Source of the DNA: a virus
Length of the DNA: 64,000 nt
Direction: 5' to 3' (one strand)
Virus record (IMG/VR): IMGVR_UViG_3300021598_001198
Span: 1-64,000 of that record
Position 1 is the stretch's first letter. Each line of letters begins with the position of its first letter. Positions 1 through 64,000 of this stretch are shown in pieces. A program made the position numbers and the translations under genes. The notes beneath the pieces were generated by a model. That model did no database searches and was not told the origin of the DNA. It saw only the letters and a list, made by a program, of their open reading frames with translations.

Positions 1-413
1 GTAGAACCAACAAAGGAAGTTGGAGTATATGGTAAATCAAGTTTTTTATAAAAAATGTCGTCCTTATGTAACCCAATACTTGTAAAAATCTCAACACAGT
101 TTTCTGTATCCCAGTTGGTGTGAAAAAAATCATTTAATTTGTCCCAATATGAAACAACGAAATATTTTTTGTTTTCTACGTTTTGAATAACCATCCAAAA
201 AGGACCATATCTACAAGCGGGTCCGGTATAGTTTGTATAACTTCTCATTGATTGTTGGGAACCATCAGGTTGTGTGATTATATCACACGCGGTGTGTACC
301 GCATTAAATTCAATCTCAGGATACATCTCCACCAATTTGTTATAAACAAAATTATGTGCACTGATATTAGACCAATGTAACGCACCTCTTTCAAAATAAC
401 AAGTTACTTTCAT
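1..413 (-). CDS. Hypothetical protein, cut by window edge
   Basis: Reading leftward from the ATG at 413 gives at least 137 codons without a stop, running off the window. It starts MKVTCYFERGALHW and contains aromatic-rich stretches (YTNYTGPACRYGPFW, YFVVSYWDKL). I do not recognise the family. It is the last visible gene of the minus-strand sugar operon, 1 nt after the stop of the upstream gene, so a role in glycan making is likely from context only. Confidence 0.75.
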   Translation of the reverse strand, partial: MKVTCYFERGALHWSNISAHNFVYNKLVEMYPEIEFNAVHTACDIITQPDGSQQSMRSYTNYTGPACRYGPFWMVIQNVENKKYFVVSYWDKLNDFFHTNWDTENCVEIFTSIGLHKDDIFYKKLDLPYTPTSFVGS

Positions 414-414
414 T

Positions 415-1326
415 TTAATTGTTTAGTTTGTGTAGAGAAGGTGGTAACAGGTGTCTAAATTCTTTTTTACTACCCAAATCCTCCTCTTCAATTAAGTTAT
501 ATGTAAATCTTACACTATAGTCATTTGGACTTACTGGTTTACCGTTTTCAGGTATGTTAAAACACCCGTGTCTTACTATCTCAGTGTATGCGATAATATA
601 ATAATCATCAGGTCTTTTTTGTAAATCAATATTAAAAGCATAATCAAAACAGGACCTTAATCCTGACATTGTACTTTTAAATTTTAAACCGGACTCTCTA
701 ATATATGGTTTCGTCTCATCCAAATCATGTAATGATATATTTTCATGACTTTCCAATAATTCAATTAGTGATTTTCTTTTCCAAATACATGGTTGTACGC
801 TAAACAAATATTGATAATCCTTATGTCTTAAATAAAGTTCATCCTTAATATTACTTTCACAAGAACTATTTAATTTTTCAAAATCGCTAAGTTTTAAAAT
901 ACCACCAATATCATCAAAACCAAAATAGTCAATATTTTCACATTTAATTAAATTCAATGCATCGTTTAAATCATGGTATTTTATTTCTTCAATAAAAAAA
1001 TAATCATCTAATAAAAAGAAAATGTAATCCTCACTTATTTCTTTTAAAGCACTAAGCATAGTTTCTTTAAAATGATATCCTTGACAATGTAAGTTAATAT
1101 TACTACTATAATATGTGACTTTATCGGAATATTTTAAATCTTCCGTATTAAATTTATTACTTACAATTGTTATTTTTAAATCATCTCTTTTATTATGTTT
1201 AAAAAAATGTTTTAAAGACAATTCCGCTAAAGACAAGTTTTTATCATGAGTATTAATTAAAAATCTCAAATTTTGAATCATGTCTTTATCATTTTTATTA
1301 TTGAATAGTCTATTTATAAAATTCAT
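415..1326 (-). CDS. Putative glycosyltransferase-like protein
   Basis: 303 aa. Residues 20-60 (LRFLINTHDKNLSL, DLKITIVSNKF) look like the first beta-alpha unit of a GT-A fold. The segment DYIFFLLDDYFF near residue 107 places paired aspartates at the end of a hydrophobic strand, where GT-A enzymes carry the metal-binding DxD. No firm family match. Its start overlaps the stop of the upstream paralogous glycosyltransferase gene by 4 nt, so the two are translationally coupled. Function is inferred from fold-like features and the operon. Confidence 0.6.
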   Translation of the reverse strand: MNFINRLFNNKNDKDMIQNLRFLINTHDKNLSLAELSLKHFFKHNKRDDLKITIVSNKFNTEDLKYSDKVTYYSSNINLHCQGYHFKETMLSALKEISEDYIFFLLDDYFFIEEIKYHDLNDALNLIKCENIDYFGFDDIGGILKLSDFEKLNSSCESNIKDELYLRHKDYQYLFSVQPCIWKRKSLIELLESHENISLHDLDETKPYIRESGLKFKSTMSGLRSCFDYAFNIDLQKRPDDYYIIAYTEIVRHGCFNIPENGKPVSPNDYSVRFTYNLIEEEDLGSKKEFRHLLPPSLHKLNN

Positions 1327-2126
1327 TTCGATTTCCTTAGTTTGTATGTATTCTCATTATGTGTCATCATTGACAAATCTGAATTTATTATAAAATTGTT
1401 TGTCTTTAAATACTTGTATAATAAATGTTCTGCAGAATTCCACACCGCCACTTCATCCCAAAGTGAAAATAAATCAAGATACATTTTTTGATATTTCCAC
1501 ATTACATCCATGTTACCATAAAGTAGTGTATCATTTACTGCTTCGGGCCAAGATTGTACTGAATTAGTGTAAATTGTATTTGGCTCGGGTTTTTGTAAAA
1601 TCAATTCGCTTGTAAAGGTCGTGTCAGTCCTATTTCTAACAACAATATCATATTTTACACCAGAATTTTGTACCATTTCACCACATTTATATATTCGATA
1701 ATACATTCCCATGACATTCATCATTAATAGTGATGGTAATTGCAAACTCATAGAATCTAAATCCCACCTTTTGTAAAAATATTTTTCCTTTTCTTCAAAA
1801 AATGGCTCCATTGAAACAAATGAGTCAAAAACAAAATCTTTTGGTTTTAGTTTTGATATTATCCTATCTTTTGTTTCATCGTCTATTAATTCAGATTCTG
1901 TTATTGGTATGACTTCGATTTTATTTTTATTTTCACCATGAAATCCTGTAAATCGATAATGATTTTTGGATGTATACTTAGAATATGGTTGAACACCATA
2001 CCCATATACGTCCCAAAAATTCAAGTAGATATCGCAGTCATATTTTGACAATAAAAAGTCATGATGATTTTTTATAAAATCTTCAAATCCCCTCAACATA
2101 CCAGAATAACAAACAGCAACTTTCAT
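1323..2126 (-). CDS. Putative glycosyltransferase, paralog A of three
   Basis: 267 aa. It opens with VAVCYSGMLRGFEDFI, then YDCDIYLNFWDVYGYG, YDIVVRNRTDT near residue 165, DTLLYGNMDVM near 200 and AEHLLYKYL near 234. The genes at 2126-2965 and 6381-7184 have the same motif order, so the three form a local paralog family. The pattern (N-terminal strand ending CYSG, central D-rich strand, late E-H) fits a sugar-transferring enzyme of the kind found in capsule clusters and large viruses. Substrate unknown. Confidence 0.65.
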   Translation of the reverse strand: MKVAVCYSGMLRGFEDFIKNHHDFLLSKYDCDIYLNFWDVYGYGVQPYSKYTSKNHYRFTGFHGENKNKIEVIPITESELIDDETKDRIISKLKPKDFVFDSFVSMEPFFEEKEKYFYKRWDLDSMSLQLPSLLMMNVMGMYYRIYKCGEMVQNSGVKYDIVVRNRTDTTFTSELILQKPEPNTIYTNSVQSWPEAVNDTLLYGNMDVMWKYQKMYLDLFSLWDEVAVWNSAEHLLYKYLKTNNFIINSDLSMMTHNENTYKLRKSK

Positions 2127-2965
2127 TATTTTCCTAATTCTTTAAACCAAATTGAATTTTGTAATTCTTCAGACTTTTCTTTTTCTCTATAATTGTGATA
2201 ACTGTGTGTTGGTGCATATAAATCTTTGTTTATTTTTAAACCCATACTTGTTAAATAAACATACAATAAATGTTCAGCAGCGTTACCGGGTCCTTGGGTC
2301 TTGTGAAATATGTCTATTAAATGATTGTGCATATTTCTATAGATTTCCATCGATTCCATATTACCATATAATAAAGAATCATTTATTGTGTCATTACCCC
2401 AAGATGCGTGTTGATTACCATATATGATACTATTTTCCGGTTTTTGTAAAATCACCGTATTTTCTAAAATACTATCAGGTCTCATTCTAACAACAACATC
2501 GTAATTAATGTTAGAATTTTTAACCATTTCACCACATTTGTATATTCTATAATAACCACCTAAGGTATTCCAAGCCAATAGTTGACCGATATTACAATTT
2601 GTTTCATTGTATTCATATTTTTCAATTAAAGGTTTTTCCCTTTCTTGTAGTGTTGGTTCATATGATTTGAATGATTCAAATATGTAATTTTTAGGATTTA
2701 ATTTATGTATTATTTCTTTTTTAATTGATTCACTAATCAAGTCAGACTCAATAATTGGAATTACTTCACACTTATTTTCTTCAATGTTGAATCTAATGTG
2801 TTTATCAGATTTATATCTTGAAAATGGTAAATAACCAAATCCATAAACATCCCAAAAACTGAGGTAAACATCACAATCATATTTTGACAATAAAAATTCT
2901 TTGTGGTTTTCAATATTCCCTAAAAACCCTCTAATCATTCCAGAATAACAAACCGCTACTTTCAT
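2126..2965 (-). CDS. Putative glycosyltransferase, paralog B of three
   Basis: 279 aa. Same architecture as its downstream neighbour: VAVCYSGMIRGFLGNI at the start, YDCDVYLSFWDVYGFG, YDVVVRMRPDSI near residue 160, DSLLYGNMESM near 199 and AEHLLYVYL near 235. In this copy the central motif is R-M-R-P-D, as in the copy at 6381, whereas paralog A has R-N-R-T-D. The stop/start junction with the next gene shares one base. Tandem duplication followed by divergence is the simplest explanation, perhaps to add successive sugars. Confidence 0.65.
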   Translation of the reverse strand: MKVAVCYSGMIRGFLGNIENHKEFLLSKYDCDVYLSFWDVYGFGYLPFSRYKSDKHIRFNIEENKCEVIPIIESDLISESIKKEIIHKLNPKNYIFESFKSYEPTLQEREKPLIEKYEYNETNCNIGQLLAWNTLGGYYRIYKCGEMVKNSNINYDVVVRMRPDSILENTVILQKPENSIIYGNQHASWGNDTINDSLLYGNMESMEIYRNMHNHLIDIFHKTQGPGNAAEHLLYVYLTSMGLKINKDLYAPTHSYHNYREKEKSEELQNSIWFKELGK

Positions 2966-2968
2966 AAA

Positions 2969-3667
2969 TTATTTTTTATACGCAATAGACACTCCGTAAT
3001 CGTTATACTCTTCAAAATATTTCACCACATCATATTGATTCCTGTCAATTGCTTCGATAAAGATTGTAGGTCCTGTATGAAAATTAGTGTCGTGAAAAAT
3101 AACAATACCATTATCAGATAATAAATCTGAATATAACCAATCATTAATAACTGTGTTCACCGAATGGTGACCATCAATAAAAAGAATTGATATTTTATCT
3201 ATACCAATTTCTTTCATGTAATTTCTAATCAATTCTTGGTTATATGAATTTTCTTGAATGGTATGTATTTTTTTAGATGAGTTATTTAAATAAGATTTAT
3301 CATCTAAATCGACACCTAAATAAGGTATGTGGTCAGGCTTATTAAACAACATTGCGTGGCAAAAAGAACCATCAGAATTTCTTGAAACTCCAATTTCTAA
3401 TATACCATGTGTCATATAATCCTTTGTGATTTCTTTTACTAAATCGTAACTTTGTTGAGAGACTTCGGCAGTACAAAACTTCCAAAAATAATCTTCATTA
3501 TCATTATCATAACCAATCATTTGAGGTTTAAATTTTAAACCAGGTATTGTTGTTGGTTGCTCTTCTACATCAATATAAACATCCTCACCGTTTGTAAGTT
3601 TATCGACTCCATTCTCCCATCCGATTACATCACCGGCTTTATGGTATTTTGTAATTAATATTCTCAT
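2969..3667 (-). CDS. Class I SAM-dependent methyltransferase-like protein
   Basis: 232 aa. ILEIGVSRNSDGSF near residue 89 is the SAM-binding motif I, LGVDLDD near 118 fits motif II, and ISILFIDGHHSVNTVINDW near 158 followed by NGIVIFHDTN fits the Methyltransf_24 group. The first 80 residues, with GDVIGWENGVDKL, are not typical and may bind the sugar. It is 6 nt downstream of the RuBisCO-like gene, so it is probably expressed with it and modifies the same sugar. Confidence 0.7.
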   Translation of the reverse strand: MRILITKYHKAGDVIGWENGVDKLTNGEDVYIDVEEQPTTIPGLKFKPQMIGYDNDNEDYFWKFCTAEVSQQSYDLVKEITKDYMTHGILEIGVSRNSDGSFCHAMLFNKPDHIPYLGVDLDDKSYLNNSSKKIHTIQENSYNQELIRNYMKEIGIDKISILFIDGHHSVNTVINDWLYSDLLSDNGIVIFHDTNFHTGPTIFIEAIDRNQYDVVKYFEEYNDYGVSIAYKK

Positions 3668-3673
3668 TTTATT

Positions 3674-4903
3674 TTAAAAAAATCTGTAAGCCAAATCGGG
3701 ATTAAATTCTTTATTTCCCCACTTTTCAATGGCTGTTTTATATTCTATTTTGTCGAATTCTTTGTTAATTGCTTGTTTCATAGCTAAACCACCTGATAGA
3801 GTACCCATTGGGTGTCCGTGCATTGCACCACCAACATTAGCCATCCAATCAAAACTATTTAACAATTCATTTATGTATTGTACCAATCCGGGATGCATAC
3901 CACAACTTAATGCGGGTACAATATTGTAATTCCATAAAACATTTAAAGAATCTTCTAATTCTTTTTCGTCTTGATTCATGTAACCACCAATCATACCAGC
4001 GTGTATAGAATCAACACCAGACCAACCAGCGATTTTACAGATAACCGGCCAATAAATGTGAAATGGTGCTCTTTTATCTGTAAAAAATTTATCACCACTT
4101 TTTTGGAAATGTATCCACAAATTAGGATTTTGTTTTCTGATTGCTCTATACACCCCCAATCCACTCCAAACATTTATGTGTATACCATTACCACCATTAT
4201 CTGAAACAAATTTTGCTCTTTCTAGTGCATATGGACTATCACCATTAATACAAAAACAATAAATCACATTTGGAGCGTTTTCTCTTAACCAATTAGTGAT
4301 TAATGGAACTCTTTTTTCAAGAGGACAATGGTCGGGATTGGCTAATAACTCATCTTCTTTAATGAAGTTAACACCACCTTGTACCATTTCTTTTACGGCT
4401 TCTAACAAAACTTCAGGTGACATACCAACTTTGGGTTTAATTATACCACCAAAAAAAGGTTTACCGTTTACACCATTAAATTCCCTAAAACCATCTATAC
4501 CAAATGCGGGTTTTAATTTAAATTTAACTTCTATTTTTTCAGGTAATTCAACATTTAGTATTTGACATTTTTGAATTTCTAAAATATCTACTTGACCTCC
4601 AGCTATATGACAGAGTATTTGTGAAATACCATCTTCTTCCAAATTAATGTTTGACAATGGGAATGCAAATTTTACAATACCTTCTTTTAAAGATTTTAAA
4701 TAATCTTCATCCTCCATTATAAAACAACTATGGTTCAAAAACATTTCTTCAGTTTCCCACACGCTTCTATTGTTAGGGTTACCAATACTTTGACCAATAG
4801 CCAAATTCCATGCAGCCTCTCTTAATGATGTTTTTGATTCTAAAAAGTATGTAACAACAAAGTACTTTTCTAAATCAATATCTTTTGTGAATATGTTAAT
4901 CAT
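3674..4903 (-). CDS. RuBisCO-like protein (form IV-like)
   Basis: 409 aa, the usual length of large-subunit family proteins. Seen: IIKPKVG with K156 and K158 (K175/K177 of plant RuBisCO), GGVNFIKEDE with K182, D184 and E185 (carbamylated lysine and metal ligands), H265 in WIHFQKSG, H301 in SIHAGMIGG, S333 in ALSCGMH and a late GGAMHGHPMG glycine pair. The loop-6 lysine is absent (GGYMNQ) and the N-terminal T-W pair is replaced by GQSIGNPNN. This predicts an enolising or isomerising RuBisCO-like enzyme rather than a CO2-fixing one. It overlaps the cupin gene by 4 nt inside the sugar operon, so the substrate is probably a phosphorylated sugar or sugar acid; that is inference. Confidence 0.9.
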   Translation of the reverse strand: MINIFTKDIDLEKYFVVTYFLESKTSLREAAWNLAIGQSIGNPNNRSVWETEEMFLNHSCFIMEDEDYLKSLKEGIVKFAFPLSNINLEEDGISQILCHIAGGQVDILEIQKCQILNVELPEKIEVKFKLKPAFGIDGFREFNGVNGKPFFGGIIKPKVGMSPEVLLEAVKEMVQGGVNFIKEDELLANPDHCPLEKRVPLITNWLRENAPNVIYCFCINGDSPYALERAKFVSDNGGNGIHINVWSGLGVYRAIRKQNPNLWIHFQKSGDKFFTDKRAPFHIYWPVICKIAGWSGVDSIHAGMIGGYMNQDEKELEDSLNVLWNYNIVPALSCGMHPGLVQYINELLNSFDWMANVGGAMHGHPMGTLSGGLAMKQAINKEFDKIEYKTAIEKWGNKEFNPDLAYRFF

Positions 4904-5223
4904 GGTATTATAAATTTATCTCCTTTTACTGATGGTGTTTTAACAATTAATACGGTACAATCTTCTAAAAATTCAGGGTCTGCAACTTCGTATGGGTAAA
5001 GAATAAAAATATCTCCCTCATTTAATTCGGTATTTTGTATCATCATTTTACCTTTAACCAAGTAATTTATTTCAGTCCCTTGTTTGTGATAGTGAGTGTC
5101 CCATTTTTCACCTTTGGTGTGGTGTTTAAAACAAACCTCAAAATCCTTTGTTTTAAACGCGGCAGGCTCAAAATCACCAATGAACCATCCACCTTTGTAT
5201 TCGTCAAATTTTGTTATTTTCAT
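4900..5223 (-). CDS. Single-domain cupin protein
   Basis: 107 aa. Motif 1 is complete: G-EKWDT-H-Y-H-KQGT-E-INYLVK-G (residues about 38-58), the metal-binding pattern G(x5)HxH(x4)E(x6)G. Motif 2 is weaker (EGDIFILYPYE). Small cupins in sugar clusters act as epimerases, isomerases or sensors. The gene overlaps both neighbours (nucleotidyltransferase before, RuBisCO-like after) by 4 nt, which suggests equimolar production and a shared pathway. Confidence 0.85.
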   Translation of the reverse strand: MKITKFDEYKGGWFIGDFEPAAFKTKDFEVCFKHHTKGEKWDTHYHKQGTEINYLVKGKMMIQNTELNEGDIFILYPYEVADPEFLEDCTVLIVKTPSVKGDKFIIP

Positions 5224-5909
5224 ATTTGTGTTTTCTTTATGCTTAGGTATTTTTTTAAATCTTCAGGTGTCCCAATTGGGTGATGTTGGTTAAACATAAA
5301 GATACCAACCTTATACCCATTTTTAATTAGGTAGTTATAAGTTGGTGCGACGTAATATTCTTTATTGGTTGTATCTTTATTAGTGAACATTTCTTCAAAT
5401 GATTCAAAAAAATATCTCGCTTTTTTCCAATAATGTAAACCATTCGTTGCGATATTTGAGATGACTTCTTTTTCCTTTACTTCGGTAACCAAATTTTCAT
5501 TATTTAATTTAACATATGAATTATTTGGTTTATTTGAAATGAAACAACCAATCACAGCATCAAAGTTTCTTGCAAAATTTAAAAACATCGTTTTGTCCCA
5601 ATCTAAAATTATTTGGTCACAGTTCACAATTACTAATTCAGAATCCATGTCAACAATATCTTTACTCAGATGTGCAGTACATGCTGGGCCTTCAGTAATC
5701 CAATCAATATTGATAATGTTTACATCTTTGTGATGTATTGGGTGTTCGTCCCTTTTAATTAGAATAATCTTTACGTTATCACCCTTAAAGTTTTCTATTA
5801 CGTGATTAGTCATGGTTTTACCATCCCATTCTATTAAAGGTTTAGGATTATCAAATTCTGACCCGTTAAATCTTGTACCACGACCTGCCGCCAATATTAC
5901 TACTTGCAT
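5220..5909 (-). CDS. Sugar-phosphate nucleotidyltransferase
   Basis: 229 aa. LAAGRGTRF at residue 6 is the GxGxR nucleotide-binding signature, followed by NPKPLIEW (K of the PKP motif), TEGPACTAH near 72 and VNCDQI near 94 (metal-binding aspartate). This is the NTP_transferase fold that activates sugar phosphates with a nucleotide. It resembles the C-terminal half of the fusion gene at 7629-8990, including the TEG-AC motif and the closing GTPEDL, so the two may act on related substrates. Confidence 0.85.
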   Translation of the reverse strand: MQVVILAAGRGTRFNGSEFDNPKPLIEWDGKTMTNHVIENFKGDNVKIILIKRDEHPIHHKDVNIINIDWITEGPACTAHLSKDIVDMDSELVIVNCDQIILDWDKTMFLNFARNFDAVIGCFISNKPNNSYVKLNNENLVTEVKEKEVISNIATNGLHYWKKARYFFESFEEMFTNKDTTNKEYYVAPTYNYLIKNGYKVGIFMFNQHHPIGTPEDLKKYLSIKKTQI

Positions 5910-5912
5910 AAA

Positions 5913-6374
5913 TTATTTTTTAATGTATGCGGTTGGTGCCGAATAGTTTAATGTTTTTAATTCTAAATTCTTTTCTTGGATAAACCTATCTACCGCTTTA
6001 GATTCACTCCATTTATGGTACCCTTCGTGACTAAAGTTTCTACCCTCAAATAGAGTGTTCATTGTTTCCTTATCGAATTTATCTGTGATTGAATTGATTA
6101 AATTTTCAGTATCAAAAAAATCAAATCCGATTACTTTTTTAACAGAATTAGGGTTATATAGATTTCTTAATTTTAAAAATGTATACAATCCCGTTCCTTT
6201 AAAAACACCACATTCTACAATGTCACCAGGAATATCCTTAACCTCATTGTATAATAATGTTCGCGCAATCAATTTATTGAAGACTTTTTTGTCACCACTT
6301 AACATGAATTTATTAAATGCATCAAAGAATTCTTGAGGTGTTTCTGTTATTTCTAAATTTTTTAATGTTATCAT
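5913..6374 (-). CDS. TylF/macrocin-type O-methyltransferase, shortened
   Basis: 153 aa. DIPGDIVECGVFKGTGLYTFLKL (residues 47-69, SAM motif I of TylF) and VIGFDFFDT are clear. Family members are normally about 230-260 aa and continue with a D-rich motif and catalytic site that are missing here; the frame ends with SAPTAYIKK. It is either a natural minimal variant or a gene truncated by deletion. The stop lies 3 nt before the nucleotidyltransferase gene, so no remnant of the lost half remains. Confidence 0.75.
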   Translation of the reverse strand: MITLKNLEITETPQEFFDAFNKFMLSGDKKVFNKLIARTLLYNEVKDIPGDIVECGVFKGTGLYTFLKLRNLYNPNSVKKVIGFDFFDTENLINSITDKFDKETMNTLFEGRNFSHEGYHKWSESKAVDRFIQEKNLELKTLNYSAPTAYIKK

Positions 6375-6380
6375 CTTTTT

Positions 6381-7184
6381 TTATTGTGTGTTGGGTAAAT
6401 AATATCCAGCCATGGAACCTAATTGACCTCTATTTACTTTATAAAATTCAATCGAGGTATCCATATTGATATTTACATCTGTAACATTATTAAGATAATA
6501 ATACAAAACGTGTTCATTTCCTGATTTTCTTCCTGCCTCATGCCATATTTTTTCTAAATTAAAATATAATCTAGATAATTTACCCATTGAAATTGTATCA
6601 CCATATATAAACATGTCCTGATAATTTTTTTCAAATGAACCCCATGAATTAATGTTGATTGTATTTGTTTCAGGTTTCAATAATTCTAATCCAAAATCAT
6701 GAAACATTAAATCAGGTCGTAACCTTAAAACACAATCATACTCTCTACCTGAATACTTAACCAAGTAATTACAACGATATACTTTATAGTACATTGACAT
6801 AATATTTGGTAAATGAGGTAACCAATCATGTTTTTCTTTATAAACAAGATTCATCAATTCGGATTTCGCATTAAAAAGTGGTTCAAAATTTGAAAACTCC
6901 TCAAATTCATATTTTACAGGATTTAATCTTGTTAAAACATCATCAATGTCCGATTGTAATATTTTATCGTTTGATACTTCTGTTTCAATAAATTGATTTG
7001 TTTTAAAATCCCAAGTTTTTCTTTTACTTGTACTATATTTTGACGTAAACCCACCATCACCATAGACATCCCAAAAACTAAAATAAACATCACAATCATA
7101 TTTCGAGAATAAATGCTCTTTGTGATTTTCTATAGTCTCGTTAAAGTTTCTAAACATTCCCGAATAACATACCGCCACTCTCAT
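6381..7184 (-). CDS. Putative glycosyltransferase, paralog C of three
   Basis: 267 aa. VAVCYSGMFRNFNETI, YDCDVYFSFWDVYGDG, YDCVLRLRPDL near 157, DMFIYGDTISM near 195 and NEHVLYYYL near 224 match the two paralogs at 1323 and 2126. It is separated from them by about 3.4 kb of sugar-activation genes, so the duplication was not a simple recent tandem event. Substrate unknown. Confidence 0.65.
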   Translation of the reverse strand: MRVAVCYSGMFRNFNETIENHKEHLFSKYDCDVYFSFWDVYGDGGFTSKYSTSKRKTWDFKTNQFIETEVSNDKILQSDIDDVLTRLNPVKYEFEEFSNFEPLFNAKSELMNLVYKEKHDWLPHLPNIMSMYYKVYRCNYLVKYSGREYDCVLRLRPDLMFHDFGLELLKPETNTININSWGSFEKNYQDMFIYGDTISMGKLSRLYFNLEKIWHEAGRKSGNEHVLYYYLNNVTDVNINMDTSIEFYKVNRGQLGSMAGYYLPNTQ

Positions 7185-7185
7185 T

Positions 7186-7632
7186 TTAATTCCCTTCTTT
7201 ATATTTTTTTATAAAATCACTACATATACCTGTACAATCTTTAATATCATCATTAAAGATTTCTGGTAGTACTGCTATACTATTTTTTATTGGTTGTTTT
7301 CCTGGATATACCCACATAAAATTTAATGACGTTAAGGTCACGACATCCTCTTGATGCCAAAAATAATTAAACTTATATGACAAAGAATTAAAAAAACAAA
7401 GTGACTCAACATTCTTACAATGTATCCATAAATTATTACTTCTTTCTTTTAACCACTCTTCTGATGTTTTATATTCGGGTTTGTCGTGACCTAACCACAA
7501 ATCACCATTTTTATACCAAATATCAACCTCAACATCAAAACCCATGGTAATGGCCTCCATAATATAAAATGGTGAATTTTCCCTTACATCGTTGGGACCA
7601 TCAATGTTTCCTCTATGTGAAATCAGTATCAT
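7186..7632 (-). CDS. Glycerophosphodiester phosphodiesterase-like protein, short
   Basis: 148 aa. ISHRGNIDG at residue 3, ENSPFYIMEA near 18, FDVEVDIWYKNG near 32 and LWLGHDKP near 45 reproduce the GDPD catalytic pattern HRG...EN...E-x-D...GHD. True GDPDs are about 240-300 aa, so the C-terminal half of the barrel is reduced. Short GDPD-like proteins of this type occur in polysaccharide clusters. It could hydrolyse or transfer a phosphodiester on the glycan. Overlaps the upstream HAD-fusion gene by 4 nt. Confidence 0.75.
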   Translation of the reverse strand: MILISHRGNIDGPNDVRENSPFYIMEAITMGFDVEVDIWYKNGDLWLGHDKPEYKTSEEWLKERSNNLWIHCKNVESLCFFNSLSYKFNYFWHQEDVVTLTSLNFMWVYPGKQPIKNSIAVLPEIFNDDIKDCTGICSDFIKKYKEGN

Positions 7633-8990
7633 TTTTTCAAATTAATAAAATTCTCTAAATCTTCAGGTGTGCCTAAACCATACATATTTTGAATATTGTA
7701 TGGTTTAATTCTATCACCATTTTCTATTGATTCATTGTAAACAGGACAAACATAAAACTCATCGTTTACTCTAATATTTTTACTAATCATTTTTTCGGCA
7801 CATTCTACGTAATTTGAACCTTTACCCCAATAATAAACACCTACAGTTGCTTGATTGGATATTGGTTTCTTCTCAGCAACTTCGGTCACTAATCCCGTGT
7901 CATTTGTTCTAACAAAAGACCATTTTGGGTTATCTGCAGTAAATGTTAATATACCCCCATCTAACGATTGCTCATTCATAAGATACATGAAGTTTACACT
8001 ATCCCATTCAATGTATTGGTCTGAATTTGCAATCAATAAAGGACTATCATTATTGATTAAGTCTTTGGCTAATAATGTTGTACATGCAGCACCTTCAGTT
8101 AAACCGTCCGTTTCTATTATTTTACATCCAGGTACAATTAAATTTAACATCACATCCAAATTGTATTTTTCGCGATGTTCTTTTTGTACTATAAAAATGT
8201 AATTACCTTGGATATTAAGACTATCTATTACTTTTTTTATCATCGGTTCACCTAAAACATCAATTAATGGTTTAGGTAATTTAAATCCAGCTTTTTGAAA
8301 TCTACTTCCAGCACCCGCCATTGGGATGAGAATATTTAAATCATTACCCGGCCACTTTAATTTATTTTTTTCTTTAATCTGTTCCAATTTTTTTTCTATT
8401 GTTTCAAGTGTTAATGAATTCGGATTATTAACTCTAAGTACATGAGCCGATGTTCTATTTGCGGATTGAAGACCGTAAGGTGAATCTTCAATTATTAAAG
8501 ACTCCTCAGGTAAAACCCCCATAGTACTTATCCCCTTCCAATAAATTTCAGGATGGGGTTTACCTGTTTTAACATCTTCGTTTGATAGTACTAAATCTAA
8601 AAATTCAATTAAACCTAATTTAGAAAGTACAACAAATAATGTGGACCTAACAGAATTAGAACAACATATAAGTTTGTATTTTTTACGTTTTAATTCTTTA
8701 AATATTTCAATAAGTCTATTATCCTTTTCTAAATGATTTAATTCATCAATCGTTAGCTCCTGTTTTCTTCTCCAAATTTTATTATATAATTCAACAGGTA
8801 AACCTTTATATTTAGTTAATATCTCTAATTTTTCTGTTGTCTTTAATCCATCATATATCGATAAATGTTCCTCAGAAGTTATTACATATTTTTCATCAAC
8901 TTCTCTCAGAGCATTATTCAAAGTGTTAAAATGTAGTTCTTTTGTTTCAACTAAAACACCATCTAAATCAAATATAATTAACTTTACCAT
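7629..8990 (-). CDS. HAD phosphatase-nucleotidyltransferase fusion
   Basis: 453 aa. Residues 1-210 are a HAD hydrolase: IIFDLDGVLVE (nucleophile D), CCSNS near 109, KTGKPHPEIY near 143 and IEDSPYG near 168, i.e. the beta-phosphoglucomutase/phosphatase branch. Residues about 218-453 are an NTP-transferase: IPMAGAGSRF, LPKPLIDV, TEGAACTT, IANSDQYIEWD and the closing GTPEDL. One chain could therefore remove or move a phosphate and activate the product with a nucleotide. Such fusions are often found where the intermediate is channelled. Confidence 0.88.
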   Translation of the reverse strand: MVKLIIFDLDGVLVETKELHFNTLNNALREVDEKYVITSEEHLSIYDGLKTTEKLEILTKYKGLPVELYNKIWRRKQELTIDELNHLEKDNRLIEIFKELKRKKYKLICCSNSVRSTLFVVLSKLGLIEFLDLVLSNEDVKTGKPHPEIYWKGISTMGVLPEESLIIEDSPYGLQSANRTSAHVLRVNNPNSLTLETIEKKLEQIKEKNKLKWPGNDLNILIPMAGAGSRFQKAGFKLPKPLIDVLGEPMIKKVIDSLNIQGNYIFIVQKEHREKYNLDVMLNLIVPGCKIIETDGLTEGAACTTLLAKDLINNDSPLLIANSDQYIEWDSVNFMYLMNEQSLDGGILTFTADNPKWSFVRTNDTGLVTEVAEKKPISNQATVGVYYWGKGSNYVECAEKMISKNIRVNDEFYVCPVYNESIENGDRIKPYNIQNMYGLGTPEDLENFINLKK

Positions 8991-9016
8991 ATCAAATAAT
9001 TATCTAAAATTATCTT

Positions 9017-9715
9017 TTATGGTCTATTTTTTACATAAACTGTTTGTCTACCCCAAAGTACTCTGATATATCCATTTTCAAGTAGGTATGGTGTCAAATA
9101 TTTATCCTTACCCGCTGATTCAGTGTCAAAATCGGTATCATCAATTGATATTAAATGTAAATCGGATAATTTATCTTGAGCGGCCATGAACGCTTCTAAA
9201 TGTTTTTCCGCGTATTCGTGGGTACCTTTATCCCATCCGTCTAAAAACAATAAATCAATTTTACCTTGAAAATTTTTAAGAAATTCAATACCGTCTTGAG
9301 GTATATGTATGTGTAAATTATCAGGTATAGGTTCATGAATATGATATTTGTATTCATTTTCAATTTGAGTTTTACAATATTCATCAACATCTACCGTATG
9401 AACTTCAAAACCCTCTCTCGCCCAATAATAAGTTGAGTGACCATCCTGACAACATGCAGGACCGTCTTTACTTTCTAATTTCATTGAATTATCGTGATAT
9501 GAAATACAGTTTTGTGTCAATTCTCTCCTCGTTGAACCAATTTCAACAACGACTTTTCCGTCAATGATTTTTAATAACTCAATAGTCTTTATAATCCAAG
9601 GCGCCGGATAATTTCTAATACTATTCTCGTGTGGTAATAGGACATCGTGGTCCCAATAGTATGTGGTCTTCTTAAAATTGTCACATGCTTTTAGTAATTC
9701 TACAAATTTGCTCAT
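9017..9715 (-). CDS. SAM-dependent methyltransferase-like protein
   Basis: 232 aa. VVVEIGSTRRELTQ near residue 55 (motif I), VHTVDVDEY near 103 (motif II acid), IDLLFLDGWDKGTHEYAEKH near 152 and LISIDDTDFD near 187 fit the class I fold, Methyltransf_24 branch. A cysteine pair (DGPACCQDGH) after motif I is unusual and might hold a metal. It lies between the two GlcNAc-transferase-like genes and the activation genes. Confidence 0.7.
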   Translation of the reverse strand: MSKFVELLKACDNFKKTTYYWDHDVLLPHENSIRNYPAPWIIKTIELLKIIDGKVVVEIGSTRRELTQNCISYHDNSMKLESKDGPACCQDGHSTYYWAREGFEVHTVDVDEYCKTQIENEYKYHIHEPIPDNLHIHIPQDGIEFLKNFQGKIDLLFLDGWDKGTHEYAEKHLEAFMAAQDKLSDLHLISIDDTDFDTESAGKDKYLTPYLLENGYIRVLWGRQTVYVKNRP

Positions 9716-9725
9716 ATATTTTTTT

Positions 9726-10991
9726 TTATTTTAAATTTATTTGTTTTTTTTCTACCCAACCTCTTTCAGGTGAGTGTGCCCAATAAACCACTCTAGATGG
9801 TTCTGTTTCCACATGGAACATTTCTTCATAATGAATTGGACCGTCTCCATTTAAAAATCTTGTTAAATTATGTCCGTCAATATATTTGTTAAACATTGAT
9901 ATACCATTTTCATCGTCAAACGCTATCAAAATAAAATCATAGTCATTTTCAGGTAAATCTTGTCTTTCAACATTCACCAAATAATAAAAAGATTTTGTAA
10001 ATGAATTTTCCCATTCTTCTTCATTCTCATATTGAGGATTTGGTGGAAATTTATCATCAATGGTCCATTTTTGAAACGCTCTTTTTTTGAAATGTATACC
10101 AGCGTATTTTTCATAATCACGTATTGTTCTAACCGTACCTAAACCATACGGTCCCAAATCGTGACCATTATCTTCTGTACCTAATAATTGTCTAATTCTA
10201 GACCGAGCAATATCATTTCCTTTCCACCAAGTTCCTTCACCTCTTTTGTGTTGGTCATCCCAAACCAACATACCCGCCCTTTCTTCTCTCATAGTTGCGT
10301 GCCATATTACAACCTCATGTGGGTGGAACAAATCATACCCATAAGTAAAACTCCTTACTGATAGATTAATCTCTTCACCAGCAAAAAAGATATTTGGGTC
10401 GTGTCTAACTTCTTTAGCCCATTTATTCGGACCAAAACAAAAATGTCCACTTATGAATCTAGCGGGGTATGGTTTTGTTAAATGTTGCCACCCACCACGG
10501 ACCGCTGATGGTCGTATAAAAATGGTACCGTGAGGGTAAAAACACTCAGCTCTTGAAAACCATGGTTCCTGTACTCTTTTCTCAGGGTCATTGAAAGGGT
10601 CGTAGTATGGTAGGTAACCACAAATTAATGGATTATTACCTTCTTCCTTTAACTGATTGTACCACCCGATTAATTTAGAATCCCAATTTTCCGAGAATCT
10701 ATGATGTGAGTCTAATTGACAAACAAAATCTTCATCGGTTAATAATTCTTCGTTTATTACCGACCTAGCATATGCTAGTCCTTTTGCTTCAGTATATAGA
10801 ATGTCCTTAATCTTAAATCTTGGGTCATCTCTATATTCATCAACATTATCAAATCCATCATCAGGATTAAATTGTCTACATATACCAAAATGTATTCTTT
10901 CGGGGTATTGTGCATTTTCCAAAGCACTTTTTATTGTTGGTATTAATTCAGGTTCTCTGTATGCGGGTAAATGAACTAGTATTTTTTCCAT
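9726..10991 (-). CDS. GlcNAc-type glycosyltransferase (PF11397-like), copy 1
   Basis: 421 aa. ILVHLPAYREPELIPTIKSAL opens a GT-A domain, CRQFNPDDGFDN fits the nucleotide-sugar region, CQLDSHHRF near residue 92 is the DxH metal-binding motif, and FAGEEINLSVRSFTYGYDLFHP near 205 is the acceptor and catalytic region. This is the pattern of the Skp1-type N-acetylglucosaminyltransferase family (GT60). Residues 320-421 form an extra C-terminal beta-rich domain shared with the neighbouring copy. Confidence 0.85.
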   Translation of the reverse strand: MEKILVHLPAYREPELIPTIKSALENAQYPERIHFGICRQFNPDDGFDNVDEYRDDPRFKIKDILYTEAKGLAYARSVINEELLTDEDFVCQLDSHHRFSENWDSKLIGWYNQLKEEGNNPLICGYLPYYDPFNDPEKRVQEPWFSRAECFYPHGTIFIRPSAVRGGWQHLTKPYPARFISGHFCFGPNKWAKEVRHDPNIFFAGEEINLSVRSFTYGYDLFHPHEVVIWHATMREERAGMLVWDDQHKRGEGTWWKGNDIARSRIRQLLGTEDNGHDLGPYGLGTVRTIRDYEKYAGIHFKKRAFQKWTIDDKFPPNPQYENEEEWENSFTKSFYYLVNVERQDLPENDYDFILIAFDDENGISMFNKYIDGHNLTRFLNGDGPIHYEEMFHVETEPSRVVYWAHSPERGWVEKKQINLK

Positions 10992-11001
10992 ATTTTATAT
11001 T

Positions 11002-12258
11002 TTAAAGTTTTCCTTCTAATCTTTCACCAAACCCATGTTTTTCGGAACATGGCCAAACAATCCATTTATGAGGTTTTACGGTCGTTTCAAACGTCCTCCA
11101 TATTTTACAATACCCATCAGGGTCATTCTTCATTCTCTTAATTTCATCAGAACCAGCATCTTGTCTAAAAATTTCATTATCATTTTCATCTAAAAATGCT
11201 ACAGCCCAAAATGTGTAGTCATCATGTGGAACGTCATGGAATCCCACATCAATACAATGTTTAAATTGGAATGTAAACGAATTATCATACTCAACTTGGT
11301 CCTCAATATGTGGATTTGGCGGGTGATTATATTCCAATGTAAATTTTTGGATGGCTCTCTTACTAAATGAAATACCCGCATACCTTTCGTATTGGTCTAA
11401 TGTTCTGTTTTTACCAAACCCGAAATCACCAAAATCGATACTATTCCCATCGTCTTCCATTCCAAATAGTTTTCTATTTTTATAGTGACTATATTCGTTT
11501 CTTTTGTGCCATACAGGGTCATCATCCCATTGTTTTGTTGAACCTTTTCTTGTGTAGTAGTGCCATATAATCACCCTATGTAAATGAAAGAGGTCGTACC
11601 CATGAGTATATGCCCTAACAGAAATTGATATTTCCTCACCATGGAAATAATAATCAGGGTCGTGTTGTACTTCTAATGCAAATTGTCCAAGTGTAAAACA
11701 AAAGTGTGCCGAATAAAATCTAGCCCTGACAGGTTCAACTCTTTCTTTAAAATCATCGATTGATGATGGTAAAAAATGTACGTTACCATCGGGACTGAAT
11801 CTATCAAAATTCATTTTCCACGGAACATTCAATCTACCATTTGGTTCATTTTCGGGTTCGTATGATGGAATATATCCTGTTAACATGGGTTTTTTATAAC
11901 CCTTGTCTTGTAATTTTGTTAATTCCTCTATCAACTCCGAATCCCAATTTTGAATAAACCTATGATGGGAATCCAATTGTAATGTATATTGTTCACCACC
12001 ATATTGTTGCTGTAACATGTATCTAGCCCAACAAGGTCCTTTAGCTTTTGTATAATTAATATCGATTATTTTAAATCGAGGGTCACATTTAAATTCATCT
12101 AAATTATCCCACTCATCATCTTGTGAATGTTGCCATGCAATTGAAAATACAAGATTTTCGGGGTGTTTAGCTTTCTCTATACAATCTCTAAGTGTTGGTA
12201 ACAGTTCTTTATCCCTGTACGCAGCCATCTGTATAAAAATTTTTCCATTATCAGACAT
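11002..12258 (-). CDS. GlcNAc-type glycosyltransferase (PF11397-like), copy 2
   Basis: 418 aa and collinear with copy 1: FIQMAAYRDKELLPTLRDCI, AWQHSQDDEWDN, LQLDSHHRF near residue 95, FHGEEISISVRAYTHGYDLFHL near 205, then the same kind of C-terminal domain. It is the first gene of the minus-strand operon. The roughly 100 nt upstream, shared with the divergent gene at 12359, must hold the operon promoter, but I cannot point to a convincing match on this strand. Confidence 0.85.
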   Translation of the reverse strand: MSDNGKIFIQMAAYRDKELLPTLRDCIEKAKHPENLVFSIAWQHSQDDEWDNLDEFKCDPRFKIIDINYTKAKGPCWARYMLQQQYGGEQYTLQLDSHHRFIQNWDSELIEELTKLQDKGYKKPMLTGYIPSYEPENEPNGRLNVPWKMNFDRFSPDGNVHFLPSSIDDFKERVEPVRARFYSAHFCFTLGQFALEVQHDPDYYFHGEEISISVRAYTHGYDLFHLHRVIIWHYYTRKGSTKQWDDDPVWHKRNEYSHYKNRKLFGMEDDGNSIDFGDFGFGKNRTLDQYERYAGISFSKRAIQKFTLEYNHPPNPHIEDQVEYDNSFTFQFKHCIDVGFHDVPHDDYTFWAVAFLDENDNEIFRQDAGSDEIKRMKNDPDGYCKIWRTFETTVKPHKWIVWPCSEKHGFGERLEGKL

Positions 12259-12358
12259 ATTATAAACTTTTCTAAAAAATAATAATTTATCACCTCAATG
12301 TCAAGGGGTCTTTGTTTTTTCATCTTTATTTCTTATACTTTAGTTACATATTTAACAA

Positions 12359-12727
12359 ATGAAAAACATTTATCAACCCATCGTACTTGAAAAGGCCAAT
12401 CAGATTGTATTGATACTAAGAGAATCTGATTTTTTTAATGAGTATGAGATTGAAGACGAGTCTTACGCGTTAGAGTACTTCTGTGATAAACTTACAACAA
12501 AATTTATTAATGGTGAGTTGGATGAAGATTCATTAGAACATCTGTTCAATGGAGAAGATATGGACCAATTTCTAAAAGAAATCATAGCCGGTAGTCTTTT
12601 ATATGAACTACAAGCAAAGGGAATTATAGATTCAATTGAAGATGAAAACAATGAAGAAAGATTCTTTTTGACCGATAAAGGAAAAGAAATTGCAAAAAAT
12701 ATTGGTGAGAACTTAGATGAAGAATAA
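12359..12727 (+). CDS. Small acidic winged-helix-like protein
   Basis: 122 aa, strongly acidic. The C-terminal part (LYELQAKGIIDSIEDENNEERFFLTDKGKEIAKN) has the helix-wing layout of small winged-helix proteins, including the 'FxLTDKGKE' wing ending. No family identified. Its stop abuts the stop of the convergent gene at 12728. Divergent from the sugar operon, so it could regulate it, but nothing in the sequence proves that. Confidence 0.75.
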   Translation: MKNIYQPIVLEKANQIVLILRESDFFNEYEIEDESYALEYFCDKLTTKFINGELDEDSLEHLFNGEDMDQFLKEIIAGSLLYELQAKGIIDSIEDENNEERFFLTDKGKEIAKNIGENLDEE

Positions 12728-13060
12728 TTACTTTGTTTTTTTCTCCTCAACCTGACTCTGATTTGAAGATTTTCTGTGACTTCTAACTTTATTTTTTAAA
12801 ACTTTAAGGGTTGAGTGAGCATCGTTTAAATTATCTGATATTATTTTCACTCTACCATTAGTTACTGTTTTTAAACCATCAGGTATAGAATCTTGTAATT
12901 GTCTTAACTCTTTAATGGTTTCAGCGAGTTGAGATTCTAATTCATCCATTTTGAACTGAACCCTGTTGTAGTCATTCCTATTAACTTTAGAAACTTCCTC
13001 AGAAAGAATACCTCTGAGTATACTCAACACGTTACTTTCATTGATTTTGTTTGATTCCAT
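12728..13060 (-). CDS. Coiled-coil protein with cargo-type N-terminal tag
   Basis: 110 aa. N-terminus MESNKINESNVLSILRGILSE|EV: the ES-xxL-xxIL pattern ending in L-S-E resembles the tag seen on the 21-41 kb proteins. Residues 30-60 are heptad-rich (MDELESQLAETIKELRQLQ) and the C-terminus is basic. A late-type motif (13065-13074) stands 4 nt before the ATG. Function unknown. Confidence 0.7.
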   Translation of the reverse strand: MESNKINESNVLSILRGILSEEVSKVNRNDYNRVQFKMDELESQLAETIKELRQLQDSIPDGLKTVTNGRVKIISDNLNDAHSTLKVLKNKVRSHRKSSNQSQVEEKKTK

Positions 13061-13064
13061 ATCC

Positions 13065-13074
13065 TATAAATATC
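13065..13074 (-). promoter_or_regulatory. Late-type motif before 12728-13060
   Basis: GATATTTATA in gene orientation, 4 nt before the ATG. Confidence 0.5.
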
Positions 13075-13086
13075 TTTGTTTAACCG

Positions 13087-13118
13087 TTTGGTATTTTGAT
13101 TTATTTTACTTACCTTTT
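13087..13118 (+). promoter_or_regulatory. Host-type early promoter before GMP-reductase-like gene
   Basis: TTTGG at 13087, TACCTTTT at 13111-13118, 24-nt offset as at the right-block promoters. Confidence 0.65.
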
Positions 13119-13146
13119 TAATAAATAACTAAAAACACAAAAAAAA

Positions 13147-14211
13147 ATGGAACTGTTCGATTTTGACGATTTATTAATTGAACCAACTATAATATCTAGT
13201 ATTCGTTCACGTAGTGAAATTAATTGTAGATTAAAAAATGGTATGTTACCATTAATGACCGCACCAATGGATACGGTTGTTGATAAAAATAATTTTAATT
13301 TATTTAAAAAAGAAGGTATTCTACCGGTACTTCCACGAATCAAAAACCCCGATTCATCGTGGGTGGATTGCGATATTTTCCTCTCTTATAGTATGTCAGA
13401 TTTTGAAAAACTGTTTTTAGAATCAACAAGAACAGAATATTCTGAAGGTCAACCAATGATGGTTCTTATTGATGTTGCTAATGGTCATATGTCGGATTTA
13501 TTAGATATGACATATAGAGCTAAACAAAAGTACAATTCAAACATAAAATTAATGGTTGGTAATGTTGCTAATCCTGAAACTTATTATGAATACGCCAAAG
13601 TTGGTGCGGATTATGTAAGAATTGGTATTGGTAACGGTAATGGGTGTTTAACTACTGTCCAAACAGGTGTTGGTTATCCTATGGCATCTCTGATTTCCGA
13701 ATGTCGTAAAATTAAAAATTTAAGACCATTTGTTTCTAATACTCAGATAGTGGCAGATGGTGGGTTTAAAAAATATTCAGATGTCGTCAAAGCGTTGGCT
13801 CTAGGTGCGGATTTTGTAATGTTAGGTTCCATTTTAAACAAGTGTTTAGAAAGTGCTGGCGAAACAAGTAAAAAAACTGGAACCTCAATGATTAGTGTTT
13901 ATGAAAAAGTAGACCAATATTCAAAAGAAACAAAAGAAATGTTTGACGCAGATATTAGTTTATTTAAAACTTTCAGGGGTATGTCAACCAAAGAAGTCCA
14001 AATGAGTTGGGGGAAGGAAAATCTAACAACTTCGGAAGGCGTTGTGAGAACTCAACAAGTTGAATACACCATTCAAGGGTGGGTTAATAATTTTGAATCT
14101 TACTTGAAATCCGCAATGAGTTATACAGGAAAAAAAGAACTCCACCATTTTATTGGTGGAGTTAAATATAATCACATATCAATGAATGCTTTTAAACGAT
14201 TTGATAAATAG
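13147..14211 (+). CDS. GMP reductase/IMP dehydrogenase family protein
   Basis: 354 aa TIM-barrel enzyme without CBS domains. DVANGH at residue 109, GIGNGNGCLTT with catalytic C167, TGVGYP at 173 and VADGGFKKYSDVVKALALGADFVMLG at 202-227. The 'VANG' and 'TGVGYP' wording is nearer to GMP reductase (GMP to IMP) than to IMP dehydrogenase, but the family assignment is firmer than the choice. It has its own host-type promoter, so early expression in nucleotide supply is likely. Its neighbours include a DUF1599-like and a P-loop kinase gene. Confidence 0.88.
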   Translation: MELFDFDDLLIEPTIISSIRSRSEINCRLKNGMLPLMTAPMDTVVDKNNFNLFKKEGILPVLPRIKNPDSSWVDCDIFLSYSMSDFEKLFLESTRTEYSEGQPMMVLIDVANGHMSDLLDMTYRAKQKYNSNIKLMVGNVANPETYYEYAKVGADYVRIGIGNGNGCLTTVQTGVGYPMASLISECRKIKNLRPFVSNTQIVADGGFKKYSDVVKALALGADFVMLGSILNKCLESAGETSKKTGTSMISVYEKVDQYSKETKEMFDADISLFKTFRGMSTKEVQMSWGKENLTTSEGVVRTQQVEYTIQGWVNNFESYLKSAMSYTGKKELHHFIGGVKYNHISMNAFKRFDK

Positions 14212-14212
14212 G

Positions 14213-14446
14213 TTACTCTACTCTAAATTCTTGGTCTTCACTATGACTAATTGCGTTGTCTCTTTTCATACCCTCTTTAATATAGGTACGTATTAATTTA
14301 GACACACTCATCTTTTTTTTACTTGCAACTTTTTCTATTTCTCTGAAATATGCCGGTACCACTCTAAAGGACAACATCTGAACCAATTGTTTTGATTTTG
14401 GTGCGTCAGGTTTTTTCAATTCTTCGTTAAATTCTGTATTTTCCAT
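14213..14446 (-). CDS. Ribbon-helix-helix-like small protein
   Basis: 77 aa. MLSFRVVPAYFREIEKVASKKKMSVSKLIRTYIKEGM (residues 29-65) matches a ribbon-helix-helix: one strand then two helices, with 'MSVSKLIRTYI' as the second helix. Such proteins bind DNA as dimers and often repress. Convergent with the GMP-reductase-like gene, 1 nt apart. A late-type motif lies 14 nt before the start, so it is probably made late. Confidence 0.7.
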   Translation of the reverse strand: MENTEFNEELKKPDAPKSKQLVQMLSFRVVPAYFREIEKVASKKKMSVSKLIRTYIKEGMKRDNAISHSEDQEFRVE

Positions 14447-14460
14447 CTTTGGGATTTTTA

Positions 14461-14470
14461 TATAAATATT
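14461..14470 (-). promoter_or_regulatory. Late-type motif before the RHH-like gene
   Basis: AATATTTATA, 14 nt before the ATG. Confidence 0.55.
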
Positions 14471-14521
14471 TGGTTTTTCAGGTTTTTTTGTTTATCATTT
14501 AAATAATAAATCAAACGTAAT

Positions 14522-14881
14522 ATGACAACAGGAAAAACAGAACCATCTTCGGCAATTAAATCGTGTGAGGAACGATATCCCGAAACCACCGCAGAATTTA
14601 AAAAAATCCTAAAAGAACAGTACGAACTGTTTTGTAAAAAACAAATGAACTACGGACCCGATAATATTTCGGTCGGTACAAGATTAGAAACTCCTGAGGA
14701 AATAAAATTATCCCAAACAGGTTTGTGGTTTAGAATGAATGATAAGATACAGAGACTTAAACAGTTAGTGTTGTTGGGTAGAGAGGATACTGTGGGTGAA
14801 AGTGTTCAAGACACCTATTCAGACCTATCTGTATATGGAGTAATCGCCCAAATAGTAAGTAGAGGTAAGTGGGGTAAGTAA
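14522..14881 (+). CDS. DUF1599-like nucleotide-modification-associated protein
   Basis: 119 aa. CKKQMNYGPDNISVGTR, TGLWFRMNDKIQRLKQL near residue 74 and VQDTYSDLSVYGVIAQI near 99 give the all-helical DUF1599 (Nmad1) pattern with conserved W-R-N-D-K and D-x-x-D-L residues. The family resembles MazG/dUTPase-type helical pyrophosphatases and is tied to modified-base pathways in phages. With the GMP-reductase-like and kinase genes it suggests nucleotide remodelling. A hairpin terminator follows at 14958. Confidence 0.8.
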   Translation: MTTGKTEPSSAIKSCEERYPETTAEFKKILKEQYELFCKKQMNYGPDNISVGTRLETPEEIKLSQTGLWFRMNDKIQRLKQLVLLGREDTVGESVQDTYSDLSVYGVIAQIVSRGKWGK

Positions 14882-14957
14882 TTATTTGAAAATCAATCAC
14901 ATATCAAATAAAACATGTTTAATATGTTGATTGTCAACATTTTGGTTAGATTTGGAG

Positions 14958-14977
14958 AGGGGGGGTAACCCCCTTTC
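14958..14977 (+). terminator. Hairpin after DUF1599-like gene
   Basis: G-run stem closed by TAA against a C-run, followed by TTTC; short U-tract. Confidence 0.5.
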
Positions 14978-15000
14978 TAATTTCAAAATAAAAGAATAAA

Positions 15001-15010
15001 ATATTTATAT
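15001..15010 (+). promoter_or_regulatory. Late-type motif and RBS before 15028
   Basis: ATATTTATAT, then GGGAGG, then ATG. Confidence 0.55.
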
Positions 15011-15027
15011 GGAAACGGGAGGTCAAA

Positions 15028-15384
15028 ATGAAAACAAAACAATCGGCGGCAGTAATTAAATTCTTAGATTCAATAAGTAAAAGCGTACTTTTAAACGTAT
15101 CAGTTGAAAATTATTTCACATTCTCAAAAGAGAAGAAAATGACAACCCAATTTTTAATACTCAAAATGATAATCAAATCTATGGGCGTTAAATTAAATAC
15201 AAATGACGCTATCTTACCAAATTTATTAAAATCATTAAAAAATAGAAACGAAGACTTAGAGAATTATGAATTCGCGGAGGTCTTGAAAAATATCGAATCT
15301 AACTTGGAAACTTTGTTAGATATGACAAAAACAAACATTAGAAAAAAGAGAACCATTAAGACAAACAACCCTAGCGATGTCTAA
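15028..15384 (+). CDS. Hypothetical helical protein
   Basis: 118 aa, basic, predicted mostly helical (KSVLLNVSVENYFTF, AEVLKNIESNLETLLDMTK). No family recognised. This start has a rare good ribosome site in this window, GGGAGG 6 nt before the ATG, and a late-type motif (15001-15010). It overlaps the metallopeptidase gene that follows by 8 nt, so the two are probably co-translated. Confidence 0.75.
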   Translation: MKTKQSAAVIKFLDSISKSVLLNVSVENYFTFSKEKKMTTQFLILKMIIKSMGVKLNTNDAILPNLLKSLKNRNEDLENYEFAEVLKNIESNLETLLDMTKTNIRKKRTIKTNNPSDV

Positions 15385-15775
15385 AAGGAATATTGACGAG
15401 GAGTTAAAAATCTCTTACACCAAAATGGCTCTCGATTGGTGTGTTGAGAATTTAGGTATTAACAACCGAAAAAGAAAAAAATTAATTCTTGAAATTAATC
15501 ATAAAAATTTTTCGGATGGTCGAATGGTTTATTACGGAAAATACTGTTTTAATAAAAACAAAATAATAATATACATTACAAACTGTGAAACTATTGATGA
15601 TGTAATATCGACAATGATTCACGAGTACACACATTATCTACAATCTAGTACGTTGTATCGTTATTATGCGAAATGTTATTATTATTCTCAAAATCCTTGT
15701 GAAAGACAAGCAAAGAGAAACGAAATAAAATACACTAAAGAGTGTATAAAAGAATTAAAGAAGTTAATCAGGTAA
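15377..15775 (+). CDS. Small zinc metallopeptidase-like protein (HExxH)
   Basis: 132 aa. MIHEYTHYLQ near residue 76 is an HExxH zinc site, and the E in NPCERQAKRNE about 30 residues later could be the third ligand, as in small SprT-like or gluzincin peptidases. The N-terminal half is basic (NNRKRKKLILEI). Overlaps its upstream neighbour by 8 nt and the convergent gene at 15764 by 12 nt. Substrate unknown. Confidence 0.75.
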   Translation: MSKRNIDEELKISYTKMALDWCVENLGINNRKRKKLILEINHKNFSDGRMVYYGKYCFNKNKIIIYITNCETIDDVISTMIHEYTHYLQSSTLYRYYAKCYYYSQNPCERQAKRNEIKYTKECIKELKKLIR

Positions 15776-15973
15776 GATTTCCGCTTCAGGTATTTCCTTC
15801 AGAAATAATAGATAATTTTCATTTGTTTGTCTATTCATTTGACGAACAACATTATCACACCCCCAATATTTTTTTAAGTCCTCAATAGATTCCGGTTTAA
15901 TACGAGATTCGTTGAATTTTCTTTCAATGAAGTAAAGTTTGTCTTGAAAATTAAATAATTCTTTACAGAGCAT
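15764..15973 (-). CDS. Small hypothetical protein
   Basis: 69 aa, no recognised family. Sequence includes LYFIERKFNESRIKPESIEDLKKYW and a C-terminal acidic tail (KEIPEAEILPD). It lies 1 nt downstream of the secreted nuclease gene on the same strand, so it is the last gene of the kinase-nuclease group. Its C-terminus overlaps the metallopeptidase gene by 12 nt. Confidence 0.55.
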   Translation of the reverse strand: MLCKELFNFQDKLYFIERKFNESRIKPESIEDLKKYWGCDNVVRQMNRQTNENYLLFLKEIPEAEILPD

Positions 15974-15974
15974 A

Positions 15975-16577
15975 TTAGTGTTTACATGTTATTAAATGCT
16001 CACCCCATTTTTTTACAGGTTTCTTGTTTTCAAACTTATAACAAGACCACTTATTACTTTTGTCAAAGTGTATATGTTTGATAAAAAAACTGGGTACTGT
16101 CGCACCTGTCTCTAATTTCTGAGAATTTTTGTCAAAAATCAAGTCTATTTTAATTGTTAACGGTTCTTTATCGTCCCAATTTCTTTCTTGTTCTTCCAAA
16201 AGTCTCCATTCGCCCCTGTTTAGGTCTTGGTGTTGTAGTGCACAATTTAAATAACTAAAAGTTTGTTTCAAATTTTCTATATTATCGGAAAAGGTGGCCG
16301 CGGGTGCCAAATGTCCTTTATCCCAAACATTACTTTTGTAATCACCACCGTCAGAAGTGTGAATACCTTTTTCAGTGTAAAAGTCCATTGAACCCCTATT
16401 AACATTTGTTGGTCTATTTGTTGATTTATAAATCAACCAAACAGGTTCCTCTAACGTTTGTGAATAGTGTACTTCAAATACGTTATTTTTTACGTGAACA
16501 ACATCTTTTTGTGTTGTTGATGAAGTGGCTATTAGTAACGAAAACGATAAAATAGCAAGGATAGAGAGTTTTTTCAT
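15975..16577 (-). CDS. Secreted DNA/RNA non-specific endonuclease (NUC1 type)
   Basis: 200 aa. Residues 1-20 are a signal peptide (MKKLSILAILSFSLLIATSS). The core has WDKGHLAPAATFSDN near residue 104, the D-x-G-H-x-x-P motif with the catalytic histidine, then FSYLNCALQHQDLNRGEWRLLEEQERNW with the metal-binding asparagine. A signal peptide on a phage nuclease points to export. It could degrade DNA outside the cytoplasm or exclude other phages. It overlaps the upstream kinase gene by 4 nt. Confidence 0.88.
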   Translation of the reverse strand: MKKLSILAILSFSLLIATSSTTQKDVVHVKNNVFEVHYSQTLEEPVWLIYKSTNRPTNVNRGSMDFYTEKGIHTSDGGDYKSNVWDKGHLAPAATFSDNIENLKQTFSYLNCALQHQDLNRGEWRLLEEQERNWDDKEPLTIKIDLIFDKNSQKLETGATVPSFFIKHIHFDKSNKWSCYKFENKKPVKKWGEHLITCKH

Positions 16578-17128
16578 AGTTGGTTTTTAAGTATATAACT
16601 AAATATATCCTTAGCCGTGTTTTCTCCAACTGAAAATTCAACAAATGGTATCGAATGTCTTTCTAATTTATCTTTTATTACATTATCAATTACAATTGAT
16701 TCACTTAAATTTTGAAATCTACCGTTTTCATTAAAAATGGTATCATCCCTGTTTAAAAGTATATTGAAATTATTATATTTCTTAAACAACTGAAAAATAA
16801 AATAATCGAATGAGTCGTCATAAAAACTTGCGGGGTATTCTGGTTTTTCGTTGTATAAATCTTTGTATACCGTACCCAATATTATTGGCGAATCTACGAT
16901 TATATACTTAACCTTACCATAAAGTCTACTAATATTTCTATGTTGGTTGGCTGTAACAAAAAATTGGTCCTTTATCGTTGAGTAATTTTCTTCCCACGCA
17001 ACTATTTTAGGATATTCAAAGGTAAGTTCCACGTCCATGTGGTTTTTCTTCATCAAGGTAAATAATTCTGCACTTTGTGTTGATTTACCAATGCCTGGAC
17101 CGCCAAAAAAATTTATAATGACACTCAT
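16574..17128 (-). CDS. P-loop nucleotide kinase / AAA_28-like ATPase
   Basis: 184 aa. FFGGPGIGKSTQ at residue 7 is a Walker A loop, and VKYIIVDSP near 73 is a Walker B-type strand ending in D. HRNISRLYGK and NILLNRDDTIFNENGRFQN match phage NadR/AAA_28-type kinases, which phosphorylate small nucleosides or nucleotides. The gene heads a minus-strand group that includes the NUC1 nuclease. Confidence 0.8.
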   Translation of the reverse strand: MSVIINFFGGPGIGKSTQSAELFTLMKKNHMDVELTFEYPKIVAWEENYSTIKDQFFVTANQHRNISRLYGKVKYIIVDSPIILGTVYKDLYNEKPEYPASFYDDSFDYFIFQLFKKYNNFNILLNRDDTIFNENGRFQNLSESIVIDNVIKDKLERHSIPFVEFSVGENTAKDIFSYILKNQL

Positions 17129-17185
17129 TTTATTAATATAAACAAAATTGACTAAATAAAAAATAAAATAATACGTAAAATTGGT

Positions 17186-17194
17186 ATATTTATA
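17186..17194 (+). promoter_or_regulatory. Late-type motif before 17212
   Basis: ATATTTATA, 17 nt before the ATG. Confidence 0.5.
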
Positions 17195-17211
17195 GTATAA
17201 AAAACCAAATA

Positions 17212-17559
17212 ATGGATGTCAACTCATTTTACACGGTACTTATCACCACGATTACGGTTTTAGGTTCCGCAAGTGCATGGAGATACTATGAAAAAAGAGC
17301 CATGAGAAAAGAAAAATCAGAAGATTACATGAAAGACGAATGTAGAGAAAGAATAGCAAAGTTAGAAGTCCTTTTAGAGAGGTCATCCTCCGAAAAAGAT
17401 GACTTGAGGTCAAAAATTTTAGATTTGACCAGAGAAGTTGCGGAACTTAGAGTAAAAGTTGAGTTCTTAGAAAACAAAAACAAGGAATTAAAAAAGAAAA
17501 CAGAAGTTGTTCCGCCTGTAACACCAGTAAAAAGAGGTAGAAAACCAAAATCAATCTAA
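17212..17559 (+). CDS. Small membrane-anchored coiled-coil protein
   Basis: 115 aa. Residues 4-24 (NSFYTVLITTITVLGSASAWRYY) are one membrane segment. Residues 45-95 form a long charged coiled coil (ERIAKLEVLLERSSSEKDDL, LTREVAELRVKVEFLENK), and the tail is lysine-rich (KRGRKPKSI). The layout resembles spanin or Rz-type and holin-associated proteins, but there is no specific match. A late-type motif is 17 nt upstream. Confidence 0.75.
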   Translation: MDVNSFYTVLITTITVLGSASAWRYYEKRAMRKEKSEDYMKDECRERIAKLEVLLERSSSEKDDLRSKILDLTREVAELRVKVEFLENKNKELKKKTEVVPPVTPVKRGRKPKSI

Positions 17560-18122
17560 CAATCTTTTGTTAGTGAATCAAATATGCTTATAATTTCGTT
17601 TACAGAGTCGTAAGAAAAACATTCTGAGTAACCGGAAAAATTTTCTAATAGGGGTTTAAATTTTTTTACACCCCTTTTTTTATTTAGTTTTTCTTTTATC
17701 GTTTCTTCTAGTTTTTCAGCGTCTTTAGTGTCGATTCTCCTTAATATTGTTTCTAAAGTATATCCCTCATAACCATAATCTTTACTAAATCTACGTAAAA
17801 TAAATCTTTTTGATGTTATACCAACTTTTACAAAAGTTTTACCTGTTTTCTCCTCCTTCATTAGAATCAAGTATAGAGATTTTGGCAATTTTTCTATTTT
17901 TTTCTTTTTACTCAATGCGTGTTTCTTGATTTTACCTTGGGCATATTTTTTGGCGTCATCCAAATTACTAAATTCCTTAACATCCCTATTTGGATTGGGA
18001 AAATACTTTTTAAATCTATTTGAATAGATAATTTTACCGTTGTCAACGGTGTAAATTTTACGATTATTAATTACCTTTTCGTATATTGAGTAAAACCCCA
18101 CCTTTAAGATTAGTCTATCCAT
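17556..18122 (-). CDS. GIY-YIG-like (T5orf172/MUG113 type) protein
   Basis: 188 aa. The C-terminal half has LYLILMKEEKTGKTFVKVGITSKRFILRRF (residues 84-113), the pattern 'YI...VKIG.T....RL' of the T5orf172/MUG113 branch of GIY-YIG nucleases, followed by LETILRRIDTKDAEKLEE with the expected acidic residue. The N-terminal 70 residues, rich in lysine and tyrosine, may bind DNA. It could be a homing-type or host-DNA nuclease. Overlaps the convergent coiled-coil gene by 4 nt. Confidence 0.7.
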   Translation of the reverse strand: MDRLILKVGFYSIYEKVINNRKIYTVDNGKIIYSNRFKKYFPNPNRDVKEFSNLDDAKKYAQGKIKKHALSKKKKIEKLPKSLYLILMKEEKTGKTFVKVGITSKRFILRRFSKDYGYEGYTLETILRRIDTKDAEKLEETIKEKLNKKRGVKKFKPLLENFSGYSECFSYDSVNEIISIFDSLTKDC

Positions 18123-18191
18123 ATAAATTTATTTAAATTATACATATTTCATATTTTATTTGAAATATACAAAATATATCAAAAAAAGTAC

Positions 18192-18199
18192 TATCTTTG
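18192..18199 (+). promoter_or_regulatory. -7 box before the zinc-ribbon gene
   Basis: TATCTTTG, 20 nt before the start; no TTTG at the expected offset. Confidence 0.4.
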
Positions 18200-18219
18200 T
18201 ATAAAATTAACAATCATCA

Positions 18220-18564
18220 ATGGAAAAACACAAGAAGTGCACGGGATGTAAAGGGGAGTTCCCTTTGTCTAATTTCTACAAAAACAAGTTGATTCACGAT
18301 GGTCACAGTAACTATTGTATTGACTGTACCAAAGTAAATTCAAAGAAGTACTTCCAAAGGAAGAAAGAACGTACCTATAAGGTGGAAAACGAAAACCTTT
18401 TAAAAATGGTTATTTTGAACAACTACCAACAAGAGAACACATCGCCACAAGCGGATAACCTCATGAAAATCCTTATGATTGAGAAAATGTGCAAATCTGT
18501 ATTAGAAGAGGTTGAAAATTTAAAACGTAGTTTTGTAAAAACAGAAAGTGAAGTTGTGGAATAA
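18220..18564 (+). CDS. Zinc-ribbon protein
   Basis: 114 aa. CTGCKGEFPLSNFYKNK ... YCIDCTK gives two CxxC pairs (residues 7-10 and about 30-33), the HNH-like or treble-clef zinc knuckle common in phage regulators and nucleases, followed by basic KKYFQRKKERTYK. The C-terminal half is helical. A TATCTTTG box (18192-18199) precedes it; a matching -33 box is not obvious. Confidence 0.78.
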   Translation: MEKHKKCTGCKGEFPLSNFYKNKLIHDGHSNYCIDCTKVNSKKYFQRKKERTYKVENENLLKMVILNNYQQENTSPQADNLMKILMIEKMCKSVLEEVENLKRSFVKTESEVVE

Positions 18565-18588
18565 TTATGTACAAACCCAAATTATTGG

Positions 18589-18598
18589 GTATTTATAT
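18589..18598 (+). promoter_or_regulatory. Late-type motif before 18619
   Basis: GTATTTATAT, 20 nt before the ATG. Confidence 0.55.
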
Positions 18599-18618
18599 GT
18601 ATATAATTATTTTTAACA

Positions 18619-20214
18619 ATGAGATTCACAGAAATACTGTTTGACACATTATTAGAGGAGGTAAAAAACAAAAAGCTCTTCAACACTCTTATGGATATTT
18701 GGAAAACGGAGAAACCAAATATCACAGATGAAGAAGGTGAAAAACTTTTTTATGAGTTTGCAAGAATACAAGATGGTTTAAGACCTGACCGTCCTCAAGT
18801 GTTTACCTTTTTAAGTAGATACGACGGATTACACGGATACCCAAAATTTGACCCAAACAATATAAAACAAATTGCGAAATATTCGTATTCTCAATTAATG
18901 TTTTTATTGAATGAGTTTAGTAGTGATGCAAGAGAAGTACAAAGAGACGTTTTTACCGGTCCCGATACGAAACCAACTCCTGAAAAAGTTGAAGCATCTA
19001 GAAATCTTTGGTACGGTAACAATAATTTAATTTTTCAAAAAGATGGTCTTAGGGTTTATTCGATAAATAACCAACAAGAGGCAATAAAATGGAGTTATTA
19101 TTATCACACCATTTACGCCAAATCTATGGGCATACCTGAAATGGAAAGGGAAACTCCGTACTACAAAAGTAGTAAATTCTTTCCTTGGTGTGTAACATGG
19201 AGACCCGACACGTATAACAGGTCAAATCAATGGGGAACTTATAGAGGTCAAGGTAGGACGTTTTATTTTGTTATTGATGAAAACAAAAGTGAAACGGATA
19301 TGTACCACATGAGCACTATACAAAGGGACCCAAGTGTTTCTGTAGGTTACAGAATTACCGATATGTTTAATGGTGGAGACAAACCAAAGACCTGGGACGA
19401 AATTACACAAATTTACCCCCAACTTAGTGGTGAGAAGAATTTAATACAAAACAAACCATATTCCACTGAAGAATTATCTATAAAAGATGTTGTTGGTCAA
19501 ATTACCGAAAGAGAAGGTAACCAATATGAATTTAAGAGAATGGATAAATCTTATAAAAAGGCATACATTGATAATGGTGGTACTTTAGCAAAACCTGAAT
19601 CATGGAGGTCAATGGATGAAGAATTACGTAACCTATATATTATTTTTCCAAATGTTAATCAATACAATGTTAAAGAGAGATATGGTAATTTCGATTTCTT
19701 AAGTGAAATCAAAAAAGTAGGTAACCAATTTAATTTATTAGACAGAACTTTAAAAAATAAAGGAATTGGTGATGGTGTAGGTACTATTGTAGATTTCTTA
19801 ATGGCTAATGAATTTAAAATCGCCAGAGTTAGTGGTGATAATAAAAAAATCAGACTATACGAAAGTAAAATTAATGGTAAATCAGGCCTTTTCAATGTTA
19901 CAACTAATTCTTGGATTGAAAAAGATGGTAAAATATATGAACCAAAATATTCACACATCGATACTGAAGTTTATGCCGATAGTGAAGGTAACACATACGT
20001 TGTAGATGTGTATGGTACCAGCACACAACCAGATGATTCTTCTTTTTATTCAGTTTACAGTATTGGAGACGAGAATCCTGAGTACAACGCACACTTCATG
20101 TCGTCAAAACAATTTAAAATATTAATGAAGGAATTGTCGCCCGATGATGGTAGTGAACCCGAAACAGACAAACCGGGTGATTACACGGACATAAAAGAAA
20201 AAAGGGGTTATTAA
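18619..20214 (+). CDS. Large tagged protein with W-C-x-T core
   Basis: 531 aa. The N-terminus MRFTEILFDTLLE|EV fits the cargo tag ending L-x-E. Residues 185-225 (FPWCVTWRPDTYNRSNQWG, then RTFYFVIDENK) share the 'WC-x-(T)W ... YFxI' arrangement with the protein at 25961 (EWCTTWG ... LYILISD), so both may have one catalytic or binding domain. The C-terminal third is beta-rich and ends in an acidic tail. Function unknown. A late-type motif lies 20 nt upstream, and the stop codon lies inside a shared terminator. Confidence 0.8.
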   Translation: MRFTEILFDTLLEEVKNKKLFNTLMDIWKTEKPNITDEEGEKLFYEFARIQDGLRPDRPQVFTFLSRYDGLHGYPKFDPNNIKQIAKYSYSQLMFLLNEFSSDAREVQRDVFTGPDTKPTPEKVEASRNLWYGNNNLIFQKDGLRVYSINNQQEAIKWSYYYHTIYAKSMGIPEMERETPYYKSSKFFPWCVTWRPDTYNRSNQWGTYRGQGRTFYFVIDENKSETDMYHMSTIQRDPSVSVGYRITDMFNGGDKPKTWDEITQIYPQLSGEKNLIQNKPYSTEELSIKDVVGQITEREGNQYEFKRMDKSYKKAYIDNGGTLAKPESWRSMDEELRNLYIIFPNVNQYNVKERYGNFDFLSEIKKVGNQFNLLDRTLKNKGIGDGVGTIVDFLMANEFKIARVSGDNKKIRLYESKINGKSGLFNVTTNSWIEKDGKIYEPKYSHIDTEVYADSEGNTYVVDVYGTSTQPDDSSFYSVYSIGDENPEYNAHFMSSKQFKILMKELSPDDGSEPETDKPGDYTDIKEKRGY

Positions 20215-20227
20215 ACCCCTTTTTTTT
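20198..20227. terminator. Bidirectional terminator, 18619 and endolysin genes
   Basis: AAAAGGGGTT / AACCCCTTTT stem between convergent genes; the TAA of 18619-20214 is inside. Confidence 0.8.
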
Positions 20228-21053
20228 ATGATAACAAAGAATAGTATTCTTTGAAATGTTTGATACGGTCAGGTAAACCGATTGTTCCACCATTAACTCT
20301 TTTTGTTATTTTCGTCACCACAGTATCACTTGCACCCTCATCCGCCATTTTGTGTAAACCATTTTTACTAAAGAACCATGCTGCAGATAACAAAGCATAT
20401 TTTGATGAAACTAAATCAGGATTTGAAATCACATCTTCATTAATGGCTTTACCGAATGCGGTATAGTTATCTTTTCCGGTTAATTGGATATATCCTCTGC
20501 CACGAAATTTATAACCTTCTTTCGTTGCTTCGGGACCGTTACCCATTCTACCACCATAAACACGAGACGCTATTGCCTCAGGTTTTCTTTGATATTGTTC
20601 AGCCAACGCATCTGTTGGAAAGTATCTTCCAAAAATACCTCTAAGTCCTTTTGCCGAATAGTTTAAATTTTCTTGTGTTGCTTTAAACCCACCAGATTCA
20701 TGACCACATTGAGCCAAAAAGTGAGCTAATCTTAAGGGTGTATTAATTTGAAATTTTTGTGCCGTATCGGGAATCATCGCAATTACCGCATCAGGTATAT
20801 GACCCTTTAATTTTTCTAATTTCAAACCACCGACGTTTGGTACGGGTGACGGTTCAGTAATAACTGTTTGTGTTGCAAACATTTTAGACCAAGTACCATC
20901 CCCAACAATACCATCAGCGGTTAGACCGTGGGTTGACTGCCATCCTTTAACTGCAAGTTCGGTGCCTGAACCAAACACACCATCCGCGGCCAATCCTAAT
21001 TTTTCTTGTAATTTTTTTACATCTTCTCCTGTAGAACCTTTTTTGAGTAACAT
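20226..21053 (-). CDS. Endolysin: peptidoglycan-binding domain plus GH19 chitinase-like domain
   Basis: 275 aa. Residues 1-60 are a PG_binding_1 repeat (GSTGEDVKKLQEKLGL, DGVFGSGTELAVKGWQ, DGIVGDGTW). Residues 80-275 are a GH19 lysozyme: LRLAHFLAQCGHESGGF with catalytic glutamate E118, YGGRMGNGPEATKEGYKFRGRG and YIQLTGKDNY. It cuts the glycan strands of the host wall at lysis. There is no signal peptide, so release needs a holin. A late-type motif is 29 nt upstream. Confidence 0.93.
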   Translation of the reverse strand: MLLKKGSTGEDVKKLQEKLGLAADGVFGSGTELAVKGWQSTHGLTADGIVGDGTWSKMFATQTVITEPSPVPNVGGLKLEKLKGHIPDAVIAMIPDTAQKFQINTPLRLAHFLAQCGHESGGFKATQENLNYSAKGLRGIFGRYFPTDALAEQYQRKPEAIASRVYGGRMGNGPEATKEGYKFRGRGYIQLTGKDNYTAFGKAINEDVISNPDLVSSKYALLSAAWFFSKNGLHKMADEGASDTVVTKITKRVNGGTIGLPDRIKHFKEYYSLLS

Positions 21054-21082
21054 AGTTGTTTTTTTAAGTTTAGTTATTTTCT

Positions 21083-21092
21083 TATAAATATT
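21083..21092 (-). promoter_or_regulatory. Late-type motif before the endolysin gene
   Basis: AATATTTATA in gene orientation, 29 nt before the ATG. Confidence 0.55.
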
Positions 21093-21128
21093 TTAAAACA
21101 CGGAAGTTGGTTAACTTAATAAATTGAG

Positions 21129-21138
21129 GTATTTATAT
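21129..21138 (+). promoter_or_regulatory. Late-type motif before 21151
   Basis: GTATTTATAT, 12 nt before the ATG; back-to-back with the endolysin motif. Confidence 0.57.
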
Positions 21139-21150
21139 ATAAAAAAAATC

Positions 21151-21726
21151 ATGAGTAGAAAAATTATAGTTACTGAGTCACAATTAAAACGTCTGTTAGA
21201 TAGAATGATTAACGAATCAACTATGGACGTTGAAGAAAAATTAGATTATGAAAGATTTAGTGGGGGTGATGAGTTACAACAACTGAGAGATACCATCGAC
21301 AATAACATACTTGTAAGTGTGGCATTTGTTAAAAAAGATGGTTCAGTTCGTCACATGTCCATCAAAAAAAGTTTAAGTTCTTATGTTGGAAGTGACAGAG
21401 AAAAAACTGAAAAACAAATGAATGTTGAAATGAATAACAACATTAAAAAAGTTGTTGACGTAAACTCTTATATTAAAAAATTAAAAGAATTAAGAGGTAT
21501 GGGGGTTGATGACGAACAAGCTAAGATGGAAGCGGCAAAAGGAGCTTGGAGAAGTATTAATTTAGAAAATGTTTTAGGTTTTATGGTTAGAGGTAATTTT
21601 ATTGACCTTAGAGATGAAAATGAAATCATGGACCGATTTGGTGAACAAGTATATAATTCATTAACTAAATCGATGAAAAACGCTTTAGCTCAAGACCAAA
21701 TGGTTAATGAACCAGAAGTTGAATAA
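21151..21726 (+). CDS. Tagged putative capsid cargo protein
   Basis: 191 aa. The start at 21151 gives MSRKIIVTESQLKRLLDRMINE|ST, the clearest example of the tag. An upstream in-frame start would translate the promoter-like motif. The rest is charged and helical (LRDTIDNNILVSVAFVKKDG, ELRGMGVDDEQAKMEAAKGAWRSI) with no known family. A late-type motif is 12 nt upstream. It begins a run of tagged genes up to 23.9 kb. Confidence 0.8.
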   Translation: MSRKIIVTESQLKRLLDRMINESTMDVEEKLDYERFSGGDELQQLRDTIDNNILVSVAFVKKDGSVRHMSIKKSLSSYVGSDREKTEKQMNVEMNNNIKKVVDVNSYIKKLKELRGMGVDDEQAKMEAAKGAWRSINLENVLGFMVRGNFIDLRDENEIMDRFGEQVYNSLTKSMKNALAQDQMVNEPEVE

Positions 21727-21790
21727 GGTACAGATTTTGATTTAATTACTTTATATTTTACTAATCACCAACTATAGGTGAGTAAAATAT

Positions 21791-21973
21791 ATGAAAAACC
21801 TAAGAACTATTAAATTCTCCAATAAAAAAGTGGTAATGAAACCACAAAACAAAATTGGAATCACAGAAACATGGACACCTAATTTAAGCACTGTTACGGT
21901 ATTTCCTGTACAATACATCATTCATGATGGTGTAAGGTATTTTTTACAAACAGTAAATGAAAAGGTTGGTTAA
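21791..21973 (+). CDS. Small hypothetical protein
   Basis: 60 aa, basic N-terminal half (MKNLRTIKFSNKKVVMKPQNK) and a beta-rich second half (TVTVFPVQYIIHDGVRYFLQTV). No tag and no known family. It stands alone between two tagged genes, with AT-rich flanks and no clear promoter. It is supported only by an intact frame and composition, so it is moderately uncertain. Confidence 0.5.
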   Translation: MKNLRTIKFSNKKVVMKPQNKIGITETWTPNLSTVTVFPVQYIIHDGVRYFLQTVNEKVG

Positions 21974-22092
21974 CGGATATTTATCCATATAGTGAGAATC
22001 TTAAATAGTATTTTTTATCTAACAATACTTTTTTCATTTACGGTTTATTATTCCGCTATGAAACTGTTTAATCAATTTAAGAATTACATAGT

Positions 22093-22350
22093 ATGAAAAT
22101 TTTAATATCCGAATCCCAATATAAAAACGTTCTTAAGGAATACTATGAACGAGATAAATTATATCACAGAGAGAGTTTGGTAAAAAGACTTTTGGTAAAA
22201 AACCAAAAAGGTTATTTTGTTGCACCTAAAGAAATTAGGGACATCATTGAAAAATTACCTTATTTAGATTGTTATGACCAACAAGGTAATAAACAAACAT
22301 GTACAAAAATACCTGAAGTTTTATATGTTTACCTAAATGGTAGGTACTAA
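22093..22350 (+). CDS. Small tagged protein
   Basis: 85 aa. Begins MKILISESQYKNVLKEYYERD; the ESQ core and following helix match the tag, though L-x-E is replaced by L-K-E at residues 14-16. The remainder (VAPKEIRDIIEKLPYLDCYDQQGNKQTC) has two cysteines that could form a disulfide. The 119 nt upstream contain a palindromic copy of the late-type motif (GGATATTTATCC, 21975-21986) but rather far away. Confidence 0.75.
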   Translation: MKILISESQYKNVLKEYYERDKLYHRESLVKRLLVKNQKGYFVAPKEIRDIIEKLPYLDCYDQQGNKQTCTKIPEVLYVYLNGRY

Positions 22351-22362
22351 TTAAAAATACTT

Positions 22363-22373
22363 GATATTTATAT
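22363..22373 (+). promoter_or_regulatory. Late-type motif before 22390
   Basis: GATATTTATAT, 16 nt before the ATG. Confidence 0.57.
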
Positions 22374-22389
22374 TAAACAAATCACAACA

Positions 22390-22827
22390 ATGGGAAAAAA
22401 TGTTATACTTAGAGAGTCACAATTAAAAAGACTAATTCAATATACAACAAAACAAAAACTAAAAGAAAGTTTAGAAGATATTGAACCGATTGATTACAAT
22501 ATGGGTAAGAGTGATGATGAAAATCAACTACCTAATCCACCAGCTGAAATTAAATTAAATTTAGACGTAGAGGATGGTAAATTTGTTGACTACAACATGG
22601 GCATGAATAGACCCAACCAATTACCAAATCCACCTCAAGAAATTGATGTAGATTTAGAAGAAGATGACTATTCAGATGTACCGGTTGATGCACAAATTGA
22701 TATGGAAACAGGTATGACAATGGAAGATGATTTTATGTTAAACGAAGGACAAAAAAATCTTAAGAAAACATTTAACAAATACATGGGAAATCCCATCATC
22801 GATAGTTTAAGTTCAAAAATAAAATAA
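22390..22827 (+). CDS. Tagged acidic protein with internal repeat
   Basis: 145 aa. Tag MGKNVILRESQLKRLIQ, then two copies of the unit 'DYNMG...NQLPNPPxEI' (residues about 37-55 and 68-84), each followed by an acidic stretch. This suggests a linear motif displayed twice. The C-terminus (LNEGQKNLKKTFNKYMG) is a second helix with L-N-E. A late-type motif is 16 nt upstream; a terminator follows at 22850. Confidence 0.78.
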   Translation: MGKNVILRESQLKRLIQYTTKQKLKESLEDIEPIDYNMGKSDDENQLPNPPAEIKLNLDVEDGKFVDYNMGMNRPNQLPNPPQEIDVDLEEDDYSDVPVDAQIDMETGMTMEDDFMLNEGQKNLKKTFNKYMGNPIIDSLSSKIK

Positions 22828-22849
22828 GAAATTACATTAAGATAAAAAG

Positions 22850-22871
22850 AACCCCTTATTGGGGTTTTTTT
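22850..22871 (+). terminator. Terminator after 22390-22827
   Basis: AACCCC TTATT GGGGTT then T-tract. Confidence 0.78.
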
Positions 22872-22894
22872 ATGCCCTTATATTGAAACTTAAA

Positions 22895-22904
22895 GTATTT
22901 ATAT
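22895..22904 (+). promoter_or_regulatory. Late-type motif before 22908
   Basis: GTATTTATAT, only 3 nt before the ATG. Confidence 0.5.
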
Positions 22905-22907
22905 GAT

Positions 22908-23540
22908 ATGAAATACATTATCACAGAATCTCAATTAAAGAAGATTATAGACAGTGAAATTGATGAGAGGTCGAGAACTCTCGCGAACACTCGTAAAAAA
23001 AGAATATTTCCAAAAAGTGCTTTAATGTCAAATCCCGATAGATTTAAGGAGTACGATAAAGAAGTGAAAAATATTAAAGACATTAAAGAAGAAGACGTTT
23101 CACCGCAGGAACAAGAATTCGATTCTCTTTTAATGTCTGCAGGTGTTATTCTCACACCCGAAGAAAAATCAGAAATCCAACCAAATTGTGAGGAGTATGA
23201 AACTCCTTCACAGTATTCTAAAATTGTTGATGTCATCAAACAAAATTTAGATAAAATGGATAAAAACGGTTTGGTTAACACTTTAAAACAAGTGTTATCA
23301 ATTCAGAAAAAATCTAAATCACCACAACCAACTCAAGAACAACTCGCTCCCGTAATTATTGCAGGAGTATCTGTACCGGGTGTTGCCGTGGTAATTGTTG
23401 CGGGTGTAATAGCATTAATAATTGTTGTCAAATTAGGTAAATTAATTTTTGGAGGTCGTTCAAGAAGTGGTGTAAATCCAGGTTGTAAACGAAGAAGAAA
23501 ATTGGTTAGAAAATTTGGTTTTGATGGAAACTTTATGTAA
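22908..23540 (+). CDS. Tagged protein with one C-terminal membrane segment
   Basis: 210 aa. Tag MKYIITESQLKKIIDSEIDE|RS. Middle region charged, with VVDVIKQNLDKMDKNGLVNTLKQVL-type helices. Residues 156-184 (VPGVAVVIVAGVIALIIVVKLGKLIF) form a membrane helix followed by a very basic tail (GCKRRRKLVRKFG). If ejected with DNA, such a protein could insert in the host membrane. The late-type motif ends only 3 nt before the ATG. 2 nt separate it from the next gene. Confidence 0.8.
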   Translation: MKYIITESQLKKIIDSEIDERSRTLANTRKKRIFPKSALMSNPDRFKEYDKEVKNIKDIKEEDVSPQEQEFDSLLMSAGVILTPEEKSEIQPNCEEYETPSQYSKIVDVIKQNLDKMDKNGLVNTLKQVLSIQKKSKSPQPTQEQLAPVIIAGVSVPGVAVVIVAGVIALIIVVKLGKLIFGGRSRSGVNPGCKRRRKLVRKFGFDGNFM

Positions 23541-23542
23541 TT

Positions 23543-23896
23543 ATGAAAATACTTTTATCTGAATCCCAATTAAAAAGACTAATCGAATCGGAATTAACCG
23601 AATTTGAAAAATTTGCTGAAACCCGAATGGGTGGTGCAAAAAAAATTAGTGATACCGCAAAAGAAAAAGGTGGTATCTCGTTATTGACGTATCATCACTT
23701 TGTTGTTAAATTACCTTATTACAAAAAAGCATCTGAAGGTAAACTCACCAAAGAAACAATGGAAAAAGAATACAAAAAACTTTTAGAAAAATTATATGAA
23801 TCAACAAAGGATGGTATGAATATTAAACAGATACCATTTCAAGAATTGGTTGGTAAAATTGAAGTATTGGGTGAATTATTAATCAAAGAAAAATAA
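23543..23896 (+). CDS. Tagged small helical protein
   Basis: 117 aa. Tag MKILLSESQLKRLIESELTE|FE. The rest is helical and lysine/glutamate-rich (MEKEYKKLLEKLYESTKDG, VGKIEVLGELLIKEK). No family known. It has no promoter of its own and is read with the membrane-segment protein upstream. The G-rich spacer and hairpin at 23897-23978 follow. Confidence 0.78.
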   Translation: MKILLSESQLKRLIESELTEFEKFAETRMGGAKKISDTAKEKGGISLLTYHHFVVKLPYYKKASEGKLTKETMEKEYKKLLEKLYESTKDGMNIKQIPFQELVGKIEVLGELLIKEK

Positions 23897-23947
23897 AGAT
23901 AGTTGGGGTTGAAATCCCACTTAGGACCGGGACTAGTTCACGGAGTT
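23897..23947. other. GC-rich 51-nt spacer, possible small RNA
   Basis: TTGGGGTTGAAATCCCAC, then GGACCGGGACTAGTTC: internal GGGG/TCCC pairing just before the terminator. GC-richer than the surroundings. It is either 3'-UTR structure or a small RNA. Confidence 0.35.
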
Positions 23948-23978
23948 GGGGGAAGGTTCGCTACTCTTCCCCCTTTTT
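23948..23978 (+). terminator. Terminator after 23543-23896
   Basis: GGGGGAAG / CTTCCCCC stem, then TTTTT. Confidence 0.8.
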
Positions 23979-24573
23979 ATTGTCTTCTCCATTTATTAAA
24001 ATCAAAAGAATCATCTTTCTTTTTTACCGCATAATCATGAATTTGGTCTGCAGTTATTACAACATCTAAATTTCTCTTTTCTTTAACTGATTCTAAATTA
24101 AAAGACCTTTCCCAAAAAGTTGTTACAACTTTGTTTTCTTTAACAATAAAAAACAAAATGTCTCCAACTGATTGTGTTTCAGGGTCCATTAAGTAAAGGT
24201 TTGCGGGATTATCATCCTTTAGTGTGTCTCTTAAAGTTTCGTACTTATCGTCCTTAGAAAAATAGTTTATTCTCTCCGTATTAATATCAACTTTATACAC
24301 AACAATACCCAAATGTAAGTCTATTGGTACATCAACATTCATCACTTCCATAATATTAGCTTCCGCTTCAGATTTTTCCCTTTTAGATAAAACATATGTA
24401 CCCACATCTCTAGTTGATATTCGGTCATTAGTTTTTGTATATTTTCTTACGGTATATTCGGTGGCACCTTTGAATCTTACGTTTATATTTTTTTCATAAT
24501 GGTATGTTGGCATTAGTTCTTCTAATGACTTCTCAACGTATTCTTTTAATATTTTCTTTATGAGTTTTTCCAT
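23977..24573 (-). CDS. Tagged protein of unknown function
   Basis: 198 aa. It starts MEKLIKKILKE|YVEKSLEE, a shorter version of the tag ending L-K-E. The rest is alpha/beta and charged: YTVRKYTKTNDRISTRDVGTY, LHLGIVVYKVDINTERINYF, and a late VVTTFWERSF. No family recognised. It follows the L,D-transpeptidase-like gene by 4 nt on the same strand, so they probably share the promoter near 25199. Confidence 0.72.
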   Translation of the reverse strand: MEKLIKKILKEYVEKSLEELMPTYHYEKNINVRFKGATEYTVRKYTKTNDRISTRDVGTYVLSKREKSEAEANIMEVMNVDVPIDLHLGIVVYKVDINTERINYFSKDDKYETLRDTLKDDNPANLYLMDPETQSVGDILFFIVKENKVVTTFWERSFNLESVKEKRNLDVVITADQIHDYAVKKKDDSFDFNKWRRQ

Positions 24574-24577
24574 AAAA

Positions 24578-25168
24578 TTATTTAATGTCTTTTGATTCTA
24601 TAAGAGTGTATGTGAAAGATTTACCGTGTATCGTCGCAGCTTTATTCATGATTTTCATAAAACTATCAAAATCCGCCGACTTTTTAAATACTTGACAACC
24701 TTCTGACCAGTTTTCAACATACGTAGAATCTGCACCTGCTTTGTGAATGTTAATACCAAAAACACCCTCTTGGATTATGTTTTCGTCATATTGCATATCT
24801 TTATCTTTATCACGATAGACCTTTACAGGTTTTTGTTGTTTCAATGCTTCATATTTTCCTTGGTGTAAACCTATTGTGTGTGAACCTCTATATTGACCTG
24901 GTACTAATCTTGCCACCCCCGCGGCATTATGGTACTCCATGACACCCTTTTTACCGGGGTCAGTTGTTGCTGGCCAAATTTGAAATTTCCATTCACCACC
25001 CTCCTTATAAGAGACGGTTAAAAAATCATCAAACACATTCGTTACTTTATCACCCGTACTTGAATTTCTAACACCAACAATGTTGACATCAAAATCTTTA
25101 GTACCCTCAAACCACACGTATCCTTTTGATTTAACGGTTTGTTCAATTTGTTCTCTTTTGTAGCTCAT
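24578..25168 (-). CDS. L,D-transpeptidase-like (YkuD-type site) protein
   Basis: 196 aa. GVFGINIHKAGADSTYVENWSEGCQVF (around residues 135-161) has the order H ... S-x-G-C of YkuD-type L,D-transpeptidases and related wall-modifying phage proteins, with the histidine about 17 residues before the cysteine. No signal peptide and no clear tag. It could cut or cross-link peptidoglycan during entry or lysis. A variant late-type motif (25199-25207) lies 30 nt upstream. Confidence 0.72.
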   Translation of the reverse strand: MSYKREQIEQTVKSKGYVWFEGTKDFDVNIVGVRNSSTGDKVTNVFDDFLTVSYKEGGEWKFQIWPATTDPGKKGVMEYHNAAGVARLVPGQYRGSHTIGLHQGKYEALKQQKPVKVYRDKDKDMQYDENIIQEGVFGINIHKAGADSTYVENWSEGCQVFKKSADFDSFMKIMNKAATIHGKSFTYTLIESKDIK

Positions 25169-25198
25169 TTTAAAATTTAATTAGGTTTTATTATTACT

Positions 25199-25207
25199 AA
25201 TAAATAG
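25199..25207 (-). promoter_or_regulatory. Variant late-type motif before 24578-25168
   Basis: CTATTTATT in gene orientation, 30 nt before the ATG. Confidence 0.4.
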
Positions 25208-25231
25208 TGTGGAAAAAAGATATTGTTTAAG

Positions 25232-25241
25232 GTATTTATAG
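25232..25241 (+). promoter_or_regulatory. Late-type motif before 25257
   Basis: GTATTTATAG, 15 nt before the ATG, heading the 25257-29669 unit. Confidence 0.57.
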
Positions 25242-25256
25242 ATATATTGTGCAAAT

Positions 25257-25964
25257 ATGAAATCACACAAAAACATAGATTTAACCATAAGAAGAATACT
25301 TAGGGAAGTTATTTCAGAAAATGTAACACCAGAACAACAAGCGGCGTTAGATGCGGGTTTTGGACCTATTACAGATGTGGAAGCTAAAAAATTACAAATT
25401 CCGTATCCTGCTGGTGTTAGTAAAAACGCCATTAATAAAATATTAATTGTTTCGGCACAGAATAAAAAAGGACTTAAAGGTTCATATCTTTTCCCCTTAC
25501 AACAACAAGAAATTGATAAAGAATTTGGTCAGGGTACATATGATAAGTTTTATAATGGTGGGGGTAAAGATGTTTTAGACCGTAAGAAATTTTTTAAACC
25601 TGAAACTGTGGTCGCGGCACCTGTACAAAAACAAACAACAACTACTACAGGTACGACCACAACAAGTAAATTCGGTGTTGATTACAAATACAATTATCCC
25701 GGTGATAAAGCTTATGTATATGGTTACAAAGATGGAAAATGGTATACAAAAAATGTTGCTAAAAATGTGGAATTTGATTTATCTTCAAATCCAAAATGGA
25801 AATCCTCAATAGATAACCTAAATAAACAATTTGCTGCACAAATTAAAACACCCACACCAACACCTACATCAACAGTTCAGTTGTATCAAAATCAATATCA
25901 AGTACAAAGAGATAATACCTATGTAAGACCGTTAACCCCACCTCAATTCGGTATAAAAAAATGA
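25257..25964 (+). CDS. Tagged protein with Thr/Pro-rich linkers
   Basis: 235 aa. N-terminus MKSHKNIDLTIRRILRE|VISE|NVT gives two consecutive (L/I)-x-E sites. Residues 120-140 are a threonine-rich linker (KQTTTTTGTTTT) and 198-208 a Pro/Thr linker (KTPTPTPTST), flanking a domain with YNYPGDKAYVYGYKDGKWYTK. This looks like a modular secreted or structural protein. A late-type motif is 15 nt upstream. It overlaps the next gene by 4 nt. Confidence 0.78.
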   Translation: MKSHKNIDLTIRRILREVISENVTPEQQAALDAGFGPITDVEAKKLQIPYPAGVSKNAINKILIVSAQNKKGLKGSYLFPLQQQEIDKEFGQGTYDKFYNGGGKDVLDRKKFFKPETVVAAPVQKQTTTTTGTTTTSKFGVDYKYNYPGDKAYVYGYKDGKWYTKNVAKNVEFDLSSNPKWKSSIDNLNKQFAAQIKTPTPTPTSTVQLYQNQYQVQRDNTYVRPLTPPQFGIKK

Positions 25965-27778
25965 AAATATTAAAATTAATTGAGTCTATTATATTGGAGG
26001 CCACTCCTGACGAAATTTATAATTCGTATTATAATGATTTGCCAAGAGATGAGTTTAACCAAATCGTGATTGCTGACCCAATGTCAATCTCAAATGACAC
26101 AGGTTTAAAAAGAATTGGTAAATATGCAAAACTTTTAATTAACTTATACAGAAAGAAAGGGTTAAAACTCGAAGATTTACCAAGAGCAAAAGAGTACTTA
26201 GAATATGTTTATAAACACAATGTTGCTTTAGATGTTACTAAAATCAAATCCCTAACAGACCTTTATGATGTTGTTAAAAACTATTACACAAGAGACACAA
26301 AAGATTTAGGTTCAATTATTTCCGCACTCAATGAAAAAGAATATAAAGAACTTTTCAGAGGTAGAAAATTCACAATATTTACACCTTTTACAGAAAAAGC
26401 TTCGTGTACTTTGGGTGTTAATACCGAGTGGTGTACAACGTGGGGACCAGAATCATTAAATCCAAAACACAAAGACAGAGGTAGTCTTTTCAATCGTTAC
26501 CACACTCAGGGTCCATTATATATTTTGATATCCGATTCGGATGTAAATGATAAGTATCAATTCCATTTCGAATCGAAACAATATATGGACCGAGATGATA
26601 AAAGAATTGATGTTACTGAATTTTTAAATGAAAATCCCGATATTAAAAATTTCTTTTTCCCTTCTTTGGTAAGTGATAACCAACCCGAAGATATTGTAAA
26701 ACAACAAATCGCAAGAATGAACGCATTGGACGAAGATGATGCCGGTATTCTTGTAAACAAAATAATCTCAAAAACGGCACAATCAAATCCTTTGATTATG
26801 GCTTTTGTTCAAAAAGATGAAGATAAATTAAGAGAGTTAATAACCGATAATGACATTAGTGATTTTGAAATAGATAGAGAAAATTTTATATTATCATTTA
26901 AGTCAGACTACGGCGGTAGTCTTCAAACAACAAAAGATACTTTAACTTATTACCAAGCTGAAGCACAATCAGGATATGAGATGTTGTGGGATAGGATGAA
27001 TAACGAAGACGGTGATTATATCAAGTCAACCCTCGAAGAATATTTAGAGGAATATTATAAACAAAATGAAAGTGAAATAAAATCAAATCTTGGTTATTTG
27101 AATTTTGAACAATTTAAATCAGAACAATACGATAATTTTGTTGAGAGTGAAAGTTTATGGGATGATTACTCATCATTGTTTGTTAATAAAAATTATGGTT
27201 TTTATGAGGATGCGGTTCAACTCGAAGTTGATGCTATTGAAAAATATATAGATTTTGATTACAGATATAGAGAGGATAAAGTCATTGTTAGAATACCTTA
27301 TTTTTTATTGTTCTTAGTTAAAAAAGGATATACGTCAATTGACGGGACTAATGAACTTATGGAAGACGTTTTAAACGAATATGTAAGTTATTATGACATA
27401 GATAACGATTATGAAGGTATTTGGGATTACCAACAAGAAAACGTAACCTACGATGAAATGAAAACTTTTATTGAGAATTATTTTGAAAACATAATAGAAA
27501 ACAGTGAGGGTATTAAAAGATGTGGTGAACTCAGAAACATATTAAATAACACCATCCAAAATGTTTTTAAAGGTCAAACAAGAATAGATAACGACGAGTT
27601 TTTAATATCCATCCCATCATTAAAAATTGACTGTGAAAAAGAAAGTATTAATATAACTTACTATAATAAAAATACGGGAGAAAGGTTTGATGGGCCGGTA
27701 AAGGTGGAAAATTTAGCATCTTACGGAACTAATTATAAACTATTTGAAAGTATTCTTTCTTTTAAGAGATTTAGATGA
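25961..27778 (+). CDS. Large tagged protein with E-W-C-T-T-W core
   Basis: 605 aa. Tag MKILKLIESIILE|ATPDE. Residues 145-225 carry the recognisable block: CTLGVNTEWCTTWG, FNRYHTQGPLYILISD, YQFHFESKQYMDRDD. This arrangement recurs in other phage proteins, but I know no function for it. The rest is acidic and rich in tyrosine and aspartate. It overlaps both neighbours by 4 nt, forming a four-gene unit (25257-29669) with the second large protein. Confidence 0.8.
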   Translation: MKILKLIESIILEATPDEIYNSYYNDLPRDEFNQIVIADPMSISNDTGLKRIGKYAKLLINLYRKKGLKLEDLPRAKEYLEYVYKHNVALDVTKIKSLTDLYDVVKNYYTRDTKDLGSIISALNEKEYKELFRGRKFTIFTPFTEKASCTLGVNTEWCTTWGPESLNPKHKDRGSLFNRYHTQGPLYILISDSDVNDKYQFHFESKQYMDRDDKRIDVTEFLNENPDIKNFFFPSLVSDNQPEDIVKQQIARMNALDEDDAGILVNKIISKTAQSNPLIMAFVQKDEDKLRELITDNDISDFEIDRENFILSFKSDYGGSLQTTKDTLTYYQAEAQSGYEMLWDRMNNEDGDYIKSTLEEYLEEYYKQNESEIKSNLGYLNFEQFKSEQYDNFVESESLWDDYSSLFVNKNYGFYEDAVQLEVDAIEKYIDFDYRYREDKVIVRIPYFLLFLVKKGYTSIDGTNELMEDVLNEYVSYYDIDNDYEGIWDYQQENVTYDEMKTFIENYFENIIENSEGIKRCGELRNILNNTIQNVFKGQTRIDNDEFLISIPSLKIDCEKESINITYYNKNTGERFDGPVKVENLASYGTNYKLFESILSFKRFR

Positions 27779-29379
27779 AGACAATAAATTTAATTGAGCA
27801 ATTAATTCTTGAAGCCAATAGGAAAGATATATTGGTAAACAAACTTGGTTTGAGTCAAGATAATGCTGACCAAATAGAAGAATTGGGGGGTCCGTTATCA
27901 ATCATATTAGCCAATAAATTAATCGATGTATTCGCACAACAAAGATTAGAACATATGATGAGTGCGGTACCTGAAGATGAAGAAAAACAAGCCAGAGAAA
28001 CTTTTAGAAAAGACCCTGAGTATAGAAGAAAAATGGGTATCGACGCAATAAATAAAAGTGCTGGTGTTAGAGGTATGAGAAGTAATATCGTATCAATAAT
28101 GGACTGGATACGCATTGGTTTAAACGGAAATTTGGGTGATAATAAAAACTTAAATTTTGGTCAACTTTACAATGAATCAAGAAAGTGGCACCAAGAGTTA
28201 ACTTCAGGAGAAGGAGATATTAATTATGTTGAAAAAAACGACATCGTAAAAGACTACAGAAATAAAGACGGTGTTGGTTTCTATTGGGTGGATTTAAATA
28301 CGAATGATTCAAGAGAAGAATGTAACCGCATGGGTCACTGTGGTAGAACAAATTCAAGTAACACGATATTCTCGTTAAGAGAAACAAAAAAACTTAAAGA
28401 TAATTACACAGTCAACAAAAGTCATTTAACCGCCGCGATTGGTGATGAGGATGGGATTGTTTATCAATTAAAAGGTCCTAAAAATAGTAAACCAAAACCA
28501 GAATTTTATCCCTATGTTGTTGATTTAATTTTAAATACAGACATCGTAAAAGGTTTTGGTAGTGAATACAATAGTGGTGATGATTTCAGTATTGCCGATT
28601 TATCTGATGAACAAATTACACAGATATATCAATCTAAACCTGAAATATTCAACACTCGTAAACTAAAAAGAAAACTACAGAAGATGGGTATAACCCAAGA
28701 TTTTCAAGAACCCGATACGGTTTTTGATTGGGATATTGAACCGGATTCTGTTCCATATTACGTTGAGGGGGATTGGACCATTAGACAATCGAGAGATGCC
28801 AGTGGTCGTACAAAAAAAATAGGTTTTATCGAGACTTTATTATCAGGTGATATATGGGAATTAACTGATGGGTATTATGATGATTGGAAATCTGCGTTAG
28901 AATACCATGCAGACGAAGATAATAAAAGAACAATCATTGATTATCTTAGAGATAGAGCAGGTGAAGAATTTGAACCAAACATGTCTATAGATGAATTAAT
29001 AGAAGAGTATGACGATAACTATGAAGTTCGAGGTGCATTAGGTTCGGCGTTTTCCGATTCCGCAAATTCATCTTACTATGATTATGCAATGAAGCAACTA
29101 CGAAACGCACTTAGTGATTACGGAGATGTTTTAAGTCTAAATGATAGAGGTGCAACCATACGAATTAATTTAAAAAACATAATAGATAACATGGGTTATG
29201 GTGAAGATGAAATGGATGAGTTTTTTGAAAAATGTGACGATGATGCCCAATGTGTTTTTCATGAATTACTAGGTGAGTACTATGAAAAACCAAGATTCTA
29301 TATTGACGACAGATGGTCACCAGATATTGATGATAACGATTTCAACAGTTATTTAAACGATAGACTTTCAGAATTATGA
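27775..29379 (+). CDS. Large tagged protein with E-C-x-R-x-G-H-C-G-R core
   Basis: 534 aa. Tag MKTINLIEQLILE|ANRKD, almost the same as in the upstream gene. Residues 175-225 contain FYWVDLNTNDSREECNRMGHCGRTN, then SHLTAAIGDEDGIVYQLKGPKN. The cysteine-containing block precedes strands like those after the W-C-T motif of the neighbour, so the two are probably distant homologs. The C-terminal half is very acidic (EYDDNYEVRG, GYGEDEMDEFFEKCDDD). Function unknown. Confidence 0.8.
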   Translation: MKTINLIEQLILEANRKDILVNKLGLSQDNADQIEELGGPLSIILANKLIDVFAQQRLEHMMSAVPEDEEKQARETFRKDPEYRRKMGIDAINKSAGVRGMRSNIVSIMDWIRIGLNGNLGDNKNLNFGQLYNESRKWHQELTSGEGDINYVEKNDIVKDYRNKDGVGFYWVDLNTNDSREECNRMGHCGRTNSSNTIFSLRETKKLKDNYTVNKSHLTAAIGDEDGIVYQLKGPKNSKPKPEFYPYVVDLILNTDIVKGFGSEYNSGDDFSIADLSDEQITQIYQSKPEIFNTRKLKRKLQKMGITQDFQEPDTVFDWDIEPDSVPYYVEGDWTIRQSRDASGRTKKIGFIETLLSGDIWELTDGYYDDWKSALEYHADEDNKRTIIDYLRDRAGEEFEPNMSIDELIEEYDDNYEVRGALGSAFSDSANSSYYDYAMKQLRNALSDYGDVLSLNDRGATIRINLKNIIDNMGYGEDEMDEFFEKCDDDAQCVFHELLGEYYEKPRFYIDDRWSPDIDDNDFNSYLNDRLSEL

Positions 29380-29669
29380 GAATAGGAGATGTATGTATAT
29401 TTAAAACCAATTTTCCCGAAGCCGATTTTTGGTTACAAAGAAAAGGTTCCGAACAAAGTGTCGGTAAACCCTCAAAGGAGTTTTATGAAGAGAACATTGG
29501 TGTTAAAGTAAAAGAAGAATACCTTAACAAAATTGACCCAACGTACCTATATTATTATTTTCAATTCCTACATACCCAAGGTGTATTCGCACCAATTTCA
29601 CACGGTACGTTGGGTTTAAAAAATATCACGATTAGTGATATAAAATCAATACCTGTTGATTTTAAATAA
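29376..29669 (+). CDS. HsdS-like target-recognition fragment
   Basis: 97 aa. KIDPTYLYYYFQFLHTQGVF followed by GTLGLKNITISDIKSIPVDF reads like the end of a type I restriction specificity (HsdS) target-recognition domain, which is normally about 150-180 aa. On its own it could be a DNA-binding fragment or a decoy. It lacks the tag and closes the 25257-29669 unit, overlapping the large gene by 4 nt. Terminator at 29672. Confidence 0.6.
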   Translation: MRIGDVCIFKTNFPEADFWLQRKGSEQSVGKPSKEFYEENIGVKVKEEYLNKIDPTYLYYYFQFLHTQGVFAPISHGTLGLKNITISDIKSIPVDFK

Positions 29670-29671
29670 GA

Positions 29672-29696
29672 AAGGGTTACAACCTGTAACCCCTTC
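29672..29696 (+). terminator. Hairpin after 29376-29669
   Basis: GGGTTAC / GTAACCC stem, short T-tract. Confidence 0.6.
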
Positions 29697-29719
29697 ATAG
29701 ACCTTGTGATTAGTTTATT

Positions 29720-30514
29720 TTAATATTTTGTTCCGCAATGGGGACAAAATTTATGAGAATCTTTTTTTCTTTTTGAGCCACATTCAGTACAGTAAACAGT
29801 TAAATCTTCCCGAACCATCACTTTGGTTGAATTTGGTTTTATTTTCCACCAATTTGTTTTACATGGAAAAGAGTTAAAATTACTGTTGTCATAAACAAAA
29901 GTTTGGTTTGACTCAGAACCTTTCTCAACTCTACCAGTTTCAATGTGTCTTTCTTTACTCTTTTTTAATTTTGGAATGTTAAGGTTCACATCAATACTAC
30001 TGGTGATGGTATCATTCACATATGAATAATTAGATGATGAAGAACTAATAGAATTCATATTATTTGTTGTAAAGGTTCTTACACCCGGTGGATAACTAAG
30101 GGTTCCACTATTATTCCAATTACTATTCCAAGTGGGAATACTACCATAATACGGGTATGTTGATACTTCATCGTAAAATCTGACAACAACGTCACCATTA
30201 TTCTCTATGGATTTTTGGACTTCTTCATTATTCCCATTTACAACATAAGTTTCAAACAAAAACTTTCTCGCTTCGTCTAAGTACCTTTCGAGGAAAACTC
30301 TTTCACCAGGACGAACTATGATACCATTACCGATGGATTTACCATTCAGTTCAATCTTAGCTAAAACTTTATTTTGTGTGGGATTGTAAAGTTCGATTTC
30401 GAACTCATCACCGTTATTCATGTATACGGTGTCTACGTGCTGTTTTAATCTTTGTTTACTTCTTGTAATAAAAGATTGAGGTACAGCATACCTGTTTGAG
30501 GTTGTGTAATTCAT
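29720..30514 (-). CDS. Zinc-ribbon protein with N-terminal beta domain
   Basis: 264 aa. The C-terminus YCTECGSKRKKDSHKFCPHCG has two CxxC pairs forming a zinc ribbon. Residues 30-130 are beta-rich (NNGDEFEIELYNPTQNKVLAKI, GIIVRPGERVFLERYLDE), and 130-190 are low-complexity Ser/Asn/Pro. Proteins with this layout are common unannotated phage genes; a virion or transcription role is possible. No late-type motif directly upstream. Confidence 0.75.
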   Translation of the reverse strand: MNYTTSNRYAVPQSFITRSKQRLKQHVDTVYMNNGDEFEIELYNPTQNKVLAKIELNGKSIGNGIIVRPGERVFLERYLDEARKFLFETYVVNGNNEEVQKSIENNGDVVVRFYDEVSTYPYYGSIPTWNSNWNNSGTLSYPPGVRTFTTNNMNSISSSSSNYSYVNDTITSSIDVNLNIPKLKKSKERHIETGRVEKGSESNQTFVYDNSNFNSFPCKTNWWKIKPNSTKVMVREDLTVYCTECGSKRKKDSHKFCPHCGTKY

Positions 30515-30645
30515 ATTCCTTATATTTTTTTGTATTTGAACCCGAATTCGTTGGTATCAATTCCAACTCAAATATCACGAGGACACTTCGACTTCAACCA
30601 CAAGGTCTATTATAAGTATACGATTACTTTAAAAAAATGTAAAGA

Positions 30646-31107
30646 TTATATAGAGAAACTACTTACTGTAATGGTATCACAAACGATTTTACCACTCTCA
30701 TCATTTTTCAATGAAATTTGTATAATATCACCAATACCAATATAACCCAAATTCTCATCCTTATCTATTACAACATTATCCCAATTTAGTGGCACAACAA
30801 CGGTTTCATCTACTGAATCATCACTATTTTCAGGGTAGTATTCTATCTCCATTTCTACTTCAGATGGACCAACGATATTATATACGGATACACTTTTAAT
30901 ACCATAACTTCTTCCCTCTAAATCGATGTCAAAATTTACGTTAATATTTAATGGATATACATATTCAATTTCCATACCGTTGTACATTACTTTATAATAA
31001 TCAACGTCGGCTTTACATTCCATTCTATACTTACTATCCATAGAATCTTCGTTTAATCTTCTTGTGAGGTTCTTTAACTGCGTTTCTGTTACTATAATTT
31101 GGGTCAT
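30646..31107 (-). CDS. Tagged small beta-rich protein
   Basis: 153 aa. Tag MTQIIVTETQLKNLTRRLNE|DSM. The body is beta-rich and acidic (YKVMYNGMEIEYVYPLNINVNFD, VEMEIEYYPENSDDS, IGIGDIIQISL), perhaps an immunoglobulin-like or jelly-roll fold. A late-type motif is 12 nt upstream. Function unknown. Confidence 0.78.
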   Translation of the reverse strand: MTQIIVTETQLKNLTRRLNEDSMDSKYRMECKADVDYYKVMYNGMEIEYVYPLNINVNFDIDLEGRSYGIKSVSVYNIVGPSEVEMEIEYYPENSDDSVDETVVVPLNWDNVVIDKDENLGYIGIGDIIQISLKNDESGKIVCDTITVSSFSI

Positions 31108-31119
31108 GACTTTTTTATT

Positions 31120-31129
31120 TATAAATATC
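31120..31129 (-). promoter_or_regulatory. Late-type motif before 30646-31107
   Basis: GATATTTATA, 12 nt before the ATG. Confidence 0.55.
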
Positions 31130-31148
31130 TCATTTAATTGTTATAAAT

Positions 31149-31820
31149 CTAACGACATAATTTACTTAACCATCCCTGTCTTTTTTTACTTATTGGTTTC
31201 GGGGAACTTGTGGCTAAATACGACGCTGTTATTTTTGTACCAACATATGTTATGGAAACATAGAATTTAGTTGTTTGATAATCTAATAACGCTTCGTTGT
31301 GAGATGGTGAGTTTTTCCATAGATAAAAAACGAAAACTGCAATATTTTTGTTGGTGTTTACACCTTCACCTATTTTATTTTCAACATCCAATAAAGTGTG
31401 TATTTCGGTGCTGGTTAATTTGTATTTGTAATCGAGACCATCCAATCCAATTTTAGTATAATATGTGTAACTTGGGTCTTCAACATCATATGGTAAGTCT
31501 TTGGTAAAATCCCACGGACCCGCCACGTTTTCAACACAATAAAGTTCTCTTATAGATACAAAATTAATTGCTCGATTTTCAAATGATTCGTCGCCAACAC
31601 CATGTCCACAATAATTTTGTTTAAACATGTACTCCGACCAATTTTTTGTAAAAGGACTTAATGTGGTATCAATAGATAAACTACTTAGGTTATTGTTAAC
31701 CCTATACTCGTTGACAATATTTTGAAAATAGATATTAATAGAGTCTTGTGAGATACGATTTGTTTGAGAGACAACAATTTGTGACTTCACCAATAATAAT
31801 ATCAGAATCAATCTTTTCAT
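31149..31820 (-). CDS. Secreted CAP-superfamily protein
   Basis: 223 aa. I choose the start at 31820 (MKRLILILLLVKSQIVVSQT, a signal peptide) because the longer frame would translate the -7 box at 31825-31832. The CAP signature is present: IVNEYRVNNNLSSLSIDTTL, NWSEYMFKQNYCGHGVGDES, then VENVAG and WKNSPSHNEALLDY with a histidine pair as in SCP/PR-1 proteins. Such proteins are usually exported and bind small ligands or cleave peptides. The -7 box leaves almost no 5' leader. Confidence 0.82.
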   Translation of the reverse strand: MKRLILILLLVKSQIVVSQTNRISQDSINIYFQNIVNEYRVNNNLSSLSIDTTLSPFTKNWSEYMFKQNYCGHGVGDESFENRAINFVSIRELYCVENVAGPWDFTKDLPYDVEDPSYTYYTKIGLDGLDYKYKLTSTEIHTLLDVENKIGEGVNTNKNIAVFVFYLWKNSPSHNEALLDYQTTKFYVSITYVGTKITASYLATSSPKPISKKRQGWLSKLCR

Positions 31821-31824
31821 ACCA

Positions 31825-31856
31825 CAAACATAAAACATATTTTTGGAATATCCAAA
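31825..31856 (-). promoter_or_regulatory. Host-type promoter for secreted CAP gene
   Basis: On the minus strand TTTGG (31856-31852) and TATGTTTG (31832-31825) are 24 nt apart. The box ends 4 nt before ATG 31820, which decides that start. Confidence 0.65.
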
Positions 31857-31880
31857 AAAATTTTAAAATATTTTTTATAT

Positions 31881-31911
31881 TTTGATTTGATAGAAATAAT
31901 TCGTATCTTTA
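31881..31911 (+). promoter_or_regulatory. Host-type promoter before membrane protein 31916
   Basis: TTTG at 31881 and TATCTTTA at 31904-31911, 23 nt apart, 4 nt before the ATG. Confidence 0.6.
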
Positions 31912-31915
31912 ATAC

Positions 31916-32254
31916 ATGAATTTAATTTTAGGACTAGTCTATGCTATTTGTGCTCACATTTTAACATTTATACAATATCAGGGACCTTTGAAATATAAAT
32001 GGATGAACGATAACAAAATAATTAGTCTTTTTATTTTTGGGGTACCCGCAATGTTACTGACCTTAGAATCAGTTCGACTTATTGTAACATATTTTGGGTT
32101 TCAGTTATGGCCAGCGAGACTTATAGGTTTTGCGTCAGGAATGATTGTTTTCACCTTTATGTCTATGTGGTTATTTTCCGAGGTTATGACTTTAAAGACC
32201 GTAATTACCTTGATTTTAGCAGTGGCAATGATATGTATACAACTATTTTGGTAA
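31916..32254 (+). CDS. Small integral membrane protein
   Basis: 112 aa with about four hydrophobic helices (LGLVYAICAHILTFIQY, IISLFIFGVPAMLLTL, LIGFASGMIVFTFMSMWLF, TVITLILAVAMICIQLFW). The final two helices recall EamA-type or small multidrug-resistance-like phage proteins. A host-type promoter (31881-31911) lies directly upstream, so expression is probably early. A role as holin or inner-membrane modifier is possible but unproved. Confidence 0.78.
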   Translation: MNLILGLVYAICAHILTFIQYQGPLKYKWMNDNKIISLFIFGVPAMLLTLESVRLIVTYFGFQLWPARLIGFASGMIVFTFMSMWLFSEVMTLKTVITLILAVAMICIQLFW

Positions 32255-32323
32255 AATATTTTCAAATTTAATAAGTTGATTTTGAATTAGTTACGATTTT
32301 TTTTTAAAAATATTTGAAAAAAA

Positions 32324-32355
32324 TTTGGAATATTCTAAAAGTCGCCATACCTTTG
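32324..32355 (+). promoter_or_regulatory. Host-type promoter before secreted protein 32378
   Basis: TTTGG 32324, TACCTTTG 32348-32355. Confidence 0.7.
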
Positions 32356-32377
32356 AATCAACAAATTAATTAAAGTC

Positions 32378-32818
32378 ATGAAAAAATTATCATTAATCGC
32401 CGTCTTCATCTTGTCTTCAGTGGTATTGTTTGGACAAGAAAACGAAACCGATTCATCGGTGGATTTGATTTATCCAATTAAGTTGGTTGAAATCAAGAAT
32501 GGGTTGAAGATAACCCCAATGGAGGATGATAATCTTGAAGAAAGAATAACTGACCCATTGATTTATGCCGACCGTATTTTGGTGAGACGTAAAACACCCA
32601 TGGATATCAAACCAGATTCCGTGATTGTTATGAACCTAAAAGGTGAATGTCGTGGTTATAAAGTTTCACAATACTACAAAAATGACGACATGAATACCAT
32701 AACCATTCAAATTATCGGTGATAAGTTAAATGGTTACATTAAATTTATTGGACAGGACTCTGTGAAAGTTTCTTTACCCCAAGATGACCATCTTATAACT
32801 TGGGAAGCCGGTTTATAA
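32378..32818 (+). CDS. Small secreted protein
   Basis: 146 aa. Residues 1-20 are a signal peptide ending in FGQ (MKKLSLIAVFILSSVVLFGQ), the usual Flavobacteria style. The mature part has no recognised domain: acidic, beta-rich (VIVMNLKGECRGYKVSQYY, ITIQIIGDKLNGYIKFIGQD). It has its own strong host-type promoter (32324-32355) and a bidirectional terminator after the stop, so it is a single-gene early unit. Confidence 0.78.
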   Translation: MKKLSLIAVFILSSVVLFGQENETDSSVDLIYPIKLVEIKNGLKITPMEDDNLEERITDPLIYADRILVRRKTPMDIKPDSVIVMNLKGECRGYKVSQYYKNDDMNTITIQIIGDKLNGYIKFIGQDSVKVSLPQDDHLITWEAGL

Positions 32819-32823
32819 AAAAC

Positions 32824-32847
32824 AAAAGGGAGTTTAAACTCCCTTTT
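32824..32847. terminator. Bidirectional terminator, 32378 and 32849 genes
   Basis: AAAAGGGAGTTT / AAACTCCCTTTT perfect palindrome. Confidence 0.82.
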
Positions 32848-32848
32848 T

Positions 32849-34141
32849 TTATTTTTGGTTAGGTTGTTTTGGGGTATTTGTAATAGGTTTTGATTTACCG
32901 ACTTCATAGGTGTTAGCCGTTGTTTTTGATGTTGCATTATCAATTTTTACCGTACCTGTGTATTTCACACCTTCGACCGCGTTGTTAAATGCACCCTCAA
33001 TTTTTATACTAGCAGACCTAAATTGTGTCGAACTTACAAGTTGATTTGCTTGATTTGCGTCTTTATAAACATCAGTAAAAAATGCTAATAATCTTTTCTT
33101 GTATTGTTCAACAACAGCATTTTTAATTAATTCATTATATTTGTCATATAATTTTATAACCTCTGGTTCAACATTTTTCCATTTTTGGTATCCACCTTGT
33201 CCATCCACCAACCCTTGGATGTCATTAAACACTGGCATTGTGTTTATCAAATCTAAAAAAGGTTGAGAATTATAGTTTGGTAAAAGTAACTTTCCTGACG
33301 AATCTGTTTTTTTTCTGAAAACCTGAATTTCGTTTTCGGGAATAAAAAATGTATCAAAAAAGTATAACGAATTCGCGATTAATTTTGCAATGTCTTCGTT
33401 AGACCTGTTAAAATATGTACCAATACTAACCATATCACCACTGACGTATTGTTTTAATGTTGGAGAAAGTAACCCACTCTTAGTAATAATGGATGCGGTT
33501 ACCATATTCGATATTAGATTCAACGTTGGTGTGATATTACCAATTTTTGCCGCATTATATACATAACTACCGCTAGCCCTTTTAGTTTGTGACATACCAA
33601 TTGTAATTTTATTTGGTGTTCCTTGAGCTTCTAATAACGCTCTAGATAAGGCTAACAAACCATTACCTGATGCTACTATCCTAATGAGACTCCAAGTATG
33701 TTTACCATCGGGGTCTTTGTATTTAACATTAAATGTTTTTGAACCACTATTAGTTAAAGATTCTACAACAGGTGGGGTACTCGTATCGGGATAACCTTTC
33801 TTTTTAATTGTTTTATCAGGATTTAGTTCATTAGGTATAAATTTTTGTACCATCATCTCAATATAATTCTCACCACCAGCGGGTGATTTTGGTGTTAAAT
33901 TTCTAAATAGACTTAAATTTTTTGTTTCACTAAAAGTTTTACCTATGTTTGGTTGTTCTAAAACCCATCTCCCCCTAAAATTATTATTATCAGCCGGTAG
34001 ACCAGCATCAGTTAAAACCGAAAGTTTTGCAATTGGTGTAGGGTCAGTGGTTCCTTGTATCTCTGAATAATTTTGTTCTAATAAAATATTTTTAACAACC
34101 TCCACTAAGTCCGATTCTGTTAATCGTATTACTTTTCTCAT
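32849..34141 (-). CDS. Large tagged cargo-type protein
   Basis: 430 aa. Tag MRKVIRLTESDLVEVVKNILLE|QN, the 'IRLTESDLV' type shared with the genes at 39052 and 39437. The body is mixed alpha/beta: FRGRWVLEQPNIGKTF, WSLIRIVASGNGLLALSRALLEAQG, SLYFFDTFFIPENEIQVF. No family recognised. Its late-type motif is 18 nt upstream and its terminator is shared with the convergent secreted protein gene. Confidence 0.8.
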   Translation of the reverse strand: MRKVIRLTESDLVEVVKNILLEQNYSEIQGTTDPTPIAKLSVLTDAGLPADNNNFRGRWVLEQPNIGKTFSETKNLSLFRNLTPKSPAGGENYIEMMVQKFIPNELNPDKTIKKKGYPDTSTPPVVESLTNSGSKTFNVKYKDPDGKHTWSLIRIVASGNGLLALSRALLEAQGTPNKITIGMSQTKRASGSYVYNAAKIGNITPTLNLISNMVTASIITKSGLLSPTLKQYVSGDMVSIGTYFNRSNEDIAKLIANSLYFFDTFFIPENEIQVFRKKTDSSGKLLLPNYNSQPFLDLINTMPVFNDIQGLVDGQGGYQKWKNVEPEVIKLYDKYNELIKNAVVEQYKKRLLAFFTDVYKDANQANQLVSSTQFRSASIKIEGAFNNAVEGVKYTGTVKIDNATSKTTANTYEVGKSKPITNTPKQPNQK

Positions 34142-34159
34142 GAATTTTCTTCTTTATAA

Positions 34160-34169
34160 TATAAATATC
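34160..34169 (-). promoter_or_regulatory. Late-type motif before 32849-34141
   Basis: GATATTTATA, 18 nt before the ATG. Confidence 0.57.
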
Positions 34170-34224
34170 AAGAAATATATTAGACACCCATGATTATTTT
34201 TTTTTAAAAATATTTCAAAAAAAA

Positions 34225-34255
34225 TTTGGATATATTAAAAATATATATAACTTTG
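34225..34255 (+). promoter_or_regulatory. Host-type promoter before CAP-like gene 34278
   Basis: TTTGG 34225, TAACTTTG 34248-34255. Confidence 0.7.
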
Positions 34256-34277
34256 TTCAAATATTAAAACAAAAGTT

Positions 34278-34820
34278 ATGAAAAATGTAGTTGTTTTGTG
34301 TGTTAGTTTGGTAATGGTACTAAACTCTTTTGGTCAAACTTCTGATATTCAGAAAAGATTTAAATCAGATATTATTACATATGTGGATAACGGTGATTGG
34401 TCGATTAAGATTATACCTTTACAAGAAGATAAGACATCCCCAATCACCGAATATGGTCTCAACCAACAATTAGTTATTCAAAGTGTTCTAACGTCAATTA
34501 ATAACTTAAGAAGTGAAAACGGTGTAAATGAGGTGACCTTCAGTTGTGATATTAGTGATTATCTCACAGTATCCAATTTAAATGGTTTACCTTTATCTCA
34601 AGGATTTACATGGGGAACATACGGATTGTTCAGTGAGTATGGGTATGTTGCGCACTTTGAAAATAAAGAATTAAAGTTTTGTGATTATCTATTAGATGTT
34701 ATGTCGTTAGATTCTGATTTGTTTTCCGATTTAACAAATCCGTCTTCAAAAACGGTTGGTGTTTTTTTCTCACAGAATTACAGTGATAAGACCTATAATT
34801 TTATGATATTGGTAAAATAA
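34278..34820 (+). CDS. Secreted CAP-like protein, divergent
   Basis: 180 aa. Signal peptide MKNVVVLCVSLVMVLNSFGQ. The mature part has SVLTSINNLRSENGVNEVTFS, YVAHFENKEL and a late KTVGVFFSQNYSDKTYNFMILV, matching the helix-sandwich plan of CAP proteins but with few of the catalytic histidines. It may be a degenerate sister of the CAP gene at 31149. Host-type promoter (34225-34255) and own terminator. Confidence 0.65.
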   Translation: MKNVVVLCVSLVMVLNSFGQTSDIQKRFKSDIITYVDNGDWSIKIIPLQEDKTSPITEYGLNQQLVIQSVLTSINNLRSENGVNEVTFSCDISDYLTVSNLNGLPLSQGFTWGTYGLFSEYGYVAHFENKELKFCDYLLDVMSLDSDLFSDLTNPSSKTVGVFFSQNYSDKTYNFMILVK

Positions 34821-34847
34821 AAAAAAGGGGAGTTTAACTCCCCTTTT
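34821..34847. terminator. Terminator after 34278-34820
   Basis: AAAAGGGGAGTT / AACTCCCCTTTT stem between convergent genes. Confidence 0.8.
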
Positions 34848-34868
34848 ATATTTAATAAATGTTTTTAC

Positions 34869-35399
34869 TTATGCAAAAGATTTTTGAATTCTCTGAGATA
34901 AAGCTTCACCAGTGTTAGGTAATCTAAACGCTGTTGAACCCCCCTCATAAATTATATTTCCATCAACAGTTCCTGCAATATTAACCGCCCTTGCATTTAA
35001 TTTACCACTATGAAGTGCTTTTGACACTGCTAAATTATCAGTGAAAAGTGTTGCGGGTTGAAGTCCATTTTGAAATAGTGCGGTTTTACTCACAAGATAT
35101 CCTATTGACAAAAGGAATGAACCACTTGGAGATACTTTAAATTTACTTCCTTTTGGGATAATAATTACAAAACTGTCGTCTCCCGACCCACCAGCCACAT
35201 AAGTCGCCTGAGTTCCATCCTCAATTCCCATTTTTGCTTTTGAAGTAAAATTAAGATTTGAGTCGGATTGTTTAATCCAAGCGGGGTCTTGTCCACCTTG
35301 TTCGTTAATTAAATTACTTGCGGCGTTATATCCATTTGATTGGTGCATTTCAAGAATTTGTTTTTTCTCCTCTTCTGAAACTCTAAAATTTTTATACAT
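34869..35399 (-). CDS. Tagged small protein
   Basis: 176 aa. N-terminus MYKNFRVSEEEKKQILEMHQ, then AASNLINE|QGGQ: a 'SEEEK-x-x-I' tag variant with the I-N-E site at residue 32. The mature part is small-residue-rich and beta-like (MGIEDGTQATYVAGGSGDDSF, VVIIIPKGSKFKVSPSG), suggesting a compact binding domain. A late-type motif is 16 nt upstream. No family recognised. Confidence 0.77.
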   Translation of the reverse strand: MYKNFRVSEEEKKQILEMHQSNGYNAASNLINEQGGQDPAWIKQSDSNLNFTSKAKMGIEDGTQATYVAGGSGDDSFVIIIPKGSKFKVSPSGSFLLSIGYLVSKTALFQNGLQPATLFTDNLAVSKALHSGKLNARAVNIAGTVDGNIIYEGGSTAFRLPNTGEALSQRIQKSFA

Positions 35400-35415
35400 G
35401 ATAATTTTCTTTTCT

Positions 35416-35425
35416 AATAAATATT
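35416..35425 (-). promoter_or_regulatory. Late-type motif before 34869-35399
   Basis: AATATTTATT, 16 nt before the ATG. Confidence 0.5.
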
Positions 35426-35541
35426 AGGTAAAACAAAAAAAATCTTTCAAAGACGGTCTTTTTATTGTTTCTTAATTACGTAGATTGAGAATTGTTTTGT
35501 TTATTAAAATAATATTGATATCTTATGTAAAAACAAATGTT

Positions 35542-35625
35542 ATGATTTTACCGTATATTATTTTAGGGGTTGTCTTTATCGGATGGGGAATGGTCTTTTT
35601 TGACCAATACAATAAAAACAAATAA
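35542..35625 (+). CDS. 27-aa single-pass membrane peptide
   Basis: Short frame MILPYIILGVVFIGWGMVFF followed by DQYNKNK. It has one membrane helix and a short charged tail, like many small phage membrane peptides. It sits between two minus-strand tagged genes on the opposite strand. The upstream AT-rich sequence (TTTG near 35498, TATCTTAT near 35519) only weakly resembles a host-type promoter, so expression is uncertain. Confidence 0.45.
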   Translation: MILPYIILGVVFIGWGMVFFDQYNKNK

Positions 35626-35632
35626 AATAAGA

Positions 35633-36784
35633 TTAAGGTTGTTTCAAAATAAAATATGAAAAGTCACCTTTATTCCACGCATCTGGTGCGAATGATGATG
35701 TTTCAAATTGTTTAATTGAATTAAAACCACTTCTTGATGCTGCACTCGCGATTTCGGGTGATGTGTTAATTATGTGCCACAGTTGTACGTCATGGTAACT
35801 TTTTCCAAATGATGTTTTACTTTGTGGTTTGAGGAATTTACCTAATAATTTAATTTCTTCTTCTTTTGTGAATTTTACACCCGAATCTTTTAAATATTTT
35901 ACAAAAGAGTCCATCTTCACCGCTCTTGGGTCTAAACGAGTTAAATCTAAAGTTCTACCCAAATTAACATACATAGGTTGAACAGCGTTTGGATTATTTG
36001 ACGCATAGTTTTTTGTAACATATTTTTTACTAGGACTAACATAGAAAAAATTATCTTTCTTAGGTCCCGCCCTAAACACTTTAACCATATTACTACCAAC
36101 TTTTTTGGTATTACCGGTTGTTCTTCTTAAAGTATTGATGAATTGAGTCTGATTTATTTTATTAGTCAATAGTGCTGATACCAAGTTATCATACTTCTCA
36201 ATACCAAAAAGTTTTACATAATCGGGTTTTAATGTCCCGATTTCGGCTTGAATTGGTGCTAATGCTGATGTAAATTGATTTGTTGATTTTTTGATTAGAT
36301 GTTTAGTTTTCTCAACAATTTTATTTATAGCATAATCGTTGTATCGTGATTTTTTTAATTGTATTCTAAATTCCGATTCACCTTGCATCATCTCTGGTCT
36401 AAATTTTTCTAAAAACGTTTTGTTCTTCACTAAAGAATTTGCGGAAATATCCACTAGATTTGGATAAACTTTCGGGGATTTTAAAATAAAAAGTTCAAAC
36501 TGACCTTTCAATTTTGGTGTATATCTATTAGACTCAATTAATTTTGCGAAATCGTCTACTGTTTTAACACCAACTAAATTAAATTTCCCATACATGACGG
36601 GGTCCTTGAATACGTTTTGAATTTCTGATGAAATCGTTTTATTTGTTCTTAATAGTTTCGCGAAATCTTTTGCGGATTTATAACCACCCATAAAATACCT
36701 CAATAGGTTCTCATTCAATTCACTTTCTTGTGATATTGATTGATTAAGTTTTATGAATTGTGATTCTGAAATAATTATTTTCAT
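35633..36784 (-). CDS. Tagged ADP-ribosyltransferase-like protein
   Basis: 383 aa. Tag MKIIISESQFIKLNQSISQESELNE|NL. The C-terminal about 160 residues fit the ART plan of phage toxins: KVFRAGPKKDNFFYVSPSKKYVTKNYA (arginine motif, then serine strand and helix), TSFGKSYHDVQLWHII, and the closing RSGFNSIKQFE with KGDFSYFIL. The central domain is helical. T4 packages an ART (Alt) in its head the same way, so a comparable host-modifying role is plausible. The catalytic glutamate is not certain by eye. Confidence 0.65.
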   Translation of the reverse strand: MKIIISESQFIKLNQSISQESELNENLLRYFMGGYKSAKDFAKLLRTNKTISSEIQNVFKDPVMYGKFNLVGVKTVDDFAKLIESNRYTPKLKGQFELFILKSPKVYPNLVDISANSLVKNKTFLEKFRPEMMQGESEFRIQLKKSRYNDYAINKIVEKTKHLIKKSTNQFTSALAPIQAEIGTLKPDYVKLFGIEKYDNLVSALLTNKINQTQFINTLRRTTGNTKKVGSNMVKVFRAGPKKDNFFYVSPSKKYVTKNYASNNPNAVQPMYVNLGRTLDLTRLDPRAVKMDSFVKYLKDSGVKFTKEEEIKLLGKFLKPQSKTSFGKSYHDVQLWHIINTSPEIASAASRSGFNSIKQFETSSFAPDAWNKGDFSYFILKQP

Positions 36785-36790
36785 CTCACC

Positions 36791-36798
36791 ATAAATAG
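36791..36798 (-). promoter_or_regulatory. Late-type motif before the ART-like gene
   Basis: CTATTTAT, 6 nt before the ATG; a weaker copy. Confidence 0.42.
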
Positions 36799-36805
36799 TT
36801 TTACA

Positions 36806-36833
36806 AATAAAAAACCCTCCGAGTGGAGGGTTT
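36806..36833 (-). terminator. Terminator after the 37824-36839 unit
   Basis: CCCTCC GAGT GGAGGG with a run of A on the plus strand (U-tract on the minus transcript). Confidence 0.75.
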
Positions 36834-36838
36834 CAATT

Positions 36839-37501
36839 TTATTTTTCTTCGTCGAGTCCCAACATGTGGAGACCCTTATCGAATATGTCACCATATTCAG
36901 ATTTACAATCTTTATACATCGCCAAATCTTTCGGTGGCATTTTTTCCATGGTATCAGGACCCCAAACACCATCCACAGGATAAACACCAAGTTTTTCTTG
37001 GTATTTTGCAATGGCTTGAGCTGATTTTGAATTAGGTAATCTACCAATAGAACCATCAATCTTTAGTGGTTGACCGGCATCATCTTTAATACCTTTCTTA
37101 TTTAAGAAACATTGGATAGCTCGATTAATATTATAGTTTACCTCATCTTCATTTAATTCATGATTAGATTCATCCAAATCATCATCTCTCATTCTATCGT
37201 CATCATCACCATAATCTTTATGGTCACCATGTCTCTCATTCCAATAGAATCCAGCATAATACGCATCGATTTCCTCGGGGGTTAAATCTTCGGAATATTC
37301 AGGATGGTTTTTATGTGGGTTGGTTCCACGGCTATACCAACTATCAGCACTACCTCTATCAAAGGGACTACCGTGGTGACTTGGATAGGTTTTACCGTTA
37401 AATTCTTGAGTTTCACCAGTAGGTTCATCCATGGATTCATTAATGAAACCCATGATGTTTTTAATACGGTTAATCTCTTCGTTTAATGTTTTTGGTTTCA
37501 T
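36839..37501 (-). CDS. Tagged peptidoglycan-binding protein
   Basis: 220 aa. N-terminus MKPKTLNEEINRIKNIMGFINE|SM, with the I-N-E site at residue 22. Residues 30-120 are acidic and low-complexity (GDHKDYGDDDDRMRDDDLDE). Residues 125-205 contain INRAIQCFLNKKG, IDGSIGRLPNSKSAQAIAKYQ and YPVDGVWGPDTMEK, a PG_binding_1-type wall-binding domain. The late-type promoter of this unit is upstream of the overlapping gene at 37498. Confidence 0.8.
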   Translation of the reverse strand: MKPKTLNEEINRIKNIMGFINESMDEPTGETQEFNGKTYPSHHGSPFDRGSADSWYSRGTNPHKNHPEYSEDLTPEEIDAYYAGFYWNERHGDHKDYGDDDDRMRDDDLDESNHELNEDEVNYNINRAIQCFLNKKGIKDDAGQPLKIDGSIGRLPNSKSAQAIAKYQEKLGVYPVDGVWGPDTMEKMPPKDLAMYKDCKSEYGDIFDKGLHMLGLDEEK

Positions 37502-37824
37502 ATTTTTGAGTTTTCTTTAATAACTTTTTTAATCACCTTAATCAGTTCTGATTCGTTTAATTTAATAACCTTTTTCTTACTACTGTTTTTTGAGTTTTCA
37601 TTTAAACTGAAACCACCGAATTTGTATTTTGAATCAAGGGACGCTCTGACATCACTACCAAAACCTTTTTGACCCAACGCATGTAACATATCATCAATTT
37701 CACCCATTAAACCCATTTCCTCGTTTGCAACATACCCTTCTGAACTACCGTCTGCATCCGCACGATTTTCCATGTAATCATATAGTCTTGTCAATAAATC
37801 AATTAATTCAATTTTGTTTGCCAT
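37498..37824 (-). CDS. Small protein with the tag at its C-terminus
   Basis: 108 aa. The body (ELIDLLTRLYDYMENRADADG, EIDDMLHALGQKGFG) is helical and unrecognised. Its last 25 residues, KKKVIKLNESELIKVIKKVIKE|NSKI, are a near-copy of the tag that other genes carry at the start (compare 39052-39330). The late-type motif is 18 nt upstream. It overlaps the peptidoglycan-binding gene by 4 nt. Confidence 0.8.
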   Translation of the reverse strand: MANKIELIDLLTRLYDYMENRADADGSSEGYVANEEMGLMGEIDDMLHALGQKGFGSDVRASLDSKYKFGGFSLNENSKNSSKKKVIKLNESELIKVIKKVIKENSKI

Positions 37825-37842
37825 AATTTTTTAATGTTTTTT

Positions 37843-37852
37843 TATAAATATT
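37843..37852 (-). promoter_or_regulatory. Late-type motif before 37498-37824
   Basis: AATATTTATA, 18 nt before the ATG. Confidence 0.55.
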
Positions 37853-38411
37853 AGTTTACCATTAATATGTTTGACTTGGTTTTGAATAATTTGGAACCAG
37901 TCTTTAATAAATCGTTTGATAGACGAGGGGTAACAGTAACAATGAATTTATTTGTTTTATTTGTAAACTGTTTAAGTTTTTGAATCACCTCAGAATTTTC
38001 ACTTATGGTGGTGTAAACAACAAATGAGTTATCGATTATTTCATATGTGGGTTTAAACGTTGAGAAATTAAATAAACCACTACCACTTCCATCTTGTTCT
38101 TCGGTTGTGAAAGTATGAACAACCTGTCCGTTTTCGGTAATGATATCCATTCTTTCAATTAGGTTTATGATTGTCTTTTGGTTTGCGGTTTGACTTATTT
38201 TAGATAAATCCTCACCGGTTGAACTTTTAATTTGTACACCTAATTTCAAATCACCACCACTATATGGGTTTGGTGCAATAAATGGTGTAATCTCAGCGTT
38301 TTCCGCCCACTCTAAAAATGGTGTGTTTTCTTCAGGTGTTGAAGTTGGTTGTTCGTACAAACCTCTTATGTGTTTTCTGTCCCCTTCGGATATGATAATT
38401 CTTTGTCCCAT
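37851..38411 (-). CDS. Tagged protein, 'QRIIISE' type A
   Basis: 186 aa. The start at 38411 gives MGQRIIISEGDRKHIRGLYE|QP. The longer frame would translate through the late-type motif (38415-38424). The mature part is beta-rich: DLKLGVQIKSSTGEDLSK, NGQVVHTFTTEEQDGSGSGLF, KFIVTVTPRLSN. The tag is nearly the same as in the upstream neighbour, so the two are paralogous at the N-terminus only. The promoter-like motif is only 3 nt before the ATG. Confidence 0.78.
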   Translation of the reverse strand: MGQRIIISEGDRKHIRGLYEQPTSTPEENTPFLEWAENAEITPFIAPNPYSGGDLKLGVQIKSSTGEDLSKISQTANQKTIINLIERMDIITENGQVVHTFTTEEQDGSGSGLFNFSTFKPTYEIIDNSFVVYTTISENSEVIQKLKQFTNKTNKFIVTVTPRLSNDLLKTGSKLFKTKSNILMVN

Positions 38412-38414
38412 GTA

Positions 38415-38424
38415 TATAAATATT
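38415..38424 (-). promoter_or_regulatory. Late-type motif before 37851-38411
   Basis: AATATTTATA, 3 nt before the chosen ATG; decides that start. Confidence 0.5.
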
Positions 38425-38901
38425 TTAAGAACACATTGGTATTTGTTTAATACCGGCACTTCCAAATATGTCCGATATGATGGAGGTTAATAACGCTCCG
38501 TTTTGTTTGGTTCTAATGTGGGCATATAATTTGTCCACCATTTCTTTTGAGACACTTACGTTACCACCAATTAGTTTCATTAAAAGTGGCATACCACCTG
38601 TTTTTTGTTGTTTCCAAGTATCGTAAACATACTTAATAGACTCACCTTCACTCATACCATTATCTGCCGCCATTCTTGCAACCAAATCGTCCACCAAACC
38701 AAAAGTCGGTTGGAGTTGATTGTCCAATGATTGACACAGTTTTGACCTCTCAATGTTTTCCATTAAAGATGTCATGGATTCAATCATATTGTGTACGGTG
38801 TCCTTATATGTGAAGAAATTAAATGGTTTACTACTGGTTTGTTCGTATAAACCTTTTATACGGTTTTTATCTTCTTCTGATATGATAATTCTTTGTCCCA
38901 T
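38425..38901 (-). CDS. Tagged protein, 'QRIIISE' type B
   Basis: 158 aa. MGQRIIISEEDKNRIKGLYE|QT shares 15 of its first 21 residues with its neighbour, but the body is different: helical with three cysteines (LCQSLDNQLQPTFGLVDDL, YVDTW-type motif, ISDIFGSAGIKQIPMC). The same tag on unrelated bodies shows it is a detachable module. A weaker late-type motif (38906-38913) precedes it. Confidence 0.78.
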   Translation of the reverse strand: MGQRIIISEEDKNRIKGLYEQTSSKPFNFFTYKDTVHNMIESMTSLMENIERSKLCQSLDNQLQPTFGLVDDLVARMAADNGMSEGESIKYVYDTWKQQKTGGMPLLMKLIGGNVSVSKEMVDKLYAHIRTKQNGALLTSIISDIFGSAGIKQIPMCS

Positions 38902-38905
38902 GTTT

Positions 38906-38913
38906 ACAAATAG
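38906..38913 (-). promoter_or_regulatory. Weak late-type motif before 38425-38901
   Basis: CTATTTGT, one change from the consensus. Confidence 0.35.
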
Positions 38914-38916
38914 TTT

Positions 38917-39039
38917 TTATTTACGCATTTCTTCCCAAATCTTTCTCAACATCTCATTGTTCTTTTCGATTCTACGAGATGTCTTTTTTACTGATTTTCT
39001 ACTTTTGGGTTTGGGGTGTTCTTTTCTTGCCTTTGCCAT
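38917..39039 (-). CDS. 40-aa strongly basic small protein
   Basis: Frame MAKARKEHPKPKSRKSVKKT followed by SRRIEKNNEMLRKIWEEMRK. It has about 15 Lys/Arg in 40 residues, with a proline-lysine start and a helical end, so it probably binds nucleic acid. It lies between two tagged genes on the same strand with short spacers (15 nt and 12 nt), which supports it being a real gene of the late cluster. No homolog known to me. Confidence 0.65.
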   Translation of the reverse strand: MAKARKEHPKPKSRKSVKKTSRRIEKNNEMLRKIWEEMRK

Positions 39040-39051
39040 GATTATTTCTTT

Positions 39052-39330
39052 TTAATCTTGACCCATTTCTTCATCTTTATTCAAGATGATACTTTCAAGA
39101 CGTTCACAAAACATTTTCAAAAACATATTCTTAATAGACCCTTTTTGTTCAGGTCCGGCAAATCTTGAATATTCGTTCATTAACATTTGTGAAACTTTAG
39201 ATGCGGCTTCTTCTGCTGCCATCATGGCGTAAGTTCCTGGTAACATGGATTCAGAAAGATTCGATTCTTTAATAACCTTTTTTATCACCTTTATCAATTC
39301 GGCTTCGGTTAATTTTATACTTTTTTTCAT
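39052..39330 (-). CDS. Small tagged protein, 'IKLTEAELIKV' type
   Basis: 92 aa. The start at 39330 gives MKKSIKLTEAELIKVIKKVIKE|SN. The longer frame would add six residues from the spacer. The mature part (MMAAEEAASKVSQMLMNEYSRF) is helical and small. Its tag is almost identical to the C-terminal segment of the protein at 37498. A late-type motif is 16 nt upstream. Function unknown. Confidence 0.77.
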   Translation of the reverse strand: MKKSIKLTEAELIKVIKKVIKESNLSESMLPGTYAMMAAEEAASKVSQMLMNEYSRFAGPEQKGSIKNMFLKMFCERLESIILNKDEEMGQD

Positions 39331-39346
39331 ATTAATCTTTATTTCC

Positions 39347-39356
39347 AATAAATATT
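39347..39356 (-). promoter_or_regulatory. Late-type motif before 39052-39330
   Basis: AATATTTATT, 16 nt before the ATG. Confidence 0.5.
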
Positions 39357-39414
39357 ACGTTTTAAGAAAATTCCCGGTTCCGGCGTACGAGGTTCATAAT
39401 TTCTGACTGATTAT

Positions 39415-39425
39415 GATATTTATAT
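39415..39425 (+). promoter_or_regulatory. Late-type motif before 39437
   Basis: GATATTTATAT, 11 nt before the ATG. Confidence 0.57.
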
Positions 39426-39436
39426 AGAAAAAAAAC

Positions 39437-41020
39437 ATGGGAAAAGTAATAAGACTCACTGAGTCGGATTTAGTTAATATTGTCGAATCAGTTATCAACG
39501 AACAGAAAACCTATGTCACCAATTATGATGGTAAGTACGATTACATGAAAGATGGTGACAACTACTATTATAAATTAAAAAACCAAAAAACATATAGATT
39601 AGCCACCGGTACGGGAAAAGAAGCAATCAAAACAAAAGTATTCGGTTCAACAAAACCGGTGGAACCTGTGAAGAAATTTACGGGTTTAAATACGGGTAGA
39701 CTTGGTCAACAAGGAGGTTATGCTGGATATCAAGACAATCTACAAACCAAACCAATTGTTGTAAATCCAGTTGATAAACAAAAATCAGAATTGGAAAAGA
39801 AATCCGAAACTGTAGGTACAAAATATAACTATACCCCAAGAATCGATGCTGAATTAACATACATTGAAAAAAGAAAATTAAACGACAAACCGTTTTTCGT
39901 TTACGACCCAAAGTACAATTTGATATATCTTTTTGATACAGGTAGTAAATACGTACTTCACACCCAAGTTGTTGATGGTGCTAATGAACAAAAATCAATA
40001 TCAGATAGTAAAAGTTATACTCACGCGGATTGGTGTAAAAATAGTCCGGTACCCGGTGATGACGCAAAAGGTCAAAAATTAGAAGCGTCTCCTCGTCTTT
40101 GTACCGCAAGTAATTTTACAACAAAAGAATCCTGTGTAAAAGACTCAAGAAGAAGATGGGATGAGTCATCAAAAATATGTATAGCCGATGCTGCTTATTT
40201 TGTTGTTGACCACTACAAAGAACGTTTTTTAGCAAAGGGCATTTATAACATATCAAGTTTAGGTAGTAATACGGGATATACTGGTAAAGGTAAAAATGTA
40301 TTCAATTTGAAAGACCAAGGGGGTAAACAAATGGCTGCCGCGATTCACGGTATTCCCAATATTGAAGGGAGACTAACAGCCAGTGAAGATTTAAGAAACG
40401 TATTAAAAGCCGACTTATCTGCGGGTAAGGTACCAAAAGAATATTTGAACTCAATTAAATTAATCGCAAATGCGAATCAAAGTTATGGATGTGTTGGGGT
40501 TCCCGCTAAATTCATTGAAGACCCAAGGGTTCAAAAATTAGCCAAAGGTGCAAGAGTATTTGCAATGGGTGATAAAGGAACAAGTTATCTCGTTCAAAAC
40601 GCACCAACATATTTCGAACAATTGGGTGGTGATGGTGAAGTTTGTAAAAGTCCTATGATGTTAGCCCAACAATTGAGTGGAAATGATGAAACTTCAACCA
40701 TGGCTGAAAGTATTATTAGTGAATCTATCAAAAAGGTATTATCCAATGTACTATCAAACTTTAAAGCCGAAGCAAATGTTGAGGATGATATGGTAATGCA
40801 ATTCCGTGTTAAAGGTCTTAGTTATATAGACGGAGAAGTTGGTATGACCATAGAAGACCCAACCACTAAAAAAGATTTAATTGTTTGGAATTTCCAAGGA
40901 CCAATCCGAGATAGTCAAACCAACAAAGTTGTATATAAGAGGTCGGTCTTTAAAAATATCAATAAGAACAATTACGAACAGATTGCAAGGACATATAAAA
41001 TTCAGATGGTATCAACCTAA
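39437..41020 (+). CDS. Large tagged protein with L,D-transpeptidase-like domain
   Basis: 527 aa. Tag MGKVIRLTESDLVNIVESVINE|QK. Residues 150-390 resemble a YkuD domain: FFVYDPKYNLIYLFDTGSKYV, AAIHGIPNIEGRL (catalytic histidine) and ANANQSYGCVGVPAKFIED with S-x-G-C. Residues about 425-445 (AESIISESIKKVLSNVLSNF) look like a second tag-like helix before a C-terminal beta domain. A wall-modifying enzyme carried in the virion would help DNA entry. Late-type motif 11 nt upstream. Confidence 0.75.
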   Translation: MGKVIRLTESDLVNIVESVINEQKTYVTNYDGKYDYMKDGDNYYYKLKNQKTYRLATGTGKEAIKTKVFGSTKPVEPVKKFTGLNTGRLGQQGGYAGYQDNLQTKPIVVNPVDKQKSELEKKSETVGTKYNYTPRIDAELTYIEKRKLNDKPFFVYDPKYNLIYLFDTGSKYVLHTQVVDGANEQKSISDSKSYTHADWCKNSPVPGDDAKGQKLEASPRLCTASNFTTKESCVKDSRRRWDESSKICIADAAYFVVDHYKERFLAKGIYNISSLGSNTGYTGKGKNVFNLKDQGGKQMAAAIHGIPNIEGRLTASEDLRNVLKADLSAGKVPKEYLNSIKLIANANQSYGCVGVPAKFIEDPRVQKLAKGARVFAMGDKGTSYLVQNAPTYFEQLGGDGEVCKSPMMLAQQLSGNDETSTMAESIISESIKKVLSNVLSNFKAEANVEDDMVMQFRVKGLSYIDGEVGMTIEDPTTKKDLIVWNFQGPIRDSQTNKVVYKRSVFKNINKNNYEQIARTYKIQMVST

Positions 41021-41022
41021 GG

Positions 41023-41640
41023 TTACATACCAATAATCTGTTTACATCTATCACACAACCACATCTTTTCTCTATCAACTTGTTTGATTGTACCATTGGC
41101 ATCATTCATTAAACATTCAGGATGATTTGTACAGTGGTCCAAACCTAAATTGTGTCCAACTTCATGTATGGACACTTTTTTTATTCTCTCCTTAATTACA
41201 TCCACACTAACATTACGTTTCATTCTGAACGTTGATACCACACATACACTACCAGGTCTGTAACCCAATCCTAACACACCCCATTCAGGATATCCACGAC
41301 TTGGTGTTGCAATATCCTTCTCGGTTAAAATTAGATAGTTATCTTTCCCTCTATATTGTCTTAGTATCTTATTGGCAGAATACCTTGTTTTACTTTCGGC
41401 CAAAAGATTATTGGTTAAAGGGTCCTTAGGATTTACAATACATTCAAAACCATAAAAAGATTCCACGGTCTTTTCTACCAATTCCAAATACTCTTGTTTC
41501 ACATCACCCATTGGTTGTATGTAGATAACCTTATTTGGTTTTATCTGTTGAACGATTGTTTGACCCTCGGTGGTAAATGAAAGGACCGCTCCGATTGTGA
41601 CGAATACCACGAGTGGTAATAAATAAAAAACTTTTTTCAT
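41023..41640 (-). CDS. Secreted archaemetzincin-like zinc protease
   Basis: 205 aa. Signal-type N-terminus (MKKVFYLLPLVVFVTIGAVL). HEVGHNLGLDHC (residues about 158-169) followed by C-L-M and, 17 residues later, C-D-R-C reproduces the archaemetzincin pattern HExxHxxGx3C-C-x-M-x17-CxxC, but with five instead of four residues between the first two cysteines. These proteases are usually cellular and not secreted. A host-type promoter on this strand (41663-41694) points to early expression. Confidence 0.82.
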   Translation of the reverse strand: MKKVFYLLPLVVFVTIGAVLSFTTEGQTIVQQIKPNKVIYIQPMGDVKQEYLELVEKTVESFYGFECIVNPKDPLTNNLLAESKTRYSANKILRQYRGKDNYLILTEKDIATPSRGYPEWGVLGLGYRPGSVCVVSTFRMKRNVSVDVIKERIKKVSIHEVGHNLGLDHCTNHPECLMNDANGTIKQVDREKMWLCDRCKQIIGM

Positions 41641-41662
41641 GACTTCTTTTCTTATGTTGATA

Positions 41663-41694
41663 CGAAGTTATGATATCTTTTTGAATATTCCAAA
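41663..41694 (-). promoter_or_regulatory. Host-type promoter for archaemetzincin-like gene
   Basis: Minus strand TTTGG (41694-41690) and TAACTTCG (41670-41663), 24-nt offset, 22 nt before the ATG. Confidence 0.62.
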
Positions 41695-42014
41695 TTTTTT
41701 GAAAAATTTTCCGGAAATTCCAGAAACGGTTTTTGACCTTTTTTCAGATTTTTAGATTTTTTCCCAAAATTTTTTTTTCAGAAAAGGGGGTACTTTCCGA
41801 TTTTTCAGATTTTTTCCGGAAAAATTTCTGTTAAGGTATTGTCCCCCCTCTACAGACACCCAAAATACCCTATATTAAGGGGGGATACGGGAGGGAGGGG
41901 GGTATGGTTTGAGGGGAGGGGGTAGGTATAGGGGGTATGCCAAACAATTTGTGGGATGGGGGTCGTCAGGTTCAGGGTGGTCAAAATCCACATTCAGGAT
42001 GTGAATAACTTTCA

Positions 42015-42045
42015 CTTGTATTATTTTAAAATTGTTATATCTTTG
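42015..42045 (+). promoter_or_regulatory. Host-type promoter before 42071
   Basis: CTTG near 42015 and TATCTTTG 42038-42045. Confidence 0.65.
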
Positions 42046-42070
42046 TACCCACAAACCAATTAATAAAAAT

Positions 42071-42328
42071 ATGGACACACAAAAAGTTAAAAACTTGGTT
42101 AAAAGTAAAATTGACCAGTTATTGTCAAACCAAATTGACTACGAGTGGAATGGTACTGATTTCACGAATGACCTAACAAATGAGTTGTACGATGAAAAAA
42201 ACGAAAAGAACGTAACCCTTGTACACACAAGACAAAAGGTTATGTTGGATTACAAGTTGTACGAAACCTTTGTTAATCACTTGACCGAAGTTGTAATGTC
42301 GGGAATTGAAGAGGGTGAAGAAGATTAA
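42071..42328 (+). CDS. Small acidic early protein
   Basis: 85 aa. MDTQKVKNLVKSKIDQLLSN then an acidic helical body. No family recognised. The start at 42071 is taken because an upstream frame would translate the TATCTTTG promoter box. It is the first rightward gene of the early block, directly after the G-rich spacer, with its own promoter and terminator. Confidence 0.72.
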   Translation: MDTQKVKNLVKSKIDQLLSNQIDYEWNGTDFTNDLTNELYDEKNEKNVTLVHTRQKVMLDYKLYETFVNHLTEVVMSGIEEGEED

Positions 42329-42342
42329 ACACCACACCGAAA

Positions 42343-42371
42343 GTCCTCACCGAAAGGTGGGGATTTTTTTT
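42343..42371 (+). terminator. Terminator after 42071-42328
   Basis: TCCTCACC GAAA GGTGGGGA then T8. Confidence 0.82.
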
Positions 42372-42416
42372 GTCCAAGAAGATTTGTGTGAACTTGAGGA
42401 GATGGTTCAGGTGGAA

Positions 42417-42464
42417 ATTTGATTGGCGAATAGACCATAATTGCACCGACTCGCCAACCAATTT
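42417..42464. repeat. Intergenic palindrome, TTGGCGA type
   Basis: Left arm ATTGGCGA and right arm TCGCCAACCAAT flank about 23 nt. Member of the family described in the findings. Confidence 0.7.
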
Positions 42465-42528
42465 TCGGATACGGACGACAGGTGGTCATCGGGTTCGTGG
42501 TAGTCTGGCGAAATAAATAAAAAAAAGT

Positions 42529-42559
42529 TTTGTTTATATGAAATAGTGTTTTATATTTG
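42529..42559 (+). promoter_or_regulatory. Host-type promoter before 42590
   Basis: TTTG 42529 and TATATTTG 42552-42559. Confidence 0.7.
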
Positions 42560-42589
42560 TGTATTCCTAACAAACTAAAAAATAAAAGT

Positions 42590-43153
42590 ATGAACAAAGA
42601 AATCAAAAAAGTAACGAAGTCCGAAATCATCAGTATCATCAAAGAGATTGAGGAAAAAAGTCCTAACACTTTTGTAGGGGTAAAAATGAAAACCCTTTAC
42701 AAAGAAGTTTTACAAAAGACAAAGGACACCAAAGAATTAAACCCTTACTATAAGGAAATCTTTAAGGTATCATCTAAAACTTATCGTTTGGTAACTGACT
42801 ACGAAAAGAGGGTACACAACAACCTTATGAAAGAGGGTAAAGACCCGAACACCTTTAAGGTTGAAAGTCCAACGGGTAAAAAACATATCAGTAAATCATT
42901 ACTGACTGACACCGACACCGAAACAAAAACCTACCTTATGGTAGAGTGGTTTCCCGAAATCAAAGGAACAACGGAGTACGAATTTCGTGGTAACTCAATA
43001 GACAAAACATTGTTTGAAAAGTGGATAAGTGATAGAAAGAGTAGTAACGAAAAACAAGGTTTGGATAGAGAGGTTAAACCGATAACACCCGACCTTGACA
43101 ATGTACTTGAAATTTCGGTAAACGGAGATAGGTACGAAATTGTAAAGGAGTAA
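42590..43153 (+). CDS. Hypothetical early protein
   Basis: 187 aa, lysine- and glutamate-rich. The N-terminal half (TKSEIISIIKEIEEKSPNTF, KTLYKEVLQKTKDTKELNPYY) is helical, and the C-terminal half is beta-like (LMVEWFPEIKGTTEYEFRG, VLEISVNGDRYEIVKE). The tandem repeats of T-D-T in the middle are unusual. No family assigned. A single-gene unit; the promoter ends 30 nt before the ATG and a terminator follows. Confidence 0.75.
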   Translation: MNKEIKKVTKSEIISIIKEIEEKSPNTFVGVKMKTLYKEVLQKTKDTKELNPYYKEIFKVSSKTYRLVTDYEKRVHNNLMKEGKDPNTFKVESPTGKKHISKSLLTDTDTETKTYLMVEWFPEIKGTTEYEFRGNSIDKTLFEKWISDRKSSNEKQGLDREVKPITPDLDNVLEISVNGDRYEIVKE

Positions 43154-43174
43154 CACACACCGAAAGAAAAACCG

Positions 43175-43203
43175 AAGGGGGTACGAAAGTATCCCCTTTT
43201 TTT
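43175..43203 (+). terminator. Terminator after 42590-43153
   Basis: AAGGGGGTAC GAAA GTATCCCCTT then T-tract. Confidence 0.82.
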
Positions 43204-43318
43204 GTGTGTGAAATTTTCCGAACCCCGTGAACCATCGGGAATGTTGTTTGGCGGGAACGAATAAAAAAAGTAAGAAAAAATTTGGGAACAGAATTTCACC
43301 CGGGCTGCGCTGTTAGAT

Positions 43319-43377
43319 ATTGTTTGGCGAGTTTGTTGCAAATGCGCCGACACGGACTAAAACCGCCAATCTAATTT
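43319..43377. repeat. Intergenic palindrome
   Basis: ATTGTTTGGCGA ... CGCCAATCTAAT. Confidence 0.65.
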
Positions 43378-43481
43378 CCCTCATGCGCAATTGCTCGAAG
43401 GAGAAGTTGCTAAATGCTTTAGGTGTTGCTAAAACCGCCAATCTAATTTCCAACCATGCGCTGTTGCTCGAAGGAGAAGTT
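43360..43481. repeat. Tandem repeat unit pair, 427-nt gap 43154-43580
   Basis: CTAAAACCGCCAATCTAATTT at 43357 recurs at 43428; ATTGCTCGAAGGAGAAGTTG-like text at 43389 recurs as GTTGCTCGAAGGAGAAGTTG near 43461. The pair adds a second right arm after the palindrome. The rest of the gap holds the promoter of 43581 and a further half-site (43244-43255). Confidence 0.75.
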
Positions 43482-43520
43482 GTTGGTGTTATCAAGTTGG
43501 CAAAATAGATATAAAAAAAT

Positions 43521-43551
43521 GTTGTTTATATTGAAACTTATATTATATTTG
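43521..43551 (+). promoter_or_regulatory. Host-type promoter before 43581
   Basis: GTTG 43521 and TATATTTG 43544-43551, followed by the common 5' leader TTAAACCAA. Confidence 0.7.
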
Positions 43552-43580
43552 TATCGTTAAACCAAACAAAAGAAACAATT

Positions 43581-43787
43581 ATGAAAAAGTTATTTCCTTA
43601 CATCGCAATCATCGGGTTCATTGTTTACTCAATGTGGGTATCATTAACTTGGGATATTCCCGTAGACAATCAAATGGGTATGTTCTTATTTTCTTGTATG
43701 GGTATTGGTATGTTCTTTATCATTTTGTTTGAGGACATCAAAAATTACATCAAGAGTAAAAAGAAACCACAACCTCAAAGGTTCTAA
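43581..43787 (+). CDS. Small two-helix membrane protein
   Basis: 68 aa. Helix 1 is FPYIAIIGFIVYSMWVSLTW and helix 2 is GMFLFSCMGIGMFFIILF, followed by a basic cytoplasmic tail (IKNYIKSKKKPQPQRF). This is a common early-phage layout, for example for superinfection-exclusion or inner-membrane modifiers, but there is no specific match. Own promoter and terminator. Confidence 0.78.
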   Translation: MKKLFPYIAIIGFIVYSMWVSLTWDIPVDNQMGMFLFSCMGIGMFFIILFEDIKNYIKSKKKPQPQRF

Positions 43788-43806
43788 AAATTCCAAAATG
43801 GTAATT

Positions 43807-43834
43807 AACCCTCAACGAAAGTTGGGGGTTTTTT
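43807..43834 (+). terminator. Terminator after 43581-43787
   Basis: CCCTCAAC GAAA GTTGGGGG, T6. Confidence 0.82.
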
Positions 43835-43875
43835 ATTTACACGAGGTTCTGTGGTGGATTTGAGCAGCGTAGAAA

Positions 43876-43930
43876 ATTGTTTGGCGGGGTATTACACATT
43901 GGTATTATCGTATTACGCTCGCCAACCAAA
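43876..43930. repeat. Intergenic palindrome, GTATTACA loop
   Basis: ATTGTTTGGCG ... TCGCCAACCAA; the loop carries two GTATTAC-type words. Confidence 0.72.
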
Positions 43931-43996
43931 AATCAAAATCCGTCTTCTGTCCCTCGACATCTTGTATCGTAAGTTGGCAAAAAAAATATAAATTTA

Positions 43997-44028
43997 TTTG
44001 GAATATCCGTTTAATCATATTATATTCG
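43997..44028 (+). promoter_or_regulatory. Host-type promoter before 44058
   Basis: TTTGG 43997, TATATTCG 44021-44028 (one mismatch). Confidence 0.65.
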
Positions 44029-44057
44029 TATTGTTAAACCAAATAAAAAGAACAAGT

Positions 44058-44462
44058 ATGAACAATTACAAAGACATTGAAGAAATCAGAGATTTTATTC
44101 AAGGAATGACACACTCCGCAAAAGTGAGTACCGAAGAAATGTTGGGAACAAACGATAGTGTACCCAATGTAAAAATGTACCTTTTGAAAAAAGTAAACGA
44201 AGAAGGGGAAACCGAGTATGGTGTTGGTGGTGGACCAGTACCAAACGACCCAATCGGTAGAATGGTGTACGACCGAGTTGTTCCACAAATCATTGAAAGG
44301 GATGGACACGAAATTTTGTGTAGTGTTGAAACAACCTTTGACAAGGGCGTTTTGAATGTTGAGTTCCACAATTTTGTAACCGATGAAAAACATCAAGAGG
44401 TTTTTGATTTTTATAAACCTTACCAAGTTTCCGACCTTATGAAAAATCTTTGTTTAAATTGA
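44058..44462 (+). CDS. Hypothetical early protein
   Basis: 134 aa. Start ATG 44058 follows the promoter. The frame begins MNNYKDIEEIRDFIQGMTHS and contains GVGGGPVPNDPIGRMVYDRVVPQII, a 'G-P-V-P-x-D-x-I-G' segment that is also seen (APVPPTDKIGVQLERSF) in the protein at 56917. The two may share a fold. Acidic, no known family. Confidence 0.74.
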   Translation: MNNYKDIEEIRDFIQGMTHSAKVSTEEMLGTNDSVPNVKMYLLKKVNEEGETEYGVGGGPVPNDPIGRMVYDRVVPQIIERDGHEILCSVETTFDKGVLNVEFHNFVTDEKHQEVFDFYKPYQVSDLMKNLCLN

Positions 44463-44484
44463 ATTTAGTTTGTTGGTTCAGACT

Positions 44485-44514
44485 AACCCTCATCAGTAAT
44501 GGTGGGGGTTTTTT
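44485..44514 (+). terminator. Terminator after 44058-44462
   Basis: AACCCTCATC AGTA ATGGTGGGGGTT then T-tract. Confidence 0.75.
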
Positions 44515-44574
44515 ATTTGTTTCCCTTATTGATAAGGTGAACATTTCAGGACTTGAGTCAGGGCCCTGAAGGAA

Positions 44575-44636
44575 AATTGTTTGGCGCCGTATGACAAATA
44601 GTGAGTATCGTATTACACCTACGCCAACCAATTTTT
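44575..44636. repeat. Intergenic palindrome, GTATGACA/GTATTACA loop
   Basis: AATTGTTTGGCG ... ACGCCAACCAATT with GTATGACA and CGTATTACACC inside. Confidence 0.75.
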
Positions 44637-44673
44637 GGATACGGACGACGGTTCTGAGAAAAATAAAAATAAA

Positions 44674-44705
44674 TTTGGTATATAAGAAAAATAGTTTTAT
44701 ATTTG
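44674..44705 (+). promoter_or_regulatory. Host-type promoter before 44731
   Basis: TTTGG 44674, TATATTTG 44698-44705, leader TTAAACCAAT. Confidence 0.75.
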
Positions 44706-44730
44706 TATAGTTAAACCAATAGACAAAATC

Positions 44731-44946
44731 ATGAAAGTTATCTCATCTCGTATTACGGAACAACCAAAGAGTTTGTTCGACCCGATGCCCCAAGTGTGGG
44801 TTACAATGGAAAATGGACAAGAAGAATTTTTGTTCGACTACTATCCCGATGAAATCAGTTTCACTCCCAACGAATTTGTGGGATTGACTATTGAGGAATG
44901 TAGACACCTCAAATTTGTCAAAGACAAGAAATACCTGACCTCCTGA
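44731..44946 (+). CDS. Small early protein
   Basis: 71 aa. MKVISSRITEQPKSLFDPMP then QVWVTMENGQEEFLFDYYPDEISF, a small beta-rich protein. No family recognised. Promoter 44674-44705 is typical. The 34-nt gap to the next promoter is the shortest in the early block, and I see no terminator hairpin in it. Confidence 0.7.
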   Translation: MKVISSRITEQPKSLFDPMPQVWVTMENGQEEFLFDYYPDEISFTPNEFVGLTIEECRHLKFVKDKKYLTS

Positions 44947-44980
44947 CGGGAGATGTTGGAATTTGATTGGCAAAAAAAGA

Positions 44981-45012
44981 TTTGGAATATAAAAGAAATA
45001 GTATTATATTTG
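44981..45012 (+). promoter_or_regulatory. Host-type promoter before 45042
   Basis: TTTGG 44981, TATATTTG 45005-45012, leader TTAAACCAATAAAAC. Confidence 0.75.
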
Positions 45013-45041
45013 TATCGTTAAACCAATAAAACAAAAAAGAA

Positions 45042-45416
45042 ATGTCAAGAGGAATTTTAATCGACGTAGAAAACAAAACAATTTCCGAAGTTGAAGTTGT
45101 TCGTGATGAAACTGGTAGTCAGTTACCAAGTATCTATGGACACTTAAAGTGTTCTATTTTTGAGATTGTTAGTTACAACAACGAAAACGATGTGTATGTT
45201 GATGAAGAAGGTATAATGAGTGTTGATGAAAACACAAAGTTTTTCAAGTTGAAAAATTACCGACAACCTCTATCGGGTAATGGGTTGATAATGGGTTACG
45301 ATGATGAAACGGGTGAAAATGGTGATACCAAACTTTCACTTGAAGAAGTCAAAGAACAAGTAACATTTATGTCCGCGTTTGACGTGGCGTTAAAAGAAAG
45401 GTTTGGTTCATATTAG
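45042..45416 (+). CDS. DUF3846-like early protein
   Basis: 124 aa. GILIDVENKTISEVEV at the start, LPSIYGHLKCSIFEIV near 27 and LSGNGLIMGYDDETGENGDT near 76 resemble the small DUF3846 phage family, which has the G-N-(G/A)-(L/V)-x-x-G motif. Function unknown in the family. Own promoter (44981-45012) and terminator. Confidence 0.7.
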   Translation: MSRGILIDVENKTISEVEVVRDETGSQLPSIYGHLKCSIFEIVSYNNENDVYVDEEGIMSVDENTKFFKLKNYRQPLSGNGLIMGYDDETGENGDTKLSLEEVKEQVTFMSAFDVALKERFGSY

Positions 45417-45438
45417 GTTTGGTTTAGTTAGGTGGAAA

Positions 45439-45468
45439 GTCCTCGGCGAAAGTCGGGGATTTTTTTTG
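45439..45468 (+). terminator. Terminator after 45042-45416
   Basis: GTCCTCGGC GAAA GTCGGGGAT then T8; same as at 48231. Confidence 0.8.
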
Positions 45469-45508
45469 CTCGGATGTGTGCAGTGGAGCTGCACAGTTGC
45501 AGCTCGGA

Positions 45509-45570
45509 ATTTTGGTTGGCGTTGTATGACACTATCATACATTGTATTACACCTACGCCAAACAATTTTT
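45509..45570. repeat. Intergenic palindrome, GTATGACA/GTATTACA loop
   Basis: ATTTTGGTTGGCG ... ACGCCAAACAATT, same loop words as at 44575. Confidence 0.75.
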
Positions 45571-45643
45571 CGGATTTGACGACAGGTGGTCATCTGTTTC
45601 GTGGTAGTTTGGCAAAATAGATAAAAAAAAATATACTCAAATG

Positions 45644-45673
45644 TTGTGTATATTAAAATTTGATTTATATTTG
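45644..45673 (+). promoter_or_regulatory. Host-type promoter before 45706
   Basis: TTG 45644, TATATTTG 45666-45673, same leader as at 45042. Confidence 0.68.
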
Positions 45674-45705
45674 TATTGTTAAACCAATAAAACAAAAAAA
45701 ACAAA

Positions 45706-46008
45706 ATGGAAAAGTACATTGATTTCTCTATCGACTACGATGGTAATTGTGAATGTGTTGATGATTTCCTCGTTAATAACGAAGAAGTAACTATTGACGA
45801 TTCGGATGTTCAACCTCTAATTGAGAAGTTGGAACAACTTGAAGGGTTTTTTATTTCCGACCACCGAACCCAAGTCCGTATTTGGTGGAACGAAGATGGA
45901 ACTATGGATGTCCGTTTTCGTTATTTCAATGAACCCGATTGGGGGGAATTTGATGATTACGAACTATTGGGTATCCCACAAATTGAGTTTGAACCCGAAG
46001 TTTTTTAA
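45706..46008 (+). CDS. Small acidic early protein
   Basis: 100 aa, about a quarter Asp/Glu. SIDYDGNCECVDDFLVNNEEV then FISDHRTQVRIWWNEDGTMDVRF and FNEPDWGEFDDYELLG. An overlapping +1 frame (45821-46051) is a shadow. Such very acidic small proteins often mimic DNA or block host factors, but that is only a possibility here. Own promoter and terminator. Confidence 0.72.
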   Translation: MEKYIDFSIDYDGNCECVDDFLVNNEEVTIDDSDVQPLIEKLEQLEGFFISDHRTQVRIWWNEDGTMDVRFRYFNEPDWGEFDDYELLGIPQIEFEPEVF

Positions 46009-46013
46009 CAACG

Positions 46014-46042
46014 AACCCTCACCGAAAGGTGGGGGTTTTTTT
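46014..46042 (+). terminator. Terminator after 45706-46008
   Basis: CCCTCACC GAAA GGTGGGGG then T7. Confidence 0.82.
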
Positions 46043-46107
46043 ATGACCTGAAGAACTTGAGTCACGGTTCAGGGTGAAAATTGGTTGGCAAGAAAGATAT
46101 AAAAAAA

Positions 46108-46139
46108 TTTGGATTATACGAAAAAATGTTTTATCTTTG
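46108..46139 (+). promoter_or_regulatory. Host-type promoter before 46162
   Basis: TTTGG 46108, TATCTTTG 46132-46139. Confidence 0.75.
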
Positions 46140-46161
46140 TGTTTCACCAAAACTAATTAAA

Positions 46162-46374
46162 ATGACAAGACAAGAAGTTGTTGGTTTAATTTACCAACAT
46201 ATTCAAACCGAAAACGAAATGGGTTTACCACCGAATAGAAGTTGGGAAGGAATTTTTGAAGGTGATAATGATTGGGTAGATGAATGTATTAAGAGTGGAT
46301 ATACACTATTTCAATTACAGAATGAATTGTTCAACGAAGCGATTCAAATTTTTCGGGATAGTGAAGAAGAGTAA
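46162..46374 (+). CDS. Small early protein
   Basis: 70 aa. Start ATG 46162; longer frames upstream run through the palindrome and the promoter. MTRQEVVGLIYQHIQTENEM then a short loop (GLPPNRSWEGIFEGDNDW) and helix (LFQLQNELFNEAIQIF). No family recognised. Promoter 46108-46139, terminator 46382-46407. Confidence 0.7.
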   Translation: MTRQEVVGLIYQHIQTENEMGLPPNRSWEGIFEGDNDWVDECIKSGYTLFQLQNELFNEAIQIFRDSEEE

Positions 46375-46381
46375 AGACAAG

Positions 46382-46407
46382 ACCTCAACGAAAGTTGGGG
46401 TTTTTTT
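46382..46407 (+). terminator. Terminator after 46162-46374
   Basis: CCTCAAC GAAA GTTGGGG then T7. Confidence 0.82.
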
Positions 46408-46441
46408 ATGACCTGAAGTCCTGAGTCACGGTTCAGGGTGA

Positions 46442-46514
46442 AAATTGTTTGGCATCCACTTTACAGATTAGTAGGTTTTTACTTTACAGATTGTAAGAAC
46501 GCCAACCAAAATTT
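46442..46514. repeat. Intergenic palindrome with internal direct repeat
   Basis: AAATTGTTTGGC ... GCCAACCAAAATTT; the loop contains ACTTTACAGATT twice. Confidence 0.73.
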
Positions 46515-46591
46515 TCCCGACGCAGCGGTTCTGAGATGTTACCGAATGGTAAGTTACTATTTGGTTAGTTGGCAAGAAAAATAAAAATAAA

Positions 46592-46623
46592 TTTGGTAGA
46601 ATAAAAAACTCGTTATATCTTTG
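46592..46623 (+). promoter_or_regulatory. Host-type promoter before 46645
   Basis: TTTGG 46592, TATCTTTG 46616-46623. Confidence 0.75.
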
Positions 46624-46644
46624 TATCATAAAATCGACAAAATA

Positions 46645-47193
46645 ATGAAAACACTTGTAATTCATCCAAAAGACAAATCGACACAATTTTTAGATATTGT
46701 GTACGAACCTATACCGAATAAGACAATTATCACGGGTGGGGTAACAAAAGAAGAAGTTAGAAAACTTATCGACGCCCACGACAGAGTAATAATGTGTGGA
46801 CACGGAGCACCTATGGGATTGTTCTCGGTTGGACAATTTCCTGGTTCAAATGGTTTCATCATTGATGAAAGTATGGTGTACCTATTAAAAGAAAAAGACA
46901 ATTCAATTTTTATTTGGTGTAACGCGGACAAATTCGTTAATCACTTTAAGTTGAAAGGTTTTTATTCGGGAATGTTTATTTCCGAAGTAGGGGAAGCGTA
47001 CTATTGTGGTTTACCTGGTACCGAACAAGAAGTAGTTGATGAAAGTAACTATGGTTTTTGTGAACTTTTATCGGAGTGTATTAACGAACCACAAGATAGA
47101 ATGTACGAAATCATTAAAAAGGAATATGGTAAGATTGCGGAAGAAAACCCAGTCGCACTATACAACCACAACCGCCTGTACTTGTCGATTTAA
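46645..47193 (+). CDS. Caspase-fold-like (clan CD-type) protein, putative
   Basis: 182 aa. VIMCGHGAPMGLFS near residue 47 has a hydrophobic strand ending in H-G, and SIFIWCNADKFVNH near 91 has a strand ending in W-C-N-A. The order H-G then C-(x)-A matches clan CD peptidases such as clostripain, though short. It could instead be a non-peptidase with the same fold. Several phages carry relatives of unknown function. Own promoter (46592-46623) and terminator. Confidence 0.55.
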   Translation: MKTLVIHPKDKSTQFLDIVYEPIPNKTIITGGVTKEEVRKLIDAHDRVIMCGHGAPMGLFSVGQFPGSNGFIIDESMVYLLKEKDNSIFIWCNADKFVNHFKLKGFYSGMFISEVGEAYYCGLPGTEQEVVDESNYGFCELLSECINEPQDRMYEIIKKEYGKIAEENPVALYNHNRLYLSI

Positions 47194-47216
47194 TTGGTTT
47201 AACTCGGTTGCGGTGG

Positions 47217-47246
47217 AAAAGGGTAGCAGAAATGTTACCCTTTTTT
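47217..47246 (+). terminator. Terminator after 46645-47193
   Basis: AAAAGGGTA / TACCCTTTTTT with GCAGAAATGT loop. Confidence 0.78.
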
Positions 47247-47287
47247 GTTGCGTTTTAGTTTCACCTCACAGCACGTGCTGTATCCTA

Positions 47288-47386
47288 AATTTGGTTGGCA
47301 CTGTATGACACTCAATAAAGGCGTATTACACTATATGTTTTGTTTAATCTTTCGGTCAAAACATTAAACAACACGCCAAACAATTT
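47288..47386. repeat. Long intergenic palindrome
   Basis: ATTTGGTTGGC ... GCCAAACAAT about 100 nt long, with an inner stem (GTTTTGTTTAAT ... AAAACATTAAAC) and the GTATGACA/GTATTACA words. Confidence 0.72.
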
Positions 47387-47417
47387 GTGGGATGGAGACG
47401 ACAGGTATGAAAAAAAA

Positions 47418-47449
47418 TTTGGATTATACTGAATATAGTTTTATATTTG
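47418..47449 (+). promoter_or_regulatory. Host-type promoter before 53-aa gene 47470
   Basis: TTTGG 47418, TATATTTG 47442-47449; its presence supports calling the small gene. Confidence 0.75.
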
Positions 47450-47469
47450 TATCGTAATACATAATTACT

Positions 47470-47631
47470 ATGAGTAAGAAATCAATCCCAACGGAAATCA
47501 AAGTCGGTGTTTACTATTACATTGATGATGAAACTAAACAACCAATCTTTGATACCGATGAAATGAGAAATGAGTTTGAACAAAAACTTAAAGAAATAGA
47601 AGATGAAACCGAATTTAACTATGAAGAATGA
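47470..47631 (+). CDS. 53-aa small early protein
   Basis: Short plus-strand frame: MSKKSIPTEIKVGVYYYIDD then ETKQPIFDTDEMRNEFEQKL and an acidic end. The ATG follows a full host-type promoter (TTTGG 47418, TATATTTG 47442-47449) by 20 nt, exactly as at the annotated early genes. This is the best reason to call it. No family recognised. Confidence 0.72.
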   Translation: MSKKSIPTEIKVGVYYYIDDETKQPIFDTDEMRNEFEQKLKEIEDETEFNYEE

Positions 47632-47745
47632 AACCCTTAATGGATTAAGTGTGAGACACGTCGCACAAATAGTCCGTAGGAAAATGTTACAGAAGTCGAA
47701 ACCTTCGGCGAAGGCGTACAGACGAATAAAGTTTGGCAAAAAAGA

Positions 47746-47777
47746 TTTGGTAAACGAATAAAATTGTTATATATTTG
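47746..47777 (+). promoter_or_regulatory. Host-type promoter before 47803
   Basis: TTTGG 47746, TATATTTG 47770-47777. Confidence 0.75.
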
Positions 47778-47802
47778 TATAAACCAATAAATAATAACGA
47801 CT

Positions 47803-48210
47803 ATGTATCAAGATTTTGACAACCCACGGAGTTGGGACAACCTCGGAAAAATGGTGTGTTTTCACGGACGTTACGACCTTGGAGACAAACACGACTACAA
47901 CCACAATAACTACAATGGTTGGGAAGAAATGAAAAACGCAATCATCAAAGAAGAAGATGTTTGTGTTATCTTACCTCTTTACTTGTACGACCACTCGGGA
48001 ATTACAATGAACACAAGTCCGTTCAGTTGTCGTTGGGATAGTGGACAAGTTGGTTGGTACTTTGTTTCAAAGAAGAAAGTCCGTGAAGAATATGGAGTAA
48101 AGAAAATTACCCAAAGTCTTATTGACAAAGTAACCGAAGTGTTGGAGGGTGAAGTAAAAACTTACGACATGTACCTCACGGGTGAATTGTACGCAGAAGA
48201 ATACGAATAG
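47803..48210 (+). CDS. Conserved phage protein of unknown function
   Basis: 135 aa. VCVILPLYLYDHSGITMNTS followed by PFSCRWDSGQVGWYFVSKKKVREEYG is a well-kept block seen in small proteins of many different phages. The tail has YDMYLTGELYAEEYE. The function is not known to me. Own promoter (47746-47777) and a terminator nearly identical to the one at 45439. Confidence 0.8.
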   Translation: MYQDFDNPRSWDNLGKMVCFHGRYDLGDKHDYNHNNYNGWEEMKNAIIKEEDVCVILPLYLYDHSGITMNTSPFSCRWDSGQVGWYFVSKKKVREEYGVKKITQSLIDKVTEVLEGEVKTYDMYLTGELYAEEYE

Positions 48211-48230
48211 ATTTTGTTTGGTTAGGTGAA

Positions 48231-48261
48231 AAGTCCTCGGCGAAAGTCGGGGATTTTTTTT
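48231..48261 (+). terminator. Terminator after 47803-48210
   Basis: GTCCTCGGC GAAA GTCGGGGAT then T8. Confidence 0.82.
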
Positions 48262-48295
48262 TATACCAGAATTCGCCCAGCCCACGCCTGGTGGG

Positions 48296-48360
48296 GATTT
48301 TGTTTGGCGGATAACCTATTATATTTAAGTGTTTTATGTGGTCAGCCAACCAAAATTTTT
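48296..48360. repeat. Intergenic palindrome
   Basis: ATTTTGTTTGGC ... GCCAACCAAAATT. Confidence 0.73.
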
Positions 48361-48410
48361 ACGACGCCGGGTGAAACAGTAGATGGTGTTATTGGATATT
48401 TTAAAATAAA

Positions 48411-48441
48411 TTTGGATATCATAAAATGAATTGTATATTTG
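48411..48441 (+). promoter_or_regulatory. Host-type promoter before 48446
   Basis: TTTGG 48411, TATATTTG 48434-48441, 4 nt before the ATG. Confidence 0.72.
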
Positions 48442-48445
48442 TATT

Positions 48446-48751
48446 ATGAAAAACTATAACGACATATCATTGAATACCGATGAGGAAGTAATGAACTACC
48501 TAAAAAAATCGGAAAAAGAAGGTAAAGTGTGTGACATCATTGAAACTGAAAATTATATTTCGGTTGATGTTGAATGGGCATACAACTTTGAAGGTCACAA
48601 AGTGGAGAGGAGAAAATTTATCTATCTTCTTACTCGTTCTAACTTTCAATTTAACAAAACAATATCGCGTTATGTTAGAGAAAAAGACGAAATAAGATTC
48701 AGAAGAATTGAAAAAGAGTTCAAACGAATATTCAGATTGACATCAATTTGA
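48446..48751 (+). CDS. Small early protein, near-leaderless start
   Basis: 101 aa. I choose ATG 48446 (MKNYNDISLNTDEEVMNYLK). It starts 4 nt after the TATATTTG box, so the mRNA would have almost no 5' leader; an earlier TTG would translate the box itself. The body is basic at the C-terminus (RYVREKDEIRFRRIEKEFKR). No family recognised. Confidence 0.7.
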   Translation: MKNYNDISLNTDEEVMNYLKKSEKEGKVCDIIETENYISVDVEWAYNFEGHKVERRKFIYLLTRSNFQFNKTISRYVREKDEIRFRRIEKEFKRIFRLTSI

Positions 48752-48774
48752 TTGGCAAAATATCCTAAAAAAAA

Positions 48775-48805
48775 TTTGGATATCATAAAATAAGTTGTAT
48801 ATTTG
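48775..48805 (+). promoter_or_regulatory. Host-type promoter before DUF4314-like gene
   Basis: TTTGG 48775, TATATTTG 48798-48805; the 31 nt closely resemble the promoter at 48411. Confidence 0.74.
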
Positions 48806-48826
48806 TATTAATAAACTAATACAGAT

Positions 48827-49072
48827 ATGAAAATAAACGAAAAATTAATCGGAAAAAGAATTCGTCTCGTTTCAATGGAGAACGACCCTAACCCCGTTGA
48901 GGAAGGTTCAATGGGAACAATTTATCATGTTGGTCATGGTGTTATCAATGTCCGTTGGGATAGTGGTAGGACTCTTGGTGTAGTTGAGGGTGAAGATGAA
49001 TATGAAATCATTGACACTCCCGACACTTATTTACCACCCAACAATTTTCTTGTCTTTTCGGGAAATATCTGA
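48827..49072 (+). CDS. DUF4314-like early protein
   Basis: 81 aa. GKRIRLVSMENDPNPVEEGS followed by GTIYHVGHGVINVRWDSGRTLGVV matches the DUF4314 pattern, a small SH3-like barrel: basic strand, P-x-P-(V/I) turn, G-x-x-x-V-x-W-D-x-G-R. Found in phages and mobile elements; function unknown. Promoter 48775-48805. Confidence 0.8.
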   Translation: MKINEKLIGKRIRLVSMENDPNPVEEGSMGTIYHVGHGVINVRWDSGRTLGVVEGEDEYEIIDTPDTYLPPNNFLVFSGNI

Positions 49073-49109
49073 GGAGATGGTGAACCGCCGATTTTGATTG
49101 GCACAATCG

Positions 49110-49142
49110 TTTGTATATTCCAAAAATTCATTTGTATATTTG
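49110..49142 (+). promoter_or_regulatory. Host-type promoter before 49166
   Basis: TTTG 49110, TATATTTG 49135-49142. Confidence 0.68.
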
Positions 49143-49165
49143 TCCAATAATTAAAAAAACAAAAA

Positions 49166-49525
49166 ATGTTAATTAAACTCACTTATCAAGGTAAAGGAAC
49201 CCCAACACTTGTCAATCTACAAAATGTCAAAAACATTTTTAGTATCTTGGATAAAAGAAACGACAAGATAGCAACGAAGATTGAATACATAGATGGTACA
49301 TATGTCAATGTTGAAGAAGACATTAAAACCATTTATGAAATTCAGTGGAAGATGATGAATGGAAGTTGTGATATGGACTTTGAAGTTCCATCGGTTGATG
49401 AAATGATTAATAACTCATACTACGAAAATGGTGGTAATGGAGACCGCCATTGGAATGGTCAACGAACCAACCAACCTCGTAAAAGAGTTTACCGAGACAA
49501 CTACGATAATCAAAACAATTATTGA
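49166..49525 (+). CDS. Hypothetical early protein
   Basis: 119 aa. The N-terminus LIKLTYQGKGTPTLVNLQNV is beta-rich, a helical centre follows, and the tail is Asn/Arg-rich (RHWNGQRTNQPRKRVYRDNY). It resembles a small barrel with a flexible, basic end that could bind nucleic acid. No family recognised. Its stop is 1 nt before the start of the membrane peptide gene, so they are co-translated. Confidence 0.72.
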   Translation: MLIKLTYQGKGTPTLVNLQNVKNIFSILDKRNDKIATKIEYIDGTYVNVEEDIKTIYEIQWKMMNGSCDMDFEVPSVDEMINNSYYENGGNGDRHWNGQRTNQPRKRVYRDNYDNQNNY

Positions 49526-49526
49526 T

Positions 49527-49667
49527 ATGTTAAAGGAAATGTTTTCAACTTTCAAAGAAGTTTACCAAGAAGACCGAAAGGAATTTTGGGATGGAATTTT
49601 GGGTGGCATTGTAATACTTATGTTTTTCCTATTGACAATGTTTGTTTTAATTCCTATATTTGGTTAA
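49527..49667 (+). CDS. 46-aa single-pass membrane protein
   Basis: Start ATG 49527, 1 nt after the upstream stop, gives MLKEMFSTFKEVYQEDRKEF then a membrane helix (ILGGIVILMFFLLTMFVLIPIF). A longer frame beginning inside the upstream gene is less likely. Short amphipathic region plus one helix, like small phage inner-membrane proteins. No family recognised. Confidence 0.68.
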   Translation: MLKEMFSTFKEVYQEDRKEFWDGILGGIVILMFFLLTMFVLIPIFG

Positions 49668-49718
49668 AGTGTAATACACTTGATTTGTCGTTCATAGATT
49701 AGTTTTATTTGGTTAAGG

Positions 49719-49746
49719 AACCCTCACAGAAATGTGGGGGTTTTTT
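49719..49746 (+). terminator. Terminator after 49527-49667
   Basis: CCCTCAC AGAAAT GTGGGGG then T6. Confidence 0.82.
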
Positions 49747-49786
49747 GTTTGCTAAAAAAATTCGTCGCCGGCAAATCCCGTGTTCA

Positions 49787-49826
49787 ATTTAGTTTGGCGG
49801 GTGTATGACAGATGCCAACCAATTTC
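49787..49826. repeat. Short intergenic palindrome
   Basis: AGTTTGGC ... GCCAACCAAT with a GTATGACA loop. Confidence 0.68.
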
Positions 49827-49874
49827 TGAGATGGTACGGTGAATTCTGGGGTCAGAAAAAAAAAATAAAGATTT

Positions 49875-49906
49875 ATTTGGATTATAATGAAAAGTGTATT
49901 ACATTT
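49875..49906 (+). promoter_or_regulatory. Host-type promoter before DUF932 gene
   Basis: TTTGG 49875, TACATTTG 49899-49906. Confidence 0.74.
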
Positions 49907-49929
49907 GTATCAAATTAAAAAACATCCAT

Positions 49930-50784
49930 ATGTCACAAGAAAATCGCACACAGCAAGTTCTCAACAAAGTCGGCCTAAATTGGACCGTAAGAGAAGAAAG
50001 TATCACTACAGAAAGTGGTATCATTGTTCCTAAGAGTAAAGCAATCATCCGTGAGGACACAAACACTGTTTTGTCTGTACATGGTGATGGTTACTTTCCT
50101 TATCAAAATCATCAGATGGTTGATTTACTAGACAAGGTATCTCAACAGGTTGGTTTACCAATTCACAAAGGTGGTTACTTTGGTGGGGGTGAGAAAGTAT
50201 ACCTTCAATTGAAATCAAATGATTTGAAATTGGGCAATGACAGAGTTGAGGGTTTCATCACTGGTGTGAATTCCTTCGATGGGTCAACTAGTTTGGCATT
50301 CGGTCCAAGTAATATTACAATCAGTTGTCAGAATTCATTCTTCGCAGCGTTCCGTAACTTGAATGCGAAAATTCGTCACACCAAAAACATGGAGATGAGA
50401 ATCGATGATATCTGTCGTGGTTTGGAGGGGGTACTCGTGGAAGAAAAAGAAATGTTCGAAGACATTAAGAAACTTTCTGAAACGAAGATGACCAAGAAAC
50501 AAGAGGATTGGGTTACACGTACATTGTTCAATATCATGAAAGATGTTGATTTGAATAGTGACAAAGATGTGTCGACCGTGACTCGTAATCGTCTTTCTCG
50601 TTTCTACGTAGACCTTAATGGTGAAGTAAAAGAGAAAGGTGATAACCTTTGGGGATTGTTCAGTGGGGTTACTAAGTACACCACACATTCCTTAAGTAAA
50701 GGTGATAACTCTGAAAACAAGATGTTTGGAACCTATGGACAAAGGGAACGTCAAATTTTCAAAGAATTGGTTGAGTTGGTTTAA
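49930..50784 (+). CDS. DUF932 (phage/plasmid-like TIGR03299) protein
   Basis: 284 aa. VLNKVGLNWTVREESITTES, then VHGDGYFPYQNHQMVDLLDK, VYLQLKSNDLKLGNDRVEGF, ITGVNSFDGSTSLAFGPS and ITISCQNSFFAAF: the DUF932 core. The family is common on phages and plasmids; function is unsettled. The central 'FDGSTS' and 'C-x-N' residues are the conserved ones. Promoter 49875-49906; terminator 50811. Confidence 0.88.
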   Translation: MSQENRTQQVLNKVGLNWTVREESITTESGIIVPKSKAIIREDTNTVLSVHGDGYFPYQNHQMVDLLDKVSQQVGLPIHKGGYFGGGEKVYLQLKSNDLKLGNDRVEGFITGVNSFDGSTSLAFGPSNITISCQNSFFAAFRNLNAKIRHTKNMEMRIDDICRGLEGVLVEEKEMFEDIKKLSETKMTKKQEDWVTRTLFNIMKDVDLNSDKDVSTVTRNRLSRFYVDLNGEVKEKGDNLWGLFSGVTKYTTHSLSKGDNSENKMFGTYGQRERQIFKELVELV

Positions 50785-50810
50785 GATTGGTTAGGTACTC
50801 AATTAATAAG

Positions 50811-50836
50811 AACCCCACAGAAATGTGGGGTTTTTT
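50811..50836 (+). terminator. Terminator after DUF932 gene
   Basis: ACCCCAC AGAAAT GTGGGGT, T6. Confidence 0.82.
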
Positions 50837-50875
50837 ATTGCTCCAAAGTTGATGGTGAGCTACGCGCAAACAGTG

Positions 50876-50939
50876 AAAATTGTTTGGCAAACTCTAAACC
50901 CAATAAAATCAATACTTTGGGTTCGAGCCAACCAAAATC
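50876..50939. repeat. Intergenic palindrome, AAACCCA/TGGGTT loop
   Basis: ATTGTTTGGC ... GCCAACCAAAAT; inner stem AAACCCA / TGGGTT around ATAAAATCAAT. Confidence 0.75.
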
Positions 50940-50965
50940 GAGGGCTGCGCGCAACCAGGAGATGT

Positions 50966-51097
50966 TCATGTATCTTCCCAGAATCTAAATGGTTTCTCTT
51001 GATAATCTTCTTTTAGTTGTCTTCTTAACTCATAACAAAACAATATAATGACTAATACGAACTCAACTCCTAATGTATAAAGTATCCCTTCTATCAT
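50966..51097 (-). CDS. 43-aa membrane peptide on the opposite strand
   Basis: Minus-strand frame MIEGILYTLGVEFVLVIILF then CYELRRQLKEDYQEKPFRFW and EDT. It has one hydrophobic helix followed by a charged tail. It sits inside a 430-nt gap between two plus-strand early genes, where no plus frame is convincing. No clear minus promoter. The composition (helix then basic/acidic tail) is gene-like, so I call it at moderate confidence. Confidence 0.55.
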   Translation of the reverse strand: MIEGILYTLGVEFVLVIILFCYELRRQLKEDYQEKPFRFWEDT

Positions 51098-51169
51098 AAT
51101 AATAAGTATCCAAGATGGTGATGATGCAGCACAGGATAACTTTTGTTTGGCAAGAAATATAAAAATAAA

Positions 51170-51201
51170 TTTGGATTATACAAAATATAGATTTATATTT
51201 G
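51170..51201 (+). promoter_or_regulatory. Host-type promoter before 51220
   Basis: TTTGG 51170, TATATTTG 51194-51201. Confidence 0.74.
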
Positions 51202-51219
51202 TGTTCTAAATTAATTTAT

Positions 51220-51441
51220 ATGGTTTTAGAAAAACTAACTATCGGTAATGTCTACTATGTAAAACACATAGGGAATGTTAAGTATTTGGGTAAGTGGAAA
51301 ATGGATTACTATGTAGAGGGTGAAAAAGGTATTAAAGGAATGAATACCTTTAAGTTGTTGTCGTTCAGAGGTAATCAACTTCTTTCATTAACCAAAAAAG
51401 AAATTGTGAATGACCTATTAGATATTGTACGAAACGAATGA
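51220..51441 (+). CDS. Small early protein
   Basis: 73 aa. MVLEKLTIGNVYYVKHIGNV then YLGKWKMDYYVEGEKGIKGM, a small beta-rich protein (perhaps an SH3-like barrel) with a helical end (LTKKEIVNDLLDIV). No family recognised. ATG follows the promoter (51170-51201) by 18 nt. Very short hairpin terminator after the stop. Confidence 0.7.
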   Translation: MVLEKLTIGNVYYVKHIGNVKYLGKWKMDYYVEGEKGIKGMNTFKLLSFRGNQLLSLTKKEIVNDLLDIVRNE

Positions 51442-51443
51442 CG

Positions 51444-51467
51444 AAATCACCTTCACGGGTGATTTTT
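51444..51467 (+). terminator. Terminator after 51220-51441
   Basis: AAATCACC TTCAC GGGTGATTTTT. Confidence 0.72.
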
Positions 51468-51493
51468 GTTTGGCGAAAAAAATAAAAAAAAAA

Positions 51494-51524
51494 TTCACTT
51501 ATACAAAAAATAGATTTATATTTG
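51494..51524 (+). promoter_or_regulatory. Host-type promoter before 51545
   Basis: Exact TATATTTG 51517-51524 but only TTC at the -33 position. Confidence 0.6.
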
Positions 51525-51544
51525 TACCATAAAACAATCTAAAA

Positions 51545-51823
51545 ATGAAAAACAAGAAAGTAACTCCGAAGAAAAAACACACACTCTTAAAGGGTGAGGG
51601 TGTTAACCAGCACACTCTGTATGGTGATTTCATTGTTGATGAAACACAAACAGATTTCGCAGAAGTTGAAGTTAGAAAGGATAGTGTATTAAGACACGAA
51701 CAACCCGATGGAAGTTTCTCAAACGAACACAAACCACTCAAAGTTGAGCAAGGTGATTGGGTTATGGGAAAACAAGTTGAGTACAATCCGTTTGAAGGTA
51801 CTATCACTCAAATTTGGGATTAA
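51545..51823 (+). CDS. Small basic early protein
   Basis: 92 aa. The start is very basic (MKNKKVTPKKKHTLLKGEGV) and the rest is beta-rich (DFIVDETQTDFAEVEVRKDS). No family recognised. It begins a four-gene unit (51545-53583) with only 2, -11 and 20 nt between genes. The -33 box of its promoter is weak (TTC), although the TATATTTG box is exact. Confidence 0.7.
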   Translation: MKNKKVTPKKKHTLLKGEGVNQHTLYGDFIVDETQTDFAEVEVRKDSVLRHEQPDGSFSNEHKPLKVEQGDWVMGKQVEYNPFEGTITQIWD

Positions 51824-51825
51824 CT

Positions 51826-52230
51826 ATGGCGAACCCACTAATTCACTCAAAGAGCAGCGTCAAGCGTTGGGGTGGTAAGGTAGAAGATTATTTACCTATC
51901 CACGAACTTATTGATAGTCCGAAAGCGACAATGAACAATAATAGTTCTCGGTTACTCACCCACAACACTTGGTTCGCATACACTATCATTCCAAAAATCT
52001 TCGGTTACAACATTACTAATAGTGATGGTAAGTCAGTTGATGTTGTTGATATTGCGATGTTACATATCGCAGAAGATTTTAGAATGAAGTTCGTTCCAAC
52101 CCCACAAGATTACCTTAAACATTTAGAGGTTCAACCCTGGATGTGTAATGGGGTAAAAGATTTAGACAACCCCGAAGCGTACGAAGTAGTTAAACAATTA
52201 AACCAAAAAATCCACGAATATGCAAACTAA
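51826..52230 (+). CDS. DUF6915-like protein
   Basis: 134 aa. MANPLIHSKSSVKRWGGKVE then DYLPIHELIDSPKATMNNNS and RLLTHNTWFAYTIIPKIFGY resemble DUF6915 phage proteins ('H.SVRKWGGK.EDYLPIHDW.D..K'). The D-G-K and late 'DFRMKFVPTPQDYLKHLE' fit as well. Function unknown. The start 51826 is 2 nt after the upstream stop. Confidence 0.72.
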   Translation: MANPLIHSKSSVKRWGGKVEDYLPIHELIDSPKATMNNNSSRLLTHNTWFAYTIIPKIFGYNITNSDGKSVDVVDIAMLHIAEDFRMKFVPTPQDYLKHLEVQPWMCNGVKDLDNPEAYEVVKQLNQKIHEYAN

Positions 52231-52873
52231 TGAAGCAATCGCACTCTGGAAAGAGTTAGGTATTACAAGCGCAACTATGGAATTTAGTTGTGGTGGTGAT
52301 AGTATGAATGATTATCACTTTAATTTTTACAATTCAGAAAACAAAGATGTTGAGAGTGGTGAACTTGATAGTTTCTTTGATGATGATGTTTTCCGTAGAG
52401 TAGAATTTTATGTGAACTCTGACGGACACTACATTGGTGAATTTGGAAGTGTTGAGATTACACTTGATGAAGATGATGAGGAAAACCCCACTTTCTCGTA
52501 TTACAAATCTGCACAGGCGGAATGGTCAGAGAGTTTTACAGAAGAAGTTGTTGTTGAACTCACAGAAAAAGAGGTTGAGTTTATTAGAACCAAAGTCCTT
52601 AATTTGGTTGGCAGTCAAGACGGAAGTTCAATTAACTACAAAGGTGATTGTATTCTCAATGATGAGGAAGAACAGATTTCTGATACATTATTGGAAAAGA
52701 TTACTGATGTTGTTGAGAACCACGAATTTGAAAACGCAGACGGCGAACAAGAGGATTGGTTTCAATTCAACACAGAAGAAGTGGATAGTGATGTATTACC
52801 TAAAATTGTAGATAACACATTATTCGTTTCACTAACAAGACAATTTTTGGTATTGACTGAAAGTGATATGTAA
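52220..52873 (+). CDS. DUF6878-like or acidic early protein
   Basis: 217 aa, very acidic. MQTNEAIALWKELGITSATM then FSCGGDSMNDYHFNFYNSEN; the middle is rich in D and E; the C-terminus has LPKIVDNTLFVSLTRQFLVL. The G-G-D-S core resembles DUF6878, but I would not insist on it. Overlaps the upstream gene by 11 nt. A frame within it (52434-52811) is a shadow. Confidence 0.62.
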   Translation: MQTNEAIALWKELGITSATMEFSCGGDSMNDYHFNFYNSENKDVESGELDSFFDDDVFRRVEFYVNSDGHYIGEFGSVEITLDEDDEENPTFSYYKSAQAEWSESFTEEVVVELTEKEVEFIRTKVLNLVGSQDGSSINYKGDCILNDEEEQISDTLLEKITDVVENHEFENADGEQEDWFQFNTEEVDSDVLPKIVDNTLFVSLTRQFLVLTESDM

Positions 52874-52893
52874 ACAATTAAAAAGTAAAAGAA

Positions 52894-53583
52894 ATGAAAA
52901 TCATAATTGAAAACACTCGTTTTGACTACAACATTGGTTGTCGTTTATTAAAAACAAAATATCGTAATACACCCTTTAATGGTTTGGAAGATATTTGGGA
53001 AGATATTGTTCCTATTACTTTCAAAGAAATTACAACCGAAATTCAAAACATTGAACAGAGGCGTATCGCCGTAGGTTGTTTGGGTTTGGAAAACATTTAC
53101 AAAGAAGTGAACCCCACACTTATTAAGTCCGAAACGATTTCAAAAGAAACATTTTGGGTTGGTGAGAATGGTGAACTCATTAAGAAAAACTTTGAGGACA
53201 CCTACGAACTTTATGAAGTAAAAGGAAATGTTTGGGGTGAAGGTGCAGAATTTGGTTGGCGTAGACCAGATAATGTTCACTTTGTAAAGTGTAAGGACAC
53301 CTCAACTGATAGGGAGTATTTTATTTGGGTGGACGCACAAAGTGTTTATCGTACTAACAACAAAGACAAATGGTTGAGTAGTAGTGAGAACTTTGGTGAA
53401 AAGATTACCCCTATTCAAGCAATCGCGTGGACAATTCAAACAGACATTAAAGAAGGTGGAATTGAGAAAATTGTTCGGCAAGGTGATTGTGTTCTTATTA
53501 AGAAGAAAAAGAAGTGTGAAAGTGGTTCGGTTAGACACTTGACCGAAAAAGAATACCGAAAACTATTGGTCGCAGAGAGTTAG
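52894..53583 (+). CDS. Hypothetical early protein
   Basis: 229 aa. Features: MKIIIENTRFDYNIGCRLLK, LEDIWEDIVPITFKEITTEI, EFGWRRPDNVHFVKCKDTST, REYFIWVDAQSVYRTNNKDK and a lysine-rich end (IKKKKKCESGSVRHLTEKEY). The middle is beta-rich. No family recognised. Last gene of the four-gene unit, followed by a strong terminator. Confidence 0.74.
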   Translation: MKIIIENTRFDYNIGCRLLKTKYRNTPFNGLEDIWEDIVPITFKEITTEIQNIEQRRIAVGCLGLENIYKEVNPTLIKSETISKETFWVGENGELIKKNFEDTYELYEVKGNVWGEGAEFGWRRPDNVHFVKCKDTSTDREYFIWVDAQSVYRTNNKDKWLSSSENFGEKITPIQAIAWTIQTDIKEGGIEKIVRQGDCVLIKKKKKCESGSVRHLTEKEYRKLLVAES

Positions 53584-53605
53584 TTGTTTCATTTTTATTG
53601 GTTAA

Positions 53606-53634
53606 AACCCTCACTCAAAAGGTGGGGGTTTTTT
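53606..53634 (+). terminator. Terminator after 52894-53583
   Basis: CCCTCACT CAAA AGGTGGGGG then T6. Confidence 0.8.
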
Positions 53635-53855
53635 ATTGCTCCGAAGTTGCTGCTGGTTGCGCTGCTGTTCGTGATTTTGTTTGGCATTCTGTAAACCCAA
53701 TAAAATCAATGGTTTGGGTTCGCCAACCAAAATCAAGGGCTGGTTGCTGCTGTTGCACAACTGGTTTTTTCTAGTCATTGCTTCTGGTTTTACTGGTTTC
53801 CTGCTGCGGGGACCTGGAATCCACCAAATTGTTTGGCAAAAAAAATAAAAAAATT

Positions 53856-53887
53856 ATTGGATTATATTCTATATACTTTTATATTTG
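53856..53887 (+). promoter_or_regulatory. Host-type promoter before 53909
   Basis: ATTGG 53856, TATATTTG 53880-53887. Confidence 0.7.
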
Positions 53888-53908
53888 TGGTGTTAAATTA
53901 ATAAACAT

Positions 53909-54316
53909 ATGTACACGACAATTAAAGATTATTATTCCTTCTTGAAAAAACAAAAAGAGGAAAAAGAGAATGAACTTTCTAAGATAAAAGAAAGTGTTAA
54001 CCAACAAATGGATGTTTTTATGTCCGAACATGGTTGGACACGAAAGGGTAAAGTTCAAACCAAAAAGTATACTCAAAAAGTAACTTACACCAAAAAGTTC
54101 AATGGTAAGGATATCGTAATTGAGTATCGTGGTAACTACCAAGATGATTTTGTTGATGGTGGTTGCCCCGAGTTCGTACACGATAAATCAATACCTAATT
54201 GTGTTGAGAAATTTCAAATGGGTTACTTTCATTGGAACGACCAAGACACAAGTGGTTGGAGTTTAGATGTGGTAATGGAACGAATGGAAGTGTTCTATAA
54301 CAAGTACACCTCGTAA
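53909..54316 (+). CDS. Early coiled-coil protein
   Basis: 135 aa. Residues 1-45 are a charged coiled coil (YYSFLKKQKEEKENELSKIK, ESVNQQMDVFMSEHG). Then come a beta-rich body (VTYTKKFNGKDIVIEYRGNY) and a helical C-terminus. No family recognised. The promoter has ATTGG rather than TTTGG at -33. Terminator after the stop. Confidence 0.72.
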   Translation: MYTTIKDYYSFLKKQKEEKENELSKIKESVNQQMDVFMSEHGWTRKGKVQTKKYTQKVTYTKKFNGKDIVIEYRGNYQDDFVDGGCPEFVHDKSIPNCVEKFQMGYFHWNDQDTSGWSLDVVMERMEVFYNKYTS

Positions 54317-54319
54317 GAG

Positions 54320-54341
54320 AAACCCCGAAAGGGGTTTTTTT
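54320..54341 (+). terminator. Terminator after 53909-54316
   Basis: AAACCCC GAAA GGGGTTT then T4. Confidence 0.82.
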
Positions 54342-54406
54342 ATTTCTCAGGACTCTGAGTCACGGTTCAGGACGGAAATTAGATTGGCAAGAAAAATAAA
54401 AAAATA

Positions 54407-54438
54407 TTTGGATTATATTAATTACTGATTTATATTTG
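54407..54438 (+). promoter_or_regulatory. Host-type promoter for 54459-55207 genes
   Basis: TTTGG 54407, TATATTTG 54431-54438. Confidence 0.74.
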
Positions 54439-54458
54439 TATTATAAAACGACAAGACA

Positions 54459-54677
54459 ATGATAAAATCTATTGATGAAAAACAAGGAGGTATTGAGATT
54501 GACCTCACAGGACCTGATGGGAACGCGTTCGTTCTTATTGGTCTCGCCTCAAAATGGGCGAAACAACTCGGTTTGGACTCCAAGAAAATTCAAGAGGAGA
54601 TGATGAGTGGGGATTATGAGAATTTGATTGGCGTGATTGAAAAGTATTTCGGTGACTATGTAACTCTTTATCGTTAA
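54459..54677 (+). CDS. Small early protein
   Basis: 72 aa. MIKSIDEKQGGIEIDLTGPD then NAFVLIGLASKWAKQLGLDS and EEMMSGDYENLIGVIEKYFG. The pattern (short strand, helix, helix) is a compact helical fold found in small phage proteins. First gene of a four-gene cluster to 55532. No family name known to me. Confidence 0.75.
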   Translation: MIKSIDEKQGGIEIDLTGPDGNAFVLIGLASKWAKQLGLDSKKIQEEMMSGDYENLIGVIEKYFGDYVTLYR

Positions 54678-54681
54678 TCAT

Positions 54682-54885
54682 ATGGCACAGAAAATTCAAA
54701 TTTTATCCCCTGATGGGTTCACACTCGAAAGGGATGTACCTTACTACAAGTCGCACAGAGCGGCGTGTAAGGCGTTCGAACAATGGAAGAAAGGGTACGA
54801 AACTCAAGGGTATTATTCTTCCGTAAAATATGGTCGCATACCATTAGTTGACCTTGAGGATTATTGTCAATTAAATTATTTGTAA
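54682..54885 (+). CDS. Conserved small phage protein
   Basis: 67 aa. QILSPDGFTLERDVPYYKSH then RAACKAFEQWKKGYETQGYY is a short block that recurs in other phage genomes as I recall it. Function unknown. It starts 4 nt after the stop of the previous gene, so it shares the promoter at 54407-54438. Confidence 0.75.
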   Translation: MAQKIQILSPDGFTLERDVPYYKSHRAACKAFEQWKKGYETQGYYSSVKYGRIPLVDLEDYCQLNYL

Positions 54886-54886
54886 C

Positions 54887-55207
54887 ATGAAAAATTTCAG
54901 TCAAGTTTGTGTTTGGCCCGCAACTCTTATCGGTAAGTCCAACATTAAGGAATTCGAAAAGTGGTTAAAACAAGAATTCGGTGTTCGTGCAAAATATTGT
55001 GAGGAAGTAGAAACACTACCTACACCAGGCGAACCTGAAACGGGTGGAAGAAACGATGTGTTCTTTAGAGTCCATCAAGATGACATTCCAAAATTCGCAG
55101 TACCCCGTTTACAAATTGGTATTCGTTGGTGGGAGGATGTATTACTTAATGGTAATGGTGTTCTCTATCCCCAAGATATTTTGGAAAGATACCCGAAGAC
55201 ATGGTGA
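54887..55207 (+). CDS. Conserved phage protein of unknown function
   Basis: 106 aa. Recognisable block: VCVWPATLIGKSNIKEFEKW, KQEFGVRAKYCEEVETLPTP, GRNDVFFRVHQDDIPKFAVP and IGIRWWEDVLL. I recall this kind of protein from many phages; no function known. Adjacent to the previous gene with 1 nt between. Confidence 0.8.
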   Translation: MKNFSQVCVWPATLIGKSNIKEFEKWLKQEFGVRAKYCEEVETLPTPGEPETGGRNDVFFRVHQDDIPKFAVPRLQIGIRWWEDVLLNGNGVLYPQDILERYPKTW

Positions 55208-55234
55208 ACAGTGAATATTGATTGGCAAAAATAA

Positions 55235-55265
55235 CTTGTAAAAAGAAATAATCTTTATACCTTTG
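55235..55265 (+). promoter_or_regulatory. Host-type promoter before 55281
   Basis: CTTG 55235, TACCTTTG 55258-55265. Confidence 0.65.
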
Positions 55266-55280
55266 TAAAAAACCATTCGT

Positions 55281-55532
55281 ATGACAAATCAAGAAATAAC
55301 TACCCATTGGGTAAATCAAAGTGAGAAAGTCCTAAAGGGACGAGTTATCAAATCAGTTCGTTATCTTACCGATGAGGAAATGGAACTTATGGGTTGGTAC
55401 AAGAGACCAATTTGTATTGAGTTGGACAACGGAACACTATGTATTCCTTCTATGGATGATGAGGGAAATGATGGTGGAAGTTTGTTCTACCAAGAAAAAG
55501 GTAAAGAACTTGATGTATTACCTGTAATCTAA
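55281..55532 (+). CDS. Small early protein
   Basis: 83 aa. YLTDEEMELMGWYKRPICIE then LDNGTLCIPSMDDEGNDGGS. This E-E-M-x-x-x-G-W block also occurs in small phage and bacterial proteins of unknown function. It has its own promoter (TACCTTTG 55258-55265) although it is only about 70 nt after the previous gene. Confidence 0.75.
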   Translation: MTNQEITTHWVNQSEKVLKGRVIKSVRYLTDEEMELMGWYKRPICIELDNGTLCIPSMDDEGNDGGSLFYQEKGKELDVLPVI

Positions 55533-55617
55533 AAACACTTGACAATGTAAAATATGATGTGTAACTTTTTATTGGATTACATTTCATAGTTGTAATTTGT
55601 GTTTGGTTTGACACACT

Positions 55618-55645
55618 AAAGGGGTTCTTCGGAATCCCTTTTTTT
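55618..55645 (+). terminator. Terminator after 55281-55532
   Basis: AAAGGGGTTC TTCG GAATCCCTTT then T-tract. Confidence 0.78.
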
Positions 55646-55834
55646 GTTTCTAAAATACTGAAAATCTTCGTTTTAACATACGCCAGGGGGAAAACTGGAC
55701 GACGGCTGGACGATTTTGTTTGGCAAGAAATACTAGTATTCTTGGTGAATATCCTTAAAAGTTTTAGTATGTTTGTCATACACAAAGTCAAAGATGTATG
55801 TGGAAAAACTTTTTTGAAAAAACTTTAAAAAAAA

Positions 55835-55866
55835 TTTGGAAAAAAAGAAAAACTATTATATCTTTG
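55835..55866 (+). promoter_or_regulatory. Host-type promoter before ParB-like gene
   Basis: TTTGG 55835, TATCTTTG 55859-55866. Confidence 0.75.
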
Positions 55867-55905
55867 TACCCACATTAAATCTTTAATCTAAAATTAGAAA
55901 CGAAA

Positions 55906-56661
55906 ATGAGTACAAAAAATGTTCAAGTAAAGTTCACCCAAAATTTGGGTATGTTCAAACTTCACAATGTAAATCGTGAGGTAGACTCTCCACGCGTTAA
56001 GCGTATTACAGACTCGATGAAGAAGGACGGATTAAAACTCGTTCCAATCATTGTAAACTCCCAGTATGTGGTTGTAGACGGACAACACCGACTAACCGCA
56101 GCAAAAGAAGCGGGTAAAGGTATCTACTTTATTGTAGACAACTCAATCCCCAACACCACGAAAGGTATCTTTGAAGCCGCACGTAAGTTCAACCAGAACA
56201 TGAAAGAGTGGGGTAAGAAAGATTACATTCATGGTTTTTCCGAACAAGGAAACAAATCTTACAAAACTTTGGAAGATTTTTCAAAAGAGTTTCCGATGTT
56301 TTCTTTGACCGAAAGAATTATGTTACTACAAAATTCTGGTACTCGTCATTGTGACAAACAAGATTTTGCGGATGGTAAGTTTGTTGTTGGTAATATGGAA
56401 ACCGCCAAAGAATGGGCGAATAACCTACTCCAACTGAAACCTTACTTTGAAAAGGGTTACAACAAATCGGTATTTGTTCGTACTATTCTTACCATTATGG
56501 AAAAGAAACCCGATTTTAAGTTTGAAGAATTTTTACATAAAGTAAAACTTCGTCCAAGTTCAATCTATATGTGTGGTGATAAAAAATCATACGCGGAAAT
56601 GATTGAAGACATTTACAACTACAAGCGTCGTAATGAGGACAAGTTGAACCTTCGTTTCTAA
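55906..56661 (+). CDS. ParB/Srx-fold (ParB N-terminal-like) protein
   Basis: 251 aa. MFKLHNVNREVDSPRVKRIT followed by DSMKKDGLKLVPIIVNSQYV and VVDGQHRLTAAKEAGKGIYF is a ParB-type domain, with DGQHR as the conserved G-x-H-R pocket. No C-terminal DNA-binding helix-turn-helix of ParB proper is seen; the second half is helical. Proteins like this act as regulators, nucleases or enzymes in phages. Promoter 55835-55866. Confidence 0.85.
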   Translation: MSTKNVQVKFTQNLGMFKLHNVNREVDSPRVKRITDSMKKDGLKLVPIIVNSQYVVVDGQHRLTAAKEAGKGIYFIVDNSIPNTTKGIFEAARKFNQNMKEWGKKDYIHGFSEQGNKSYKTLEDFSKEFPMFSLTERIMLLQNSGTRHCDKQDFADGKFVVGNMETAKEWANNLLQLKPYFEKGYNKSVFVRTILTIMEKKPDFKFEEFLHKVKLRPSSIYMCGDKKSYAEMIEDIYNYKRRNEDKLNLRF

Positions 56662-56683
56662 CTTTGGATTAGGGTTAGTGATT

Positions 56684-56713
56684 GGGGTGACCGAAAGGTT
56701 ACCCCTTTTTTTT
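56684..56713 (+). terminator. Terminator after ParB-like gene
   Basis: GGGGTGACC GAAA GGTTACCCC then T8. Confidence 0.82.
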
Positions 56714-56862
56714 GCTCAAAATTTCACAAGATGTAACATCCTGAAGACGACTCCAGATTTTGTTTGGCGGAGTTTTCAACACACAAATGTTTGTAATCCA
56801 ATAAAAAAGACACTTTTTGTATAAGGTTTTGACAAAAAAGTTGAACAAAGTGAAAATATTTG

Positions 56863-56893
56863 TTGTTTATCGAAAATATTCTTATTACTTTTG
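56863..56893 (+). promoter_or_regulatory. Host-type promoter before 56917
   Basis: TTG 56863, TACTTTTG 56886-56893. Confidence 0.65.
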
Positions 56894-56916
56894 TACTGTA
56901 ATTCAAAAACTTGAAT

Positions 56917-57288
56917 ATGATAAAAAAACCAAGAAAGACTACGGCTAATTCTCTGAAGAAGTCTTTGCACGAAATTCGTGAATGCCTTAATGAGAGTTTA
57001 CCAAACTTTGAGAAAAAGGAAATGGTGGGAATTAAATTTTCTCGTGTTGGTACTCGTTATCACATTGAAAATGCACCAGTTCCTCCTACCGATAAGATTG
57101 GTGTACAGCTTGAGCGTTCTTTCAATGATTTTATGCGTAAGCTGAAAGTAACTTATGGTGGAATGAAACTTGAAGGTTCGATGGTGTTAGGGACCAAAGA
57201 CGATTTGTTTTTGGTTGGCTACAACAACTATGAACGTAAAGGTAAAAACCTCACCAAAAAGGGACATTCAATAGAAGGGGTTCTTTAG
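56917..57288 (+). CDS. Hypothetical early protein
   Basis: 123 aa. MIKKPRKTTANSLKKSLHEI then ECLNESLPNFEKKEMVGIKF, and APVPPTDKIGVQLERSFNDF, which resembles a block of the protein at 44058. No family assigned. Start at 56917 after a host-type -7 box (TACTTTTG). Terminator at 57321. Confidence 0.72.
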   Translation: MIKKPRKTTANSLKKSLHEIRECLNESLPNFEKKEMVGIKFSRVGTRYHIENAPVPPTDKIGVQLERSFNDFMRKLKVTYGGMKLEGSMVLGTKDDLFLVGYNNYERKGKNLTKKGHSIEGVL

Positions 57289-57320
57289 TTTAGTATATTG
57301 ATTTAATGTTCGGTTCGAAA

Positions 57321-57348
57321 AACCCTCACAGAAATGTGGGGGTTTTTT
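57321..57348 (+). terminator. Terminator after 56917-57288
   Basis: CCCTCAC AGAAAT GTGGGGG then T6; same as at 49719. Confidence 0.82.
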
Positions 57349-57390
57349 ATTGCTCGAATGTGTGCGGAGGAGCTGCACAGTTCGTCTATT

Positions 57391-57418
57391 AAATTAGTTT
57401 GGCGCCCGCCAAACAATA
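57391..57418. repeat. Minimal intergenic palindrome
   Basis: TAGTTTGGCGCC / CGCCAAACAAT with almost no loop. Confidence 0.7.
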
Positions 57419-57467
57419 TCGCCCTGGGAAGAACAGGTCCCTCCTGAAGAAAAAAAATAAAAATAAA

Positions 57468-57499
57468 TTTGGAATATAAAAGAATTCGTTTTATATTTG
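57468..57499 (+). promoter_or_regulatory. Host-type promoter before gp88-like gene
   Basis: TTTGG 57468, TATATTTG 57492-57499, leader TTAAACCAAT. Confidence 0.75.
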
Positions 57500-57519
57500 T
57501 ATTGTTAAACCAATATTAT

Positions 57520-58290
57520 ATGGAGTACAGAAATAAAACCCAAGCCAGAAAGGAAACTGGAATCAATTATTTAGGTTCAGTTAACCTGACATCAAAACAC
57601 GCTAAGGCGTACAAGTATGATGAATTAACCTACAGTCTTTACCTCGCACCCGCGGACTTAAGTGGTTACGAAGTTTGCCCAATGAGAAACGCGGAGTGTA
57701 CTGCACTATGTTTAAACGAATCTGGTATGAATCGAATGAACATGAGAGATGACATGATTACTGAGAGTAGAATTAAAAAAACAAAATTGTTTTTCGAACA
57801 TCGCCAGTATTTCATGCAATGGATGGTTGCAGAAATTGAGGCGGCAAAAAAGAAGGCAGAAAAACAAGGTTATCACTTTAGTGTTCGTTTAAATAACACT
57901 TCAGACATTTCACCCGAATCTTTTCATATGGAGATAGATGGTAAAAGAAAAAACATTTTGCAATTGTTTCCTAATGTTATGTTTTACGACTACAGCAAAG
58001 TGGGTAAACGAATGGAGTTAGTTAAGAAGTATAAGAACTACGACTTAACATTTTCATTTAGTGGTACAAACTTTTCAGATTGTATTAGTATGTTGAACAA
58101 TGGTATACGAGTTGCCGTTGTTTTCAAAAAAGAAATACCCAAAAAGTTTTGGGGTAGAAAAGTTATCGATGGTGACTTATATGATATGAGATATCGAGAT
58201 GAGAACGACATTATTGTGGGATTAAAATATAAAGTCACACGAAAACGACCTCAAAAAGATAGTAAGTTTATAGTAGACCCCTCACAATGA
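57520..58290 (+). CDS. Gene product 88-like protein
   Basis: 256 aa. Start ATG 57520. Block: MEYRNKTQARKETGINYLGS, VNLTSKHAKAYKYDELTYSL, CPMRNAECTALCLNESGMNR with a C-x5-C-x3-C arrangement, and HRQYFMQWMVAEIEAAKKKA. This is the gp88 family of mycobacteriophage and other phages. The three cysteines suggest a metal or Fe-S site; function unknown. The stop codon lies inside the terminator hairpin. Confidence 0.85.
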   Translation: MEYRNKTQARKETGINYLGSVNLTSKHAKAYKYDELTYSLYLAPADLSGYEVCPMRNAECTALCLNESGMNRMNMRDDMITESRIKKTKLFFEHRQYFMQWMVAEIEAAKKKAEKQGYHFSVRLNNTSDISPESFHMEIDGKRKNILQLFPNVMFYDYSKVGKRMELVKKYKNYDLTFSFSGTNFSDCISMLNNGIRVAVVFKKEIPKKFWGRKVIDGDLYDMRYRDENDIIVGLKYKVTRKRPQKDSKFIVDPSQ

Positions 58291-58300
58291 GGGGTTTTTT
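58276..58300 (+). terminator. Terminator overlapping the gp88-like stop
   Basis: ACCCCTCA / TGAGGGGT stem; the TGA stop at 58288-58290 is part of the right arm. Confidence 0.8.
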
Positions 58301-58340
58301 ATTGCTTGAAGATGTTGCGCGCATGATGCTGGTCATCGGA

Positions 58341-58402
58341 ATTTTGTTTGGCATTCTGTAATCCTAATAAAATCAACACTTTAAGTTGTGCCAACCAAAA
58401 TC
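58341..58402. repeat. Intergenic palindrome
   Basis: ATTTTGTTTGGC ... GCCAACCAAAAT with a CTGTAATCCTAATAAAATCAA loop related to the 50876/53673 type. Confidence 0.74.
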
Positions 58403-58513
58403 ACCTGGCTTCAGACTGGTTGCAACAGCCAGTTTTACTGGTCATTTTGCTGGTGACCCTGGTTAATCCAAAAACTTGGTTGGCAAGAAAACAATAAAAA
58501 AGATAAAAAATTA

Positions 58514-58545
58514 TTTGGAATATAATAATAACAGTATTATATTTG
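58514..58545 (+). promoter_or_regulatory. Host-type promoter before 58566
   Basis: TTTGG 58514, TATATTTG 58538-58545. Confidence 0.75.
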
Positions 58546-58565
58546 TATCATAAAACAACATAACA

Positions 58566-59168
58566 ATGGGACAATATTATAAACCAATCATTTTAGGTAA
58601 CACCCCAAAAGAGGGTGAACACGAAACAGTTAAAGCGTGGATGTATTCACACGAGTACGACAACGGACTCAAACTGATGGAGCATTCCTATCAAGGGAAC
58701 AACTTCGTTTCAACTTTTGAAAAACAATTAACCCGTAGAGGTGAACATTACAAAAGTCGTGTAGTGTGGGCGGGTGATTACGCAGGAGAAGAACCAGGTG
58801 TAAAAGTCATTTCGGAAGGGAAGGAGTACGATGCAAATTTGTATTCACTTTGTAATGATGAAAACCAAATCAAACCCAAAGTGTCATCAACGGATGAATA
58901 CCCCTACATTGTAAACCACACCAAAAAAATGTTCGTGGATAAAAACAAAGTTCCCGAAATTCAAGGATGGGATGGTGTAAAAATTCACCCTTTACCACTA
59001 TTAACTAGTGAAGGTAACGGAATGGGTGGGGGAGATTTTAGAGGTGATGATGAAAATGAGATTGTTGGTTCGTGGGCAAGAGATGTTATCTCGGTAGAAA
59101 AAGATAGTCCACTCGTAACCAATGGGATGATGAATTACACCGAATTGATTTTTGATTTGAAAGAATAA
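58566..59168 (+). CDS. Conserved phage protein of unknown function
   Basis: 200 aa. Start MGQYYKPIILGNTPKEGEHE, then AWMYSHEYDNGLKLMEHSYQ, RVVWAGDYAGEEPGVKVISE and IHPLPLLTSEGNGMGGGDFR. The layout, with W-x-W-A-G-D-Y and P-L-P-L-L-T, is a conserved phage protein. Function unknown. Promoter 58514-58545; its stop is followed by a short terminator. Confidence 0.8.
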   Translation: MGQYYKPIILGNTPKEGEHETVKAWMYSHEYDNGLKLMEHSYQGNNFVSTFEKQLTRRGEHYKSRVVWAGDYAGEEPGVKVISEGKEYDANLYSLCNDENQIKPKVSSTDEYPYIVNHTKKMFVDKNKVPEIQGWDGVKIHPLPLLTSEGNGMGGGDFRGDDENEIVGSWARDVISVEKDSPLVTNGMMNYTELIFDLKE

Positions 59169-59171
59169 AAA

Positions 59172-59196
59172 GGTCCCCCGTCACAGGGGGATTTTT
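59172..59196 (+). terminator. Terminator after 58566-59168
   Basis: GTCCCCC GTCAC AGGGGGA then T5. Confidence 0.78.
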
Positions 59197-59212
59197 GTTT
59201 GGCAAAAAAACA

Positions 59213-59244
59213 TTTGGAATATAAAAGAATTAGTATTATATTTG
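59213..59244 (+). promoter_or_regulatory. Host-type promoter before 59263
   Basis: TTTGG 59213, TATATTTG 59237-59244. Confidence 0.75.
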
Positions 59245-59262
59245 TATTATAAACCAATCAAG

Positions 59263-59652
59263 ATGAGTAAAAGTATTAAAGTAAGGTTCAATCTCGGTAG
59301 AGGTAAGAACTACATGAAGTGGAAAGTACAACACCCTGATGGTAGTGTATTGTATTACAGTCCAACAGATAATCAGTTGGTCATGACAGGTTGCACATTT
59401 AAGAACCACAGGAAAACAGCACAGAAGATTTTCGATGGTGGTAATAAAACAGTATGTGCGTGGATACTTTGTAAGGACATCAAGATTTACACAGGTCAAC
59501 CATACAAGGATGAAAGTCGTAGGGTTCGATACAATCCACGAGTTCAACCCAACTGGTTATTCGATGGTCACATCATGGACAATGATGGAGTACCACAATT
59601 GCACACCATCGATTACGGAGTGTACATCACGACAGGTGAAGGTGAAATTTAG
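59263..59652 (+). CDS. Hypothetical early protein
   Basis: 129 aa. Start ATG 59263. VRFNLGRGKNYMKWKVQHPD, GSVLYYSPTDNQLVMTGCTF and NHRKTAQKIFDGGNKTVCAW make a beta-rich basic protein, then ILCKDIKIYTGQP. No family assigned. Co-oriented with the SprT-like gene 21 nt downstream, perhaps one mRNA. Confidence 0.75.
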   Translation: MSKSIKVRFNLGRGKNYMKWKVQHPDGSVLYYSPTDNQLVMTGCTFKNHRKTAQKIFDGGNKTVCAWILCKDIKIYTGQPYKDESRRVRYNPRVQPNWLFDGHIMDNDGVPQLHTIDYGVYITTGEGEI

Positions 59653-59673
59653 TTTGGCCTAAAATAAAACAAC

Positions 59674-60150
59674 ATGGACTTAATTAAAGCACAACGGTTA
59701 GCAGAGAAGTTAATTCACAAACACAAGTTAGATGTTAAGGGGTGGACATTTGCGTATGACAATGCAAAAAGTAGGTTTGGGTGTTGTAAATACAGACCTA
59801 AACAAATTACACTATCCAAAGTATTGACATTACTTAATGATGAAAGTCATGTAAAGAATACTATTCTACATGAGATTGCACACGCACTTTGTCCTGGTCA
59901 AAAACATAACCATGTATGGAGGTCGAAAGCGATTGAAATAGGTTGTGATGGACATCGTTGTTATAGTAGTAAAGTAGTTGAAACACCCGAAGCAAAATAT
60001 ATTGCAACATGTGTTGGTTGTGGTAAGGTATCCAAAGCCCATCGTTTAAGAAGTAGGTCTTATTCATGTAGCAATTGTTCGGGTGGTAGTTACAACCCAA
60101 AGTACAAATTGGAGTTCAGACCAAACCCCATATTCACAGGGGGGATTTAG
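59674..60150 (+). CDS. SprT-like zinc metalloprotease
   Basis: 158 aa. LHEIAHALCPGQKHNHVWRS (residues about 65-84) is HExxH with a third histidine 12 residues later, as in SprT proteins. CVGCGKVSKAHRLRSRSYSC and NCSGG then form a zinc ribbon (two CxxC pairs). This is the standard SprT-like domain order and size. It may act on host or phage nucleoprotein. Confidence 0.88.
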   Translation: MDLIKAQRLAEKLIHKHKLDVKGWTFAYDNAKSRFGCCKYRPKQITLSKVLTLLNDESHVKNTILHEIAHALCPGQKHNHVWRSKAIEIGCDGHRCYSSKVVETPEAKYIATCVGCGKVSKAHRLRSRSYSCSNCSGGSYNPKYKLEFRPNPIFTGGI

Positions 60151-60174
60151 TTTGGCGACAAAGTTGAAAAAAAA

Positions 60175-60206
60175 TTTGGTATAAAAGAAAAATTGTTATA
60201 TCTTTG
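60175..60206 (+). promoter_or_regulatory. Host-type promoter before 60230
   Basis: TTTGG 60175, TATCTTTG 60199-60206; first of three near-identical copies. Confidence 0.77.
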
Positions 60207-60229
60207 TAATACAATTAAATTAAAAAAGT

Positions 60230-60820
60230 ATGGGATACACAACCGATTTCGAAGGTGGATTTGAATTCAGTCGTCCACTTACTAGTGATGAAAAGAATTA
60301 CATCACCAAGTTCAACAACACTCGTAGAATGAAACGAAATGTTGAGAAACTCTATGAGTTATTTAAGGGTGAACACGGAAACCCTTTTCTACCAAAAGAA
60401 GAAACCTACGGAAACGATGGTGAATACTTTGTTGGTGGTAATGGGTTCGCAGGTCAAGACAAGGATGATAGTATTGTCGATTACAATACACCTCCAGGTC
60501 AACTAGATTTTCTAACAACTAACTACAACGAAAGGTGGACACAAAATGATTTGAGAACACGAGAGGGTAAATGTCAACCTGGTTTATGGTGTCAGTGGAC
60601 TACGGATGAAAATGGAACTCATCTAATATGGGATGGTGGTGAGAAGTTTTACAACTACGTTGAGTGGTTGAAATATATCATCAATCATTTCTTTGAGAAG
60701 TGGGGTGTGAAATTAAATGGTGAGGTTTATTGGAAAGGCGAGGATGGTGAGGACATGGGTAAGATTGTTGTAAAGGACAACTGGGTCACAGTAAAATACG
60801 CGAGGATTACTTATGATTGA
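60230..60820 (+). CDS. Conserved phage protein of unknown function
   Basis: 196 aa. MGYTTDFEGGFEFSRPLTSD, FNNTRRMKRNVEKLYELFKG, SIVDYNTPPGQ, CQPGLWCQWTTDENGTHLIW, DGGEKFYNYVEWLKYIINHF: a recognisable protein of phages and some actinobacterial elements, always with the W-D-G-G-E-K-F-Y core. Function unknown. Promoter 60175-60206. Confidence 0.83.
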   Translation: MGYTTDFEGGFEFSRPLTSDEKNYITKFNNTRRMKRNVEKLYELFKGEHGNPFLPKEETYGNDGEYFVGGNGFAGQDKDDSIVDYNTPPGQLDFLTTNYNERWTQNDLRTREGKCQPGLWCQWTTDENGTHLIWDGGEKFYNYVEWLKYIINHFFEKWGVKLNGEVYWKGEDGEDMGKIVVKDNWVTVKYARITYD

Positions 60821-60835
60821 TTGGTTTAAGGAGAG

Positions 60836-60861
60836 AACCCCACAGAAATGTGGGGTTTTTT
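60836..60861 (+). terminator. Terminator after 60230-60820
   Basis: ACCCCAC AGAAAT GTGGGGT then T6; same as at 50811. Confidence 0.82.
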
Positions 60862-60931
60862 ATTAAAAACCTCGTACACATATATTATGGGATGGACATT
60901 GATTTAGGTTGGCAACAAAGTTGAAAATAAA

Positions 60932-60963
60932 TTTGGTATAAAAGAAAAATTGTTATATCTTTG
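60932..60963 (+). promoter_or_regulatory. Host-type promoter before 60984
   Basis: TTTGG 60932, TATCTTTG 60956-60963; second copy. Confidence 0.77.
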
Positions 60964-60983
60964 TATTACTAAAACATTTTATT

Positions 60984-61295
60984 ATGTACAAGAAAAAAAT
61001 TCAAGACCTACAAGAGGAAATAATCAAAAAAATTAAAAACAAATGTTCGACCATTATTGGTGAGAACCAACAAATCACATTTAGAAATGTGTTTGGAGTT
61101 TGGGTTACCGAAGGTATGTACGAAGATGATGGTAGAGTTCAATACGCGGCGTATGGAATATTACCTGATGGTACTGTGATGTCGGAAAGTTTTGGTGATA
61201 GTATAGAACTCTCGTTAGTTGAATTGGACATATATGAACTCGCACACATCATAGACATCCTTGAGTCGGATGACTTTACCGTCGAGGACATTTAG
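60984..61295 (+). CDS. Small early protein
   Basis: 103 aa. YKKKIQDLQEEIIKKIKNKC then QQITFRNVFGVWVTEGMYED, then VQYAAYGILPDGTVMSESFG. Helix followed by a small sheet. No family assigned. Its promoter cassette is an almost exact copy of the ones before the genes at 60230 and 61356. Confidence 0.74.
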   Translation: MYKKKIQDLQEEIIKKIKNKCSTIIGENQQITFRNVFGVWVTEGMYEDDGRVQYAAYGILPDGTVMSESFGDSIELSLVELDIYELAHIIDILESDDFTVEDI

Positions 61296-61319
61296 TTTGG
61301 CAACAAAGTTGAAAATAAA

Positions 61320-61351
61320 TTTGGTATAAAAGAAAAATTGTTATATCTTTG
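61320..61351 (+). promoter_or_regulatory. Host-type promoter before 61356
   Basis: TTTGG 61320, TATCTTTG 61344-61351; third copy, 4 nt before the ATG. Confidence 0.77.
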
Positions 61352-61355
61352 TATT

Positions 61356-61658
61356 ATGAAAAAAGAAAAAGTAATCCACTCGGTATCATCTCACTTGAGA
61401 GATAAGTCATATGAGATGAGAATTATTCAAAATGAGAATAATGTCAAATTGAAAATGACCTACGAAGCGTACAACGCACAAGAAAGGTTTACAGGTGAAC
61501 AATTCATCAATGGTAAATGGGAACACACATTTGGAATGTTGGATTTGGGTGTTCTACCTGATAAGTCAATCTACGTGTGTAGTGAAGGAAAAAGAGAAGA
61601 TAAGGCCGAAAAGTTATTTGGTCTTGGTACAAAATTGTTTAACATCTTAAATCAATAA
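61356..61658 (+). CDS. Small early protein, near-leaderless start
   Basis: 100 aa. I choose ATG 61356 (MKKEKVIHSVSSHLRDKSYE), which begins 4 nt after the TATCTTTG box (61344-61351); the upstream TTG frame would read through the promoter. Body beta-rich (MRIIQNENNVKLKMTYEAYN). No family recognised. It may be leaderless, as for the gene at 48446. Confidence 0.7.
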   Translation: MKKEKVIHSVSSHLRDKSYEMRIIQNENNVKLKMTYEAYNAQERFTGEQFINGKWEHTFGMLDLGVLPDKSIYVCSEGKREDKAEKLFGLGTKLFNILNQ

Positions 61659-61662
61659 TACA

Positions 61663-62208
61663 ATGGGATTAGACATGTATCTCAAGAAGAAAACCTATGT
61701 GAAAAATTGGTCACATATGGAACCCGAACAACTTCACAAGGTGACAGTTAAGAAGGGTGGGAAAGTAGTTAAGGAAATTCAACCCGACAGAATTTCATCC
61801 ATCGAGGAACAGGTGGCGTATTGGAGAAAGGACAACCACATCCACGCATGGTTTGTAAACAATGTACAGGACGGTGAGGACGATTGTGGTGAGTATTATG
61901 TAGACCGCGAAAAACTCAAAGAGTTGGTGGATACCTGTGGGAAAGTTAGAGCAACCCTGAAAAATTCTCCGACGAAGAAGGTTCAGGTGAAAGTTGGTTG
62001 GCAAGGTGGTAAGGAATTGTATGAGGACATCGATGTCTACACCGACACCGAACTTGCGGAAGAACTACTACCAACCCAAGCAGGTTTCTTTTTCGGGGGA
62101 ACTGAATATGATGAGTGGTATCTAAAAGGTTTAGAAGATACCATCAAACAAATCACTCCCTTATTAGAGGAAAAGGAAGGAGATTTCTACTACCAATCAT
62201 CCTGGTAA
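61663..62208 (+). CDS. Conserved phage protein 'GLDMYL' type
   Basis: 181 aa. It begins MGLDMYLKKKTYVKNWSHME, then VAYWRKDNHIHAWFVNNVQD, GEDDCGEYYVDREKLKELVD, ELLPTQAGFFFGGTEYDEWY. The G-L-D-M-Y-L start with 'YWRK-x-N-x-I-x-x-W-F' is a common phage and plasmid protein of unknown function. It begins 4 nt after the previous stop. Confidence 0.82.
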   Translation: MGLDMYLKKKTYVKNWSHMEPEQLHKVTVKKGGKVVKEIQPDRISSIEEQVAYWRKDNHIHAWFVNNVQDGEDDCGEYYVDREKLKELVDTCGKVRATLKNSPTKKVQVKVGWQGGKELYEDIDVYTDTELAEELLPTQAGFFFGGTEYDEWYLKGLEDTIKQITPLLEEKEGDFYYQSSW

Positions 62209-62216
62209 AAAAATAA

Positions 62217-62252
62217 AAAGAGGATATCGTTTGGTAAAATGGTATCCTCTTT
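62217..62252 (+). terminator. Hairpin overlapping the promoter of 62292
   Basis: AAAGAGGATA / TATCCTCTTT stem with the -33 TTTGG in its 16-nt loop. Confidence 0.6.
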
Positions 62253-62261
62253 ATACCTTTG
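62230..62261 (+). promoter_or_regulatory. Promoter nested in a hairpin before Api92-like gene
   Basis: TTTGG 62230 lies in the loop of the hairpin 62217-62252 and TACCTTTG 62254-62261 just outside it, so terminator and promoter overlap. Confidence 0.68.
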
Positions 62262-62291
62262 TATTAATGAACAGCTTAAAATAGATAGATT

Positions 62292-62906
62292 ATGCCGAAC
62301 TGGTGTCAAAACTCAATAACAATAACAGGTACTGAAGAGCAGATTGGTTTGCTCACTCGTATCCTTAATGATGTTCCAAAGTCCGAACCTGAAAAGTGTA
62401 TCGTGTTTGAGTCCTTAATCGGTCGTGAACCTGAAATTAGTAAAGAAGAATACGAACAAGGTGGATGGTATAATGCAAACACCAGTTGGTATGGTACCAA
62501 ATGGGATGTGTCATACGCCGACTGCAACTTCACTTTTGAGAAGGATGTTATCTATATGTCACCTGATACGGCGTGGTCACCACCAATAAACTTTGGTGTT
62601 GTATTACACAAGATGTATGGTGTGGATGTGGAGTTGTTCTACTCGGAGGGTGGAAGTGATTTCTGTGGCAAAACAACCATTAATCAAAACGGAGTGGTTG
62701 AGGATGATTATGGTTATCTCGAAGGTAACTATCGTTTTGACGAAGAATACTTTTGGGAATCCCTTTTCCAAAATGAGATGGAATATGCAATCGATAACGA
62801 AACTAGTGTTGATGACTTCGTTGCACAATTCCCTTATGTGGATACGGAAGACGCAAAAGAAATCCGTAGAATATACGAAGAAGAACTAAAGGAAAAAGTA
62901 AAATAA
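62292..62906 (+). CDS. Api92-like ferredoxin-like-fold protein
   Basis: 204 aa. MPNWCQNSITITGTEEQIGL is the hallmark start of the DUF1281/Api92 group (M-P-N-W-C-x-N-x-L-x-I). Then YNANTSWYGTKWDVSYADCN and TAWSPPINFGVVLHKMYGVD follow the expected W-G-T-K-W-D and W-S-P-P pattern. Found in phages and plasmids; function unknown. Promoter 62230-62261 is embedded in the preceding hairpin. Confidence 0.87.
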   Translation: MPNWCQNSITITGTEEQIGLLTRILNDVPKSEPEKCIVFESLIGREPEISKEEYEQGGWYNANTSWYGTKWDVSYADCNFTFEKDVIYMSPDTAWSPPINFGVVLHKMYGVDVELFYSEGGSDFCGKTTINQNGVVEDDYGYLEGNYRFDEEYFWESLFQNEMEYAIDNETSVDDFVAQFPYVDTEDAKEIRRIYEEELKEKVK

Positions 62907-62912
62907 ATTCAT

Positions 62913-63173
62913 ATGGAAGATTTGAAAATATTATCGACAGCAGAACCTCAAGAAGAATTAACCTACCAAGAATGGGTAGACGCATTGAGAACTCAAGAGA
63001 ATGTCATTGTTTCATCCAAATACCACGCAAGAACCATCGAGCAACGGATTAAAGTTGATGAAGCAATTCAAATGAAAAGAGAAATGGAAAACTCTGAAGT
63101 AAAATTTTCCGACGGGACAGCCGAACCCCGAATTTTGTTTGGCATGTTAAAATCTGTATTAAACTTCTTTTAA
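62913..63173 (+). CDS. Small helical protein
   Basis: 86 aa. EDLKILSTAEPQEELTYQEW and VDALRTQENVIVSSKYHART, KVDEAIQMKREMENSEVKFS. Mostly helical, acidic/basic. No family recognised. The 6-nt gap to the Api92-like gene suggests co-translation. The sequence near its end includes a TTTGGC half-site (63138-63143). Confidence 0.65.
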   Translation: MEDLKILSTAEPQEELTYQEWVDALRTQENVIVSSKYHARTIEQRIKVDEAIQMKREMENSEVKFSDGTAEPRILFGMLKSVLNFF

Positions 63174-63178
63174 AGATT

Positions 63179-63658
63179 ATGGGACGAGTAAATAAAACAA
63201 TCGAGGGTGTCTTCATTGACATCGTAGGGTCAAAGAGTGAACTGAGTTCATATGACCAATTCATCAACCACGGTGATGGTAAGAAATATTCTAAGGAGCT
63301 TAAAGAGCTCACTGGTTTATATAAGAACTTAATCACTGAGAGTAAATTAACATTCGAAAAACTAGCATCACTCGAGGAGATTATAATCCAAATGAGAATT
63401 CGTGAGGACCTCAGTGATATCAAGTTGACTCAAGTTCGTGAGTACATCTACGCAAGGACTCCTTTCTACCGTAAGGATAAGAAGTCAAAAGATGTCCGTG
63501 TTATTGTCGACAAGATTGAGTTTCACCCTGAGGAGGATTTGGAGATTTTGTCTGGCGACAAGGAGTTCATGACCAAAGCCAAGATGAAGTTAGCTCAGGC
63601 TATGGACCTCGAGATTGAGGAAAACATCCGAGTATTCAAATCAACATTTAAAAAGTAG
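63179..63658 (+). CDS. Helical hypothetical protein
   Basis: 159 aa, mostly helix: YDQFINHGDGKKYSKELKEL, TGLYKNLITESKLTFEKLAS, LEEIIIQMRIREDLSDIKLT, REYIYARTPFYRKDKKSKDV. The arrangement of repeated long helices and a basic patch could bind nucleic acid. Not recognised. 5 nt after the previous gene. Confidence 0.72.
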   Translation: MGRVNKTIEGVFIDIVGSKSELSSYDQFINHGDGKKYSKELKELTGLYKNLITESKLTFEKLASLEEIIIQMRIREDLSDIKLTQVREYIYARTPFYRKDKKSKDVRVIVDKIEFHPEEDLEILSGDKEFMTKAKMKLAQAMDLEIEENIRVFKSTFKK

Positions 63659-63662
63659 AGGT

Positions 63663-63962
63663 ATGAAAACAGAAACAATTTCAACAGGTATTGGACTCTC
63701 AATTTACAAAGGTGATTGGGATGGAGCACAGTGGACACTTACTGGTTTCCCTAAAAAAGAAGCAATTGGTCACGACTACGACTCTGCCTATGACTTCGAG
63801 GACTGTGTCAAGAGAAACATCAATTGTAGTGGAATCGATTTTGACAGTGAGTATTGTCAGTTCTACGCATACGCAAAGACCAAAGCTCGTTTGGTGAGTT
63901 TTGCAAACCAAATCAAGAAACACTTTGAGAAAGCAAAGCAACTGAAGGAGGAGATGTACTGA
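63663..63962 (+). CDS. Small early protein
   Basis: 99 aa. Start ATG 63663 has an AGAGGT upstream, acting as ribosome site. Body: MKTETISTGIGLSIYKGDWD, WTLTGFPKKEAIGHDYDSAY, IDFDSEYCQFYAYAKTKARL, with a helical end (ANQIKKHFEKAKQLKEEMY). No family recognised. A new TTTGG begins at 63994, so a further unit lies beyond the window. Confidence 0.72.
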   Translation: MKTETISTGIGLSIYKGDWDGAQWTLTGFPKKEAIGHDYDSAYDFEDCVKRNINCSGIDFDSEYCQFYAYAKTKARLVSFANQIKKHFEKAKQLKEEMY

Positions 63963-64000
63963 ATTTAGATTGGCAAAAATATTCTAGAAAAATTTGGAAT

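Follow-up and report, generated by a model that had tools for sequence, protein, structure and literature searches.

Related short N-terminal leaders on twenty largely dissimilar proteins of a T4-type phage, read as probable capsid-targeting propeptides

The window analysed here, a stretch of 64,000 nucleotides from IMG/VR virus record IMGVR_UViG_3300021598_001198, derives from a large T4-type phage, the hosts of which are probably Bacteroidetes bacteria; of this phage a 156-kb record and a longer, 288-kb record were used, the latter 99.97–100% identical over the 156-kb record. Twenty proteins of the window have related N-terminal segments, hereafter leaders, of about 11–33 residues, each ending in (L/I)-x-E (20/20) at cuts assigned by us (marked ↓), with Leu at P3 in 11 and Ile in nine; the shared segment and, as a frequent feature, its ending had been claimed in a sequence-only reading of this DNA, and all 20 reading frames were recovered at or near the positions then given. 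Starts were placed at the ATGs at 21151, 38411 (minus strand) and 39330 (minus strand), not at those of longer TTG-initiated frames.

The leftmost gene (12728–13060, minus strand; 110 aa) encodes a leader of residues 1–21 ending LSE↓E and has the heptamer TATTTAT upstream, at 13066–13072. On the plus strand follow genes for a 531-aa protein (18619–20214; leader 1–13, LLE↓E; TATTTAT 18590–18596); a 191-aa protein (21151–21726; leader 1–22, INE↓S; TATTTAT 21130–21136), whose orthologs in loci L011 and L131 bear other leaders; an 85-aa protein (22093–22350; leader 1–16, LKE↓Y; without TATTTAT in the 50 nt upstream); a 145-aa protein (22390–22827; leader 1–26, LKE↓S; TATTTAT 22365–22371); and a 210-aa protein (22908–23540; leader 1–20, IDE↓R; TATTTAT 22896–22902) with a differently led ortholog in L013. 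Directly after the last of these lies the gene for a 117-aa protein (23543–23896, plus strand; leader 1–20, LTE↓F), again with other leaders on its orthologs in L017 and phage immuto. A minus-strand gene for 198 aa (23977–24573; leader about 1–11, LKE↓Y) comes after 24578–25168, a gene with TATTTAT, and is followed by three plus-strand genes, each of the later two starting within the end of its predecessor: a 235-aa protein (25257–25964; leader 1–21, ISE↓N; TATTTAT 25233–25239; other leaders on the L129 and L007 orthologs), a 605-aa protein (25961–27778; leader 1–13, ILE↓A) of a family found in 19 loci, and a 534-aa protein (27775–29379; leader 1–13, ILE↓A) of a family found in 30.

The minus strand then encodes proteins of 153 aa (30646–31107; leader 1–20, LNE↓D; TATTTAT 31121–31127), 430 aa (32849–34141; leader 1–22, LLE↓Q; TATTTAT 34161–34167), 176 aa (34869–35399; leader 1–33, INE↓Q, or 1–17, ILE↓M; TATTTAT 35417–35423), 383 aa (35633–36784; leader 1–25, LNE↓N; TATTTAT 36791–36797) and 220 aa (36839–37501; leader 1–22, INE↓S). 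The last overlaps the end of another minus-strand gene, 37498–37824 (TATTTAT 37844–37850), the 108-aa product of which is tagged C-terminally, at residues 84–105, and matches the N-terminal end of the 39052 protein at 82% identity across 22 residues. Beyond it lie minus-strand genes for 186 aa (37851–38411; leader 1–20, LYE↓Q; TATTTAT 38416–38422), 158 aa (38425–38901; leader 1–20, LYE↓Q; without TATTTAT in the 50 nt upstream) and 92 aa (39052–39330; leader 1–22, IKE↓S; TATTTAT 39348–39354; other leader on the L013 ortholog), and a plus-strand gene for 527 aa (39437–41020; leader 1–22, INE↓Q; TATTTAT 39417–39423). Further tagged proteins were found outside this range, and related phages encode additional ones, some of which bear leaders of other classes; one class of leader occurs at C-termini as well.

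That the bodies behind the leaders are unrelated, as had been proposed, is borne out bar one weak pair, 18619 and 25961 (E 9e-4), the only comparison among the 20 proteins below E 0.001; the next-best pair reached 0.02. The P1 Glu of an [ILV]xE motif falls at residues 11–33 in 20/20 tagged proteins versus 98/280 untagged proteins of the longer record (p 2.7e-9), and at least two such sites occur at residues 5–33 in 20/20 versus 35/280 (p 7e-17), a test that partly restates the motif; as the first comparison makes plain, [ILV]xE is common, and several leaders hold two or three candidate sites. The expression [ILVM].[ILVM][ST]E, sought at residues 2–20, matched 12/241 proteins of the 156-kb record, ten of them among the twenty, versus a mean of 2.3 and maximum of 9 in 1000 shuffles and 10/1878 internal windows; it matched 14/344 proteins of genome G1 (shuffles: mean 3.4, maximum 9), and 6/375 in the distant relative G4, which has another leader class, a count that does not exceed the shuffled ones (mean 3.3, maximum 12). 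A profile built from 15 window leaders and applied with a threshold of 8 bits matched 70/1650 N-termini of five phages, the 15 seeds included; shuffled sets gave 3.4 matches each, C-termini 2/1008 and mid-regions 1/1008. A typed 22-residue consensus tag, searched by tblastn against phage records, matched nothing. Expectation maximisation, run on the 288-kb N-termini to find motifs de novo, returned an uninformative one (score 471 versus 357–427 in five shuffled sets) and was replaced by these regular-expression and profile tests and by pairwise comparison. The pairwise comparison (score at least 38) gave 40 N-terminal pairs in G1 versus 23 between protein middles (2 shuffled), 22 versus 5 in T4 (1 shuffled), where the largest clusters are homing-endonuclease-like paralogs, and 14 versus 3 in Mel-JY01 (3 shuffled), where shared starts come in small groups of three or four; the method recovers the T4 IPII/IPIII leader, and since the raw count is unspecific, only cluster make-up was used. 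Because codons for the shared residues vary, conservation is placed at the protein level and an mRNA-level cause of the likeness was set aside; the shared Ser codons are all TCN (8/8).

A gp21-like protease, which the sequence-only reading had proposed should be sought elsewhere in the genome, is encoded in the 288-kb record (Peptidase_S77, E 2.3e-22; T4 positive control, E 4e-113), with Portal_T4 and Gp23 matches near its gene; a search of the 156-kb record alone found none. Among 14 related records, S77 was found in nine and Gp23 above cut-off in nine. The capsid propeptide of the source phage ends LINE↓S, the same kind of motif as the leader ends, and across nine records the corresponding end reads LINE↓A or LINE↓S eight times and LLTE↓A once; phage immuto has VSE↓A. 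In each case the motif is observed and the cut itself inferred. Between the portal and protease genes lies a gene for Ribosomal_S21 (bS21; E 6e-11; G001 28096–28296, minus strand). The scaffold candidate of the phage has no family match, so the binding partner of the leaders is a guess.

In relatives, the body of 27775 is preceded by one or another of several unrelated leaders, all of which end in [ILV]xE adjoining the body. Over 68 distinct ortholog pairs from 13 families, [ILV]xE falls exactly at the joint in 54, lies 1–5 residues off in 12 and is missing in two; the site is thus at or near the joint in 66/68, compared with 22% at random positions (within 6 residues). One of the site-less pairs (L073, 24% identity) results from a spurious alignment and is still counted; the other, the 23543 ortholog in L007, has Asp instead of Glu. 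In 23 pairs from eight families the leaders are less than 40% identical and the bodies at least 35% identical, and the site is kept in 23/23. These alignments show leaders exchanged between orthologs, one cargo body being found in relatives behind leaders of unrelated sequence, and the best reading is that leaders are interchangeable; mean conservation over the 68 pairs is 54% for leaders and 54% for body starts, and exchange is therefore the minority pattern. Ordinary likeness, arising by N-terminal domain shuffling or duplication or by selection on mRNA starts without any targeting role, might draw on the raised T4 pair counts, produced there by paralogs, and on the uniform Ser codons, a hint of common descent of that leader class; it has to contend with the variation of the other codons, with the scarcity of internal leader copies and with leaders that swap on one body while the joint motif stays, and we find it scarcely tenable.

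The heptamer TATTTAT occurs within 50 nt upstream of 13/20 tagged genes, 24/93 head/tail-side genes and 13/183 genes of the DNA-metabolism region, with the caveat that it was selected from the same genes in G1; tests in other genomes were uneven (G7, p 6e-6; G4, p 9e-4; G5, p 0.035), and the genes so preceded do not include that of the capsid protein. A host-type promoter precedes 0/20 tagged genes versus 23/183, which is not significant alone (p 0.14). Tail-side genes share the element as well, and a few genes with the tag at one end or the other are located on the head/tail side. Both points are compatible with the alternative raised in the sequence-only reading, on which the leader would be a helix for docking elsewhere on the virion; the site could be the neck, tail, baseplate or capsid exterior, and the tagged proteins would then lie outside the head interior. 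A mere docking helix, however, need not end in the [ILV]xE of the capsid propeptide, and the number and variety of bodies are inferred to suit cargo better than structural parts; the alternative is thereby weakened to an unlikely one and not excluded. The leaders might instead direct proteins to some location within infected cells (a replication body, the membrane or an assembly site), the proteins never entering virions, a reading left room by the lack of virion data and by some G5 and G7 proteins, a number of them paralogs, whose tag-like starts have no nearby cut site by eye. Yet signal-peptide-like starts cluster apart from the leaders, and such an address predicts neither a kept [ILV]xE joint nor an element common to head genes, so that we hold it very improbable.

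The capsid-targeting reading first offered from the sequence is supported, in that the S77 protease, the capsid motif, the kept joint and the shared TATTTAT all fit it, and we consider it likely that the leaders are capsid-targeting propeptides. Its steps are inferred throughout: late in infection, tagged proteins would be made alongside head proteins; the amphipathic leader would attach to the prohead core and thereby get its protein enclosed; cutting by the gp21-type protease behind (L/I)-x-E would release the mature protein inside the head; and this would be ejected together with the DNA and so reach the next host, where roles in host takeover may be supposed. No virion proteome and no shown cleavage stand behind this account, and the cut positions are our assignments. 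More tentatively, and with rather less than even confidence, the leaders may constitute a general address code by which effectors are loaded into the head, in which interchangeable unrelated tags, amphipathic helices with a protease site on either side and usable at either protein end, move between cargo genes; the injected proteins of a virion would then number some 20 to 40 and change rapidly. If true, the leader would be a signature for spotting injected proteins from sequence in a group of large Bacteroidetes phages, at least 20 unknown genes per genome would become candidate host-takeover or counter-defence effectors, and the interchangeable tags could be used for loading foreign proteins into phage heads. 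Nearly all such leader-tagged proteins in that group are unnamed.

The closest known parallel is T4, in which IPI, IPII, IPIII and Alt likewise carry a short N-terminal leader on otherwise different proteins, ending in (L/I)-x-E, alongside a gp21-type protease and a gp23-type capsid protein with the same motif. T4 cleavage follows the rule L/I-X-E, internal protein propeptides span 10–19 residues, and Alt and gp21 are also processed at the C-terminus (PMC9026906). The present phage differs in having some twenty or more cargo proteins versus about four; leaders of about 11–33 residues versus 7–19; several sequence-distinct leader classes within one genome; usually at least two [ILV]xE sites per leader; and one class that occurs at either protein end. 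No homology is claimed between the T4 leader MKTYQEFIAE and the window leaders. In the giant phage SPN3US, too, internal head proteins are numerous and ejection is supposed for some of them; nine substrates of prohead protease gp245 were found there, their N-terminal propeptides being 20 to 254 residues long, whereas the part of that report available makes no mention of a shared short tag (PMC10052503). Large-genome bS21-encoding Bacteroidetes phages share the reverse-strand bS21 gene within the head module and co-express structural genes late, tagged proteins going unmentioned in the accessible portion of the paper (Chen et al. 2022, PMC9723584). The cultured relative Flavobacterium phage vB_FspM_immuto has a T4-type head module with prohead protease and small protein groups with shared starts, its leaders being of its own sequences, for example in four proteins with starts like MENFDLKKFLVENKLT, and only one matching the window's leader profile. 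No account of such tags in Bacteroidetes phages came up in searches limited to the open-licence literature. The best reading is of T4-like capsid-targeting propeptides, much enlarged in number and with interchangeable leaders, cleavage and packaging being inferred.

No Rfam family was found in 12–42 kb of the window. The 27775 body may adopt an acetyltransferase-like fold at residues 112–312, a suggestion only: VIA-align of the predicted model returned mostly acetyltransferases (Z up to 7.4 over these residues, below the safe level), the best named viral models, likewise only suggestive, were PcfJ-like proteins, and no PDB match reached E 0.001. An ADP-ribosyltransferase domain, as in T4 Alt, is possible in 35633 and not established, with ART-PolyVal at E 0.09, below cut-off, no convincing match to PDB sequences and a structure model (pLDDT 43) too poor for structure search. 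For 39437, an L,D-transpeptidase-like motif was seen by eye only, and family and PDB searches gave no convincing match. Searches of viral contigs for relatives of 35633, 39437 and 32849, which reach close relatives only, returned only copies of the source phage. The 36839 protein scored 22.6 bits for a peptidoglycan-binding domain (cut-off 23), and orthologs of 32849 are present in loci L007 and L009.

The window (33% G+C) spans bases 1–64000 of a virus record of 156,672 bases (the 156-kb record). All 20 proteins that the sequence-only reading had listed as sharing an N-terminal tag are present in it, each beginning with the described leader ending in (L/I)-x-E; at the cuts, which are our own assignments and not experimental, the P3 position is occupied by L in 11 proteins and by I in 9, and 13 of the 20 have Q, S, A or N directly after the cut (P1'). 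The bodies behind the leaders proved unrelated, as had also been claimed, except for the pair 18619/25961 (proteins are named by their start in the window), which match at E 9e-4, the next best pair reaching 0.02. In 20/20 leaders, the 14-residue stretch that ends at the cut (less in leaders shorter than this) has a helical hydrophobic moment that exceeds the median of 500 shuffles. An [ILV]xE site lies at residues 11–33 in 20/20 tagged versus 98/280 untagged proteins, and at least two sites at residues 5–33 in 20/20 versus 35/280; the latter test partly restates the motif, because in the KIIxTESQ class one of the two sites belongs to the shared motif.

Comparison of window proteins with orthologues in relatives (68 distinct pairs, 13 families) places [ILV]xE exactly at the joint of leader and body in 54 pairs, 1–5 residues off in 12 and missing in 2, against a control in which 22% of random positions have such a site at most 6 residues away. 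Mean similarity is 54% for the leaders and 54% for the first 40 body residues; with leaders as similar as bodies, most pairs therefore represent plain inheritance, and retention of the site in them is weak evidence. What counts are the 23 exchange-type pairs, from 8 families, with leader identity <40% and body identity ≥35%, and the site is kept in 23/23. Leader exchange is clear for 21151, 22093, 23543, 27775 and 39052, is seen outside this filter for 22908 and 25257, and is probably shared by 36839, also outside it. The 27775 family, found at 30 loci (some copies of the same phage), has bodies starting with a mostly kept A-S-K-K-x-I-L stretch, preceded by one of several unrelated leaders (13–28 residues), all with [ILV]xE adjoining the body; the protein start at one locus (L019) is unsettled. 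The predicted 27775 model draws residues 1–14 as a helix with pLDDT <50, confidence climbing past the joint; poor alignment of the leaders may partly account for the low values.

T4 gp21 cleaves after L/I-X-E, T4 propeptides measure 10–19 residues in internal proteins and 65 in gp23, and C-terminal processing is also known for Alt and gp21 (PMC9026906). The capsid protein N-terminal propeptide of our phages is strongly kept across nine records, ending in LINE before A or S in eight and in LLTE before A in one, with VSE before A in the cultured relative immuto; by motif, the candidate cut in this phage follows residue 60. The search for a gp21-like protease succeeded in G001, a record of 288,260 bases from this phage (it contains the whole 156-kb record in three segments of 99.97–100% identity), where an S77 prohead protease was identified at E 2.3e-22. 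Its gene order runs T4-type terminase (E 4.5e-8), Portal_T4 (E 6.6e-76), bS21 ribosomal protein (PF01165; G001 28096–28296, minus strand, E 6e-11), S77 protease, an acidic scaffold candidate without family match, and Gp23 capsid protein, a head-module layout matching that of bS21 Bacteroidetes phages (PMC9723584). S77 has no match in the 156-kb record, most simply explained by that record being a fragment. Among 14 related records searched, those of 14 of the 30 loci with the 27775 family, S77 occurs in 9 and Gp23 exceeds the cut-off in 9; the records lacking S77 (five, of 81–233 kb) may also be fragments. Short insertions or deletions separate G001 from the 156-kb record near window positions 6023 (~6.0 kb) and 43400 (~43.4 kb).

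A profile of 15 window leaders matches 70/1650 N-termini in five phages: 17 in G1, the seed genome (15 being the seeds), 6, 26 and 20 in the related phages G4, G5 and G7, and 1 in immuto. The main class in G4, a distant relative, is MKxxIKxLLRE, with ~14 members by eye in a 16-protein cluster; G5 has a cluster of 40 linked N-termini and G7 one of 33, some links being chance or paralogues. No comparable leader set appears among the five largest clusters shown each for T4, Mel-JY01, S-SCSM1 and RM378, those of T4 including the known IPII/IPIII pair. The NEEIxRIKxIMG class, known from N-termini, was also found at C-termini: a regex written after the G1 examples were seen gives, for the first 35 residues, last 32 residues and elsewhere, 7, 7 and 1 in G4, G5 and G7 together, 2, 3 and 0 in G1, 2, 0 and 1 in immuto, and 0, 0 and 1 in T4, Mel-JY01, S-SCSM1 and RM378 combined. 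The C-terminal excess in G4, G5 and G7 has p about 3e-5 if matches are independent, but two of the seven are G7 paralogues, and one G5 and one G7 match are related to the same G1 protein. The protein at 37498–37824 carries the other main leader class at its C-terminus, the sole such case by regex in five phages. In the respects testable from sequence, the leader system works like T4 capsid targeting, packaging and cleavage not having been shown; it differs from T4 in scale, number of interchangeable leader classes, paired cut-type sites and use of both protein ends.

The element TATTTAT, picked on G1, lies at most 50 nt upstream of 13/20 tagged genes. Of the seven remaining, five (23543, 25961, 27775, 23977, 36839) come immediately after or overlap a TATTTAT-bearing gene or gene run, from which we infer shared operons, leaving 22093 and 38425 without either. 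With tagged sets defined by regex, the test for the element gave p 9e-4 in G4, 0.035 in G5 and 6e-6 in G7. TATTTAT also precedes 24/93 head/tail-side genes, those for terminase, portal, protease and the scaffold candidate among them, as well as the sheath and tube genes as assigned by eye; the capsid gene, which comes after the scaffold gene, lacks it. In the DNA-metabolism region it occurs at 13/183 genes and its reverse complement at 10. A host-type promoter (consensus TTTG-N17-24-TAnnTTTG) precedes 0/20 tagged, 1/93 head/tail-side and 23/183 DNA-metabolism genes, the deficit at tagged genes (0/20 vs 23/183) not being significant (p 0.14). A TTGGC...TTTGG...TTATATTTGTAT block recurs some 18 times or more in window 42500–61400, for the most part right before short genes, and fits a Bacteroidetes-type host promoter; the region has it alongside hairpin-plus-T repeats resembling terminators.

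Family searches returned no named family for nearly all tagged-protein bodies. A model-based hint of an acetyltransferase-like region in 27775 (Z 7.4) falls under the level safe by itself; a peptidoglycan-binding hint attaches to 36839 and to a tagged protein in a related locus (L002 11114–12442), and evidence for 35633 as a possible ADP-ribosyltransferase is inconclusive. At G001 287840–288259 (L071 7840–8259), a leader-like start with LKE before D precedes a hydrophobic stretch resembling, by eye and without Pfam match, polymorphic-toxin linker domains, the frame reaching the record end. In Mel-JY01, proteins at 60276 and 62056 (L166 276 and 2056) have short leaders, LLQE and LVTE, then a common ISDRVWHxT stretch, and by eye are perhaps packaged ADP-ribosyltransferase-like proteins.

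Elsewhere in the phage, window 3674–4903 (minus strand) encodes a member of the RuBisCO large-chain family (PF00016, E 1.1e-31). This is probably a RuBisCO-like protein that serves a different function; the cluster around it contains, by eye, genes resembling those for glycosyltransferases, nucleotidyltransferases and cupins. G001 107949–124367 (L062–L063) is one uninterrupted reading frame of 5472 codons, rich in internal repeats, that may encode a tail fibre; the 156-kb record terminates within it, and the final 1.5 kb of that record aligns with the frame repeatedly at ~70–77%.
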